Shown: piece after piece, positions 1 through 64,000 of the stretch
How the letters are laid out: every line of letters starts with the position of its first letter
Position numbering within the stretch: the stretch's first letter is position 1
NCBI GenBank assembly: GCA_963971425.1
Contig: OZ020517.1
Location: 13,766,501 to 13,830,500 of the forward strand
Source: Bryoerythrophyllum caledonicum
Lineage: Eukaryota; Streptophyta; Bryopsida; Pottiales; Pottiaceae
Reading direction: 5' to 3'
Length of the DNA: 64,000 bases
Made by a program: the position numbers and the translations under genes
The notes under the pieces: model-generated
What the model was told of the DNA's origin: nothing
Databases searched by the model: none
What the model saw: the letters and a program-made list of their open reading frames with translations, nothing else

Positions 1-1130
1 TGTGGATCTGATCCATGATTTCCGGATCTGACCGGTAGAGACAGCTGTTTACGGCTGACAAAGGGTTGTTTTCGGCCATTAGATAGGCATCGTGGCAAGG
101 GAGACCCACAGTACAAGTCGTGGATTTTCCAAATTTTTCTCCCCAAGTTAGAGTACTTAGCTGTTAGTTGCAACTTTGTTAGGGTCTCGTAAGTTCATCT
201 AGTCCTAAGGGTATTAGAAGGGGATTATAGACTCGATTTCCACTTGGATTTCTGCGAATGGATCGGAAGCCTTCAGTGGTCACAACCGTATCCTCAATCC
301 AGATTGTGTTATCCTAGTGTTAGGAAGGGTTTAGCAAGCACCAACTGCCTGACGGATTTTCCTACAGTTGTAAAGATGCACTACCCTGTTATATGTCAAG
401 TCTGTGTCTTCCATCTTGATACCTTCCAACTTCTGTTTGTACGTGCATCAATGTAACTCTAGCACGGTAGCATCCCACTAGCTAATGAATGAGTCGCCCT
501 TGGATGCCCAAATAGTTGTAAAAAGGAGAGGTAACGGATCCGGGTTACCTTAGGATTCCGGAAAGAGGGCAAAAGCCTTAACTAATCGTAACCGGACCCA
601 AATTTTCAAGGAAAACCGTTGTAGTAAGCAAAGGGTCAGAATACTTCTTGCGAGACTGGATGTCTGGCGGCATCGCTATAGTTGTGAGGAAGTAGACACC
701 ATCCTGGTGCATGTGTGTGTTGTGTTAAGAGTGATTAGGGTCAACAGTGGAGGCTTTCGCCACTCCAATCTAAGAGAGGAGAGTTTTGAACACCGTCCCT
801 CTCCTAATAGGATGTGTCCTCCGATAGCTAAATTTATGAGGGAAAAATATAGTTGAATCATTGTGGATTGATCCTTCCGAATCCGGAAGCATTCCCGGAA
901 ACAGGAAAGGAGGAAGTACAATCTAGTTATTTGGAAGAGAGAGGTAAGAGGATTGTGTTTGATTGCGAGAATAATAAGAGGAAGAAAAGATAGGAGAGAA
1001 TGATCCAATAATCCTAACATCCGGCTAACTTCACATGAATCCCTAGAAAGATACACGAGTCACTTCTTGGGTGTTTTTGGATGTTAAAAACGCTCAAAGG
1101 GATGCACCCATTACAAACGTGTTCGGATAG
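1..1130. other. Stretch without a recognisable gene
   Basis: No open frame longer than about 126 codons is present, and none of those resembles a known protein. The base composition is mixed and several GGATCC- and TTCCGGA-like words recur. It could be decayed transposon sequence, but I found no terminal repeats or protein motifs to support that. Confidence 0.5.
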
Positions 1131-1217
1131 GATGGACACATGATGTCGGACCGCCATTTGTCCCATGCATTAGTTTGCAAGGGACATGTAGATGGACACA
1201 TGATGTCGGACCGCCAT
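1131..1217. repeat. Two identical 27-bp direct repeats 60 bp apart
   Basis: A 27-base word starting GATGGACACATGATG occurs at 1131-1157 and again, unchanged, at 1191-1217. The sequence between them (TTTGTCCCATGCATTAG and on) is partly similar to what follows the second copy. This looks like a small tandem duplication with a 60-bp unit. No coding or regulatory role is evident. Confidence 0.7.
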
Positions 1218-1429
1218 GTGTTCAATGTGTTGGCAAAAACTTGCTACCAAGTTCTTCTATAAGTAAAGACCTTCAAAAGAAGGCAACATCTCACAACAAG
1301 CATTGTTTGTACTCCTTTGTGTGTTTCTTTGCTTGTGCAACTATCTCTCTACTACTTTTTAACTTCAATAGGAACTTTACACATTGATTAATAACGCTCA
1401 TATGCAATTTTCCAAACAAAAACTATTGT

Positions 1430-1910
1430 TGAATTTTTCCTAATTTCAAAAGTAGATTCATCTGTCCAAACAACATGCTCCCAATCTTTTGCGCTCCGTC
1501 CTGGATACTTCTAAGCGAAATCCAACCTTTGATATATGTGACGAGGTGTCAAAAAATATTTTTTGACTGTAATTCAACTAAAGATGCCACTTCTACATAA
1601 GAGCCTTCAAATGGTATGTCCACACAATGGAGTGGGGCACATACTGGCAATTTATGATACCGACGAACGTCGATCATTTTTTGAGTAAATGCAAACCACT
1701 ACGCACATCTCTATCACTAAGTTTTGTAGTGTGACTTCCACCACAAAGTTTGCGCTTGTATGTTCCATCTTCTCTAAATTTTTTCATCAACCTGTGAACT
1801 ATTCTAATGAAAATGCCAATAGTGGCAGCAATTTGAACTTGAGTACTCCCTCCCTCACTTATACTTGTAATACATCCACGAACTCATCTGAAATCATCAT
1901 CTAAAATATG
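1430..1910 (-). pseudogene. Decayed Tc1-type DNA transposase remnant
   Basis: Read on the minus strand, about 1900-1700 gives a helix-turn-helix-like region (QVQIAATIGI, then KKFREDG, then GGSHTTKLSDRDVRS) typical of the N-terminal DNA-binding part of Tc1/mariner transposases. About 1485-1455 gives DWEHVVWTDES, the segment around the first catalytic Asp. The two parts are not in one continuous frame, there are several stops between them, and the second Asp and the Glu were not found, so the copy is truncated and dead. It is more decayed than the Tc1 copy at 3616-4644 and directly abuts the composite repeat at 2030-3080. Confidence 0.75.
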
Positions 1911-2029
1911 TTGGACATTCATTTACTAGGCTAAAAAACCTTAAACTCTATTTAACAACATTAACAATTTCATACAAAATCAGTTACTTAACATCAACCA
2001 TTCAATTACATCACTCAGTCCATTAGGCA

Positions 2030-3080
2030 TAACCACATACACATCACTCAACACGCATAAGCATGCATTACTAAATTATCTATGTTAGCAAGCATAAGGA
2101 GCAGGCAAACCACATACACATTACTCAACAAGCATAATCAAGCATGACTAAATTACTCATGCAATACATTACTCCATGTCTCACACATAACACACTCTTT
2201 CCCTCTGCTCTCAACATTACTCCAACATTCAATGATCACAAATCACACACAATATTTCCTTAAGTTTACACAATAGTGCTCAATTGATATTTAGAGGGGA
2301 AAATTTTGTCATGCGTGTATGATGCAAGTGGTTTCTTCTTGATGTGACAATCCCACACTTTTACATTTCGATGTTGATTTTTTTTAGATGCGTTTAGGAT
2401 AAGGCATTGTGTCACAGGGATAAGCTCAATGAAGAAGCATGAGGTGTCAAAGATATTTCAACATATTCACCATGTCCTTGATTTTGTTTTTTGTAGTTAT
2501 ACACGTTGGTAGATTTCAAATAACTATTTTTGTGTGTATCTTTTGGAATGGAAATTTTTACACATGTTATTAGCATAACAATGATCTTGTGACAAACATT
2601 TCACATTGAAATAACAAATTCTCAACCCTAGAGAGGCTGCCAAAGTTGGAAGTTGTGAAACAATTTTCTCCTTTGTTTCTTACAACTACACGCAATGTTG
2701 GTAGACTTGGAACATCATTTCTTTTGGTGGGTATTTTGGACTTGAATTTTTTCACACGTGTAATTATCATAAAGAAGTATCCAATCCAAAAATTCCATGG
2801 GAATAAAAAATTCTTCAATCTTTGGAAGGGTGTCAAAGTTGGCAGCTTTGAAACTTTTCTACAACTACCCCTTGTTAGTAAATCTTTAATATATATTTTT
2901 TTATAAATCCCCTCGCGTTAAAATTTGGTACACATGTTTTCAACATAAAGGTGATTTTGTGTCTAAAATTTCATGGTAAAATAAAAAATTTCAGCCTTCG
3001 GGAGGGTGACAAAGTAGGCAACCGTGTGGACACTATCCCTGGAATTGCACAAGGCGCCAATTTGAATGTCACCCCATTGT
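2030..3080 (-). repeat. Dispersed composite repeat, copy 1 (minus orientation)
   Basis: Read on the minus strand from about 3080 downwards, this stretch aligns with 51675-54480 read on the plus strand. Shared landmarks in the same order are GGTGACATTCAAATTGG, TTCCAGGGATAGTGTCC, several roughly 180-bp AT-rich units (each with a CCAACTTTGACACCCT-like start, a GATAACATGTGTG-like middle and a CTACCAACATGTGTAG-like end), then ATATCTTTGACACCTC, ATTGAGCACTA and TTGTGTGTGATTTGTGAT. Near its end, about 2031-2155, is a roughly 78-bp tandem duplication (ACCACATACACAT...). No protein is encoded. It may be the non-coding part of a larger transposon; the class is unknown. Confidence 0.75.
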
Positions 3081-3615
3081 AGAGTACCCTCTAACATGTC
3101 TTGCAACCATTTTGTGAACACTTGAAATTCTCTCATTCATTTTCAATATGGGAGGATTTTTTCAAATTTATCCTATTAAATCTTTTGTGTTACGGACCCT
3201 TCACGTGTTCATAAAATGTCAATGTCAAAAAATGAAATCTCTATTTTTGGTGAATTATTTGATCTTATTCACTTAATTTCAAAAAAAATTAACTGAGAAA
3301 TATGTATGATGATTTTTTAAAATTTAATTGCACTAATTTATAGGATATATCATTGTTCACATTCTTGGTATTACAAAGATGCACACTATGTAGGTAAAAT
3401 TCTCCTCTATGAGGCTCTAAAGTATTTTCATAGTTTCCATTCATTCATATTCTAGGCTAAGGAAATCAAACTCATATATTAAATCAAAATTTGATCAAAT
3501 AAAGTCAAATAAGGTATCATTACAAAGCTATAGTAGTATAGAAGCCTAATATGATATGAAGTTTACAATATGTCTTACTCACTAACAAATATTCTACAGT
3601 AAAATGGAACACCTA
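3081..3615. other. AT-rich spacer
   Basis: No gene, RNA or clear repeat was seen here. It separates the composite repeat from the Tc1-type pseudogene, and it probably contains one end of that transposon, but I could not find its terminal inverted repeat. Confidence 0.5.
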
Positions 3616-4644
3616 CTACCATCCAGTGCTACAACCTTGAGCTGCTATTACAGCTTTCATCCGGGTTGGCATTGTTGAAATCAACTTCTTGATGCTTTCT
3701 TGAGGTATATCCTCCCAAGCCAGATTGACTGATGTCCACATTTTGTCTTTGTTTCGTGGTCTATTTCTCTGTTGCACTTGATCTTTAACTTGCTTCCAGA
3801 CATTCTCTATAGGATTAAGGTCAGGAGAATTTGGTGGCCATTCAAGCTTTTTCAATCCAAGTTGCGCTCTCCAATATTTTTGTATATTACTACCATGTAC
3901 TGGAGCACCATCTTCCATTAAAATGAGGTGCTCATAGTGGTCATGGTGCCAATAATAATGCTCTAATGCTCCTTGAGATACTATCTCTACAAAGTCTTTG
4001 GCAGTGCGTCTATTAGGAGGAATTAACACCAAATAAGACTTGGAAGAGCCAGTGATAGCACCCCATACCATAATTGAAGTCCTTCCGGATTTGAATGTAG
4101 GTGCTAAGCAATTGTAGTTGTAGCGTTCATGTGCTTTTCGCTAGACACGAATTTGGTGTGATGGTTTTCCAACTTCAAAGGATGACTCATCGGTCCAAAT
4201 CACATTACTCCAATCGTCAATCGTCCAATGCAAGTGCTCCTTTGCAAAAGCCAACCTCTTTGCCTTGTGTATGTCACTCAAGAATGATTTCTTCACTGCA
4301 ATGCAACTGTTAACACCAAGCTCATGAAGCTCTTTACGTAAAGTTGACATGCCCACGGAAGATGTCCCATTGCTGCACAATTCTGCAAGAGGAGCACGAC
4401 GATTACAACTAAGATCTCTATGGAGCTTTCTCCTATCTCGATTACTCATGATTCGTGGCCTACCGGACCTACTTGGTGGCAATACAGAGCCATTAATTCT
4501 AAATCGCTTGAGAATCCTTGAAATAGTCGATTTTGGCCTTCCTACAATGTTTCCAATTTCACTCACTGACATGCCAGCTTTCTGCATACCAACTATCATG
4601 TGTCGTATATCATTTGATACATAACTCCTTGTCATGGTGCACAA
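3616..4644 (-). pseudogene. Tc1-type (DD34E) transposase with one in-frame stop
   Basis: This encodes a cut-and-paste DNA transposase of the Tc1/mariner superfamily. The N-terminal 167 codons (4644-4141) carry the helix-turn-helix region (SVSEIGNIVGRPKSTISRIL) and the first catalytic Asp in WTDESSFEV. After a single TAG at 4144-4142 the same frame continues (RKAHERYNYNCLAP, then MVWGAI) into the second Asp (LMEDGAPVHGS) and the Glu (SPDLNPIENVWK). I count 34 residues between the second Asp and the Glu, the DD34E spacing. Related proteins usually have Trp where the stop lies (RVW), so one TGG to TAG change would explain it. The rest is about 340 residues, a normal length. The likely start is the second Met (MTRSYVSND). 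Terminal inverted repeats were not found. This is a recently silenced copy. Confidence 0.9.
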
Positions 4645-5987
4645 TCCTCAAACAACACTTACATCCACAAAAAGTTTGATAAAAAAGGTCCTAACAACAA
4701 TACAGAAACGATATGTTTGACAATCAGGACTTGTTGCACACAATTTTTCTAAGAAATGTGTACCATCAAGATGACTTGCAAACATGTATGTGTATGTCTG
4801 GACCCTCCCAAGCTCAAACATACTCAAAATCTGATATCCCAGAGAAGAAGTGATCACATTAAGAAGGGTACCCTTTTCCAAGATTTTTAAGCATGATGGC
4901 AATTTTGGTAGACACATGGCAATGGATGCCTCTTTATATTTAGAAAATTCATGGTGTATGAAGGTATCTGGAACACCTTCCATGATGCAAAAAATCTCAT
5001 GGAGATGTGATGATTATCATGCCAACACCATCATTCTAAATCAGGCCATGGGATATGTTTTAAGTGAAAAAACAGAGTGTGTTGCAACACTTGTTACAGG
5101 GTGCTGTACAAGTATATTGTGCATGATTGGGACTTAGTACGTAACAACCATCTATAAAACTTAAGTCTTTATAGTCATAGCCACCTTGTCTGGAGTATCA
5201 TGTGTTTGAAGGGATATATGTAAAATTTAGGTTATCACTAAAGTTACGCCATTGCTGATCAATGAGTTGTGGTGGGGAAAATTTGCCTTCGTGTTATCTA
5301 TCAATTAGTGCAAAGTCTCTATTGAAATCTCTACATTATAAGTATGTGAGGTTTGGATAATTGTTAATTTAGAAGGTTAGACTAGTTTTGATGTCTGTAA
5401 TGAATCCAATGTCTTTTAGATGGGATGAGATGGGATGGCATGTAGATGTGAAGTATTAGCCATGGTTGAAGGAATTGATTATTAATTAAAAAATTTGTGA
5501 GCATGGAGATATGTGCATTGGTGTAGGGATTTTGACAATGTTGTTGAGGAAGGCATAAGATTTGTGTGAAAGTTTGAGGAGGCTACCTCGGCCCGATGTC
5601 TATGGACAACATTGTTGGATACAACGTGTGATAGCATGGGTATTGTTAAAGGTAATTTGTAGTTATGAAAGATTTGTTGTATGTATTTAGTAGACCTATG
5701 TGGCTCTGAGTTTAGTTTCTTGGATGTTGGTTGTGGCTGGGGGAGTGTTTCTATATGTGACAAGATTTTGAATGCATGGGAGGGCAAAGTTGAGGGAAAG
5801 GGCATTCCACATTAGAATACATGTGTTGTTGTTTAATGTGTTTGTGTTCTGGTTTTGAGGGGGATGTATGGGTGTGGTGGGGGCGGCTTACATTTCTATG
5901 ACTAGATTCACTCTAACACTTGTTTACAATTTTTTTGATATTAACACTAAAAACTATAAATTTGCAATGTAGTTTTGAAGAACATAA
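4645..5987. other. Intergenic stretch without a recognisable gene
   Basis: The part next to 4645 is probably the 5' flank of the Tc1-type element. Open frames here (a 111-codon frame at 4648-4983 and a 107-codon frame at 5482-5805, both on the minus strand) show no known motif, and I do not call them genes. The rest is AT-rich with no evident structure. Confidence 0.5.
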
Positions 5988-6434
5988 TAGAGTTTTCCTG
6001 AAAGTACTCAGGGTTTGAACCCTGACTGTCACCCCAAAACGCTGATTTTGGTTGTACACCTGAAAGTCCACATGTTTTTGAGAAACATGGTGGTTTGGTT
6101 AACTTTGGGTTTATTCCATAAATTATGGTCCTTTGTCAGCCAACCAATATGCTACAGGGTTAATCATCTAGGCACAGTCACCGTCCAAACAAAGATGCAA
6201 GGTGGCATTGGTGACTCCAAATTACAAATTTGGTTACATTACCTTGCACCATGCACGTGGCCCATAAAAAATGGAGGGTGAGAACTTTCACCCTGCAAAT
6301 ATTGCCGTATTTACATCTCACCCTGCTTTGATGAATAGAGAAAGACACAAGGTCCTCAAAAGATGTTGCACCGGGTCTTTTTGCCTGACACAAGGTAGCC
6401 ACCCTATAAAACTCAAACTTTCAGGAAAACTCTA
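5988..6434. mobile_element. Small inverted-repeat (MITE-like) element
   Basis: The ends are inverted copies of TAGAGTTTTCCTGAAAGT: left end from 5988, right end finishing at 6434. The inside (about 447 bp in all) codes for nothing recognisable. A TA or AAT target duplication is possible, but the flanks do not decide between them, so the superfamily is open. Non-autonomous DNA transposon is the best fit. Confidence 0.65.
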
Positions 6435-7630
6435 ATCATGGTTGAAAATCATGGTTGAAAAGAAAATCAATTCATGAAAACTTGATATATCTAGAAAGTA
6501 GCGAAGATATTTGTAGACATTCTATAGCTGTAAGATATGGAAGAACTTGGTGGTCTCAACAAAAGTCCTCATTAAATATAGAAGAGCTTGGTGGTGTCTA
6601 TACTCAGCTTAAAAGTAATTTCAGTTATCTTAGAGGAAAAAGGAGAAATCATGGATTTAAATTGCCCTTTTCTAGTTAAAGCTGAAAAATAAAATCAGAA
6701 CTATGTAAGTTAACTCCTATTTAATATAAATGAAAGAAGAGGTCTTAACTCTTAGTATATTTGCTGGTCCATACAAATAATACTACAATAGTCACTCAAA
6801 AAGAATCTCTTCACCTCACTTCAAGATAATTGACATTTCCTCAAAAACTTGGATCATATTCACACAACAAGATAAAACTGTCAATATATTCAACTCATTT
6901 TACATAAAGCATCTACAATCAAAGTCAAACAATCCACTACTACATATCTCCAAAATAAAAGCCAAATTTCAACATTATCCTTATGGTTCACACGACACCA
7001 CCATAACAATGAAAAAAAAAAGATAAGACAGCCTCTTAGATAGTTAAAATCACAAATTAATCTCCAGTGATTCATTCCTTCCATAATGGCTCATGATCAC
7101 AGAGGACCATTATTACACACACCTCTACACTAGCTCCACTTCCGACAACCTCCTGCTCTTCAGCTCTAATACCAACAAAAAAACTTAGAAATCAGTACTA
7201 TATTCCAGTCCTCAATGGGACCCCCACATAGCACTAATTCTAGAATGTCACGACTCAGCTCACAAGATTCAGGCAGTAAAACATGGATAAAAAAAAGAGT
7301 ATCCAAGGGATGCACTTAAATGTACATAAGCAAAGAAACCATGTACATATGGTCTGCACCAGTCATAGCAGAGTTTGGAACAAAAACATTGTGCACATAC
7401 CAGCCCATACATTTGCAATTCCAGAAAATAATTCCCAATTCTGAAAAATATATTAGACATTGACATAGATGTCATCGCTTTAACAGTCACCACCTAAGAG
7501 CTGCAACATGCAATCAAATACAAAGTCTAGAAGTTAAGACAACCAAGAAGTAATCCGGCAGCCCCAAAATGCATGTTGAGGATGGCCATCCATCAACACA
7601 AAAATTCAGTTGGAAATATTTTCAGCCACT
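6435..7630. other. Downstream flank and probable 3' untranslated region of the giant gene
   Basis: The giant gene ends at 7631, so its 3' untranslated region should occupy the upper part of this stretch (read on the minus strand). I see no perfect AATAAA on that strand within the first 100 bases. Towards the left there is a short repeat of TCATGGTTGAAAA (6436-6465). No other gene is supported. Confidence 0.4.
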
Positions 7631-7812
7631 TCAAGCCGAAGCAGCTGCTGCAGAATCGTCCCCACCATCGAGTAACAGAATCAGCCCGCTGGACCCTTTA
7701 TCAAACGACTGGATAACGCTGGCCATATCCTTAGCCTCTCCAGAAATGACAACAGAGTCTTTGTCCGACACGATAAAAACCGGATCAGATTCCTTACGGG
7801 ACAACTCCATAA
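7631..7812 (-). other. Exon 4 of the giant gene: unique C-terminal tail
   Basis: The exon begins after GTGCAG at 7813-7818, a good acceptor, and its first two bases complete a Val codon split by the intron. It then encodes MELSRKESDPVF, IVSDKDSVVISGEAK, and SSGLILLLDGGDDSAAAASA before TGA. The tail is not repetitive and mixes charged and hydrophobic residues, so it could fold or act as a binding peptide. The matching donor is CAG|GTGGGC at 7934-7929. I do not recognise the sequence. Confidence 0.8.
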
Positions 7813-10800
7813 CTGCACGACGAACGAAAGAACAATGTCAAAAAACACACAAATCACAACAAAAAAAAGATCGCAACAAAAACTTTGAACTAAACACCAA
7901 AAACAAACATAAACCACGACTAACTGCCCACCTGATTCACAACTACCAATCACGCTTGTGGCCACACCCACAACAGCAAACTTCTCCTCCAACCCCACGG
8001 GCACCACATCAGCAGCCTTCTCCTCCTCCACCAGAACCTCCAGTGCATTTGCAGCAGCCACCGCAGCCGGCTCCTCAACAACAGGGGCAGCCTCCTCCAC
8101 CGCCACCGGGGCCTCCGCCACCTCTGCAGGTGCAGCCTCCTCAGGGGCCACAAACTCCCGCGTCGCCACCTCCGGAGCAGCCTCCGGCTCAACCACTGCC
8201 GCTGGGGCCTCCTCCACCGGTGCCGGAGTCGCCTCCGCCACCTCAGCCGCCGGGGCCTCCACCACAGGGGCAGCCTCCTCCACCGAGGGGGTGGACTCCT
8301 CCTCCACTGCAGCCGGTGCCTCCTCCGCCACCGGCGCCACCTCAGCAGCCTTCTCCTCCTCCACCGGAGCCTCCGGTGCCTCCGCAGCAGCCGGCTCCTC
8401 AACAACAGGGGCAGCCTCCTCAACCGCCGCCGGGGCCTCCGCCACCTCTGCAGGTGCAGCCTCCTCCAGGGCCACAAACTCCCGCATCGCCACCTCCGGA
8501 GCAGCCTCCGGCTCAACCACTGCCGCTGGGGCCTCCTCCACCGGTGCCGGAGTCGCCTCCGCCACCTCAGCCGCCGGGGCCTCCACCACAGGGGCAGCCT
8601 CCTCCACCGCGGGGGTGGACTCCTCCTCCACTGCAGCCGGTGCCTCCTCCGCCACGGGCGCCACCTCAGCAGCCTTCTCCTCCTCCACCGGAGCCTCCGG
8701 TGCCTCCGCAGCAGCCGGCTCCTCAACAACAGGGGCAGCCTCCTCCACCGCCGCCGGGGCCTCCACCACCTCTGCAGGTGCAGCCTCCTCCGGGGCCACA
8801 AACTCCCGCGTCGCCACCTCCGGCTCAACCACTGCCGCTGGGGCCTCCTCCACCGGTGCCGGAGTCGCCTCCGCCACCTCAGCCGCCGGGGCCTCCACCA
8901 CAGGGGCAGCCTCCTCCACCGCGGGGGTGGACTCCTCCTCCACTGCAGCCGGTGCCTCCTCCGCCACGGGCGCCACCTCAGCAGCCTTCTCCTCCTCCAC
9001 CGGAGCCTCCGGTGCCTCCGCAGCAGCCGGCTCCTCAACAACAGGGGCAGCCTCCTCCACCGCCGCCGGGGCCTCCGCCACCTCTGCAGGTGCAGCCTCC
9101 TCCGGGGCCACAAACTCCCGCGTCGCCACCTCCGGAGCAGCCTCCGGCTCAACCACTGCCGCTGGGGCCTCCTCCACCGGTGCCGGAGTCGCCTCCGCCA
9201 CCTCAGCCGCCGGGGCCTCCACCACAGGGGCAGCCTCCTCCACCGCGGGGGTGGACTCCTCCTCCACTGCAGCCGGTGCCTCCTCCGCCACGGGCGCCAC
9301 CTCAGCAGCCTTCTCCTCCTCCACCGGAGCCTCCGGTGCCTCCGCAGCAGCCGGCTCCTCAACAACAGGGGCAGCCTCCTCCACCGCCACCGGGGCCTCC
9401 GCCACCTCTGCAGGTGCAGCCTCCTCCGGGGCCACAAACTCCCGCATCGCCACCTCCGGAGCAGCCTCCGGCTCAACCACTGCCGCTGGGGCCTCCTCCA
9501 CCGGTGCCGGAGTCGCCTCCGCCACCTCAGCCGCCGGGGCCTCCACCACAGGGGCAGCCTCCTCCACCGCGGGGGTGGACTCCTCCGCCACTGCAGCCGG
9601 TGCCTCCTCCGCCACGGGCGCCACCTCAGCAGCCTTCTCCTCCTCCACCGGAGCCTCCGGTGCCTCCGCAGCAGCCGGCTCCTCAACAACAGGGGCAGCC
9701 TCCTCCACCGCCGCCGGGGCCTCCGCCACCTCTGCAGGTGCAGCCTCCTCCGGGGCCACAAACTCCCGCGTCGCCACCTCCGGCTCAACCACTGCCGCTG
9801 GGGCCTCCTCCACCGGTGCCAGAGTCGCCTCCGCCACCTCAGCCGCCGGGGCCTCCACCACAGGGGCAGCCTCCTCCACCGCGGGGGTGGACTCCTCCTC
9901 CACTGCAGCCGGTGCCTCCTCCGCCACGGGCGCCACCTCAGCAGCCTTCTCCTCCTCCACCGGAGCCTCCGGTGCCTCCGCAGCAGCCGGCTCCTCAACA
10001 ACAGGGGCAGCCTCCTCCACCACCGCCGGGGCCTCCGCCACCTCTGCAGGTGCAGCCTCCTCCGGGGCCACAAACTCCCGCATCGCCACCTCCGGAGCAG
10101 CCTCCGGCTCAACCTCTGCCGCTGGGGCCTCCTCCACCGGTGCCAGAGTCGCCTCCCCTACCTCAGCCGACGGGGCCTCCACCACAGGGGCAGCCTCCTC
10201 CACCGCGGGGGTGGACTCCTCCTCCACTGCAGCCGGTGCCTCCTCCGCCACGGGCGCCACCTCAGCAGCCTTCTCCTCCTCCACCGGAGCCTCCGGTGCC
10301 TCCGCAGCAGCCGGCTCCTCAACAACAGGGGCAGCCTCCTCCACCGCCGCCGGGGCCTCCGCCACCTCTGCAGGTGCAGCCTCCTCCGGGGCCACAAACT
10401 CCCGCGTCGCCACCTCCGGAGCAGCCTCCGGCTCAACCACTGCCGCTGGGGCCTCCTCCACCGGTGCCGGAGTCGCCTCCGCCACCTCAGCCGCCGGGGC
10501 CTCCACCACAGGGGCAGCCTCCTCCACTGCGGGGGTGGACTCCTCCGCCACTGCAGCCGGTGCCTCCTCTGCCACGGGCGCCACCTCAGCAGCCTTCTCC
10601 TCCTCCACCGGAGCCTCCGGTGCCTCCGCAGCAGCCGGCTCCTCAACAACAGGGGCAGCCTCCTCCACCGCCGCCGGGGCCTCCGCCACCTCTGCAGGTG
10701 CAGCCTCCTCCGGGGCCACAAACTCCCGCGTCGCCACCTCCGGAGCAGCCTCCGGCTCAACCACTGCCGCTGGGGCCTCCTCCACCGGTGCCGGAGTCGC

Positions 10801-13800
10801 CTCCGCCACCTCAGCCGCCGGGGCCTCCACCACAGGGGCAGCCTCCTCCACCGCGGGGGTGGACTCCTCCGCCACTGCAGCCGGTGCCTCCTCCGCCACG
10901 GGCGCCACCTCAGCAGCCTTCTCCTCCTCCACCGGAGCCTCCGGTGCCTCCGCAGCAGCTGGCTCCTCAACAACAGGGGCAGCCTCCTCCACCGCCGCCG
11001 GGGCCTCCGCCACCTCTGCAGGTGCAGCCTCCTCCGGGGCCACAAACTCCCGCGTCGCCACCTCCGGAGCAGCCTCCGGCTCAACCACTGCCGCTGGGGC
11101 CTCCTCCACCGGTGCCGAAGTCGCCTCCGCCACCTCAGCCGCCGGGGCCTCCACCACAGGGGCAGCCTCCTCCACCGCGGGGGTGGACTCCTCCTCCACT
11201 GCAGCCGGTGCCTCCTCCGCCACGGGCGCCACCTCAGCAGCCTTCTCCTCCTCCACCGGAGCCTCCGGTGCCTCCGCAGCAGCCGGCTCCTCAACAACAG
11301 GGGCAGCCTCCTCCACCGCCACCGGGGCCTCCGCCACCTCTGCAGGTGCAGCCTCCTCCGGGGCCACAAACTCCCGCGTCGCCACCTCCGGAGCAGCCTC
11401 CGGCTCAACCACTGCCGCTGGGGCCTCCTCCACCGGTGCCGGAGTCGCCTCCGCCACCTCAGCCGCCGGGGCCTCCACCACAGGGGCAGCCTCCTCCACC
11501 GCGGGGGTGGACTCCTCCTCCACTGCAGCCGGTGCCTCCTCCGCCACGGGCGCCACCTCAGCAGCCTTCTCCTCCTCCACCGGAGCCTCCGGTGCCTCCG
11601 CAGCAGCCGGCTCCTCAACAACAGGGGCAGCCTCCTCCACCGCCACCGGGGCCTCCGCCACCTCTGCAGGTGCAGCCTCCTCCGGGGCCACAAACTCCCG
11701 CATCGCCACCTCCGGAGCAGCCTCCGGCTCAACCACTGCCGCTGGGGCCTCCTCCACCGGTGCCGGAGTCGCCTCCGCCACCTCAGCCGCCGGGGCCTCC
11801 ACCACAGGGGCAGCCTCCTCCACCGCGGGGGTGGACTCCTCCGCCACTGCAGCCGGTGCCTCCTCCGCCACGGGCGCCACCTCAGCAGCCTTCTCCTCCT
11901 CCACCGGAGCCTCCGGTGCCTCCGCAGCAGCCGGCTCCTCAACAACAGGGGCAGCCTCCTCCACCGCCGCCGGGGCCTCCGCCACCTCTGCAGGTGCAGC
12001 CTCCTCCGGGGCCACAAACTCCCGCGTCGCCACCTCCGGCTCAACCACTGCCGCTGGGGCCTCCTCCACCGGTGCCAGAGTCGCCTCCGCCACCTCAGCC
12101 GCCGGGGCCTCCACCACAGGGGCAGCCTCCTCCACCGCGGGGGTGGACTCCTCCTCCACTGCAGCCGGTGCCTCCTCCGCCACGGGCGCCACCTCAGCAG
12201 CCTTCTCCTCCTCCACCGGAGCCTCCGGTGCCTCCGCAGCAGCCGGCTCCTCAACAACAGGGGCAGCCTCCTCCAACACCGCCGGGGCCTCCGCCACCTC
12301 TGCAGGTGCAGCCTCCTCCGGGGCCACAAACTCCCGCATCGCCACCTCCGGAGCAGCCTCCGGCTCAACCTCTGCCGCTGGGGCCTCCTCCACCGGTGCC
12401 AGAGTCGCCTCCCCTACCTCAGCCGCCGGGGCCTCCACCACAGGGGCAGCCTCCTCCACCGCGGGGGTGGACTCCTCCTCCACTGCAGCCGGTGCCTCCT
12501 CCGCCACGGGCGCCACCTCAGCAGCCTTCTCCTCCTCCACCGGAGCCTCCGGTGCCTCCGCAGCAGCCGGCTCCTCAACAACAGGGGCAGCCTCCTCCAC
12601 CGCCGCCGGGGCCTCCGCCACCTCTGCAGGTGCAGCCTCCTCCGGGGCCACAAACTCCCGCGTCGCCACCTCCGGAGCAGCCTCCGGCTCAACCACTGCC
12701 GCTGGGGCCTCCTCCACCGGTGCCGGAGTCGCCTCCGCCACCTCAGCCGCCGGGGCCTCCACCACAGGGGCAGCCTCCTCCACTGCGGGGGTGGACTCCT
12801 CCGCCACTGCAGCCGGTGCCTCCTCTGCCACGGGCGCCACCTCAGCAGCCTTCTCCTCCTCCACCGGAGCCTCCGGTGCCTCCGCAGCAGCCGGCTCCTC
12901 AACAACAGGGGCAGCCTCCTCCACCGCCGCCGGGGCCTCCGCCACCTCTGCAGGTGCAGCCTCCTCCGGGGCCACAAACTCCCGCGTCGCCACCTCCGGA
13001 GCAGCCTCCGGCTCAACCACTGCCGCTGGGGCCTCCTCCACCGGTGCCGGAGTCGCCTCCGCCACCTCAGCCGCCGGGGCCTCCACCACAGGGGCAGCCT
13101 CCTCCACCGCGGGGGTGGACTCCTCCGCCACTGCAGCCGGTGCCTCCTCCGCCACGGGCGCCACCTCAGCAGCCTTCTCCTCCTCCACCGGAGCCTCCGG
13201 TGCCTCCGCAGCAGCTGGCTCCTCAACAACAGGGGCAGCCTCCTCCACCGCCGCCGGGGCCTCCGCCACCTCTGCAGGTGCAGCCTCCTCCGGGGCCACA
13301 AACTCCCGCGTCGCCACCTCCGGAGCAGCCTCCGGCTCAACCACTGCCGCTGGGGCCTCCTCCACCGGTGCCGAAGTCGCCTCCGCCACCTCAGCCGCCG
13401 GGGCCTCCACCACAGGGGCAGCCTCCTCCACCGCGGGGGTGGACTCCTCCTCCACTGCAGCCGGTGCCTCCTCCGCCACGGGCGCCACCTCAGCAGCCTT
13501 CTCCTCCTCCACCGGAGCCTCCGGTGCCTCCGCAGCAGCCGGCTCCTCAACAACAGGGGCAGCCTCCTCCACCGCCACCGGGGCCTCCGCCACCTCTGCA
13601 GGTGCAGCCTCCTCCGGGGCCACAAACTCCCGCGTCGCCACCTCCGGCTCAACCACTGCCGCTGGGGCCTCCCCCACCGGTGCCGGAGTCACCTCCGCCA
13701 CCTCAGCCGCCACGGCCTCCACCACAGGGGCAGCCTCCTCCACCACGGGGGTGGACTCCTCCGCCACTGCAGCCGGTGCCTCCTCCGCCACGGGCGCCAC

Positions 13801-16800
13801 CTCAGCAGCCTTCTCCTCCTCCACCGGAGCCTCCGGTGCCTCCGCAGCAGCCGACTCCTCAACAACAGGGGCAGCCTCCTCCACCGCCGCCGGGGCCTCC
13901 GCCACCTCTGCAGGTGCAGCCTCCTCCGGGGCCACAAACTCCCGCGTCGCCACCTCCGGAGCAGCCTCCGGCTCAACCACTGCCGCTGGGGCCTCCTCCA
14001 CCGGTGCCGGAGTCGCCTCCGCCACCTCAGCCGCCGGGGCCTCCACCACAGGGGCAGCCTCCTCCACCGCGGGGGTGGACTCCTCCTCCACTGCAGCCGG
14101 TGCCTCCTCCGCCACGGGCGCCACCTCAGCAGCCTTCTCCTCCTCCACCGGAGCCTCCGGTGCCTCCGCAGCAGCCGGCTCCTCAACAACAGGGGCAGCC
14201 TCCTCCACCACCGCCGGGGCCTCCGCCACCTCTGCAGGTGCAGCCTCCTCCGGGGCCACAAACTCCCGCATCGCCACCTCCGGAGCAGCCTCCGGCTCAA
14301 CCTCTGCCGCTGGGGCCTCCTCCACCGGTGCCAGAGTCGCCTCCCCTACCTCAGCCGCCGGGGCCTCCACCACAGGGGCAGCCTCCTCCACCGCGGGGGT
14401 GGACTCCTCCTCCACTGCAGCCGGTGCCTCCTCCGCCACGGGCGCCACCTCAGCAGCCTTCTCCTCCTCCACCGGAGCCTCCGGTGCCTCCGCAGCAGCC
14501 GGCTCCTCAACAACAGGGGCAGCCTCCTCCACCGCCGCCGGGGCCTCCGCCACCTCTGCAGGTGCAGCCTCCTCCGGGGCCACAAACTCCCGCGTCGCCA
14601 CCTCCGGAGCAGCCTCCGGCTCAACCACTGCCGCTGGGGCCTCCTCCACCGGTGCCGGAGTCGCCTCCGCCACCTCAGCCGCCGGGGCCTCCACCACAGG
14701 GGCAGCCTCCTCCACCGCGGGGGTGGACTCCTCCGCCACTGCAGCCGGTGCCTCCTCCGCCACGGGCGCCACCTCAGCAGCCTTCTCCTCCTCCACCGGA
14801 GCCTCCGGTGCCTCCGCAGCAGCCGGCTCCTCAACAACAGGGGCAGCCTCCTCCACCGCCGCCGGGGCCTCCGCCACCTCTGCAGGTGCAGCCTCCTCCG
14901 GGGCCACAAACTCCCGCGTCGCCACCTCCGGAGCAGCCTCCGGCTCAACCACTGCCGCTGGGGCCTCCTCCACCGGTGCCGAAGTCGCCTCCGCCACCTC
15001 AGCCGCCGGGGCCTCCACCACAGGGGCAGCCTCCTCCACCGCGGGGGTGGACTCCTCCTCCACTGCAGCCGGTGCCTCCTCCGCCACGGGCGCCACCTCA
15101 GCAGCCTTCTCCTCCTCCACCGGAGCCTCCGGTGCCTCCGCAGCAGCCGGCTCCTCAACAACAGGGGCAGCCTCCTCCACCGCCACCGGGGCCTCCGCCA
15201 CCTCTGCAGGTGCAGCCTCCTCCGGGGCCACAAACTCCCGCGTCGCCACCTCCGGCTCAACCACTGCCGCTGGGGCCTCCTCCACCGGTGCCGGAGTCAC
15301 CTCGGCCACCTCAGCCGCCGGGGCCTCCACCACAGGGGCAGCCTCCTCCACCACGGGGGTGGACTCCTCCGCCACTGCAGCCGGTGCCTCCTCCGCCACG
15401 GGCGCCACCTCAGCAGCCTTCTCCTCCTCCACCGGAGCCTCCGGTGCCTCCGCAGCAGCCGACTCCTCAACAACAGGGGCAGCCTCCTCCACCGCCGCCG
15501 GGGCCTCCGCCACCTCTGCAGGTGCAGCCTCCTCCGGGGCCACAAACTCCCGCGTCGCCACATCCGGAGCAGCCTCCGGCTCAACCACTGCCGCTGGGGC
15601 CTCCTCCACCGGTGCCGGAGTCGCCTCCGCCACCTCAGCCGCCGGGGCCTCCACCACAGGGGCAGCCTCCTCCACCGCGGGGGTGGACTCCTCCTCCACT
15701 GCAGCCGGTGCCTCCACCGCCACGGGCGCCACCTCAGCAGCCTTCTCCTCCTCCACCGGAGCCTCCGGTGCCTCCGCAGCAGCCGGCTCCTCAACAACAG
15801 GGGCAGCCTCCTCCACCGCCACCGGGGCCTCCGCCACCTCTGCAGGTGCAGCCTCCTCCGGGGCCACAAACTCCCGCGTCGCCACCTCCGGCTCAACCAC
15901 TGCCGCTGGGGCCTCCTCCACCGGTGCCGGAGTCGCCTCCGCCACCTCAGCCGCCGGGGCCTCCACCACAGGGGCAGCCTCCTCCACCACGGGGGTGGAC
16001 TCCTCCGCCACTGCAGCCGGTGCCTCCTCCGCCACGGGCGCCACCTCAGCAGCCTTCTCCTCCTCCACCGGAGCCTCCGGTGCCTCCGCAGCAGCCGGCT
16101 CCTCAACAACAGGGGCAGCCTCCTCCACCGCCGCCGGGGCCTCCGCCACCTCTGCAGGTGTAGCCTCCTCCGGGGCCACAAACTCCCGCGTCGCCACCTC
16201 CGGAGCAGCCTCCGGCTCAACCACTGCCGCTGGGGCCTCCTCCACCGGAGCCGAAGTCGCCTCCGCCACCTCAGCCGCTGGGGCCTCCACCACAGGGGCA
16301 GCCTCCTCCACCGCGGGGGTGGACTCCTCCTCCACTGCAGCCGGTGCCTCCTCCGCGACCGGCGCCACCTCAGCAGCCTTCTCCTCCTCCACCGGAGCCT
16401 CCGGTGCCTCCGCAGCAGCCGGCTCCTCAACAACAGGGGCAGCCTCCTCCACCGCCGCCGGGGCCTCCGCCACCTCTGCAGGTGCAGCCTCCTCCGGGGC
16501 CACAAACTCCCGCGTCGCCACCTCCGGAGCAGCCTCCGGCTCAACCACTGCCGCTGGGGCCTCCTCCACCGGAGCCGAAGTCGCCTCCGCCACCTCAGCC
16601 GCTGGGGCCTCCACCACAGGGGCAGCCTCCTCCACCGCGGGGGTGGACTCCTCCGCCACTGCAGCCGGTGCCTCCTCCGCCACGGGCGCCACCTCAGCAG
16701 CCTTCTCCTCCTCCACCGGAGCCTCCGGTGCCTCCGCAGCAGCCGGCTCCTCAACAACAGGGGCAGCCTCCTCCACCGCCGCCGGGGCCTCCGCCACCTC

Positions 16801-19800
16801 TGCAGGTGCAGCCTCCTCCGGGGCCACAAACTCCCGCGTCGCCACCTCCGGAGCAGCCTCCGGCTCAACCACTGCCGCTGGGGCCTCCTCCACCGGTGCC
16901 GGAGTCGCCTCCGCCACCTCAGCCGCCGGGGCCTCCACCACAGGGGCAGCCTCCTCCACCGCGGGGGTGGACTCCTCCTCCACTGCAGCCGGTGCCTCCT
17001 CCGCCACCGGCGCCACCTCAGCAGCCTTCTCCTCCTCCACCGGAGCCTCCGGTGCCTCCGCAGAAGCCGGCTCCTCAACAACAGGGGCAGCCTCCTCAAC
17101 CGTCGCCGGGGCCTCCGCCACCTCTGCAGGTGCAGCCTCCTCCGGGGCCACAAACTCCCGCGTCGCCACCTCCGGCTCAACCACTGCCGCTGGGGCCTCC
17201 TCCACCGGTGCCGGAGTCGCCTCCGCCACCTCAGCCGCCGGGGCCTCCACCACAGGGGCAGCCTCCTCCACCGCGGGGGTGGACTCCTCCTCCACTGCAG
17301 CCGGTGCCTCCTCCGCCACGGGCGCCACCTCAGCAGCCTTCTCCTCCTCCACCGGAGCCTCCGGTGCCTCCGCAGCAGCCGGCTCCTCAACAACAGGGGC
17401 AGCCTCCTCCACCGCCGCCGGGGCCTCCGCCACCTCTGCAGGTGCAGCCTCCTCCGGGGCCACAAACTCCCGCGTCGCCACCTCCGGAGCAGCCTCCGGC
17501 TCAACCACTGCCGCTGGGGCCTCCTCCACCGGTGCCGGAGTCGCCTCCGCCACCTCAGCCGCCGGGGCCTCCACCACAGGGGCAGCCTCCTCCACCGCGG
17601 GGGTGGACTCCTCCGCCACTGCAGCCGGTGCCTCCTCCGCCACGGGCGCCACCTCAGCAGCCTTCTCCTCCTCCACCGGAGCCTCCGGTGCCTCCGCAGC
17701 AGCCGGCTCCTCAACAACAGGGGCAGCCTCCTCCACCGCCGCCGGGGCCTCCATCACCTCTGCAGGTGCAGCCTCCTCCGGGGCCACAAACTCCCGCGTC
17801 GCCACCTCCGGAGCAGCCTCCGGCTCAACCACTGCCGCTGCGGCCTCCTTCACCGGTGCCGAAGTCGCCTCCGCCACCTCAGCCGCCGGGGCCTCCACCA
17901 CAGGGGCAGCCTCCTCCACCGCGGGGGTGGACTCCTCCGCCACTGCAGCCGGTGCCTCCTCCGCCACGGGCGCCACCTCAGCAGCCTTCTCCTCCTCCAC
18001 CGGAGCCTCCGGTGCCTCCGCAGCAGCCGGCTCCTCAACAACAGGGGCAGCCTCCTCCACCGCCGCCGGGGCCTCCGCCACCTCTGCAGGTGCAGCCTCC
18101 TCCGGGGCCACAAACTCCCGCGTCGCCACCTCCGGAGCAGCCTCCGGCTCAACCACTGCCGCTGGGGCCTCCTCCACCGGTGCCGGAGTCGCCTCCGCCA
18201 CCTCAGCCGCCGGGGCCTCCACCACAGGGGCAGCCTCCTCCACCGCGGGGGTGGACTCCTCCTCCACTGCAGCCGGTGCCTCCTCCGCCACGGGCACCAC
18301 CTCAGCAGCCTTCTCCTCCTCCACCGGAGCCTCCGGTGCCTCCGCAGCAGCCGGCTCCTCAACAACAGGGGCAGCCTCCTCCACCGCCGCCGGGGCCTCC
18401 GCCACCTCTGCAGGTGCAGCCTCCTCCGGGGCCACAAACTCCCGCATCGCCACCTCCGGAGCAGCCTCCGGCTCAACAACTGCCGCTGGGGCCTCCTCCA
18501 CCGGTGCCGGAGTCGCCTCCGCCACCTCAGCCGCCGGGGCCTCCACCACAGGGGCAGCCTCCTCCACCGCGGGGGTGGACTCCTCCTCCACTGCAGCCGG
18601 TGCCTCCTCCGCCACGGGCGCCACCTCAGCAGCCTTCTCCTCCTCCACCGGAGCCTCCGGTGCCTCCGCAGCAGCCGGCTCCTCAACAACAGGGGCAGCC
18701 TCCTCCACCGCCGCCGGGGCCTCCGCCACCTCTGCAGGTGCAGCCTCCTCCGGGGCCACAAACTCCCGCGTCGCCACCTCCGGAGCAGCCTCCGGCTCAA
18801 CCACTGCCGCTGGGGCCTCCTCCACCGGTGCCGGAGTCGCCTCCGCAACCTCAGCCGCCGGGGCCTCCACCACAGGGGCAGCCTCCTCCACCGCGGGGGT
18901 GGACTCCTCCTCCACTGCAGCCGGTGCCTCCTCCGCCACGGGCGCCACCTCAGCAGCCTTCTCCTCCTCCACCGGAGCCTCCGGTGCCTCCGCAGCAGCC
19001 GGCTCCTCAACAACAGGGGCAGCCTCCTCCACCGCCGCCGGGGCCTCCGCCACCTCTGCAGGTGCAGCCTCCTCCGGGGCCACAAACTCCCGCGTCGCCA
19101 CCTCCGGAGCAGCCTCCGGCTCAACCACTGCCGCTGGGGCCTCCTCCACCGGTGCCGGAGTCGCCTCCGCCACCTCAGCCGCCGGGGCCTCCACCACAGG
19201 GGCAGCCTCCTCCACCGCGGGGGTGGACTCCTCCGCCACTGCAGCCGGTGCCTCCTCCGCCACGGGCGCCACCTCAGCAGCCTTCTCCTCCTCCACCGGA
19301 GCCTCCGGTGCCTCCGCAGCAGCCGGCTCCTCAACAACAGGGGCAGCCTCCTCCACCGCCGCCGGGGCCTCCGCCACCTCTGCAGGTGCAGCCTCCTCCG
19401 GGGCCACAAACTCCCGCGTCGCCACCTCCGGAGCAGCCTCCGGCTCAACCACTGCCGCTGGGGCCTCCTCCACCGGTGCCGGAGTCGCCTCCGCCACCTC
19501 AGCCGCCGGGGCCTCCACCACAGGGGCAGCCTCCTCCACCGCGGGGGTGGACTCCTCCTCCACTGCAGCCGGTGCCTCCTCCGCCACGGGCGCCACCTCA
19601 GCAGCCTTCTCCTCCTCCACCGGAGCCTCCGGTGCCTCCGCAGCAGCCGGCTCCTCAACAACAGGGGCAGCCTCCTCCACCGCCGCCGGGGCCTCCGCCA
19701 CCTCTGCAGGTGCAGCCTCCTCCGGGGCCACAAACTCCCGCGTCGCCACCTCCGGAGCAGCCTCCGGCTCAACCACTGCCGCTGGGGCCTCCTCCACCGG

Positions 19801-22800
19801 TGCCGGAGTCGCCTCCGCCACCTCAGCCGCCGGGGCCTCCACCACAGGGGCAGCCTCCTCCACCGCGGGGGTGGACTCCTCCTCCACTGCAGCCGGTGCC
19901 TCCTCCGCCACGGGCGCCACCTCAGCAGCCTTCTCCTCCTCCACCGGAGCCTCCGGTGCCTCCGCAGCAGCCGGCTCCTCAACAACAGGGGCAGCCTCCT
20001 CCACCGCCGCCGGGGCCTCCGCCACCTCTGCAGGTGCAGCCTCCTCCGGGGCCACGAACTCCCGCGTCGCCACCTCCGGAGCAGCCTCCGGCTCAACCAC
20101 TGCCGCTGGGGCCTCCTCCACCGGTGCCGGAGTCGCCTCCGCCACCTCAGCCGCCGGGGCCTCCACCACAGGGGCAGCCTCCTCCACCGCGGGGGTGGAC
20201 TCCTCCTCCACTGCAGCCGGTGCCTCCTCCGCCACGGGCGCCACCTCAGCAGCCTTCTCCTCCTCCACCGGAGCCTCCGGTGCCTCCGCAGCAGCCGGCT
20301 CCTCAACAACAGGGGCAGCCTCCTCCACCGCCGCCGGGGCCTCCGCCACCTCTGCAGGTGCAGCCTCCTCCGGGGCCACAAACTCCCGCGTCGCCACCTC
20401 CGGAGCAGCCTCCGGCTCAACCACTGCCGCTGGGGCCTCCTCCACCGGTGCCGGAGTCGCCTCCGCCACCTCAGCCGCCGGGGCCTCCACCACAGGGGCA
20501 GCCTCCTCCACCGCGGGGGTGGACTCCTCCTCCACTGCAGCCGGTGCCTCCTCCGCCACGGGCGCCACCTCAGCAGCCTTCTCCTCCTCCACCGGAGCCT
20601 CCGGTGCCTCCGCAGCAGCCGGCTCCTCAACAACAGGGGCAGCCTCCTCCACCGCCGCCGGGGCCTCCGCCACCTCTGCAGGTGCAGCCTCCTCCGGGGC
20701 CACAAACTCCCGCGTCGCCACCTCCGGAGCAGCCTCCGGCTCAACCACTGCCGCTGGGGCCTCCTCCACCGGTGCCGGAGTCGCCTCCGCCACCTCAGCC
20801 GCCGGGGCCTCCACCACAGGGGCAGCCTCCTCCACCGCGGGGGTGCACTCCTCCGCCACTGCAGCCGGTGCCTCCTCCGCCACGGGCGCCACCTCAGCAG
20901 CCTTCTCCTCCTCCACCGGAGCCTCCGGTGCCTCCGCAGCAGCCGGCTCCTCAACAACAGGGGCAGCCTCCTCCACCGCCGCCGGGGCCTCCGCCACCTC
21001 TGCAGGTGCAGCCTCCTCCGGGGCCACAAACTCCCGCGTCGCCACCTCCGGAGCAGCCTCCGGCTCAACCACTGCCGCTGGGGCCTCCTCCACCGGTGCC
21101 GGAGTCGCCTCCGCCACCTCAGCCGCCGGGGCCTCCACCACAGGGGCAGCCTCCTCCACCGCGGGGGTGGACTCCTCCTCCACTGCAGCCGGTGCCTCCT
21201 CCGCCACGGGCGCCACCTCAGCAGCCTTCTCCTCCTCCACCGGAGCCTCCAGTGCCTCCGCAGCAGCCGGCTCCTCAACAACAGGGGCAGCCTCCTCCAC
21301 CGCAGCCGGAACCACCTCTGCAGGTGCAGCCTCCTCCGGGGCCACAAACTCCCGCGTCGCCACCTCCGGAGCAGCCTCCGGCTCAACCACTGCCGCTGGG
21401 GCCTCCTCCACCGGTGCCGGAGTCGCCTCCGCCACCTCAGCCGCCGGGGCCTCCACCACAGGGGCAGCCTCCTCCACCGCGGGGGTGGACTCCTCCTCCA
21501 CTGCAGCCGGTGCCTCCTCCGCCACGGGCGCCACCTCAGCAGCCTTCTCCTCCTCCACCGGAGCCTCCGGTGCCTCCGCAGCAGCCGGCTCCTCAACAAC
21601 AGGGGCAGCCTCCTCCACCGCCGCCGGGGCCTCCGCCACCTCTGCAGGTGCAGCCTCCTCCGGGGCCACAAACTCCCGCGTCGCCACCTCCGGAGCAGCC
21701 TCCGGCTCAACCACTGCCGCTGGGGCCTCCTCCACCGGTGCCGGAGTCGCCTCCGCCACCTCAGCCGCCGGGGCCTCCACCACAGGGGCAGCCTCCTCCA
21801 CCGCGGGGGTGGACTCCTCCGCCACTGCAGCCGGTGCCTCCTCCGCCACGGGCGCCACCTCAGCAGCCTTCTCCTCCTCCACCGGAGCCCCCGGTGCCTC
21901 CGCAGCAGCCGGCTCCTCAACAACAGGGGCAGCCTCCTCCACCGCCGCCGGGGCCTCCGCCACCTCTGCAGGTGCAGCCTCCTCCGGGGCCACAAACTCC
22001 CGCGTCGCCACCTCCGGAGCAGCCTCCGGCTCAACCACTGCCGCTGGGGCCTCCTCCACCGGTGCCGGAGTCGCCTCCGCCACCTCAGCCGCCGGGGCCT
22101 CCACCACAGGGGCAGCCTCCTCCACCGCGGGGGTGGACTCCTCCTCCACTGCAGCCGGTGCCTCCTCCGCCACGGGCGCCACCTCAGCAGCCTTCTCCTC
22201 CTCCACCGGAGCCTCCGGTGCCTCCGCAGCAGCCGGCTCCTCAACAACAGGGGCAGCCTCCTCCACCGCCGCCGGGGCCTCCGCCACCTCTGCAGGTGCA
22301 GCCTCCTCCGGGGCCACAAACTCCCGCGTCGCCACCTCCGGAGCAGCCTCCGGCTCAACCACTGCCGCTGGGGCCTCCTCCACCGGTGCCGGAGTCGCCT
22401 CCGCCACCTCAGCCGCCGGGGCCTCCACCACAGGGGCAGCCTCCTCCACCGCGGGGGTGGACTCCTCCTCCACTGCAGCCGGTGCCTCCTCCGCCAGGGG
22501 CGCCACCTCAGCAGCCTTCTCCTCCTCCACCGGAGCCTCCGGTGCCTCCGCAGCAGCCGGCTCCTCAACAACAGGGGCAGCCTCCTCCACCGCCGCCGGG
22601 GCCTCCGCCACCTCTGCAGGTGCAGCCTCCTCCAGGGCCACAAACTCCCGCGTCGCCACCTCCGGAGCAGCCTCCGGCTCAACCACTGCCGCTGGGGCAT
22701 CCTCCACCGGTGCCGGAGTCGCCTCCGCCACCTCAGCCGCCGGGGCCTCCACCACAGGGGCAGCCTCCTCCACCGCGGGGGTGGACTCCTCCTCCACTGC

Positions 22801-25800
22801 AGCCGGTGCCTCCTCCGCCACGGGCGCCACCTCAGCAGCCTTCTCCTCCTCCACCGGAGCCCCCGGTGCCTCCGCAGCAGCCGGCTCCTCAACAACAGGG
22901 GCAGCCTCCTCCACCGCCGCCGGGGCCTCCGCCACCTCTGCAGGTGCAGCCTCCTCCGGGGCCACGAACTCCCGCGTCGCCACCTCCGGAGCAGCCTCCG
23001 GCTCAACCACTGCCGCTGGGGCCTCCTCCACCGGTGCCGGAGTCGCCTCCGCCACCTCAGCCGCCGGGGCCTCCACCACAGGGGCAGCCTCCTCCACCGC
23101 GGGGGTGGACTCCTCCGCCACTGCAGCAGGTGCCTCCTCTGCCACGGGCGCCACCTCAGCAGCCTTCTCCTCCTCCACCGGAGCCTCCGGTGCCTCCGCA
23201 GCAGCCGGCTCCTCAACAACAGGGGCAGCCTCCTCCACCGCCGCCGGGGCCTCCGCCACCTCTGCAGGTGCAGCCTCCTCCGGGGCCACAAACTCCCGCG
23301 TCGCCACCTCCGGAGCAGCCTCCGGCTCAACCACTGCCGCTGGGGCCTCCTCCACCGGTGCCGGAGTCGCCTCCGCCACCTCAGCCGCCGGGGCCTCCAC
23401 CACAGGGGCAGCCTCCTCCACCGCGGGGGTGGACTCCTCCGCCACTGCAGCCGGTGCCTCCTCCGCCACGGGCGCCACCTCAGCAGCCTTCTCCTCCTCC
23501 ACCGGAGCCTCCGGTGCCTCCGCAGCAGCCGGCTCCTCAACAACAGGGGCAGCCTCCTCCACCGCCGCCGGGGCCTCCGCCACCTCTGCAGGTGCAGCCT
23601 CCTCCGGGGCCACAAACTCCCGCGTCGCCACCTCCGGAGCAGCCTCCGGCTCAACCACTGCCGCTGGGGCCTCCTCCACCGGTGCCGGAGTCGCCTCCGC
23701 CACCTCAGCCGCCGGGGCCTCCACCACAGGGGCAGCCTCCTCCACCGCGGGGGTGGACTCCTCCGCCACTGCAGCCGGTGCCTCCTCCGCCACGGGCGCC
23801 ACCTCAGCAGCCTTCTCCTCCTCCACCGGAGCCTCCGGTGCCTCCGCAGCAGCCGGCTCCTCAACAACAGGGGCAGCCTCCTCCACCGCCGCCGGGGCCT
23901 CCGCCACCTCTGCAGGTGCAGCCTCCTCCGGGGCCACAAACTCCCGCGTCGCCACCTCCGGAGCAGCCTCCGGCTCAACCACTGCCGCTGGGGCCTCCTC
24001 CACCGGTGCCGGAGTCGCCTCCGCCACCTCAGCCGCCGGGGCCTCCACCACAGGGGCAGCCTCCTCCACCGCGGGGGTGGACTCCTCCTCCACTGCAGCC
24101 GGTGCCTCCTCCGCCACGGGCGCCACCTCAGCAGCCTTCTCCTCCTCCACCGGAGCCTCCGGTGCCTCCGCAGCAGCCGGCTCCTCAACAACAGGGGCAG
24201 CCTCCTCCACCGCCGCCGGAACCACCTCTGCAGGTGCAGCCTCCTCCGGGGCCACGAACTCCCGCGTCGCCACCTCCGGAGCAGCCTCCGGCTCAACCAC
24301 TGCCGCTGGGGCCTCCTCCACCGGTGCCGGAGTCGCCTCCGCCACCTCAGCCGCCGGGGCCTCCACCACAGGGGCAGCCTCCTCCACCGCGGGGGTGGAC
24401 TCCTCCGCCACTGCAGCCGGTGCCTCCTCTGCCACGGGCGCCACCTCAGCAGCCTTCTCCTCCTCCACCGGAGCCTCCGGTGCCTCCGCAGCAGCCGGCT
24501 CCTCAACAACAGGGGCAGCCTCCTCCACCGCCGCCGGAACCACCTCTGCAGGTGCAGCCTCCTCCGGGGCCACAAACTCCCGCGTCGCCACCTCCGGAGC
24601 AGCCTCCGGCTCAACCACTGCCGCTGGGGCCTCCTCCACCGGTGCCGGAGTCGCCTCCGCCACCTCAGCCGCCGGGGCCTCCACCACAGGGGCAGCCTCC
24701 TCCACCGCGGGGGTGGACTCCTCCTCCACTGCAGCCGGTGCCTCCTCCGCCACGGGCGCCACCTCAGCAGCCTTCTCCTCCTCCACCGGAGCCTCCGGTG
24801 CCTCCGCAGCAGCCGGCTCCTCAACAACAGGGGCAGCCTCCTCCACCGCCGCCGGGGCCTCCGCCACCTCTGCAGGTGCAGCCTCCTCCGGGGCCACAAA
24901 CTCCCGCGTCGCCACCTCCGGAGCAGCCTCCGGCTCAACCACTGCCGCTGGGGCCTCCTCCACCGGTGCCGGAGTCGCCTCCGCCACCTCAGCCGCCGGG
25001 GCCTCCACCACAGGGGCAGCCTCCTCCACCGCGGGGGTGGACTCCTCCTCCACTGCAGCCGGTGCCTCCTCCGCCACGGGCGCCACCTCAGCAGCCTTCT
25101 CCTCCTCCACCGGAGCCTCCGGTGCCTCCACAGCAGCCGGCTCCTCAACAACAGGGGCAGCCTCCTCCACCGCCGCCGGAACCACCTCTGCAGGTGCAGC
25201 CTCCTCCGGGGCCACAAACTCCCGCATCGCCACCTCCGGAGCAGCCTCCGGCTCAACCACTGCCGCTGGGGCCTCCTCCACCGGTGCCGGAGTCGCCTCC
25301 GCCACCTCAGCCGCCGGGGCCTCCACCACAGGGGCAGCCTCCTCCACCGCGGGGGTGGACTCCTCCTCCACTGCAGCCGGTGCCTCCTCCGCCACGGGCG
25401 CCACCTCAGCAGCCTTCTCCTCCTCCACCGGAGCCTCCGGTGCCTCCGCAGCAGCCGGCTCCTCAACAACAGGGGCAGCCTCCTCCACCGCCGCCGGGGC
25501 CTCCGCCACCTCTGCAGGTGCAGCCTCCTCCGGGGCCACAAACTCCCGCGTCGCCACCTCCGGAGCAGCCTCCGGCTCAACCACTGCCGCTGGGGCCTCC
25601 TCCACCGGTGCCGGAGTCGCCTCCGCCACCTCAGCCGCCGGGGCCTCCACCACAGGGGCAGCCTCCTCCACCGCGGGGGTGGACTCCTCCGCCACTGCAG
25701 CCGGTGCCTCCTCCGCCACGGGCGCCACCTCAGCAGCCTTCTCCTCCTCCACCGGAGCCTCCGGTGCCTCCGCAGCAGCCGGCTCCTCAACAACAGGGGC

Positions 25801-28800
25801 AGCCTCCTCCACCGCCGCCGGAACCACCTCTGCAGGTGCAGCCTCCTCCGGGGCCACAAACTCCCGCGTCGCCACCTCCGGAGCAGCCTCCGGCTCAACC
25901 ACTGCCGCTGGGGCCTCCTCCACCGGTGCCGGAGTCGCCTCCGACACCTCAGCCGCCGGGGCCTCCACCACAGGGGCAGCCTCCTCCACCGCGGGGGTGG
26001 ACTCCTCCTCCACTGCAGCCGGTGCCTCCTCCGCCACGGGCGCCACCTCAGCAGCCTTCTCCTCCTCCACCGGAGCCTCCGGTGCCTCCGCAGCAGCCGG
26101 CTCCTCAACAACAGGGGCAGCCTCCTCCACCGCCGCCGGGGCCTCCGCCACCTCTGCAGGTGCAGCCTCCTCCGGGGCCACAAACTCCCGCGTCGCCACC
26201 TCCGGAGCAGCCTCCGGCTCAACCACTGCCGCTGGGGCCTCCTCCACCGGTGCCGGAGTCGCCTCCGCCACCTCAGCCGCCGGGGCCACCACCACAGGGG
26301 CAGCCTCCTCCACCGCGGGGGTGGACTCCTCCGCCACTGCAGCCGGTGCCTCCTCCGCCACGGGCGCCACCTCAGCAGCCTTCTCCTCCTCCACCGGAGC
26401 CTCCGGTGCCTCCGCAGCAGCCGGCTCCTCAACAACAGGGGCAGCCTCCTCCACCGCCGCCGGGGCCTCCGCCACCTCTGCAGGTGCAGCCTCCTCCGGG
26501 GCCACAAACTCCCGCGTCGCCACCTCCGGAGCAGCCTCCGGCTCAACCACTGCCGCTGGGGCCTCCTCCACCGGTGCCGGAGTCGCCTCCGCCACCTCAG
26601 CCGCCGGGGCCTCCACCACAGGGGCAGCCTCCTCCACCGCGGGGGTGGACTCCTCCTCCACTGCAGCCGGTGCCTCCTCCGCCACGGGCGCCACCTCAGC
26701 AGCCTTCTCCTCCTCCACCGGAGCCTCCGGTGCCTCCGCAGCAGCCGGCTCCTCAACAACAGGGGCAGCCTCCTCCACCGCCGCCGGGGCCTCCGCCACC
26801 TCTGCAGGTGCAGCCTCCTCCGGGGCCACAAACTCCCGCGTCGCCACCTCCGGAGCAGCCTCCGGCTCAACCACTGCCGCTGGGGCCTCCTCCACCGGTG
26901 CCGGAGTCGCCTCCGCCACCTCAGCCGCCGGGGCCTCCACCACAGGGGCAGCCTCCTCCACCGCGGGGGTGGACTCCTCCTCCACTGCAGCCGGTGCCTC
27001 CTCCGCCACGGGCGCCACCTCAGCAGCCTTCTCCTCCTCCACCGGAGCCTCCGGTGCCTCCGCAGCAGCCGGCTCCTCAACAACAGGGGCAGCCTCCTCC
27101 ACCGCCGCCAGAACCACCTCTGCAGGTGCAGCCTCCTCCGGGGCCACGAACTCCCGCGTCGCCACCTCCGGAGCAGCCTCCGGCTCAACCACTGCCGCTG
27201 GGGCCTCCTCCACCGGTGCCGGAGTCGCCTCCGCCACCTCAGCCGCCGGGGCCTCCACCACAGGGGCAGCCTCCTCCACCGCGGGGGTGGACTCCTCCTC
27301 CACTGCAGCCGGTGCCTCCTCCGCCACGGGCGCCACCTCAGCAGCCTTCTCCTCCTCCACCGGAGCCTCCGGTGCCTCCGCAGCAGCCGGCTCCTCAACA
27401 ACAGGGGCAGCCTCCTCCACCGCCGCCGGAACCACCTCTGCAGGTGCAGCCTCCTCCGGGGCCACAAACTCCCGCGTCGCCACCTCCGGAGCAGCCTCCG
27501 GCTCAACCACTGCCGCTGGGGCCTCCTCCACCGGTGCCGGAGTCGCCTCCGCCACCTCAGCCGCCGGGGCCTCCACCACAGGGGCAGCCTCCTCCACCAC
27601 GGGGGTGGACTCCTCCTCCACTGCAGCCGGTGCTTCCTCCGCCACGGGCGCCACCTCAGCAGCCTTCTCCTCCTCCACCGGAGCCTCCGGTGCCTCCGCA
27701 GCAGCCGGCTCCTCAACAACAGGGGCAGCCTCCTCCACCGCCGCCGGGGCCTCCGCCACCTCTGCAGGTGCAGCCTCCTCCGGGGCCACAAACTCCCGCG
27801 TCGCCACCTCCGGAGCAGCCTCCGGCTCAACCACTGCCGCTGGGGCCTCCTCCACCGGTGCCGGAGTCGCCTCCGCCACCTCAGCCGCCGGGGCCTCCAC
27901 CACAGGGGCAGCCTCCTCCACCGCGGGGGTGGACTCCTCCGCCACTGCAGCCGGTGCCTCCTCCGCCACGGGCGCCACCTCAGCAGCCTTCTCCTCCTCC
28001 ACCGGAGCCTCCGGTGCCTCCGCAGCAGCCGGCTCCTCAACAACAGGGGCAGCCTCCTCCACCGCCGCCGGGGCCTCCGCCACCTCTGCAGGTGCAGCCT
28101 CCTCCGGGGCCACAAACTCCCGCGTCGCCACCTCCGGAGCAGCCTCCAGCTCAACCACTGCCGCTGGGGCCTCCTCCACCGGTGCCGGAGTCGCCTCCGC
28201 CACCTCAGCCGCCGGGGCCTCCACCACAGGGGCAGCCTCCTCCACCGCGGGGGTGGACTCCTCCTCCACTGCAGCCGGTGCCTCCTCCGCCACGGGCGCC
28301 ACCTCAGCAGCCTTCTCCTCCTCCACCGGAGCCTCCGGTGCCTCCGCAGCAGCCGGCTCCTCAACAACAGGGGCAGCCTCCTCCACCGCCGCCGGAACCA
28401 CCTCTGCAGGTGCAGCCTCCTCCGGGGCCACGAACTCCCGCGTCGCCACCTCCGGAGCAGCCTCCGGCTCAACCACTGCCGCTGGGGCCTCCTCCACCGG
28501 TGCCGGAGTCGCCTCCGCCACCTCAGCCGCCGGGGCCTCCACCACAGGGGCAGCCTCCTCCACCGCGGGGGTGGACTCCTCCTCCACTGCAGCCGGTGCC
28601 TCCTCCGCCACGGGCGCCACCTCAGCAGCCTTCTCCACCTCCACCGGAGCCTCCGGTGCCTCCGCAGCAGCCGGCTCCTCAACAACAGGGGCAGCCTCCT
28701 CCACCGCCGCCGGAACCACCTCTGCAGGTGCAGCCTCCTCCGGGGCCACAAACTCCCGCGTCGCCACCTCCGGAGCAGCCTCCGGCTCAACCACTGCCGC

Positions 28801-31800
28801 TGGGGCCTCCTCCACCGGTGCCGGAGTCGCCTCCGCCACCTCAGCCGCCGGGGCCTCCACCACAGGGGCAGCCTCCTCCACCGCGGGGGTGGACTCCTCC
28901 TCCACTGCAGCCGGTGCCTCCTCCGCCACGGGCGCCACCTCAGCAGCCTTCTCCTCCTCCACCGGAGCCTCCGGTGCCTCCACAGCAGCCGGCTCCTCAA
29001 CAACAGGGGCAGCCTCCTCCACCGCCGCCGGAACCACCTCTGCAGGTGCAGCCTCCTCTGGGGCCACAAACTCCCGCGTCGCCACCTCCGGAGCAGCCTC
29101 CGGCTCAACCACTGCCGCTGGGGCCTCCTCCACCGGTGCCGGAGTCGCCTCCGCCACCTCAGCCGCCGGGGCCTCCACCACAGGGGCAGCCTCCTCCACC
29201 GCGGGGGTGGACTCCTCCTCCACTGCAGCCGGTGCCTCCTCCGCCACGGGCGCCACCTCAGCAGCCTTCTCCTCCTCCACCGGAGCCCCCGGTGCCTCCG
29301 CAGCAGCCGGCTCCTCAACAACAGGGGCAGCCTCCTCCACCGCCGACGGGGCCTCCACCACCTCTGCAGGTGCAGCCTCCTCTGGGGCCACAAACTCCCG
29401 CGTCGCCACCTCCGGAGCAGCCTCCGGCTCAACCACTGCCGCTGGGGCCTCCTCCACCGGTGCCGGAGTCGCCTCCGCCACCTCAGCCGCCGGGGCCTCC
29501 ACCACAGGGGCAGCCTCCTCCACCGCGGGGGTGGACTCCTCCGCCACTGCAGCCGGTGCCTCCTCCGCCACGGGCGCCACCTCAGCAGCCTTCTCCTCCT
29601 CCACCGGAGCCTCCGGTGCCTCCGCAGCAGCCGGCTCCTCAACAACAGGGGCAGCCTCCTCCACCGCCGCCGGGGCCTCCGCCACCTCTGCAGGTGCAGC
29701 CTCCTCCGGGGCCACAAACTCCCGCGTCGCCACCTCCGGAGCAGCCTCCAGCTCAACCACTGCCGCTGGGGCCTCCTCCACCGGTGCCGGAGTCGCCTCC
29801 GCCACCTCAGCCGCCGGGGCCTCCACCACAGGGGCAGCCTCCTCCACCGCGGGGGTGGACTCCTCCTCCACTGCAGCCGGTGCCTCCTCCGCCACGGGCG
29901 CCACCTCAGCAGCCTTCTCCTCCTCCACCGGAGCCTCCGGTGCCTCCGCAGCAGCCGGCTCCTCAACAACAGGGGCAGCCTCCTCCACCGCCGCCGGAAC
30001 CACCTCTGCAGGTGCAGCCTCCTCCGGGGCCACGAACTCCCGCGTCGCCACCTCCGGAGCAGCCTCCGGCTCAACCACTGCCGCTGGGGCCTCCTCCACC
30101 GGTGCCGGAGTCGCCTCCGCCACCTCAGCCGCCGGGGCCTCCACCACAGGGGCAGCCTCCTCCACCGCGGGGGTGGACTCCTCCTCCACTGCAGCCGGTG
30201 CCTCCTCCGCCACGGGCGCCACCTCAGCAGCCTTCTCCACCTCCACCGGAGCCTCCGGTGCCTCCGCAGCAGCCGGCTCCTCAACAACAGGGGCAGCCTC
30301 CTCCACCGCCGCCGGAACCACCTCTGCAGGTGCAGCCTCCTCCGGGGCCACAAACTCCCGCGTCGCCACCTCCGGAGCAGCCTCCGGCTCAACCACTGCC
30401 GCTGGGGCCTCCTCCACCGGTGCCGGAGTCGCCTCCGCCACCTCAGCCGCCGGGGCCTCCACCACAGGGGCAGCCTCCTCCACCGCGGGGGTGGACTCCT
30501 CCTCCACTGCAGCCGGTGCCTCCTCCGCCACGGGCGCCACCTCAGCAGCCTTCTCCTCCTCCACCGGAGCCTCCGGTGCCTCCACAGCAGCCGGCTCCTC
30601 AACAACAGGGGCAGCCTCCTCCACCGCCGCCGGAACCACCTCTGCAGGTGCAGCCTCCTCTGGGGCCACAAACTCCCGCGTCGCCACCTCCGGAGCAGCC
30701 TCCGGCTCAACCACTGCCGCTGGGGCCTCCTCCACCGGTGCCGGAGTCGCCTCCGCCACCTCAGCCGCCGGGGCCTCCACCACAGGGGCAGCCTCCTCCA
30801 CCGCGGGGGTGGACTCCTCCTCCACTGCAGCCGGTGCCTCCTCCGCCACGGGCGCCACCTCAGCAGCCTTCTCCTCCTCCACCGGAGCCCCCGGTGCCTC
30901 CGCAGCAGCCGGCTCCTCAACAACAGGGGCAGCCTCCTCCACCGCCGACGGGGCCTCCACCACCTCTGCAGGTGCAGCCTCCTCTGGGGCCACAAACTCC
31001 CGCGTCGCCACCTCCGGAGCAGCCTCCGGCTCAACCACTGCTGCTGGGGCCTCCTCCACCGGTGCCGGAGTCGCCTCCGCCACCTCAGCCGCCGGGGCCT
31101 CCACCACAGGGGCAGCCTCCTCCACCGCGGGGGTGGACTCCTCCGCCACTGCAGCCGGTGCCTCCTCCGCCACGGGCGCCACCTCAGCAGCCTTCTCCTC
31201 CTCCACCGGAGCCTCCGGTGCCTCCGCAGCAGCCGGCTCCTCAACAACAGGGGCAGCCTCCTCCACCGCCGCCGGGGCCTCCGCCACCTCTGCAGGTGCA
31301 GCCTCCTCCGGGGCCACAAACTCCCGCGTCGCCACCTCCGGAGCAGCCTCCGGCTCAACCACTGCCGCTGGGGCCTCCTCCACCGGTGCCGGAGTCGCCT
31401 CCGCCACCTCAGCCGCCGGGGCCTCCACCACAGGGGCAGCCTCCTCCACCGCGGGGGTGGACTCCTCCTCCACTGCAGCCGGTGCCTCCTCCGCCACGGG
31501 CGCCACCTCAGCAGCCTTCTCCTCCTCCACCGGAGCCTCCGGTGCCTCCGCAGCAGCCGGCTCCTCAACAACAGGGGCAGCCTTCTCCACCGCCGCTGGA
31601 ACCACCTCTGCAGGTGCAGCCTCCTCCGGGGCCACGAACTCCCGCGTCGCCACCTCCGGAGCAGCCTCCGGCTCAACCACTGCCGCTGGGGCCTCCTCCA
31701 CCGGTGCCGGAGTCGCCTCCGCCACCTCAGCCGCCGGGGCCTCCACCACAGGGGCAGCCTCCTCCACCGCGGGGGTGGACTCCTCCTCCACTGCAGCCGG

Positions 31801-34800
31801 TGCCTCCTCCGCCACGGGCGCCACCTCAGCAGCCTTCTCCTCCTCCACCGGAGCCTCCAGTGCCTCCGCAGCAGCCGGCTCCTCAACAACAGGGGCAGCC
31901 TCCTCCACCGCAGCCGGAACCACCTCTGCAGGTGCAGCCTCCTCCGGGGCCACAAACTCCCGCGTCGCCACCTCCGGAGCAGCCTCCGGCTCAACCACTG
32001 CCGCTGGGGCCTCCTCCACCGGTGCCGGAGTCGCCTCCGCCACCTCAGCCGCCGGGGCCTCCACCACAGGGGCAGCCTCCTCCACCACGGGGGTGGACTC
32101 CTCCTCCACTGCAGCCGGTGCTTCCTCCGCCACGGGCGCCACCTCAGCAGCCTTCTCCTCCTCCACCGGAGCCTCCGGTGCCTCCGCAGCAGCCGGCTCC
32201 TCAACAACAGGGGCAGCCTCCTCCACCGCCGCCGGGGCCTCCGCCACCTCTGCAGGTGCAGCCTCCTCCGGGGCCACAAACTCCCGCGTCGCCACCTCCG
32301 GAGCAGCCTCCGGCTCAACCACTGCCGCTGGGGCCTCCTCCACCGGTGCCGGAGTCGCCTCCGCCACCTCAGCCGCCGGGGCCTCCACCACAGGGGCAGC
32401 CTCCTCCACCGCGGGGGTGGACTCCTCCGCCACTGCAGCCGGTGCCTCCTCCGCCACGGGCGCCACCTCAGCAGCCTTCTCCTCCTCCACCGGAGCCTCC
32501 GGTGCCTCCGCAGCAGCCGGCTCCTCAACAACAGGGGCAGCCTCCTCCACCGCCGCCGGGGCCTCCGCCACCTCTGCAGGTGCAGCCTCCTCCGGGGCCA
32601 CAAACTCCCGCGTCGCCACCTCCGGAGCAGCCTCCAGCTCAACCACTGCCGCTGGGGCCTCCTCCACCGGTGCCGGAGTCGCCTCCGCCACCTCAGCCGC
32701 CGGGGCCTCCACCACAGGGGCAGCCTCCTCCACCGCGGGGGTGGACTCCTCCTCCACTGCAGCCGGTGCCTCCTCCGCCACGGGCGCCACCTCAGCAGCC
32801 TTCTCCTCCTCCACCGGAGCCTCCGGTGCCTCCGCAGCAGCCGGCTCCTCAACAACAGGGGCAGCCTCCTCCACCGCCGCCGGAACCACCTCTGCAGGTG
32901 CAGCCTCCTCCGGGGCCACGAACTCCCGCGTCGCCACCTCCGGAGCAGCCTCCGGCTCAACCACTGCCGCTGGGGCCTCCTCCACCGGTGCCGGAGTCGC
33001 CTCCGCCACCTCAGCCGCCGGGGCCTCCACCACAGGGGCAGCCTCCTCCACCGCGGGGGTGGACTCCTCCTCCACTGCAGCCGGTGCCTCCTCCGCCACG
33101 GGCGCCACCTCAGCAGCCTTCTCCACCTCCACCGGAGCCTCCGGTGCCTCCGCAGCAGCCGGCTCCTCAACAACAGGGGCAGCCTCCTCCACCGCCGCCG
33201 GAACCACCTCTGCAGGTGCAGCCTCCTCCGGGGCCACAAACTCCCGCGTCGCCACCTCCGGAGCAGCCTCCGGCTCAACCACTGCCGCTGGGGCCTCCTC
33301 CACCGGTGCCGGAGTCGCCTCCGCCACCTCAGCCGCCGGGGCCTCCACCACAGGGGCAGCCTCCTCCACCGCGGGGGTGGACTCCTCCTCCACTGCAGCC
33401 GGTGCCTCCTCCGCCACGGGCGCCACCTCAGCAGCCTTCTCCTCCTCCACCGGAGCCTCCGGTGCCTCCACAGCAGCCGGCTCCTCAACAACAGGGGCAG
33501 CCTCCTCCACCGCCGCCGGAACCACCTCTGCAGGTGCAGCCTCCTCTGGGGCCACAAACTCCCGCGTCGCCACCTCCGGAGCAGCCTCCGGCTCAACCAC
33601 TGCCGCTGGGGCCTCCTCCACCGGTGCCGGAGTCGCCTCCGCCACCTCAGCCGCCGGGGCCTCCACCACAGGGGCAGCCTCCTCCACCGCGGGGGTGGAC
33701 TCCTCCTCCACTGCAGCCGGTGCCTCCTCCGCCACGGGCGCCACCTCAGCAGCCTTCTCCTCCTCCACCGGAGCCTCCGGTGCCTCCGCAGCAGCCGGCT
33801 CCTCAACAACAGGGGCAGCCTCCTCCACCGCCGCCGGGGCCTCCGCCACCTCTGCAGGTGCAGCCTCCTCCGGGGCCACAAACTCCCGCGTCGCCACCTC
33901 CGGAGCAGCCTCCGGCTCAACCACTGCCGCTGGGGCCTCCTCCACCGGTGCCGGAGTCGCCTCCGCCACCTCAGCCGCCGGGGCCTCCACCACAGGGGCA
34001 GCCTCCTCCACCGCGGGGGTGGACTCCTCCGCCACTGCAGCCGGTGCCTCCTCCGCCACGGGCGCCACCTCAGCAGCCTTCTCCTCCTCCACCGGAGCCT
34101 CCGGTGCCTCCGCAGCAGCCGGCTCCTCAACAACAGGGGCAGCCTCCTCCACCGCCGCCGGAACCACCTCTGCAGGTGCAGCCTCCTCCGGGGCCACAAA
34201 CTCCCGCGTCGCCACCTCCGGAGCAGCCTCCGGCTCAACCACTGCCGCTGGGGCCTCCTCCACCGGTGCCGGAGTCGCCTCCGCCACCTCAGCCGCCGGG
34301 GCCTCCACCACAGGGGCAGCCTCCTCCACCGCGGGGGTGGACTCCTCCTCCACTGCAGCCGGTGCCTCCTCCGCCAGGGGCGCCACCTCAGCAGCCTTCT
34401 CCTCCTCCACCGGAGCCTCCGGTGCCTCCGCAGCAGCCGGCTCCTCAACAACAGGGGCAGCCTTCTCCACGGCCGCTGGAACCACCTCTGCAGGTGCAGC
34501 CTCCTCCGGGGCCACAAACTCCCGCGTCGCCACCTCCGGAGCAGCCTCCGGCTCAACCACTGCCGCTGGGGCCTCCTCCACCGGTGCCGGAGTCGCCTCC
34601 GCCACCTCAGCCGCCGGGGCCTCCACCACAGGGGCAGCCTCCTCCACCGCGGGGGTGGACTCCTCCGCCACTGCAGCCGGTGCCTCCTCCGCCACGGGCG
34701 CCACCTCAGCAGCCTTCTCCTCCTCCACCCGAGCCCCCGGTGCCTCCGCAGCAGCCGGCTCCTCAACAACAGGGGCAGCCTCCTCCACCGCTGCCGGGGC

Positions 34801-37800
34801 CTCCGCCACCTCTGCAGGTGCAGCCTCCTCCGGGGCCACAAACTCCCGCGTCGCCACCTCCGGAGCAGCCTCCGGCTCAACCACTGCCGCTGGGGCCTCC
34901 TCCACCGGTGCCGGAGTCGCCTCCGCCACCTCAGCCGCCGGGGCCTCCACCACAGGGGCAGCCTCCTCCACCGCGGGGGTGGACTCCTCCGCCACTGCAG
35001 CCGGTGCCTCCTCCGCCACGGGCGCCACCTCAGCAGCCTTCTCCTCCTCCACCGGAGCCTCCGGTGCCTCCGCAGCAGCCGGCTCCTCAACAACAGGGGC
35101 AGCCTCCTCCACCGCCGCCGGGGCCTCCGCCACCTCTGCAGGTGCAGCCTCCTCCGGGGCCACAAACTCCCGCTTCGCCACCTCCGGAGCAGCCTCCGGC
35201 TCAACCACTGCCGCTGGGGCCTCCTCCACCGGTGCCGGAGTCGCCTCCGCCACCTCAGCCGCCGGGGCCTCCACCACAGGGGCAGCCTCCTCCACCGCGG
35301 GGGTGGACTCCTCCTCCACTGCAGCCGGTGCCTCCTCCGCCACGGGCGCCACCTCAGCAGCCTTCTCCTCCTCCACCGGAGCCTCCGGTGCCTCCGCAGC
35401 AGCCGGCTCCTCAACAACAGGGGCAGCCTCCTCCACCGCCGCCAGAACCACCTCTGCAGGTGCAGCCTCCTCCGGGGCCACGAACTCCCGCGTCGCCACC
35501 TCCGGAGCAGCCTCCGGCTCAACCACTGCCGCTGGGGCCTCCTCCACCGGTGCCGGAGTCGCCTCCGCCACCTCAGCCGCCGGGGCCTCCACCACAGGGG
35601 CAGCCTCCTCCACCGCGGGGGTGGACTCCTCCTCCACTGCAGCCGGTGCCTCCTCCGCCACGGGCGCCACCTCAGCAGCCTTCTCCTCCTCCACCGGAGC
35701 CTCCGGTGCCTCCGCAGCAGCCGGCTCCTCAACAACAGGGGCAGCCTCCTCCACCGCCGCCGGAACCACCTCTGCAGGTGCAGCCTCCTCCGGGGCCACG
35801 AACTCCCGCGTCGCCACCTCCGGAGCAGCCTCCGGCTCAACCACTGCCACTGGGGCCTCCTCCACCGGTGCCGGAGTCGCCTCCGCCACCTCAGCCGCCG
35901 GGGCCTCCACCACAGGGGCAGCCTCCTCCACCGCGGGGGTGGACTCCTCCTCCACTGCAGCCGGTGCCTCCTCCGCCACGGGCACCACCTCAGCAGCCTT
36001 CTCCTCCTCCACCGGAGCCCCCGGTGCCTCCGCAGCAGCCGGCTCCTCAACAACAGGGGCAGCCTCCTCCACCGCCGACGGGGCCTCCACCACCTCTGCA
36101 GGTGCAGCCTCCTCTGGGGCCACAAACTCCCGCGTCGCCACCTCCGGAGCAGCCTCCGGCTCAACCACTGCCGCTGGGGCCTCCTCCACCGGTGCCGGAG
36201 TCGCCTCCGCCACCTCAGCCGCCGGGGCCTCCACCACAGGGGCAGCCTCCTCCACCGCGGGGGTGGACTCCTCCGCCACTGCAGCCGGTGCCTCCTCCGC
36301 CACGGGCGCCACCTCAGCAGCCTTCTCCTCCTCCACCGGAGCCTCCGGTGCCTCCGCAGCAGCCGGCTCCTCAACAACAGGGGCAGCCTCCTCCACCGCC
36401 GCCGGGGCCTCCGCCACCTCTGCAGGTGCAGCCTCCTCCGGGGCCACAAACTCCCGCGTCGCCACCTCCGGAGCAGCCTCCGGCTCAACCACTGCCGCTG
36501 GGGCCTCCTCCACCGGTGCCGGAGTCGCCTCCGCCACCTCAGCCGCCGGGGCCTCCACCACAGGGGCAGCCTCCTCCACCGCGGGGGTGGACTCCTCCGC
36601 CACTGCAGCCGGTGCCTCCTCCGCCACGGGCGCCACCTCAGCAGCCTTCTCCTCCTCCACCGGAGCCTCCGGTGCCTCCGCAGCAGCCGGCTCCTCAACA
36701 ACAGGGGCAGCCTCCTCCACCGCCGCCAGAACCACCTCTGCAGGTGCAGCCTCCTCCGGGGCCACGAACTCCCGCGTCGCCACCTCCGGAGCAGCCTCCG
36801 GCTCAACCACTGCCGCTGGGGCCTCCTCCACCGGTGCCGGAGTCGCCTCCGCCACCTCAGCCGCCGGGGCCTCCACCACAGGGGCAGCCTCCTCCACCGC
36901 GGGGGTGGACTCCTCCTCCACTGCAGCCGGTGCCTCCTCCGCCACGGGCGCCACCTCAGCAGCCTTCTCCTCCTCCACCGGAGCCTCCGGTGCCTCCGCA
37001 GCAGCCGGCTCCTCAACAACAGGGGCAGCCTCCTCCACCGCCGCCGGAACCACCTCTGCAGGTGCAGCCTCCTCCGGGGCCACAAACTCCCGCGTCGCCA
37101 CCTCCGGAGCAGCCTCCGGCTCAACCACTGCCACTGGGGCCTCCTCCACCGGTGCCGGAGTCGCCTCCGCCACCTCAGCCGCCGGGGCCTCCACCACAGG
37201 GGCAGCCTCCTCCACCGCGGGGGTGGACTCCTCCTCCACTGCAGCCGGTGCCTCCTCCGCCACGGGCACCACCTCAGCAGCCTTCTCCTCCTCCACCGGA
37301 GCCCCCGGTGCCTCCGCAGCAGCCGGCTCCTCAACAACAGGGGCAGCCTCCTCCACCGCCGACGGGGCCTCCACCACCTCTGCAGGTGCAGCCTCCTCTG
37401 GGGCCACAAACTCCCGCGTCGCCACCTCCGGAGCAGCCTCCGGCTCAACCACTGCCGCTGGGGCCTCCTCCACCGGTGCCGGAGTCGCCTCCGCCACCTC
37501 AGCCGCCGGGGCCTCCACCACAGGGGCAGCCTCCTCCACCGCGGGGGTGGACTCCTCCGCCACTGCAGCCGGTGCCTCCTCCGCCACTGCAGCCGGTGCC
37601 TCCTCCGCCACGGGCGCCACCTCAGCAGCCTTCTCCTCCTCCACCGGAGCCTCCGGTGCCTCCGCAGCAGCCGGCTCCTCAACAACAGGGGCAGCCTCCT
37701 CCACCGCCGCCGGGGCCTCCGCCACCTCTGCAGGTGCAGCCTCCTCCGGGGCCACAAACTCCCGCGTCGCCACCTCCGGAGCAGCCTCCGGCTCAACCAC

Positions 37801-40800
37801 TGCCGCTGGGGCCTCCTCCACCGGTGCCGGAGTCGCCTCCGCCACCTCAGCCGCCGGGGCCTCCACCACAGGGGCAGCCTCCTCCACCGCGGGGGTGGAC
37901 TCCTCCGCCACTGCAGCCGGTGCCTCCTCCGCCACGGGCGCCACCTCAGCAGCCTTCTCCTCCTCCACCGGAGCCTCCGGTGCCTCCGCAGCAGCCGGCT
38001 CCTCAACAACAGGGGCAGCCTCCTCCACCGCCGCCGGAACCACCTCTGCAGGTGCAGCCTCCTCCGGGGCCACAAACTCCCGCGTCGCCACCTCCGGAGC
38101 AGCCTCCGGCTCAACCACTGCCACTGGGGCCTCCTCCACCGGTGCCGGAGTCGCCTCCGCCACCTCAGCCGCCGGGGCCTCCACCACAGGGGCAGCCTCC
38201 TCCACCGCGGGGGTGGACTCCTCCTCCACTGCAGCCGGTGCCTCCTCCGCCACGGGCACCACCTCAGCAGCCTTCTCCTCCTCCACCGGAGCCCCCGGTG
38301 CCTCCGCAGCAGCCGGCTCCTCAACAACAGGGGCAGCCTCCTCCACCGCCGACGGGGCCTCCACCACCTCTGCAGGTGCAGCCTCCTCTGGGGCCACAAA
38401 CTCCCGCGTCGCCACCTCCGGAGCAGCCTCCGGCTCAACCACTGCCGCTGGGGCCTCCTCCACCGGTGCCGGAGTCGCCTCCGCCACCTCAGCCGCCGGG
38501 GCCTCCACCACAGGGGCAGCCTCCTCCACCGCGGGGGTGGACTCCTCCGCCACTGCAGCCGGTGCCTCCTCCGCCACGGGCGCCACCTCAGCAGCCTTCT
38601 CCTCCTCCACCGGAGCCTCCGGTGCCTCCGCAGCAGCCGGCTCCTCAACAACAGGGGCAGCCTCCTCCACCGCCGCCGGGGCCTCCGCCACCTCTGCAGG
38701 TGCAGCCTCCTCCGGGGCCACAAACTCCCGCGTCGCCACCTCCGGAGCAGCCTCCGGCTCAACCACTGCCGCTGGGGCCTCCTCCACCGGTGCCGGAGTC
38801 GCCTCCGCCACCTCAGCCGCCGGGGCCTCCACCACAGGGGCAGCCTCCTCCACCGCGGGGGTGGACTCCTCCGCCACTGCAGCCGGTGCCTCCTCCGCCA
38901 CGGGCGCCACCTCAGCAGCCTTCTCCTCCTCCACCGGAGCCTCCGGTGCCTCCGCAGCAGCCGGCTCCTCAACAACAGGGGCAGCCTCCTCCACCGCCGC
39001 CGGGGCCTCCGCCACCTCTGCAGGTGCAGCCTCCTCCGGGGCCACAAACTCCCGCTTCGCCACCTCCGGAGCAGCCTCCGGCTCAACCACTGCCGCTGGG
39101 GCCTCCTCCACCGGTGCCGGAGTCGCCTCCGCCACCTCAGCCGCCGGGGCCTCCACCACAGGGGCAGCCTCCTCCACCGCGGGGGTGGACTCCTCCTCCA
39201 CTGCAGCCGGTGCCTCCTCCGCCACGGGCGCCACCTCAGCAGCCTTCTCCTCCTCCACCGGAGCCCCCGGTGCCTCCGCAGCAGCCGGCTCCTCAACAAC
39301 AGGGGCAGCCTCCTCCACCGCCGCCGGGGCCTCCGCCACCTCTGCAGGTGCAGCCTCCTCCGGGGCCACAAACTCCCGCGTCGCCACCTCCGGAGCAGCC
39401 TCCGGCTCAACCACTGCCGCTGGGGCCTCCTCCACCGGTGCCGGAGTCGCCTCCGCCACCTCAGCCGCCGGGGCCTCCACCACAGGGGCAGCCTCCTCCA
39501 CCGCGGGGGTGGACTCCTCCTCCACTGCAGCCGGTGCCTCCTCCGCCACGGGCGCCACCTCAGCAGCCTTCTCCTCCTCCACCGGAGCCCCCGGTGCCTC
39601 CGCAGCAGCCGGCTCCTCAACAACAGGGGCAGCCTCCTCCACCGCCGACGGGGCCTCCACCACCTCTGCAGGTGCAGCCTCCTCTGGGGCCACAAACTCC
39701 CGCGTCGCCACCTCCGGAGCAGCCTCCGGCTCAACCACTGCCGCTGGGGCCTCCTCCACCGGTGCCGGAGTCGCCTCCGCCACCTCAGCCGCCGGGGCCT
39801 CCACCACAGGGGCAGCCTCCTCCACCGCGGGGGTGGACTCCTCCGCCACTGCAGCCGGTGCCTCCTCCGCCACGGGCGCCACCTCAGCAGCCTTCTCCTC
39901 CTCCACCGGAGCCTCCGGTGCCTCCGCAGCAGCCGGCTCCTCAACAACAGGGGCAGCCTCCTCCACCGCCGCCGGGGCCTCCGCCACCTCTGCAGGTGCA
40001 GCCTCCTCCGGGGCCACAAACTCCCGCGTCGCCACCTCCGGAGCAGCCTCCGGCTCAACCACTGCCGCTGGGGCCTCCTCCACCGGTGCCGGAGTCGCCT
40101 CCGCCACCTCAGCCGCCGGGGCCTCCACCACAGGGGCAGCCTCCTCCACCGCGGGGGTGGACTCCTCCGCCACTGCAGCCGGTGCCTCCTCCGCCACGGG
40201 CGCCACCTCAGCAGCCTTCTCCTCCTCCACCGGAGCCTCCGGTGCCTCCGCAGCAGCCGGCTCCTCAACAACAGGGGCAGCCTCCTCCACCGCCGCCGGG
40301 GCCTCCGCCACCTCTGCAGGTGCAGCCTCCTCCGGGGCCACAAACTCCCGCTTCGCCACCTCCGGAGCAGCCTCCGGCTCAACCACTGCCGCTGGGGCCT
40401 CCTCCACCGGTGCCGGAGTCGCCTCCGCCACCTCAGCCGCCGGGGCCTCCACCACAGGGGCAGCCTCCTCCACCGCGGGGGTGGACTCCTCCTCCACTGC
40501 AGCCGGTGCCTCCTCCGCCACGGGCGCCACCTCAGCAGCCTTCTCCTCCTCCACCGGAGCCCCCGGTGCCTCCGCAGCAGCCGGCTCCTCAACAACAGGG
40601 GCAGCCTCCTCCACCGCCGCCGGGGCCTCCGCCACCTCTGCAGGTGCAGCCTCCTCCGGGGCCACAAACTCCCGCGTCGCCACCTCCGGAGCAGCCTCCG
40701 GCTCAACCACTGCCGCTGGGGCCTCCTCCACCGGTGCCGGAGTCGCCTCCGCCACCTCAGCCGCCGGGGCCTCCACCACAGGGGCAGCCTCCTCCACCGC

Positions 40801-43800
40801 GGGGGTGGACTCCTCCTCCACTGCAGCCGGTGCCTCCTCCGCCACGGGCGCCACCTCAGCAGCCTTCTCCTCCTCCACCGGAGCCCCCGGTGCCTCCGCA
40901 GCAGCCGGCTCCTCAACAACAGGGGCAGCCTCCTCCACCGCCGACGGGGCCTCCACCACCTCTGCAGGTGCAGCCTCCTCTGGGGCCACAAACTCCCGCG
41001 TCGCCACCTCCGGAGCAGCCTCCGGCTCAACCACTGCCGCTGGGGCCTCCTCCACCGGTGCCGGAGTCGCCTCCGCCACCTCAGCCGCCGGGGCCTCCAC
41101 CACAGGGGCAGCCTCCTCCACCGCGGGGGTGGACTCCTCCTCCACTGCAGCCGGTGCCTCCTCCGCCACGGGCGCCACCTCAGCAGCCTTCTCCTCCTCC
41201 ACCGGAGCCGCCGGTGCCTCCGCAGCAGCCGGCTCCTCAACAACAGGGGCAGCCTCCTCCACCGCCGCTGGGGCCTCCGCCACCTCTGCAGGTGCAGCCT
41301 CCTCCGGGGCCACAAACTCCCGCGTCGCCACCTCCGGAGCAGCCTCCGGCTCAACCACTGCCGCTGGGGCCTCCTCCACCGGTGCCGGAGTCGCCTCCGC
41401 CACCTCAGCCGCCGGGGCCTCCACCACAGGGGCAGCCTCCTCCACCGCGGGGGTGGACTCCTCCTCCACTGCAGCCGGTGCCTCCTCCGCCACGGGCGCC
41501 ACCTCAGCAGCCTTCTCCTCCTCCACCGGAGCCCCCGGTGCCTCCGCAGCAGCCGGCTCCTCAACAACAGGGGCAGCCTCCTCCACCGCCGCCGGGGCCT
41601 CCGCCACCTCTGCAGGTGCAGCCTCCTCCGGGGCCACAAACTCCCGCGTCGCCACCTCCGGAGCAGCCTCCGGCTCAACCACTGCCGCTGGGGCCTCCTC
41701 CACCGGTGCCGGAGTCGCCTCCGCCACCTCAGCCGCCGGGGCCTCCACCACAGGGGCAGCCTCCTCCACCGCGGGGGTGGACTCCTCCTCCACTGCAGCC
41801 GGTGCCTCCTCCGCCACGGGCGCCACCTCAGCAGCCTTCTCCTCCTCCACCGGAGCCCCCGGTGCCTCCGCAGCAGCCGGCTCCTCAACAACAGGGGCAG
41901 CCTCCTCCACCGCCGCCGGGGCCTCCGCCACCTCTGCAGGTGCAGCCTCCTCCGGGGCCACAAACTCCCGCGTCGCCACCTCCGGAGCAGCCTCCGGCTC
42001 AACCACTGCCGCTGGGGCCTCCTCCACCGGTGCCGGAGTCGCCTCCGCCACCTCAGCCGCCGGGGCCTCCACCACAGGGGCAGCCTCCTCCACCGCGGGG
42101 GTGGACTCCTCCGCCACTGCAGCCGGTGCCTCCTCCGCCACGGGCGCCACCTCAGCAGCCTTCTCCTCCTCCACCGGAGCCTCCGGTGCCTCCGCAGCAG
42201 CCGGCTCCTCAACAACAGGGGCAGCCTCCTCCACCGCCGCCGGAACCACCTCTGCAGGTGCAGCCTCCTCCGGGGCCACAAACTCCCGCGTCGCCACCTC
42301 CGGAGCAGCCTCCGGCTCAACCACTGCCGCTGGGGCCTCCTCCACCGGTGCCGGAGTCGCCTCCGCCACCTCAGCCGCCGGGGCCTCCACCACAGGGGCA
42401 GCCTCCTCCACCGCGGGGGTGGACTCCTCCTCCACTGCAGCCGGTGCCTCCTCCGCCACGGGCGCCACCTCAGCAGCCTTCTCCTCCTCCACCGGAGCCT
42501 CCGGTGCCTCCGCAGCAGCCACCGCAGCCTTCTTCACTTCGTCTTCCGCCACCACAGCCGGCTTGTTGGCCTCCTCCACCACGTGTGAAACTTCAGGTGA
42601 CTTGGTTTCTGATGCAGCTATATCCGGCGTGTCCACCATCTGAGCGGCTGCAGGCTTATTTTGAGGTTCAATTTCAGATGTTGTAATTTGGTTTGCCTGA
42701 GCTTGTTGTTGTTCGGCGTTTGTCTCATCTATGAAATCACGCCAGCTTGTTGTGGCCACCTCTGCAGCTGCAGCCTCCTCCGGGGCCACAGACTCTCGCG
42801 TCTCCACCTCCGTAGCTGCCTCTTGCTCAACCACTGCAGGTGGGGCCTTCTCCAAGGGTGGCGGAGTCGCCTGCGCCACCTCAGCTGTCGGGGCCTCGTT
42901 CACAGGGGCAGCCTCCTCTACTGCTGGGGTGGACTCCTCCGCCACTGCAGCCTGGGCGGCAGCCTTGTCCACCAGGGGCGAAACATCAGCTGGCTTGGTT
43001 TCCGTTGCAGCTATATCCGGCGTGTCCGCCTCCTGAGCGGCTACAGGCTTATTTTGAGGTTCGGTTTCAGATGTTGTGATCGGGTTTGCCTGAGCTTGTT
43101 GTTGTTCGTTGTGAGTCTCATCTATGAAATCACGCCAGCTTGTTGTGGCCACCGCTGCAGGTGCAGCCTCCTCCGTGGCCACAGACTCTCGCGTCTCCAC
43201 CTCCGGAGCAGCCTCTGGCTCAACCACTGCAGCTGGGGCCTCCTCCACCGGTGCCGGAGTCGCCTCGGCCACCTCAGCCGCCGGGGCCTCCACCGCAGGG
43301 GCAGCCTCCTCTACCGCGGGGGTGGACTCCTCTGCCACTGCAGCCTGGGCCGCAGCTTTCTCCACTTCGTCCTTCGCGACCACAGCCTGTGGGTTGGCCT
43401 CCTCCACCACGTGCGAAACTTCAGCTGGCTTGGTTTCCGATGCAGCTATATCCGGCGTGTCCACCTCCTGAGCGGCTACAGGCTTATTTTGAGCTTCGGT
43501 TTCAGATGTTGTGATTTCGTTTGCCTGAGCTTGTTGTTGTTCGTTGTGAGTCTCATCTTTGAAATCACGCCAGCTTGTTGTGGCTGAAGTTTGTGGTGTG
43601 GGTTGCTGCTGTTCTTGTTGGTCATGCAGATTTCGCTCTGTGGTGCTGCTGGCGTTTGGGGTGGCGGTTACTTCTTCAGTTTCGTTGGCTTTTGAGGTGG
43701 GAGGTTCGGGTGAGGCAAGCTGTGATGGTGTAGGTGGGATTTGGATGGTTTGGTTTCCTGTGTCGGCTTGCTTTGACGATAAGGTCTTAGAGGGAGAGGG

Positions 43801-45932
43801 AGATTCGGCTTTAAGAAGCTCTGGCTCTGTTGCTGGGGTTGGCGAGTCAAAATGACTGGCTGCCGCAGATTCTACTACACTCTCGTACTCGTTACTCCGC
43901 GCAGGATCTTCTTCGTCATCTGGAGTAGCAGCATCTTCTTGCGCGTCCGTTCCTAATACTGGTTCATCAACCTTAGCGTCCAGCTCAACCTGCTTCTGTT
44001 CCGGCTGTGGGGCTGGGGTCTCTGATACTCTCACCGCTGAAACAGCCTGTGGAATGCTACTATCAAATCCTGTGCTAACGACGTTAGTGACGGGAACCCC
44101 TTCGACGGGTGATCCTACGGACAGCGGCGCTGACTCCTGTGGCAAGGAACTCTGCTCTACTGCTGGAACCTTTTGCTCTATCGCAGCGGCAGGCGCAGCT
44201 TCTTCCAAGCTGGGCCCCGCAGCTTTCTCGACGTATCCAACTCCTCCCACTTTAGAAGTAGGGACAGGCACATCCTCCCTCGAATCGGATGTTGGTTCTG
44301 ATACGGGTGTTGAAATCATGGTTTCCTCGGCCTCTGAATCCTCATCAGCAACAGAATCCTCCTCTGTGACCACAGACTTCTCCATAACTACAGAAGCCCC
44401 AGGTTCCATCACAGTAACAGCTCCAGTGGCTCCTGTTGTACCTAGAACACCCAGGGCTCCAAGAGCGCCAGCAGCCACAGTCGACGGCGTTTTTGATGCG
44501 GGCTCTGGTACACGCACCAGAAATCAGATACTCTGATGCGAAATTTTCTTATTACTCTTCTAACATAACATTTTCAAAACATGATATCGATAAACTCATC
44601 ACGAGAACTGGAACAACTCTTACCTTGAACTGAAGGCACCTCCGGAGGGGAATCTGGGATACTTGGCTTTGCCACGGAAACCCATTCTGGACTCGAGGCT
44701 TTGGGACGATGTTCTGGGGACACCATCTCCCAGTCATCACCTAATGTTTCCTTGGGTGATACCACTGCTTGAGGACTCGTCACCTTCCCCTCTTCCTTGA
44801 CAGCGACTGGTAGCTCTGCAATTGGGCTACTCGTTACCCGCGCGCTTGATTCGCTGACCTCATCTGCTCTCCGACTTACAATGCTTGGCAACGGCTTCTC
44901 ATCAACACGCGCAGCAGGTGGTGGCAAGCTGCTGCTGCTGGCAAGACTTCGAACTTGGACTGGCGTAGTGCTAGCTGAGGCAGCTGCAATGCTGTGGCGT
45001 TTCCTCAGGCCACCAGCGGAACTAGACCCAGCCAGACTTCCTGACGACGCAACTACAGGTGCCCCTCTCGCTAGGAATTCATCCGCATCGTTGCTGGGAT
45101 TGTAGACCCGGCGCTGTTTAGCACCAACTGGCTCGGGTGAAATTTCGCCCGCCTCGACATACTTGGGAGGCAAAGGCATCCCAAGCGCACGAGCAGGTGA
45201 GGCCCTGTACGACGGCATATCCTCTGAACCGCTGTGGTAGACCGTGTCAGGGCTTCGTGCTCTGCTCGAGGAAGAGTGAGCAGGGCTAGCATTCGCAGTG
45301 CCATAAACACTTCCCATTTCGGAAGTAGAATCACGAGGAAGCCTTCTTCCGGATTCATTCGCAAAACTATCCACATCTTGATCAAAGGTAACATTCGTAT
45401 CAATGCCGTCGTCATCTTTGAATTTGGCAACAGCAGCTGGAGTGGGCTCCGTCTGTGGTATCAAGGACACGAAACACAAACAAATCTTACGACGCTAATT
45501 CTCTGCATTGACTAGAGAATTCCCACTGCCTACAGAAGGAGCAAGTGGGAAGAATGCCAGTTCGTGACAAAATGCAGCAATGACAGATGAACTGGCGTAG
45601 CCATTCAAAAGTAAATACTGATTCAAAAGGTGCATACGTGGGCTACAAATTCATTACTTACGCTGAACGCATTTTCAGGCTAACGAGCCTAGTCATAGCA
45701 GAATTTCAAATATGACTTAGGGAGTGTCAGACAGAAAACGAACCTTGTTGATGAGAGGCACCAGAGCTGAAGGGTCTGACTCGAGTCCGACAGCCTTCTG
45801 CTTGCTCAAATTCGGCTTGGGAGCTGATGTCGAACCCTGAGATTTCTCGAGCCTCTTGTGAGGAAGTCTTGGCGTCCGAGAAGAATGCGCATTCAGCTCC
45901 CGGCTCGCACACTTCCCTCCTCCTTTCCCCAT
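7631..45932 (-). CDS. Giant Ala/Glu/Pro/Val-repeat protein, four exons, predicted 12,590 residues
   Basis: The model joins exon 1 45932-45744 (189 nt), exon 2 45452-44624 (829 nt), exon 3 44504-7932 (36,573 nt) and exon 4 7812-7631 (182 nt). Introns of 291, 119 and 119 bp all begin GT and end AG, and their phases (0, 1, 1) agree, giving 37,773 nt. The start is the first ATG after an in-frame TAA at 45980-45978. The protein begins MGKGGGKC, so Gly2 could be lipidated. Next come a Ser-rich head, three long SWRDF repeats, about 107 units of 104-108 residues, and a 59-residue tail. Glu is GAG throughout the unit I read. There are no stops in exon 3, and length differences between units are multiples of three. 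No known domain was recognised; a disordered, strongly acidic, possibly structural or elastic polymer is an inference. Confidence 0.85.
8060..42520 (-). repeat. Tandem coding array, about 107 units of 312-324 bp
   Basis: The landmark CACAAACTCCCGC recurs from about 8149 to about 42278, giving about 107 units. A full unit is 108 codons; common variants lack 2 codons (AEAP reduced) or 4 codons (AAPE missing), and one has an extra 24 bp (about 37567-37614). By my count a full unit has 38 Ala, 29 Glu, 17 Pro, 17 Val and only seven other residues, including one Arg (TREF) and one Lys (EEEK). Within the unit, shorter subrepeats of about 11-14 residues built on EEAAPxxVEEPAA can be seen. Sequence markers show higher-order blocks of 4, 5, 6 and 7 units, so unequal exchange or conversion has been active recently. 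Confidence 0.97.
42521..43600 (-). repeat. Three long, diverged N-terminal repeats with a SWRDF motif
   Basis: Within exon 3, before the main array in protein order, the motif ATTSWRDF(I/K)DET occurs three times (codons near 43575-43561, 43140-43126 and 42747-42733). The spacing is 435 and 393 bp. Each copy continues with EQQQAQAN, TTSE, QNKP, VDTPDIAA-like blocks and then an acidic A/E/P/V section like the main array. The three copies differ from each other much more than the main units do, so they look older. They may be the ancestral form from which the A/E/P/V unit expanded. Confidence 0.85.
44624..45932 (-). other. Exons 1 and 2 of the giant gene: unique N-terminal head
   Basis: Exon 1 (45932-45744) encodes 63 residues starting MGKGGGKCASREL and ending PLINK, with donor AAG|GTTCGT. 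Exon 2 (45452-44624) starts TEPTPAAVAKFKDDDG after TACCACAG and ends PPEVPSVQ before CAAG|GTAAGA. It is rich in Ser, Ala and Pro, with features such as PARALGMPLPPKY, LRKRHS and DDWEMVSPEH, which look like disordered sequence with possible phosphorylation sites. Exon 3 then resumes at EPASKTP. The MGKGGGKC start resembles lipid-modified N termini (Gly2, Cys8), but this is only a motif-level guess. Confidence 0.8.
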
Positions 45933-47110
45933 TTTCCTAGAGTATCTCTTACAGAACAAAAGCTTGTAAAACAACAATTAGTCCGCTATGCACAGATATG
46001 ATGCAATTCGCAAGTGCAAAAAATGACGAGTAAAACGATCTGTAGCTAGCTGCAATGAACCTCACAAATGTGTACTATTTACTCCCAATGAGACCGCAAA
46101 AAATGGTAGAAAACAACTTTCTTCGATTCCCAGATCGAACACTAGATCTACAACCCGAATTATCAAACCCTGAATTCCGTCTCAGCTTGTAAAACAACAA
46201 TCACCCCGCTATGAACAGATATCAACCAACTACACCACCAACAGCTAGCAACAGTGACGTACTCTTCACGACGCACGCACAGACAGACCGAGGACTGGCT
46301 TAGAAAATTCCGAGTCCCACTAGCAATTACTCGTGATACAATTCACAAGTGCAAAAATGACGAATAAGACGATCCGCAGCTGACGCACCCAGCAGACGCA
46401 ATGAACCTCACAAATGGGGTACTAGATCAATGAACCTCACAGATGAACCTCCCCGATCACCTTACACAGAATGAGACGGCAAAGAATAGTAGAAAGGACA
46501 ATCTTCCGTCACCAGATCGAACACTAGATCTACAAACCGAGATAGAGAGATTGAGAGAACGCCAAGATAGAAACACCAAGATAGATTGAGAGAGTGAACT
46601 CCCTGATGCCTGGTCCGCTTCGATACTCAACCAAGAGCTAGCAGCACCAACACGAAACGCGAACGATGAGCTAGGTGACGAGATCGAGCAACACAGCCAA
46701 TGGCCTGAAAACCAGAATTCCGAGAGGACAAGCGCGCGCACAACAAAGCGAATTGCGAAAGCGACGAATCCGTGAGCTCACTGCTCGGGTTCGGGTACTT
46801 AGGAATGCCTGCCGGCCGACCGAGTTTAGTATTCCGGCTTTCGAGTGGTGTCCGGATCCGGATGGTTTGAGGATGGAAGTTGAGGTGCGGAGATGGAAGT
46901 TGGGCGCGGTACGACAGTGGAGGCTTGGTCTTTCGCGAAGAGGGGGGCGGGCCCGCGCTGGACGCGAGTACTGGGTCCTGGCGGGCGGGCGGGCCCCCGC
47001 GGCAGGTATCCTGGTCAGCCAGCTGGTTGGGCGGTGGGCAGTGGGCACCACCGTCGCCTTCAGTACCTTTCCTTTGGAAAATTTCAGCTCCCAGAGCCTG
47101 TATGCATCCC
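45933..47110 (-). promoter_or_regulatory. Putative 5' leader and GC-rich promoter region of the giant gene
   Basis: This lies directly upstream of the first ATG. The nearer part (45962-46540) contains a tandem duplication listed separately. The farther part (about 46880-47050) is strikingly GC-rich, with GGGGCGGGCCCGCG and GGCGGGCGGGCGGGCC, unlike the AT-rich surroundings. Open frames occur here on both strands (for example 46675-47124 and 46880-47371) but overlap one another and show no domain, so they are probably chance frames in GC-rich DNA. A transcription start within or next to this region is an inference. Confidence 0.45.
45962..46540. repeat. Tandem duplication in the putative 5' leader
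   Basis: Unit 1 (45962-46159) and unit 2 (46183-46540) share, in order, AGCTTGTAAAACAACAAT, CCGCTATG(A/C)ACAGATAT, CAA(G)TGCAAAAA(A)TGACGA-like, AATGAACCTCACAAATG and CAGATCGAACACTAGATC. Unit 2 is longer because of inserted sequence and a repeated AATGAACCTCACA block. The duplication sits just upstream of the giant gene's start codon. Confidence 0.8.
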
Positions 47111-47364
47111 GCCAACTGGCGTGATTATCCCGTTCACCCCAAGCGGACATTTTCCGGTTTCCCCTTCCTCAAGCCAGGTCATTCTGATGAAGCTGCAGCG
47201 GACTTCGCTCATGGTAATTACACTCTCTCCCTTGGCTGCCTGGTTCATGTCCCCATTCCCCATGTCCTTCAAACTTCCTTGACGCTCACCCCAACGAAAC
47301 TTCATTCCCAATTCATCCATGAACACTATCATACGTTCAGGTCAGTTTTGGCACTGCGGTCTAA

Positions 47365-47545
47365 ACCTTGACCCTTGAAAAACCCTATGTCCTTAATCCT
47401 TCAAAACCTGTACCCTAAACCTTGAAACCCCATATCCTTAATCCCTGAAAACCTATACCCTAATCCTGGAAACCCTATATCCTTGATCCTTAAAAACAAA
47501 TACCCTATACCTTAACACTTAAACCTTAAACCTAAACCTAGGCTG
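47365..47545 (+). repeat. Degenerate telomere-like tract
   Basis: Runs such as CCCTAAACCTTGAAACCCC, ATACCCTAATCCTGGAAACC and CTTAAACCTTAAACCTAAAC resemble decayed plant telomeric CCCTAAA repeats. Units of about 27-30 bp alternate CCTTGA/CCTTAA with ACCCTA. It could be an interstitial telomeric remnant or a simple repeat that resembles one. Confidence 0.5.
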
Positions 47546-47569
47546 CCGAAATAATAGTTTCACTTTTGT

Positions 47570-47665
47570 AGGCATTTAGATACACGGGTATCACCTTTGC
47601 ATTACATGGGTATTGTTTAGATATTGCATGGGTGTTACCTTGGCATTACATGGGTATCACCTAAA
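47570..47665. repeat. Short tandem repeat around CATGGGTAT
   Basis: Four or five diverged copies of (T/A)(C/T)ACATGGGTATCACCTT-like sequence lie close together, spaced about 20-35 bp. No function is evident. Confidence 0.5.
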
Positions 47666-48100
47666 GAAATCTCTTGGGTTTTTTGAAAGTTTTGGACATT
47701 CTCCATTGTGGATCAATTATGTACAAAGTTGACCCGTACGTAGGGTATTGATTGCCATTATTGTAGGTAAGGGCAAGGTAAGGTGGAGGTAGAGGTTTGT
47801 ACTATGAAATATTATTTGAAAGATAGATTTTAGGTTTGTAAGAGCTCATGTTTGCAGATCAAATCTTTGTTTTGCAAATAGGTTGCTATTGAGGTGTTAC
47901 ATAAGCATATATCATGAACAAATATATGTTCAGATTATATATAATATAATAGAGTTTTGAATTGGCAAAACAATTGCAATGGAAAAATAAAATTAAAATA
48001 AACATGAATTATACTTTGTTTTGAATATTGTAAGGAACTTGCTTCTTACAAAGACAATAGTTTTTTTTAAAAAATATAGCAACTTATGTAATATAGCTTA

Positions 48101-48452
48101 GGGGCGTTTCACACTAAGCCCAAGGGCCGAACTCCATTGAAGACCAAACTATGCCGAGGGGCCGAGTTTTGGAGTTGTAAAAAATTATTAAAATTATTTT
48201 AATGAGAAAATGTTCGGCCCCTCGGCAAGAGTTTGGGTTTCTATTGTTGTTGGACCCAAACTCTCCTCGAGGGGCCGAACTATTGGCGCCAAAATTCTCA
48301 AAAAGTGCTGCCATGTAAGCATTTTGGTGCCCTTCGGCCCTTGGCCCTTGGCCCCTAGTGTGAAGGCCCACGGGCCGATTTTCAACTCTAGGCCAATCAA
48401 ATTGCTAGAATTGCTCGGCCCCTCGAGCTCGGCCCCTAGTGTGAAACCCCCC
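48101..48452. mobile_element. Harbinger/Tourist-like MITE, 352 bp
   Basis: The left end is GGGGCGTTTCACACTAAG and the right end, read inverted, is GGGGGGTTTCACACTAGG. The element is flanked by TTA at 48098-48100 and TTA at 48453-48455, the 3-bp target duplication typical of PIF/Harbinger elements and their Tourist MITEs. The inside carries several short GGGGCCGA/TCGGCCCC inverted motifs and no coding sequence. It appears whole and fairly young. Confidence 0.8.
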
Positions 48453-48455
48453 TTA

Positions 48456-50363
48456 GTAGGCACTCTCATTTCATATAAAGCTACTAAATTTATTTTGTGG
48501 TTATGATTAAAGTTTTAGATATGATTGAAAGTACATTTATTATCTTTTTTGCAAAATATAATCTAGTGAATTTTCAAGTCTCAAGAGTGCCATTTGGTTG
48601 ACATGTAAAAAATGCTTATTATTCCATTACATAATTTCTATAATTATTAATTATATGATTCACACAAATTTACCAGAAAGAAAATTTATAATCCTTAATC
48701 ATTTCTATTTTTACCACAATGATAAAAGCAAATGTAAAGTTTAATAGTTTGAAAATTCATCACAGTGCTGTGGTACTTGAATCCATGTTGAAATTGCCCC
48801 ATGAAATCATCATTTGTGATAGAGACTTCAACTTATATGGAAATTTGATAATAACAGTACCTAACAAGTAAACCAACAACAACTTTTCACCACATCTTAC
48901 CATGATTGTAAGTTTATAAAAGCTATAGAATGTGTGCAATTAGCTCTCTTTGAGATGAGTAGTATTTTCTTGAGAAATTGATTTTTGTTTTATAAACCCT
49001 TCTCAACCATCTTTGACCTCTAAAATTCCTTGATTATGTTTCACCAAAAAAATACCCTATAACTAAATTAAGATGCAAAATTAAGAGACGAATCTCAACC
49101 ATTCCAACTATAGGATCTCAAAGTTTAGTACTCAAAAAATACAACCAAGTCTTGTTGGAAATCTTGACCAAGCAAATTTGCAATTGAAGAGCACAATGAA
49201 GTCTAGTTTAGCCCAACCCAAACAAGATCAACACACTTGCACCAAAAATGATGTCATAATTCTCCACTACATATTTTGTCAATTTTACGGAAATATGTTC
49301 TATCATATGTTTGGTCATTACACGCCAAAAATCACAAGCAATGGAGGAATTAGGATAACCCTTGGGGGGAACATGCAATGTCTTCAGATAAATAAAACAT
49401 GGTCATTTCATCAGCATACCAACTTTACTTTTTTTCTTTGAAGTAAAGAATTGTCGAAACAAAAATCCAAAGGGGAAAAAGAAAGAAATGACCTGGAAAA
49501 GAAGAATCAAAACCTGGATTTCTATGTAATGTAACAAATTTTAAATGGAGGGGTGCCAACAAAGATGAGTTGGGGGGAATTAAGTTAGGGCCACTTGAGT
49601 GGCATGAAGACGCCCCCAGAAACCCGCCTGACTCGTTCTTCCGAATTAGTGTAATCACTCTTAATGTCTAGTGCAAAATAACAACTTGGTGTACAAATAC
49701 AAAAAAGGGCGCAGGCTGGCATCCCATGATCGCAACGGCCATGTCGCTTACCAAGTCTCCAAGTCCCCGCTCCATACTTAGACCCCCAACTGCCATGCCC
49801 AGTCAGCCCTTTTGGTATTTACTCCACCAACCTTTGTCCGCCGACGCTGGGCCCACCAGCCGCCGACGCTGGGTCCACCATACCAATTCTTCATCCCTTT
49901 CCCTTTTTTACCTTTCTATGTTATGTCTTTTCTTTTCTTTTCTCACATCATTTTTAACCCTTGTGTGAAAGAAGACATAAATAACGAGAGAAATACCCCT
50001 CCTTTTGTGAAAAATTTACTTAAGACATGATGAATAATAATAAATAAGATATGAGAAATATTAACCCTTAAAGAGAATAATGAAAAGAACCTTGTGTGGA
50101 TAAATAATCTGAGACATTACTTAAAAGTAATAAGAAAAATTAACCCTGGGAGACTTTAACAAAATCTCACCCTTTATTGCTTCCTAGTCTATGTCAAGAG
50201 GTGGGGAAGGAAACAAACAATTTGTTACCGTTTCCAACCATTGCAAATTCCACCTAGGTGAGTAAAAAATATATGTTCAAAGATATTGGATTTGATTGCA
50301 AGTATTAGATGATTATGGTGCTTGAAGTGATCATTTGTTTTATTTTTCCAATACGTTTTCTCT
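48456..50363. other. AT-rich intergenic stretch with a diverged fragment of the TTAA-element family
   Basis: Around 49010-49200 the order GACCTCTAAAATTCCTTGA, then ACTATAGGATCTC resembles the left ends of the elements at 50368 and 52409, so a decayed relative may lie here. Around 50260-50340 there is also sequence like the inside of those elements. A 20-bp direct repeat built on GCCGACGCTGGG occurs near 49838-49880. No gene was supported. Confidence 0.4.
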
Positions 50364-50367
50364 TTAA

Positions 50368-51499
50368 CCCCTAAAGTTCCTTGACAATTTCTGTCCAAAA
50401 CTAGTCCAAAACTGTCATAGTCAAACATGGTTGCAATAATCACATTTTTTAGAAGAATTCTCAACTTTTAACCGTAAGATCTAAAACTAGACTCATGTAT
50501 AATAATCCTGTAAAATTTTACTTGCAATCCACCGCACGGATGTGAAGATTATATTGTTTGAAGTGCAAGAAGTAGTTATTTTTCCCTCTTGCCCGACAAA
50601 GTCTGCTCACTTTGACTAAGCATATCTTCTAGTATTTATAGTACATTGTGTTGGAAACCATTACCAATGTAAAGAATATGATGTTAGCTAAGTGTGTGCA
50701 AAATTTGAGGTCATTTCGAGGGGTTCATCATGCTCAAATAAATACTTTAGTGAAAGGGGGTATAAAACAATGCAAATGACTACAAATGAAGTGAGAAATT
50801 ATATGCTAAATATGAATTTGCAAATTTAGAAATCCGTACGGTTGAAATGTGGAATTTTTTCTTATTTTAGATTTTTTTTTCTAAAACGGGTTAAATCTCT
50901 AATTTTAATGAGTTTATTGAATTATTCAAATATTATAGGTGAGGGCGGGGCTTCAAAATGGGGACCCTTCAAGAAATGAAGGGCCACGTCATTCACCCAC
51001 TCCCCTGTGCGGAACCCGCGCAGCTCCTCGGGGGTGGCCTGCCACTGCAAGGCGGCGTTTTTTTTTTTTTTTTCACACGTGCCATCTCTTTCAGTACCCA
51101 CAGCCCCTGCCATGCACCACTTTTTGCTTTTTTTTTTTAATTTTCTATTTATCCCTTTTCTTGGAATTTGTGGGGTCATCCCTTCCACTATTCCTCCCCT
51201 TGATTTGGGTTGCCCCACCCATTCTCCACCCTTTGTGCCCCTACTTACTGCCCCTCTTTCACACTAGTGTTTCATTGGTTCCCAGGGGTGCCCAGGCTGC
51301 CCATCCTCCCCATTTTTGACAATAGGTGGTACTAACTTTCAAACCGTAAATCCCAAAAAAATTTTAAAAATACCTCCAGGAAGCTCTTATCAGGGCCGAT
51401 CTACAATAAAAGTTTATTAAAAAAAGGATTTTTTTTCAAATTTTAGGAACCTGCCCAAAATGTGAAATCCCCCCGAAGGAGACTCTGGTCCTTTAGGGG
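50368..51499. mobile_element. TTAA-flanked inverted-repeat element, copy Y
   Basis: The left end CCCCTAAAGTTCCTTGAC is matched in inverse by the right end CCTTTAGGGG. TTAA lies at 50364-50367 and 51500-51503. The inside matches element X (52409-53215) in order: ACCGTAAGATCT, TTGAAGTG, AAATCCGTACGGTTG and CAAACCGTAAAT. It contains a GC-rich nested insertion (50942-51321) that X lacks. No transposase is encoded. The left boundary is less certain because related internal sequence also occurs just to the left. Confidence 0.65.
50942..51321. mobile_element. GC-rich insertion nested in element Y
   Basis: This 380-bp segment interrupts element Y where X is continuous. ATAGGTG occurs on both sides (50935-50941 and 51322-51328), consistent with a 7-bp target duplication. 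Its ends share a loose inverted CAAAATGGGGA/TCCCCATTTTTG. It contains T runs and no convincing gene. Class unknown. Confidence 0.5.
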
Positions 51500-52408
51500 T
51501 TAAACATGTTTTCTCTTTTAGAAAGAACAATTTTTGTTGTGTTATTTTTTTTTCTGCTACCAAAGGTCTGAATGCTAGAGAAGTCTGTTGTATATGTTGT
51601 TGTGTTGCATGTATACAAATTTGCAAGGGTCTGAATGCTAGACAAATTTGATTTGTTGTTGCTTGTTGCGTGTACAGTAGCTTGGTGACATTCAAATTGG
51701 AAATTCGGCGATTCCAGGGATAGTGTCCTACACTGCTGCCAACTTTCACACCTTCATGAGAGCTGAGAATTTGTTATTTTAACATGTAATTTTCCTGCCA
51801 ACTTTGACACCCTCATGAGGGCAGAAAATTTGTTGTTATAACATGTAATTTTGGGGACAACATCATTTTAATGCTCACAATAGGCGTATCAATTTTCAAG
51901 TCCAACAGGTTTATACGAAAAATTTATGCAAAGATTTACCAACGTAGGTAGTTGTGAGAAAAGTTTCATCGCTACCAACATTGACACCCTCCCAAGGATT
52001 GAGGAAATTGTTTTTGCCCATGAAATTTTTTGGAGTAAAAACACCTTCATGTTGTTTACATGTGTGGAAAATGTCAAGTCCAAAAGATCCACTCAAAATA
52101 TAATATTTTAAATCTACCAACATGTGTAGTTTTGATAAACAAAGGGAAAAACCTTTTTACTACTTCCAACTTTGACAACCTTCCTAGGGCTGAGAATTTG
52201 TTATTCCAAAATTAAATTTTTGGCACACATTCATCTCTACGTTGATAACATGTGTGAAAAGTTAAAGGCCAAGAAATGTATTCAAAAGAAGATATCCAAA
52301 ATTAGCTAACCATGGGGTCAGCAGTGAGAAAAGTTTCACAATTGCCCACTTTGACACCCTCCGAAGGATTCAATAAAAATAAAATTTCCATGAAATTTTG
52401 GATATTAA

Positions 52409-53215
52409 CCTCTAAAGGACCAAGACATTTCCCCCTCAAAATCACTCCAAAACTGCCATTTTCAGCGCATTCAACACGAAATGATACCAAAACAAAATTC
52501 TGAAAATTTAACCATAGGATCTTGTACTAGAGTTGTATGAAAGTGCGTGGTTAAAATTTTGGTAAGTTTGACTGCACGGATTGAAAGATATCAGTGATTG
52601 AAGTGAGACATAATCTCCTTTTGAGGTCATACTAAACACCTTCAACAAACTTCGACCACCTTCTATGGCAACTTTTTGCACTACGGGCTGTAAATTTATT
52701 ATGTTAACTTGAAAAGGATCATGTTACGCACATGTGCACCAAATTTTAGAAGTAGAAGAGGTATAGAAGATGTCCTATAAAATCCTGCAATGCAACTATG
52801 TGTTGAGAATCAACAATACACTTTATATTTTGCATTTATCATATCCTTCTCAAATTTTTGAAATTCACAAATCCGTACGGTAGATGCAAAGATCTCAATT
52901 TCCTTTCCAAGACAACATTTTCTTTCTTCTAAATGGACAAAACTCGAATATCTATTGAATTTAGAAGTTATTAAAGTTTGGTGACAGTATTTGTGATATG
53001 TCACACTAAAGTGCTGCACTATTTGTATATGTAAGTGAAAATAAATTGTAACTTCTGAACCGTAAGTTGGAATTCTACAAAATTTGTGTCTACGCAAAGC
53101 TAATCAAAAGTTGTCTATTCAATAAAATTTCTCAGAAAATAATGCCTAGAATTGAGAACGTGGTACCTTACCCAAACTCAAAATGTCCCCCAAGGGGACT
53201 TTGGTCCTTTAGAGG
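52409..53215. mobile_element. TTAA-flanked inverted-repeat element, copy X
   Basis: The ends are CCTCTAAAGGACCAA and its inverse TTGGTCCTTTAGAGG. TTAA lies at 52405-52408 and 53216-53219. The composite repeat continues across it: the left flank GAAATTTTGGATATTAA joins the right flank ATCATCTCCATGTTGATTACA as in uninterrupted units, so the insertion is well supported. TTAA target choice with CCT ends is reminiscent of piggyBac, but no transposase is present and the superfamily is an inference. Confidence 0.75.
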
Positions 53216-53426
53216 TTAAATCATCTCCATGTTGATTACAAGTGTGGAAAATTCCAAATCCAAAAATTCACACAAAAAAGCATATTCCAAGTCTACCAAC
53301 ATGTGTAGTTGTGAGAAACAAAGTGGAAAGTTTATCACTACTTCCAATTTCAATACATTCCCTAGGATTGAGTTTGTTGATACATTGTAAAAGTTTTAGC
53401 ACAAGCTTATATGTGTGTTGATAACA

Positions 53427-53916
53427 GCCCCTTATTGTAATCACAGCAAGCGCTCGTGCCACCACTTTTCTACCATCTATAAAAATCCTTGAAGAAACCT
53501 TTCAAATCCCCCTTGAAACAATTATACACACTTTTAATAACATTAATACCATTGCCATTCAATATGCTATGTCCATCCTACTACTCAAACGCAAAATTGA
53601 AAACAACCAAGACCTCCCTGACATCCACCCCCCCATAGCATTTCCCTTACTTATCTTTAAAAACTTCAAAACCTTTCTCCCCTCCCCCTTTTCCTTTGGT
53701 ACTCTTGGGATATGATTGGTTATTGTATATTTTAGTTACATGTGTATCTGTTTACTTATGTTTTCTGGTTACTTGTTACATAGTGTCTACCCTTGAGAGG
53801 GGGAAGTAGTTCCATACTACTAATACCTTGCCTGGTGGGCATGGTCTTAGTGGTGGAACGAACAAACACTTCATTCACACCGGCCCCTTTGGAGACCGGG
53901 GTTCTTCTTCTTCTTT
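53427..53916 (+). mobile_element. 5'-truncated LINE insertion, copy A
   Basis: The insertion is bounded by a 13-bp target duplication TGTGTTGATAACA (53414-53426 and 53917-53929). The first 290 bases are an open frame in the LINE's C-terminal end (PLIVITASARATTFLPSIKI, then NTIAIQYAMSILLLKRKIEN) that stops at 53716-53718. About 200 bases of 3' untranslated sequence follow, containing two inverted repeats, and the copy ends in (TTC)n. It inserted into a unit of the composite repeat. The same frame is present in copy B. Young, since the duplication is perfect. Confidence 0.85.
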
Positions 53917-54602
53917 TGTGTTGATAACACGTGGGATCAATTTCAAAGCCAAAAGATGTATACAAAAAAAGATATTCCATATCTACCAACGTGTGTAACT
54001 ATGAAAAACAATTTGAAAAGCATATTGAAAATGTCAAAATATCTTTGACACCTCGTGCTTCCTCATTAAACTTAGTCATGTGACTGAGCCACCTTAAAAA
54101 GATTAGTAACATCTACATGTAGAAGTCAAGAGTTGTTTCATGTAGAAGAATCCACTTGGTCAAAAAGTGCGCGTTATACACGGATGACAAGTTTTCTCAT
54201 CTAAATATCTATTGAGCACTATGTAAAGGAAATGTTGTGTGTGATTTGTGATGCAATTTGTGATAGACTGAATGTTGAGATGATATTCAGAGCATAGAGT
54301 GTCATACTGTGATGCATGACTATTAATTTAGAATGGGCATACGGGCCAAGTGATTTAGAGCTGAGTGATTTTTATGTATGGGCATATGGGCTGAGTGAAC
54401 ATATGATCTAAGTATTATGCTGACTTATTTACATGATTCACATGCTCTGGGTTGAGTGCTTTGCTCCTCATTGATATACTAAATCCACATAATCATTAAC
54501 AAACAGTCAGCATATCACTCAACCCATGGCATATGGAATAAGTAAATCAGTAAGCAGCAAATCACTCAACCCATATATAAATTTAACACATTATATATAT
54601 AG

Positions 54603-55290
54603 AACTCCGGTCTCCAAAAGGTGCCGGAGTAAATAAAGTGTCTGTTCGTTCCACCACCAAATCCATGTCCACTAGACAAAGGTTTAGAAGTATGGAACTA
54701 CTCCCCATCTTGAGGGTAGACACTATTTAACCAAGAACCAGTAGCCAGTAACCAATAACCAGAGACTAAGGACCAATCAAAGCCACATGGCTCCATTCTG
54801 AGAAGTGATCTGTGTTTTGAGAGGGTTCAAGGTGTATCATGTGGATCTAGAGGGGGTTGGTTATTTTCTAGTTTGTGTTTATGTAGAAGTATGGACATTG
54901 CATGTTGGATAGCAATGGTGTTAGATCTTGTGAATGTATTCATAATTGGATTAGTGGGAATATTGAATGATTTTTAAAGACTTTTCATAAAGGGGATAAA
55001 AGTAGTAGCTATAGCTTGAGCAACAATGACAATAATGGGGTCAACTTTCCATCCAAGGGCTGTAATGTCATTGATAAGTGGTTGGTATTTATTTATTTTG
55101 TTTTCTATTGCTACTAGGCAAAATCTATCATTACAATATGTGAATTCAATAAATTGGATAGTAAGGTTTGAACTTATATGGTCTGGTGGGGGCTCTTTAT
55201 ATGGTAATTCTTTGACACATAGTATATGTGGTTTAAATCTAGCATTATAGTGACATCTTTGGGTTCCACATATAACACCGGTTCCGTTAA
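54603..55290 (-). mobile_element. 5'-truncated LINE insertion, copy B
   Basis: Read on the minus strand, 55270 downwards encodes the C-terminal end of a LINE protein: CGTQRCHYNARFKPH, ELPYKEPPPDH, IEFTYCNDRF and GWKVDPIIVIVAQAIATTF, then one stop, then NTIAIQHAMSILLHKHKLEN in the same frame. Cys and His residues in the first part suggest a small zinc-binding region. The 3' region down to 54603 matches copies A and C, including both inverted repeats, but the TTC tail has decayed into TA-rich sequence. No clear target duplication was found. The clade is unassigned. Confidence 0.75.
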
Positions 55291-55909
55291 AAACGTATGT
55301 GCCCCTATAAAAGCGTACTTACAAGAATTTCAAGAGTTTCATTTTCATTTGGTAAATTCTTATTAAAATGTTGAATGTTTTGGCTAAAGAAAATTTGTGG
55401 TAATAAGTAAGAATGCTTTAATTGATATTCCTCCAATAACAACAATACAAAAATAATATAATAATTTTATTTTTAACATTCAAAGAAATATCAAAAACAA
55501 TATATCATACAATTTTATTACAGTAATTTTTTTTACAATTACGACAAATTTAAAGATGCACGCCTTGAATTTCAAAAATGACTTGTGATAGAAATAGAAA
55601 TCATGAAGTATAAACATCATTGTAGAAGTATTGTCCAGAGACACAAAGATTTTACATTAACACTAATACAAAATGGATATCATCCATTCTTTTAAACCTT
55701 ATGATCATCATCACTTTCATTAAGAAGTACAAAATTAAAAATGGTTCCCTAATCCAAGTTAACATAAATAACATAATATTGATGTCCTCCTATTCTATAG
55801 AATTCAAATGAAATTGAAAATGAAACTTCTAGTTGTTGGGAATTTTTAGCTCTTTTTCAGTTCTCATACCACGTATACTAGTTAAAGTACGTGTTCCAAC
55901 AGTGTTGTA
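55291..55909. other. AT-rich spacer
   Basis: No gene, RNA or repeat was recognised. It lies between LINE copy B and the C-terminal end of the DUF7869-type element. Confidence 0.5.
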
Positions 55910-58811
55910 TCATCCAGTAAATATTGAATCAATAGGAATCCAAGTATTCTCCTCCCGAGAAGGTTCCCATCCTTGATGTATATAATTTGTATACCGATTG
56001 TAGAAAAAACCTTCATCATGTAATCCAATAGGCATTTTAGGCCGATACCACAGAACCTCTACACTACCATCTTCTGAAGCTTGTTGGTTTAGTGATACCA
56101 CTTTTGTAACAACAAAAAGAAATGTTTTTTTCTTGATCCTAGTTCTCCATCTCCATCCCAATAATCATCCCTATTTTCACATCTTGGTGTGGATTGAATG
56201 ATGGAAAATGATCAACAACAATAGCATTGGCTATGGTTGTATTTCCTTAACTAGATTGTGGTTGTTCACGTCCTCGCATGCGTCCTTGTGCCCGCCCTTG
56301 TTCTCGTCCAAGCCCTTGCCGCCCTCTTCTTTGTCCACCCATTTCTTGATCTCCACCTCCATGTTCACCACTTTCTTGTTCTTCCATTGCATATTCATCA
56401 CTTTCTTGATGTCCTCTTCCTCGGCCTTCTATATTAGTTCTATTACCACGAACACGATGTCCTCTTGGCATTTTGGATCGAGGTTCAAAAATAGATGTAA
56501 CCAGTACTGGAGGAAGTGATTGAAGGACATCATCAATTGCAGTATTAGACAATGTTGACCTCTCTGGCAAAGAAGAATTTACAGGCTCCGAGTTGTTTAT
56601 TAGTGGCCAAAATGGTGCACGTACTGCTTTAGAGTGATTGCTTGTCGAAAAATCTTTCAAGTATGAAATGAGCCAAGTAGCTTCTTCAATAGCTTGAAGA
56701 TTCTGCTCTACATTTATATGTCTTGCAATATATTGCTCCTTCAAGGAAATGAATTTATGAAGAGCCTTAATTTCCCTTTCATCATGATTAGAAATAGGCG
56801 CCAACATTGGTCTCAGCCGGACATCAGATATTGCTTCAAGACAAATGTATCCATTTTCGGGTTTCCACGAGGGAGACCTTGCATAGTTCCTTTTTTGAAC
56901 ATGCGGTTTGTTATCTTGCATGTAAAACCTGAAATGATGAGGTTGACTAATATCAACAAATGGATCTTCACGCAAATATGGTGTAATAAATTTCTTCCAA
57001 TCTTGAATATATTCAAGATGTTTGGCATGAATGAATGTTTTAGTAAAAATAGGACGGGCTCGAATGATTTCTAAGAGTTCTTTCAACGAGTCGACATCTT
57101 GACGCTTCAAAGCTGAAGATATAAAACTAAAGCGTTGATCAATGTCTTCATGAGTATGGCCAACTATCAAAAAAGATAACTCGATTTCTTTAAAAAATCC
57201 CTGGGCTATTAATGTAGCACAAAGACAAAGAATGTATACAATCTTTTTTTTTCTTCCATAATTGTCTGTTTGAATGCGTAGAATAGGGGGAAATCGTCCT
57301 CGTCATTGTTTTACATCCTTTCATGATGGGTGCTACTACTTGATTGTTGTCATGTTTGTGATGAGAATCCTCCCACATATGACATTATAAACCTGTACCA
57401 TAGACAAGTACTCCACACAAGTGAGTTTTTAGATATCGAGACTTAATGCCTTTTACAGTTTGCTTGAATCTAGGCACAAACGTAGTATTTTGATCCATAC
57501 CATCAACAATGATACTCAAAATATCATCCAGACTTTCAACCACAACTTGTCTTGTACGAGCATAGTCTTTTCGTTCCTCCATTGTCAAATCAATGTGCTT
57601 CTGATATTTTTGGGTCATAACAACCTTCATTGCTTCGTTTTGCACCGATTTGATACATTCTTTGTACTCCCAACATACTTGACATTTTGGAAACCTTGAT
57701 TTAGATGGAACATATACATTTGTAAACTTTGTTTTCCACATCTTCTTGAAAATAGACAAACCAATCTTATCTTCGCCCATACGTTCTAAAGAGCTATTTA
57801 TCCATGTCCATACTTCAAGGCGGCGCACGTTCATAGGTAGACAAATCACTCCAATACTCAATCCATCACATTTTTGGATTGTATGGCAATGAGGTTGAGG
57901 CTCTCCAAACAATTGAATATATGACTCAAATATTGATCGAGTCATGCTGATATGAGTGTCTTCTTTCCTTCTACTAGTGTTTCCATGAGAAACAATAATT
58001 GCATCCTGATCTCGAATACCTCACATTATCTTGTTCAATCTTGTAAGGCAATATCCACTTGCATTAGCAAAACAAGCATGACAGACTTTATATCCGACCA
58101 CCTTCGTTTCAAATTTGATTTCAAATTGTGCAGTTGAAGATGAAACCATGAAGCCTCGAAGACAATTTAGGACCCACCGTGCTCTGTCTTCATACTTTAT
58201 CATGCTCAATGTCTCATACCATAATGATAAAATATCATGAGCATCTATATTCTGAAGACAATTTTGGGCACAAACCTTTGTGACTTTTGCTTCTTGTACT
58301 ACATTTAAAGTGACTTTGTCTGATCTTGATAACCCTTTCATGCAAGGCCTTTTGGTTTTCTTTGCTGTTGAATCTTGTGTACATATGCACATCGAGGATC
58401 AGAACTTGGTAATCCTTCCACTATATGTTCAAATGATGATTGCCGGAAACAATGTGAGCTTTGAGAATTTCTCAAAGGTGGTGATGAAATGACTTCTACA
58501 GTAGTTGCTGCCAATGGTACATTTAGATGGGTAGAAATCTGAGGATCCTTGATTTGAGACTGAGGCCATCTAATAAACTTATGAAGGCATTCTCCCATAG
58601 TTCTAAGGTACAATTCATGAATCGGAGTTTTTGAAATAAAAACTCTCTGAATATAAACCACTTCATCATCCACAGAAAGTGGCTTATCATTTAGTATATC
58701 ACCCACATCCATATTACCTTTGCTCCCTTCGGCAACTTTGATACCATTAATGTTTTGAAGAATGATCCAATTGTCAATATTAGTTTGTTGTTGTTGAATT
58801 GGATGATGCAT
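55910..58811 (-). pseudogene. Decayed DNA transposon-like gene with a DUF7869-type (GHTHEDID) protein
   Basis: In order on the minus strand: an N-terminal region (58811-58338) with no motif; a Cys-rich part ending VCHACFANASGYCLTRLNKI (about 58095-58021); a long block (57945-57385) with CQVCWEYKEC, ERKDYARTRQ, SIIVDGMDQN and RYLKTHLCGVL; then HKHDNNQV, QTDNYG (near 57280) and VGHTHEDIDQRFS (57170-57130); a C-terminal basic RG-rich region; and a last block (56161-55910) with FFYNRYTNYIHQGWEPSREEN. Asp in VDGMD, Asp in TDN and Glu/Asp in HEDID are spaced like a DDE triad, which is my inference. Roughly five stops or frame changes break it. GHTHEDID-type proteins are scattered through plants, animals and oomycetes, mostly as multicopy elements. 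Confidence 0.75.
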
Positions 58812-58997
58812 GTGCTCTAATTGACCATCCGTATTTTCAGTAAATCCTTGAAAAAACGGAAGGCCAACACCAACTTTGTCCTATTCCCATTCGGGATCTA
58901 ATTCCATAGAGATATCGGAAACTATAGACAGGGCTTTGGCACAATAACAAAACCGGCCAGTAAATGTTAGATTTAAATGCAATGTAGAATGAGCATT

Positions 58998-59132
58998 AGT
59001 CTACCCTCGAAAGAGAGAAGTAGTTCCAGCTTACTAATTTCCTGTCCGGTAGGCATGGTCTTAGTAGTGGAACGAACAGACACTTTATTCACGTCGGCCT
59101 CCTTTGGAGACCGGCGTTCTTCTTCTTCTAGT
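58998..59132 (+). mobile_element. Very short 5'-truncated LINE insertion, copy C
   Basis: Only the last 135 bases of the LINE family are present: CTACCCTCGAAAGAG through to (TTC)4. It is flanked by the 9-bp target duplication ATGAGCATT (58989-58997 and 59133-59141). Both 3' inverted repeats are kept. It lies beside the N-terminal end of the DUF7869-type element. Confidence 0.85.
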
Positions 59133-59195
59133 ATGAGCATTGTTTTTTGCTAACCTCACTTTCCTTCCATCTCCAATTCCTTTTTATTTATTTAT

Positions 59196-60060
59196 GAAAG
59201 ACTGAGTGTGAGACATACGCCTCCCCCTTGCTATAGTCTATTCTTTAATAAAAGTCCGGAGGTGAGGCATATGCCTCCTTCCCGCCTAGCTTTGGTCCAT
59301 CTGTTTAATAAAAGTCCGGGGGTGAGACATATGCCTCCCTCCTCCCCCTAGCTTTGATTCATTTTTTTAATAAAAGTCCGGGGGTGAGACATATGCCTCC
59401 CTCCTCCCCCTAGCTTTGATTCATTTTTTTAATAAAAGTCCGGGGGTGAGACATATGCATCTTTGTCCCCCTAGCTTTGTTCTTCTGTTTTATAAAATCC
59501 TAGAGGTGAGATATATGCTTCCCTCCTCCTCCTAGTTTTGGTTCATTTTTTTAATAAAAGTCCGGAGGTGAGACATATGCCTAATTGCCCCCCTAGCTTT
59601 GGTTCTTCCGTTTAATAAAAGCCTAGGGGTGAGACATATGCCTCTCTCCCCCCCTAGCTTTGGTTCATCTATTAATAAAAGCATGAGGGTGAGACATATG
59701 CCTGCCTCTCCTCCTAGCTTTGGTTCATTTTTTTTCATAAAAGCTCGGGGGTGAGACATATGCCTCCTTCTATTCAATTTCAATTTAATTCTTTAATTAA
59801 ATGCAGGGATGAATCATATAACCTCTCGTCTCATTTGATGAATTTGACTAATGGAAGGGGTAGGGGTGAAACTTATGGATTCCCCTCTCTCATTCAATGA
59901 ATTTATTTAATGAAATAGTGGTAGGTAGAACGTATGTTTTTTTTATTTTTATAAGTTTGTTTATTTAATAAAAAGAGAAAAGGTGGGACATATGCCTTAC
60001 CCTCCTTTGGCTCATTTATTTATTGAAAGGGAGGTAAGACATATGCCTTGCCTCACTGTC
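59196..60060. repeat. Minisatellite with units of about 58-62 bp
   Basis: About 14 units carry GGGGTGAGACATATGCCTCC followed by a C/T-rich run, CTAGCTTTGGTTCATTTTTT and AATAAAAGTC. The best-kept units are between about 59270 and 59770; two neighbours near 59320-59440 are almost identical. Units decay towards 60060. Two related fragments appear again near 61240 and 61300, beyond a 1.2-kb gap. It does not appear to be coding. Confidence 0.85.
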
Positions 60061-60480
60061 ATTTATTTTATGACATAATTTCTGATGTAAAGAAAATTAT
60101 ATTTTTTGCAAATTTTTAAGTGAACATGGAACATATGATATAGTCTTAAACATTAAGTGCAAAAGAAAATGAACATTTTTCATATTTTCATTAAGATTTT
60201 TTTTTTCCAAAATCTATCAAATTGTAGAATACACACAAATTCAATGACAATGTCATCGTTTTTTCAATCAAATTTTGTTCAATAACTTGTAATTAGTAGA
60301 AGCAATGAATTTTTTATATGAATGGAATATAGCCATTGACATGCTAATAATTTACATATTCTACAAAAAAAAATCGAGTTTGTATGCAAAAGTTACTGAA
60401 TTTTGAAGTTTTCCTAAAATCTATTAATTCCAGACTTGAAAAAAAAATTCATTTAACTTTTAGATGCGGACTGCTCGTTC
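60061..60480. other. AT-rich spacer
   Basis: No gene or clear repeat was seen. It separates the minisatellite from the candidate exon at 60544-61020. Confidence 0.5.
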
Positions 60481-60543
60481 TCTTGTCCTTTTGAGGAGGA
60501 TGCACTTAGTCAACTTACAGTTTGCACTAGGATTTCTTCGTCG

Positions 60544-61020
60544 TTGAACTCGTTAGGTTGTACTACCGCAACACTCTCCTCGGCCGCAATGCTCTTCTCC
60601 GCAGTGACGCTCTTCTCCGGTGCAACCCTCAACTCCGCCGCAATAGTTCCTCACAGCACCACGTTCTCTAAACTAGTCTTCTATTACACACCGCCGCTTG
60701 TAGAAGTTGTTTCCGCCGTTTGCAAAAATTGCTCCTCTGGTGACTTGTAGAAGTTGTTGTCTCCGTTTGTAGAAGTTGCTGCCCCTACTTGTTGAGATCC
60801 TCATACCTTCGCTACTATCGCTCTATCAACTTACTAGGGTTTTCCTTTGCGGATCTAGTACTACTCAATTCACGCGCTCACATTATAGTAGGCTGCGGCG
60901 ATCAAGTTCTACACCAAATGACTATTTCTCCAACGCTCAAGTACTAGCATCATCTACAAATTCAGCACAAGACTTTCAAAATTTGTACGACAAGACTATT
61001 TATCTATACGGCAGCCCTAG
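60544..61020 (+). other. Candidate leader or first exon with a strong splice donor
   Basis: This GC-richer stretch ends at CCTAG|GTAAGTG (intron from 61021), a near-perfect donor. TAGGGTTTT words typical of plant leaders lie close by (60835, 61052). Two open frames fall here: 60544-60750 (68 codons) and 60776-61024 (82 codons, including SRLRRSSSTPNDYFSNAQV). Short internal repeats (GCTCTTCTCCG, TTGTAGAAGTTG) are present. It could be the 5' exon of the element that follows at 61.7 kb or of a host gene outside this reading. No protein match is recognised. Confidence 0.3.
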
Positions 61021-61719
61021 GTAAGTGATCTTCAAATCATTAGGGTTTTAATTTTTTCATCTCTTCTCTCTTCATTACAACATCTATTGGCTCAATTTTT
61101 TCGTCTGTTTCTAATTATTGTGACTATTTGTTTTTTTCCGACTCATTTCAAAGATACTGATTCACTTTAATATACAAACGAGGCTACTTTGTATTGATTT
61201 CCAGTGCTCTTATTTTTTATATTTTTTATATAGGGCTGATTTAAAGTGAGGCAAATGTCATACTCTCCTACCTTCTAAGTTCTCTTGCACATGGTTGATC
61301 GAGGGGGTGAGACATGTGCCACACCTCTTTAACTTTTAAATTTCTAGTATAGAGTTCATTTGGAAGGGCCATGGTCACGGGAGAAAGAGTTTGCAAAAAT
61401 GCCAAAGGCTCAAAATCTTTCTGTAGCTTTTCAAGATTATGGGTAGTTTCTTACATGAGACGACAAACGAGTTATTCTAAAAAATACTCATTATTCATGG
61501 AGGGGGGAGGGGAAGATTTCATGTTCAAAAATATAGAAAAGAGGAGCATCTATTAAAAAAATTGAGCTCTAACTTTCACCGGAGATGCACGCTCTTGTAA
61601 GATTTTTATTTTACCAAATGCGATAACCTGTGTTACTTCTTTTGTTCTGAAAATTTATAATATTATTAGAAGTTTGGATGATTTGGTTGGTATGAAAATC
61701 ACATGTCTACTTATAGCAC

Positions 61720-63962
61720 GGAAATAGTGGGCAGAGTTAGGTGAAGCAAAACAAAATCTTTGCACTTCTATGTTAAATGTGTTTGAGACTTTGACTCAAT
61801 CTGAGGAATTGGAGTTGACTGAGTTCATGAATGCTCATGAACGTTATGCCTCAATTGGAAGTATTTTCAATGTTGTAGGTTTGAAATAGCGAGATCGTCC
61901 AACTTCAGACAAAAAATGGTAAGAAACGCTCTCATTTTCCAAAGATCATGTTTAATATGAAGATTCATAGGTTGAATTTCAATTATCCCCTCAAGTCCCT
62001 ATTTCAGTTGAATTTGGAGAATTTGGGGAAGGAAATTCACGTCTTGAATTGACAACTGATGAACTTATTGCATCTACTCAAGAATCGTCTCGGACTATTT
62101 CTAAAGAGAAAGGAAAAAAACTTGATAGCTTTGTGAGAAGTACTGAGGAGTCTATTGGAAAGGAACCATTAGATTCTCCATGTCAAAATGAAATTGACAG
62201 AGAGTATGTTTTTAGAAGAGATTTCTCTTTCATGATTGATACTGATCATGTGAGAGCTCCAAGTGATGGATTTACAAATCAGCGCATCCTGAATGTCAAA
62301 AATGCGGAAAAAATTTACAATGGATTGTGATAAAAACAGTTGGTGAAAAATCATTGGATAACTTTACGTCCGATGTATTACAAGGACCCTTATGGCATTA
62401 TTGAAGGAGAAATACATTTCAAAGGAAAAAATTCAAAACAAACATTTTTAAAATGCTTAGAGGAAATGCCAGGGGATCCTTTTGAGGCGAAAAGACAATC
62501 CCTTTTAAAAAGCATCATATTTGAGCCAGTGAATGGACAACATCTTGTACATGCTTATAGTATTATGGCAAAACATGATCTTGCATCTTAATCACTTTCT
62601 GAAGATGAGTATGAAAATATATTTTCAAGACGACCTCCAATCCTTGTCTTGTATGATGATGATATTACATATTTATTTTCATCAACAAGATTGAATGACA
62701 TTACAACAAACATGAAGTACCACAGTACCACAGGTGAAATGTTGGAGAAAACAAGATTATTATGGAATAGTCTTGGTCGTCCTAATATAGAGAGTGACAA
62801 GAGAATGGATTTTTTGCGTTGTTTGCCAGGAATTTCAAGCGAACGGTTGGAGGTAGGTGAGACTTCGTACAAAGATATGAGAATCAAGTTTTCTGTTTAT
62901 GTTTCTATGATCACAGTTCTAGATACATGTTGAAAGCATTGAAGGCCATATGTGATGCTTATGATAATGAACTTACTTTCAAGTCAAAGAAGCAACGAGT
63001 TACAAAGCTTCGACTTTTAATAGCCTAGAGTGGGTAAAAAACAAAAACCTCAAGTGGAGAGCGTCCAAGTATGTCTATTGGTTGGCTCCGACCTCTTCAA
63101 GGTTTATGAGCAAATGAACACATTTTGCTTTGTATAATAGTAACGATGGATTCTTTGGATATAGAACAAGAAATTTATTTTGTGGGCGGGGAAGATGGAA
63201 AACCATTATAGCATTGGTGTGAAGTGGCAAAGCTTTGAGCTCGCATTCAAAATGCCTTCAAATGGTTAGAAGCTGGTCACAAAAGTCCACTTGGTGAGAA
63301 TAAAAATTGGCTGCTAGTGGATGTGGAGAAGTTTGGAGACAATGATGCACTAGACTATTTTGCTAGAGACATTCTAAAGGTCCTGATTTTCAAAAGCATT
63401 GGAGCCATATCAATCCTCAATCCGGCTAAGATAAACAACGCAAACATGTTGATTTTATTCCTTGTGATGTGATTAACCATCATTTACTAGTTTCACGTGG
63501 TGGTTTGGGACTACATTTCAATGGAAAAGCCATTCCACGGAGTGAAGGTGGTAATTGGAAATTGAATTTTCATTGTGAAGACGCAGCTGAACTAGGATTT
63601 TGCACTCATGTCAAGATTAGTGATTCTGTTTTTAAAGCAATGTTGGTTTTTTAGAAAGGAGTCCATTGTGGATGTTTGATTATCGCTATGGACCTCAAGG
63701 TGATTATTGGTCAAAGAGAGAGTACTTACCGATGTTGGATAATATCAAGTCATGGATTAGATTAATCCAAAAATGGAATGTGATTTTCATGCTATCAGTT
63801 GGAGAGAAATTAGAACATATCAAGAATTTGATGTATTTGGATAATATTGCGGAATATTATGTTCAAGTTGGAACATATATCTTTGGTTCACAATCACAGA
63901 ATATTGATTTGATTGTTAAAGATAGATCAAAAGCTATTGCCAAATCTTCTCCTTTTGGATAA
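61720..63962 (+). pseudogene. Decayed, unidentified multi-part coding region, probably a mobile element
   Basis: Open segments in different frames follow one another on the plus strand: 62049-62330 (TTDELIASTQESSRT), 62340-62591 (HWITLRPMYYKDPYGIIEGE), 62649-62933 (YDDDITYLFSSTRLNDITTN), 63469-63654 (LVSRGGLGLHFNGKAIP) and 63666-63962 (MWMFDYRYGPQGDYW). Coding-like amino-acid composition carries through the gaps, so this looks like one long gene broken in several places. I do not recognise the family. It may continue past the end of the window. A host gene is less likely because of the decay and the transposon-rich surroundings. Confidence 0.5.
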
Positions 63963-64000
63963 TATATTGTTGTTCTGCGGCACCCTCCTAAATCTTTTTT

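What the first reader, a model, noticed from the sequence alone, without database searches (positions are those of the whole stretch)
7631..45932. A predicted 12,590-residue protein with one 36.6-kb coding exon
Four exons on the minus strand join with GT-AG introns and matching phases into one frame of 37,773 nt. Exon 3 would be longer than the largest human coding exons I know of (MUC16 about 22 kb, titin about 17 kb). The protein is about 1.2-1.3 MDa, with no stop across about 107 repeat units. I know of no described plant protein of this build, so this is the strongest candidate for something new in the window.
Basis: partly seen in the sequence, partly recalled or inferred. Interest (0 to 1): 0.88.

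Follow-up and report, generated by a model that had tools for sequence, protein, structure and literature searches.

The report
Giant acidic repeat protein gene, plant-like
A probable plant gene encodes a huge, acidic, string-like protein made mostly of about 107 near-identical copies of one 108-residue block; genes of this build are known from insects and spiders, but there the products are secreted and this one carries no obvious secretion signal.

Summary
The gene model is confirmed to the base: four minus-strand exons join into 37,773 nt and 12,590 aa, about 1.25 MDa, pI 4.05, net charge about -3,000. The array's openness is weak evidence: two antisense frames are also stop-free over the 34.1-kb array. 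The strong evidence lies outside it. Exon 2 and the diverged 5' edge of the array have no stop in the model's frame and 7 to 23 in each of the other five. The array's three indel types are 6, 12 and 24 nt. The unit is an Ala/Glu/Val/Pro chain, grown by in-frame tandem duplication. Exon 4, copy number and expression are unproven, and a strong CpG-decay signature suggests a methylated array. The build is not unprecedented: Chironomus Balbiani ring genes have a repetitive core of about 35 kb and spider AgSp1 has 42,270 bp of coding sequence. Those products are secreted; this one has no signal-like N-terminus. Best reading: an intracellular, disordered polyanion working as spacer, spring or brush, docked by its unique head, which holds two acidic W-x-x-V motifs resembling ATG8-binding motifs. 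No plant proteome could be searched.

The parts
45744..45932 (-). Exon 1: ATG and 63 codons, basic N-terminus without a hydrophobic signal-like stretch
   Evidence: best 19-residue hydropathy mean in residues 1-43 is -1.01
45453..45743 (-). Intron 1, 291 nt, GTTCGT...CACAG, 35.7% T
44624..45452 (-). Exon 2: Ser/Pro-rich head; holds two acidic W-x-x-V motifs (W304 GDDWEMVSP, W320 SPEWVSVAK)
   Evidence: 0 stops in the model frame, 7, 18, 10, 11, 7 in the other five
44505..44623 (-). Intron 2, 119 nt, GTAAGA...ACCAG, 36.1% T
7932..44504 (-). Exon 3, 36,573 nt: rest of the unique head, diverged edge repeats, 106 anchor-to-anchor units, diverged 3' edge
42496..43581 (-). 5' edge of the array: three diverged copies of a longer, older unit beginning TTSWRDF (435, 393 and about 258 nt to the array start)
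   Evidence: in 43800-42496 0 stops in the model frame, 12, 23, 9, 11, 9 in the other five
8368..42495 (-). Homogeneous array: 106 units, mostly 324 nt / 108 aa, 98.5% mean identity to the consensus
7813..7931 (-). Intron 3, 119 nt, GTGGGC...GTGCAG, 53.8% T
   Evidence: if it is not spliced, exon 3 runs on to a stop at 7683 with a hydrophobic tail
7631..7812 (-). Exon 4: about 60-residue tail, possible strand-strand-helix-strand element; least certain exon
   Evidence: single-sequence AlphaFold2 model of low confidence, mean pLDDT 63.6; open length not above chance

Best explanation
A protein-coding gene whose third exon grew by repeated in-frame tandem duplication of a 324-nt unit. Shown: one frame through unique head, diverged edge repeats and array; block duplications within the array. 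Inferred: that it is transcribed, spliced and translated. The product is an acidic Ala/Glu/Val/Pro chain of about 11,400 residues between a Ser/Pro-rich head and a small tail; disorder is inferred from composition and from a fold attempt that gave no structure. Lacking a signal-like N-terminus and any clear membrane span, it should stay in the cytosol or nucleus. The chain most likely acts physically, as an entropic spring, spacer or hydrated polyanion brush, in the way proposed for the PEVK part of titin or neurofilament tails (recalled), while the head docks it to something. Docking to ATG8 through the two acidic W-x-x-V motifs is the most specific proposal and the weakest step.
For: Exon 2 and the 5' edge are open only in the model frame (0 stops against 7-18 and 9-23 in the other five). 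Open runs of exon 2 and exon 3 head reached by 0 of 2000 shuffles. The three indel types in the array are 6, 12 and 24 nt (26, 7 and 1 units) and the edge copies differ by multiples of 3. 0 of 67 distinct variant alleles makes a stop in the coding frame, 2.4 expected (Poisson chance of none about 0.09). Unit 34.3% A, 27.8% E, 15.7% P, 15.7% V, net charge -28 per 108 residues; whole protein -3,004. Two-unit model: mean pLDDT 46.8, no secondary structure. No signal-like or membrane stretch: best 19-residue hydropathy mean 1.39. Both W residues of the 647-residue unique head lie in acidic W-x-x-V motifs; 186 of 100,000 shuffles do as well. STBD1 (HEEWEMVPR) and PLEKHM1 (EDEWVNVQY) are listed with such motifs as known receptors or adaptors (PMC5538626, passages).
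Against: Amino-acid selection within the array is weak or absent: N/S against expectation 0.83, and second codon positions carry more variant alleles (28) than third (24) or first (15). Edge-copy dN/dS in the model frame (0.78, 0.45, 0.56) is no lower than in sense frame +1 (0.65, 0.51, 0.57, stop codons left out). The 3' edge does not discriminate: 0 stops in the model frame and in two antisense frames. In 44504-43801 one antisense frame has only 1 stop. Frame-keeping indels may follow partly from the unit's inner repeats, themselves multiples of 3. CpG decay (23 of 54 possible CpG transitions seen, 11 of 187 elsewhere) suggests methylation, which in plants marks silenced repeats as well as some gene bodies. 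W-x-x-V motifs are often non-functional: one study found 33 functional among 310 candidates (PMC9907853, passages), and my motif test was chosen after seeing the sequence. No transcript, peptide or relative was available.
Confidence: 0.5

Rival explanations
1. Passenger array: the gene is real and translated, but function lies in head and tail. The array is a minisatellite that grows and shrinks nearly neutrally because its unit is a multiple of 3 and free of stops; its length does no work.
For: Near-neutral N/S in the array; unit open in 5 of 6 frames, so growth does no harm; recent block duplications such as a run of four identical units found three times.
Against: If translated, more than 11,000 acidic residues are a large cost. 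The diverged 5' edge keeps frame and residue classes, which fits selection on composition, but selection on the frame alone would also do this.
Confidence: 0.3
2. The array is not translated: it is spliced out, or the locus is silenced as methylated repeat DNA, and the true product is a short protein or none.
For: CpG transitions 23 of 54 possible against 11 of 187 for other C>T/G>A, a mark of methylation; [quoted passage not shown] Antisense frames equally open.
Against: Head and diverged edge keep one frame that enters the array. The C>T rate at CHG (4 of 68) and CHH (7 of 119) sites is low, closer to CG-only gene-body methylation than to full silencing; this is an inference.
Confidence: 0.13
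3. Assembly artefact in the copy number: the gene is real but the array is much shorter, or longer, than 107 units.
For: Arrays of near-identical 324-nt units are hard to assemble; 57 distinct DNA units among 106, the commonest 16 times. I had no reads.
Against: Unit variants are ordered, with identity falling slowly with distance from 0.977 to 0.969 and no exact repeat block longer than 5 units, which does not look like simple collapse or copying of a read.
Confidence: 0.07

Closest known systems
Balbiani ring genes BR1, BR2.1, BR2.2, BR6 of Chironomus tentans (PMC4192438, section 9 read)
   Same: About 40 kb, few introns, a coding central part of about 35 kb built of tandem repeats, short unique ends.
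   Different: Insect salivary secretory proteins (recalled). Here no signal-like N-terminus, almost no cysteine (0.02%), and an acidic A/E/V/P unit.
Spider aggregate spidroin AgSp1 (PMC6553539, passages)
   Same: 42,270 bp coding, 1,383 kDa predicted; unique ends; repeats that become more degenerate towards both ends.
   Different: Two similarly sized exons, 43 and 38 iterations of two motifs, Gly/Pro/Thr-rich, secreted glue with a Spidroin_N domain; none of these here.
PEVK segment of titin (recalled)
   Same: Long disordered chain rich in Pro, Glu and Val, acting as an entropic spring.
   Different: Here Lys is 1.3% and Ala 32%; no titin-type domain found.
AHNAK, profilaggrin and MUC16 (recalled)
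   Same: Most of the protein encoded by one giant repeat-bearing exon.
   Different: Animal proteins of other composition; no sequence relation tested or found.
ATG8-binding receptors and adaptors such as STBD1 and PLEKHM1 (PMC5538626, passages)
   Same: Acidic W-x-x-V motif in a disordered stretch (HEEWEMVPR; here GDDWEMVSP).
   Different: No shared domain; binding untested; motif alone is often non-functional (PMC9907853, passages).

Membership tests
Giant single-exon tandem-repeat protein genes (a kind of gene, not a homologous family) | One long in-frame tandem array inside a coding exon, flanked by unique coding ends | tested here: met
   expression not tested
Balbiani ring secretory proteins | Secretory N-terminus | tested here: not met
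   Hydropathy only: best 19-residue mean in residues 1-43 is -1.01
Balbiani ring secretory proteins | Cysteine-bearing repeat units (recalled) | tested here: not met
   Unit has no Cys; whole protein 0.02%
Spidroins | Conserved Spidroin N- and C-terminal domains | tested here: not met
   No Pfam family on the head; tail only a sub-threshold KH_PARP14_2 match, E 0.24
Titin and relatives | Immunoglobulin and fibronectin-type domains | tested here: not met
   No Pfam family on the 1,039-residue head; sub-threshold only on tail and two units
ATG8-interacting proteins | Core motif W/F/Y-x-x-L/I/V with acidic flank in a disordered region | tested here: met
   Two such W motifs at residues 304 and 320; 186 of 100,000 shuffles of the head have two
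ATG8-interacting proteins | Binding to ATG8 | not testable with these tools
   No complex prediction or assay available

The most novel reading that the evidence does not exclude
The largest plant protein yet known: a micrometre-scale intracellular polyanion with about 3,000 net negative charges, tethered by ATG8-binding motifs in its head, so that one molecule forms a brush or spring on an autophagic or other membrane, with a length set by array copy number.
Probability: 0.1. Interest if true: 0.85.

Novelty: new variant of a known kind. Interest (0 to 1): 0.55.

Why it matters
If translated, it shows that the giant in-frame array exon, known from animal secretory proteins, also arose in what is probably a plant and for a protein inside the cell. 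It would ask how a cell splices, exports and translates an mRNA of about 38 kb that is 74% G+C over 34 kb, and whether chain length itself is selected. It also gives a clean test of whether such arrays are functional or tolerated passengers.

Tried and rejected
Array openness as proof of coding: rejected, since antisense frames are as open. Selection from N/S among units or edge copies: inconclusive, not better in the model frame than in sense frame +1. Domains: Pfam and NCBIfam gave only sub-threshold matches (KH_PARP14_2 E 0.24 on the tail; DUF4786 E 0.29 on two units; none). Solved structures: tail best hit a designed protein, 7zpw, E 0.002 with no single stretch passing, then uL24m at 0.2; the W-motif peptide matched a designed repeat protein, 7pvp, E 0.0087, again with no single stretch passing; neither is taken as kinship. 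Relatives: exon 2 in prokaryote genomes, 107 pattern matches, 0 confirmed; tail in viral contigs, 19 pattern matches, 0 confirmed. These collections hold no plants by design, so this is not evidence of absence. Rfam at gathering score 0 matches, tRNA scan 0. In one search a script joined exons with junctions one base off and gave stops; corrected. The G+C by codon position printed for the 3' edge started one base out of frame and is not used. A kinship with plant ATI1/ATI2 occurred to me from memory and was not tested.

Full report
Observation. Joining 45932-45744, 45452-44624, 44504-7932 and 7812-7631 on the minus strand gives 37,773 nt and 12,590 codons before one stop. The array has 107 anchor motifs and 106 anchor-to-anchor units.

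What openness does and does not show. The unit is 74% G+C and its consensus is open in 5 of 6 frames; in 2000 dinucleotide shuffles of the unit a given sense frame was open in 9.35%, the mean was 2.9 open frames, and five or more were open in 1.4%. Over the 34,128-nt array the coding frame has 0 stops, but so have two antisense frames; the rest have 1, 7 and 426. So 107 open units are one fact about one unit, copied. The frame is fixed by what lies outside. Exon 2 has 0 stops in the model frame and 7, 18, 10, 11, 7 in the others. The diverged 5' edge, 43800-42496, has 0 against 12, 23, 9, 11, 9. The stretch 44504-43801 has 0 against 11, 16, 10, 1, 11. The 3' edge, 8367-7932, does not discriminate: 0 in the model frame and in two antisense frames (all). 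Open runs of exon 2 and exon 3 head were reached in 0 of 2000 shuffles each; exon 4's in 332 of 2000.

Evolution of the array. Three diverged copies of a longer unit beginning TTSWRDF precede the array, in the same frame and with length differences that are multiples of 3. The homogeneous units have 57 distinct DNA forms among 106, one occurring 16 times; runs of up to 5 units recur; identity falls with distance from 0.977 to 0.969. This is the pattern of unequal exchange. Indels are one 6-nt deletion type in 26 units, one 12-nt deletion type in 7 and one 24-nt insertion. Selection at the residue level is not visible: 45 non-synonymous and 22 synonymous distinct alleles against 46.0 and 18.6 expected, with 0 stops against 2.4. 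Edge-copy dN/dS is 0.78, 0.45 and 0.56, no better than sense frame +1. Composition and frame may be kept; sequence is free.

Methylation. 23 of 54 possible CpG transitions are seen among the units, against 11 of 187 other C>T/G>A sites (CHG 4 of 68, CHH 7 of 119). The array has probably been CG-methylated in the germ line. This can mean gene-body methylation or silencing, and it counts against expression until tested. [quoted passage not shown]

Protein. Mass 1,247 kDa, pI 4.05, 32.2% A, 25.8% E, 15.9% V, 15.1% P, net charge -3,004. No signal-like N-terminus or membrane span by hydropathy. Two units folded without an alignment gave mean pLDDT 46.8 and no secondary structure; the tail gave pLDDT 63.6 with strand-strand-helix-strand. 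Both are single-sequence models and weak. At about 0.36 nm per residue (recalled) the chain would be about 4.5 micrometres long if fully stretched.

Head motifs. The 647-residue unique head has two tryptophans, both in acidic W-x-x-V motifs; 186 of 100,000 shuffles reach two. STBD1 HEEWEMVPR and PLEKHM1 EDEWVNVQY are close in form (PMC5538626, passages). The test was chosen after the fact, and in one study 33 of 310 candidate motifs were functional (PMC9907853, passages).

Known kinds. Balbiani ring genes (PMC4192438, section 9) and AgSp1 (PMC6553539, passages) match the build: giant coding arrays with unique ends and, in AgSp1, degenerate edge repeats. That the Balbiani core lies in one exon is recalled, not read. 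Membership in these families fails on signal peptide, cysteine and domains; the likeness is one of gene build.

Limits. No plant genome or proteome, transcript or read set was at hand. Species is unknown. Function is inferred throughout.

Noticed in passing
window 3619-4647, minus strand: Tc1/mariner-like transposase remnant: HTH_Tnp_Tc3_2 (E 1.2e-12) and DDE_3 (E 6.4e-16) in two open stretches parted by a stop.
   Followed up: partly
window 56250-57302, minus strand: DUF7869 domain, E 9.8e-37, possibly of a mobile element.
   Followed up: partly
window 8368-42495: CpG transitions are strongly enriched among unit variants, 23 of 54 possible against 11 of 187 elsewhere.
   Followed up: yes
window 45961-46540: Three pairs of direct repeats, 29-48 nt, spaced 223-382 nt, in the leader upstream of the ATG: an old duplication of the leader.
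   Followed up: partly
window 47380-47518: Degenerate repeats with CCCTAAA-like words, as in plant telomere repeats.
   Followed up: no
window 61971-62930, plus strand: Three consecutive protein-like open stretches with no Pfam match above cut-off.
   Followed up: partly
window 63636-63959, plus strand: Match to Pfam TDH below its curated cut-off (19.7 against 27 bits, E 0.00067); most likely chance.
   Followed up: no
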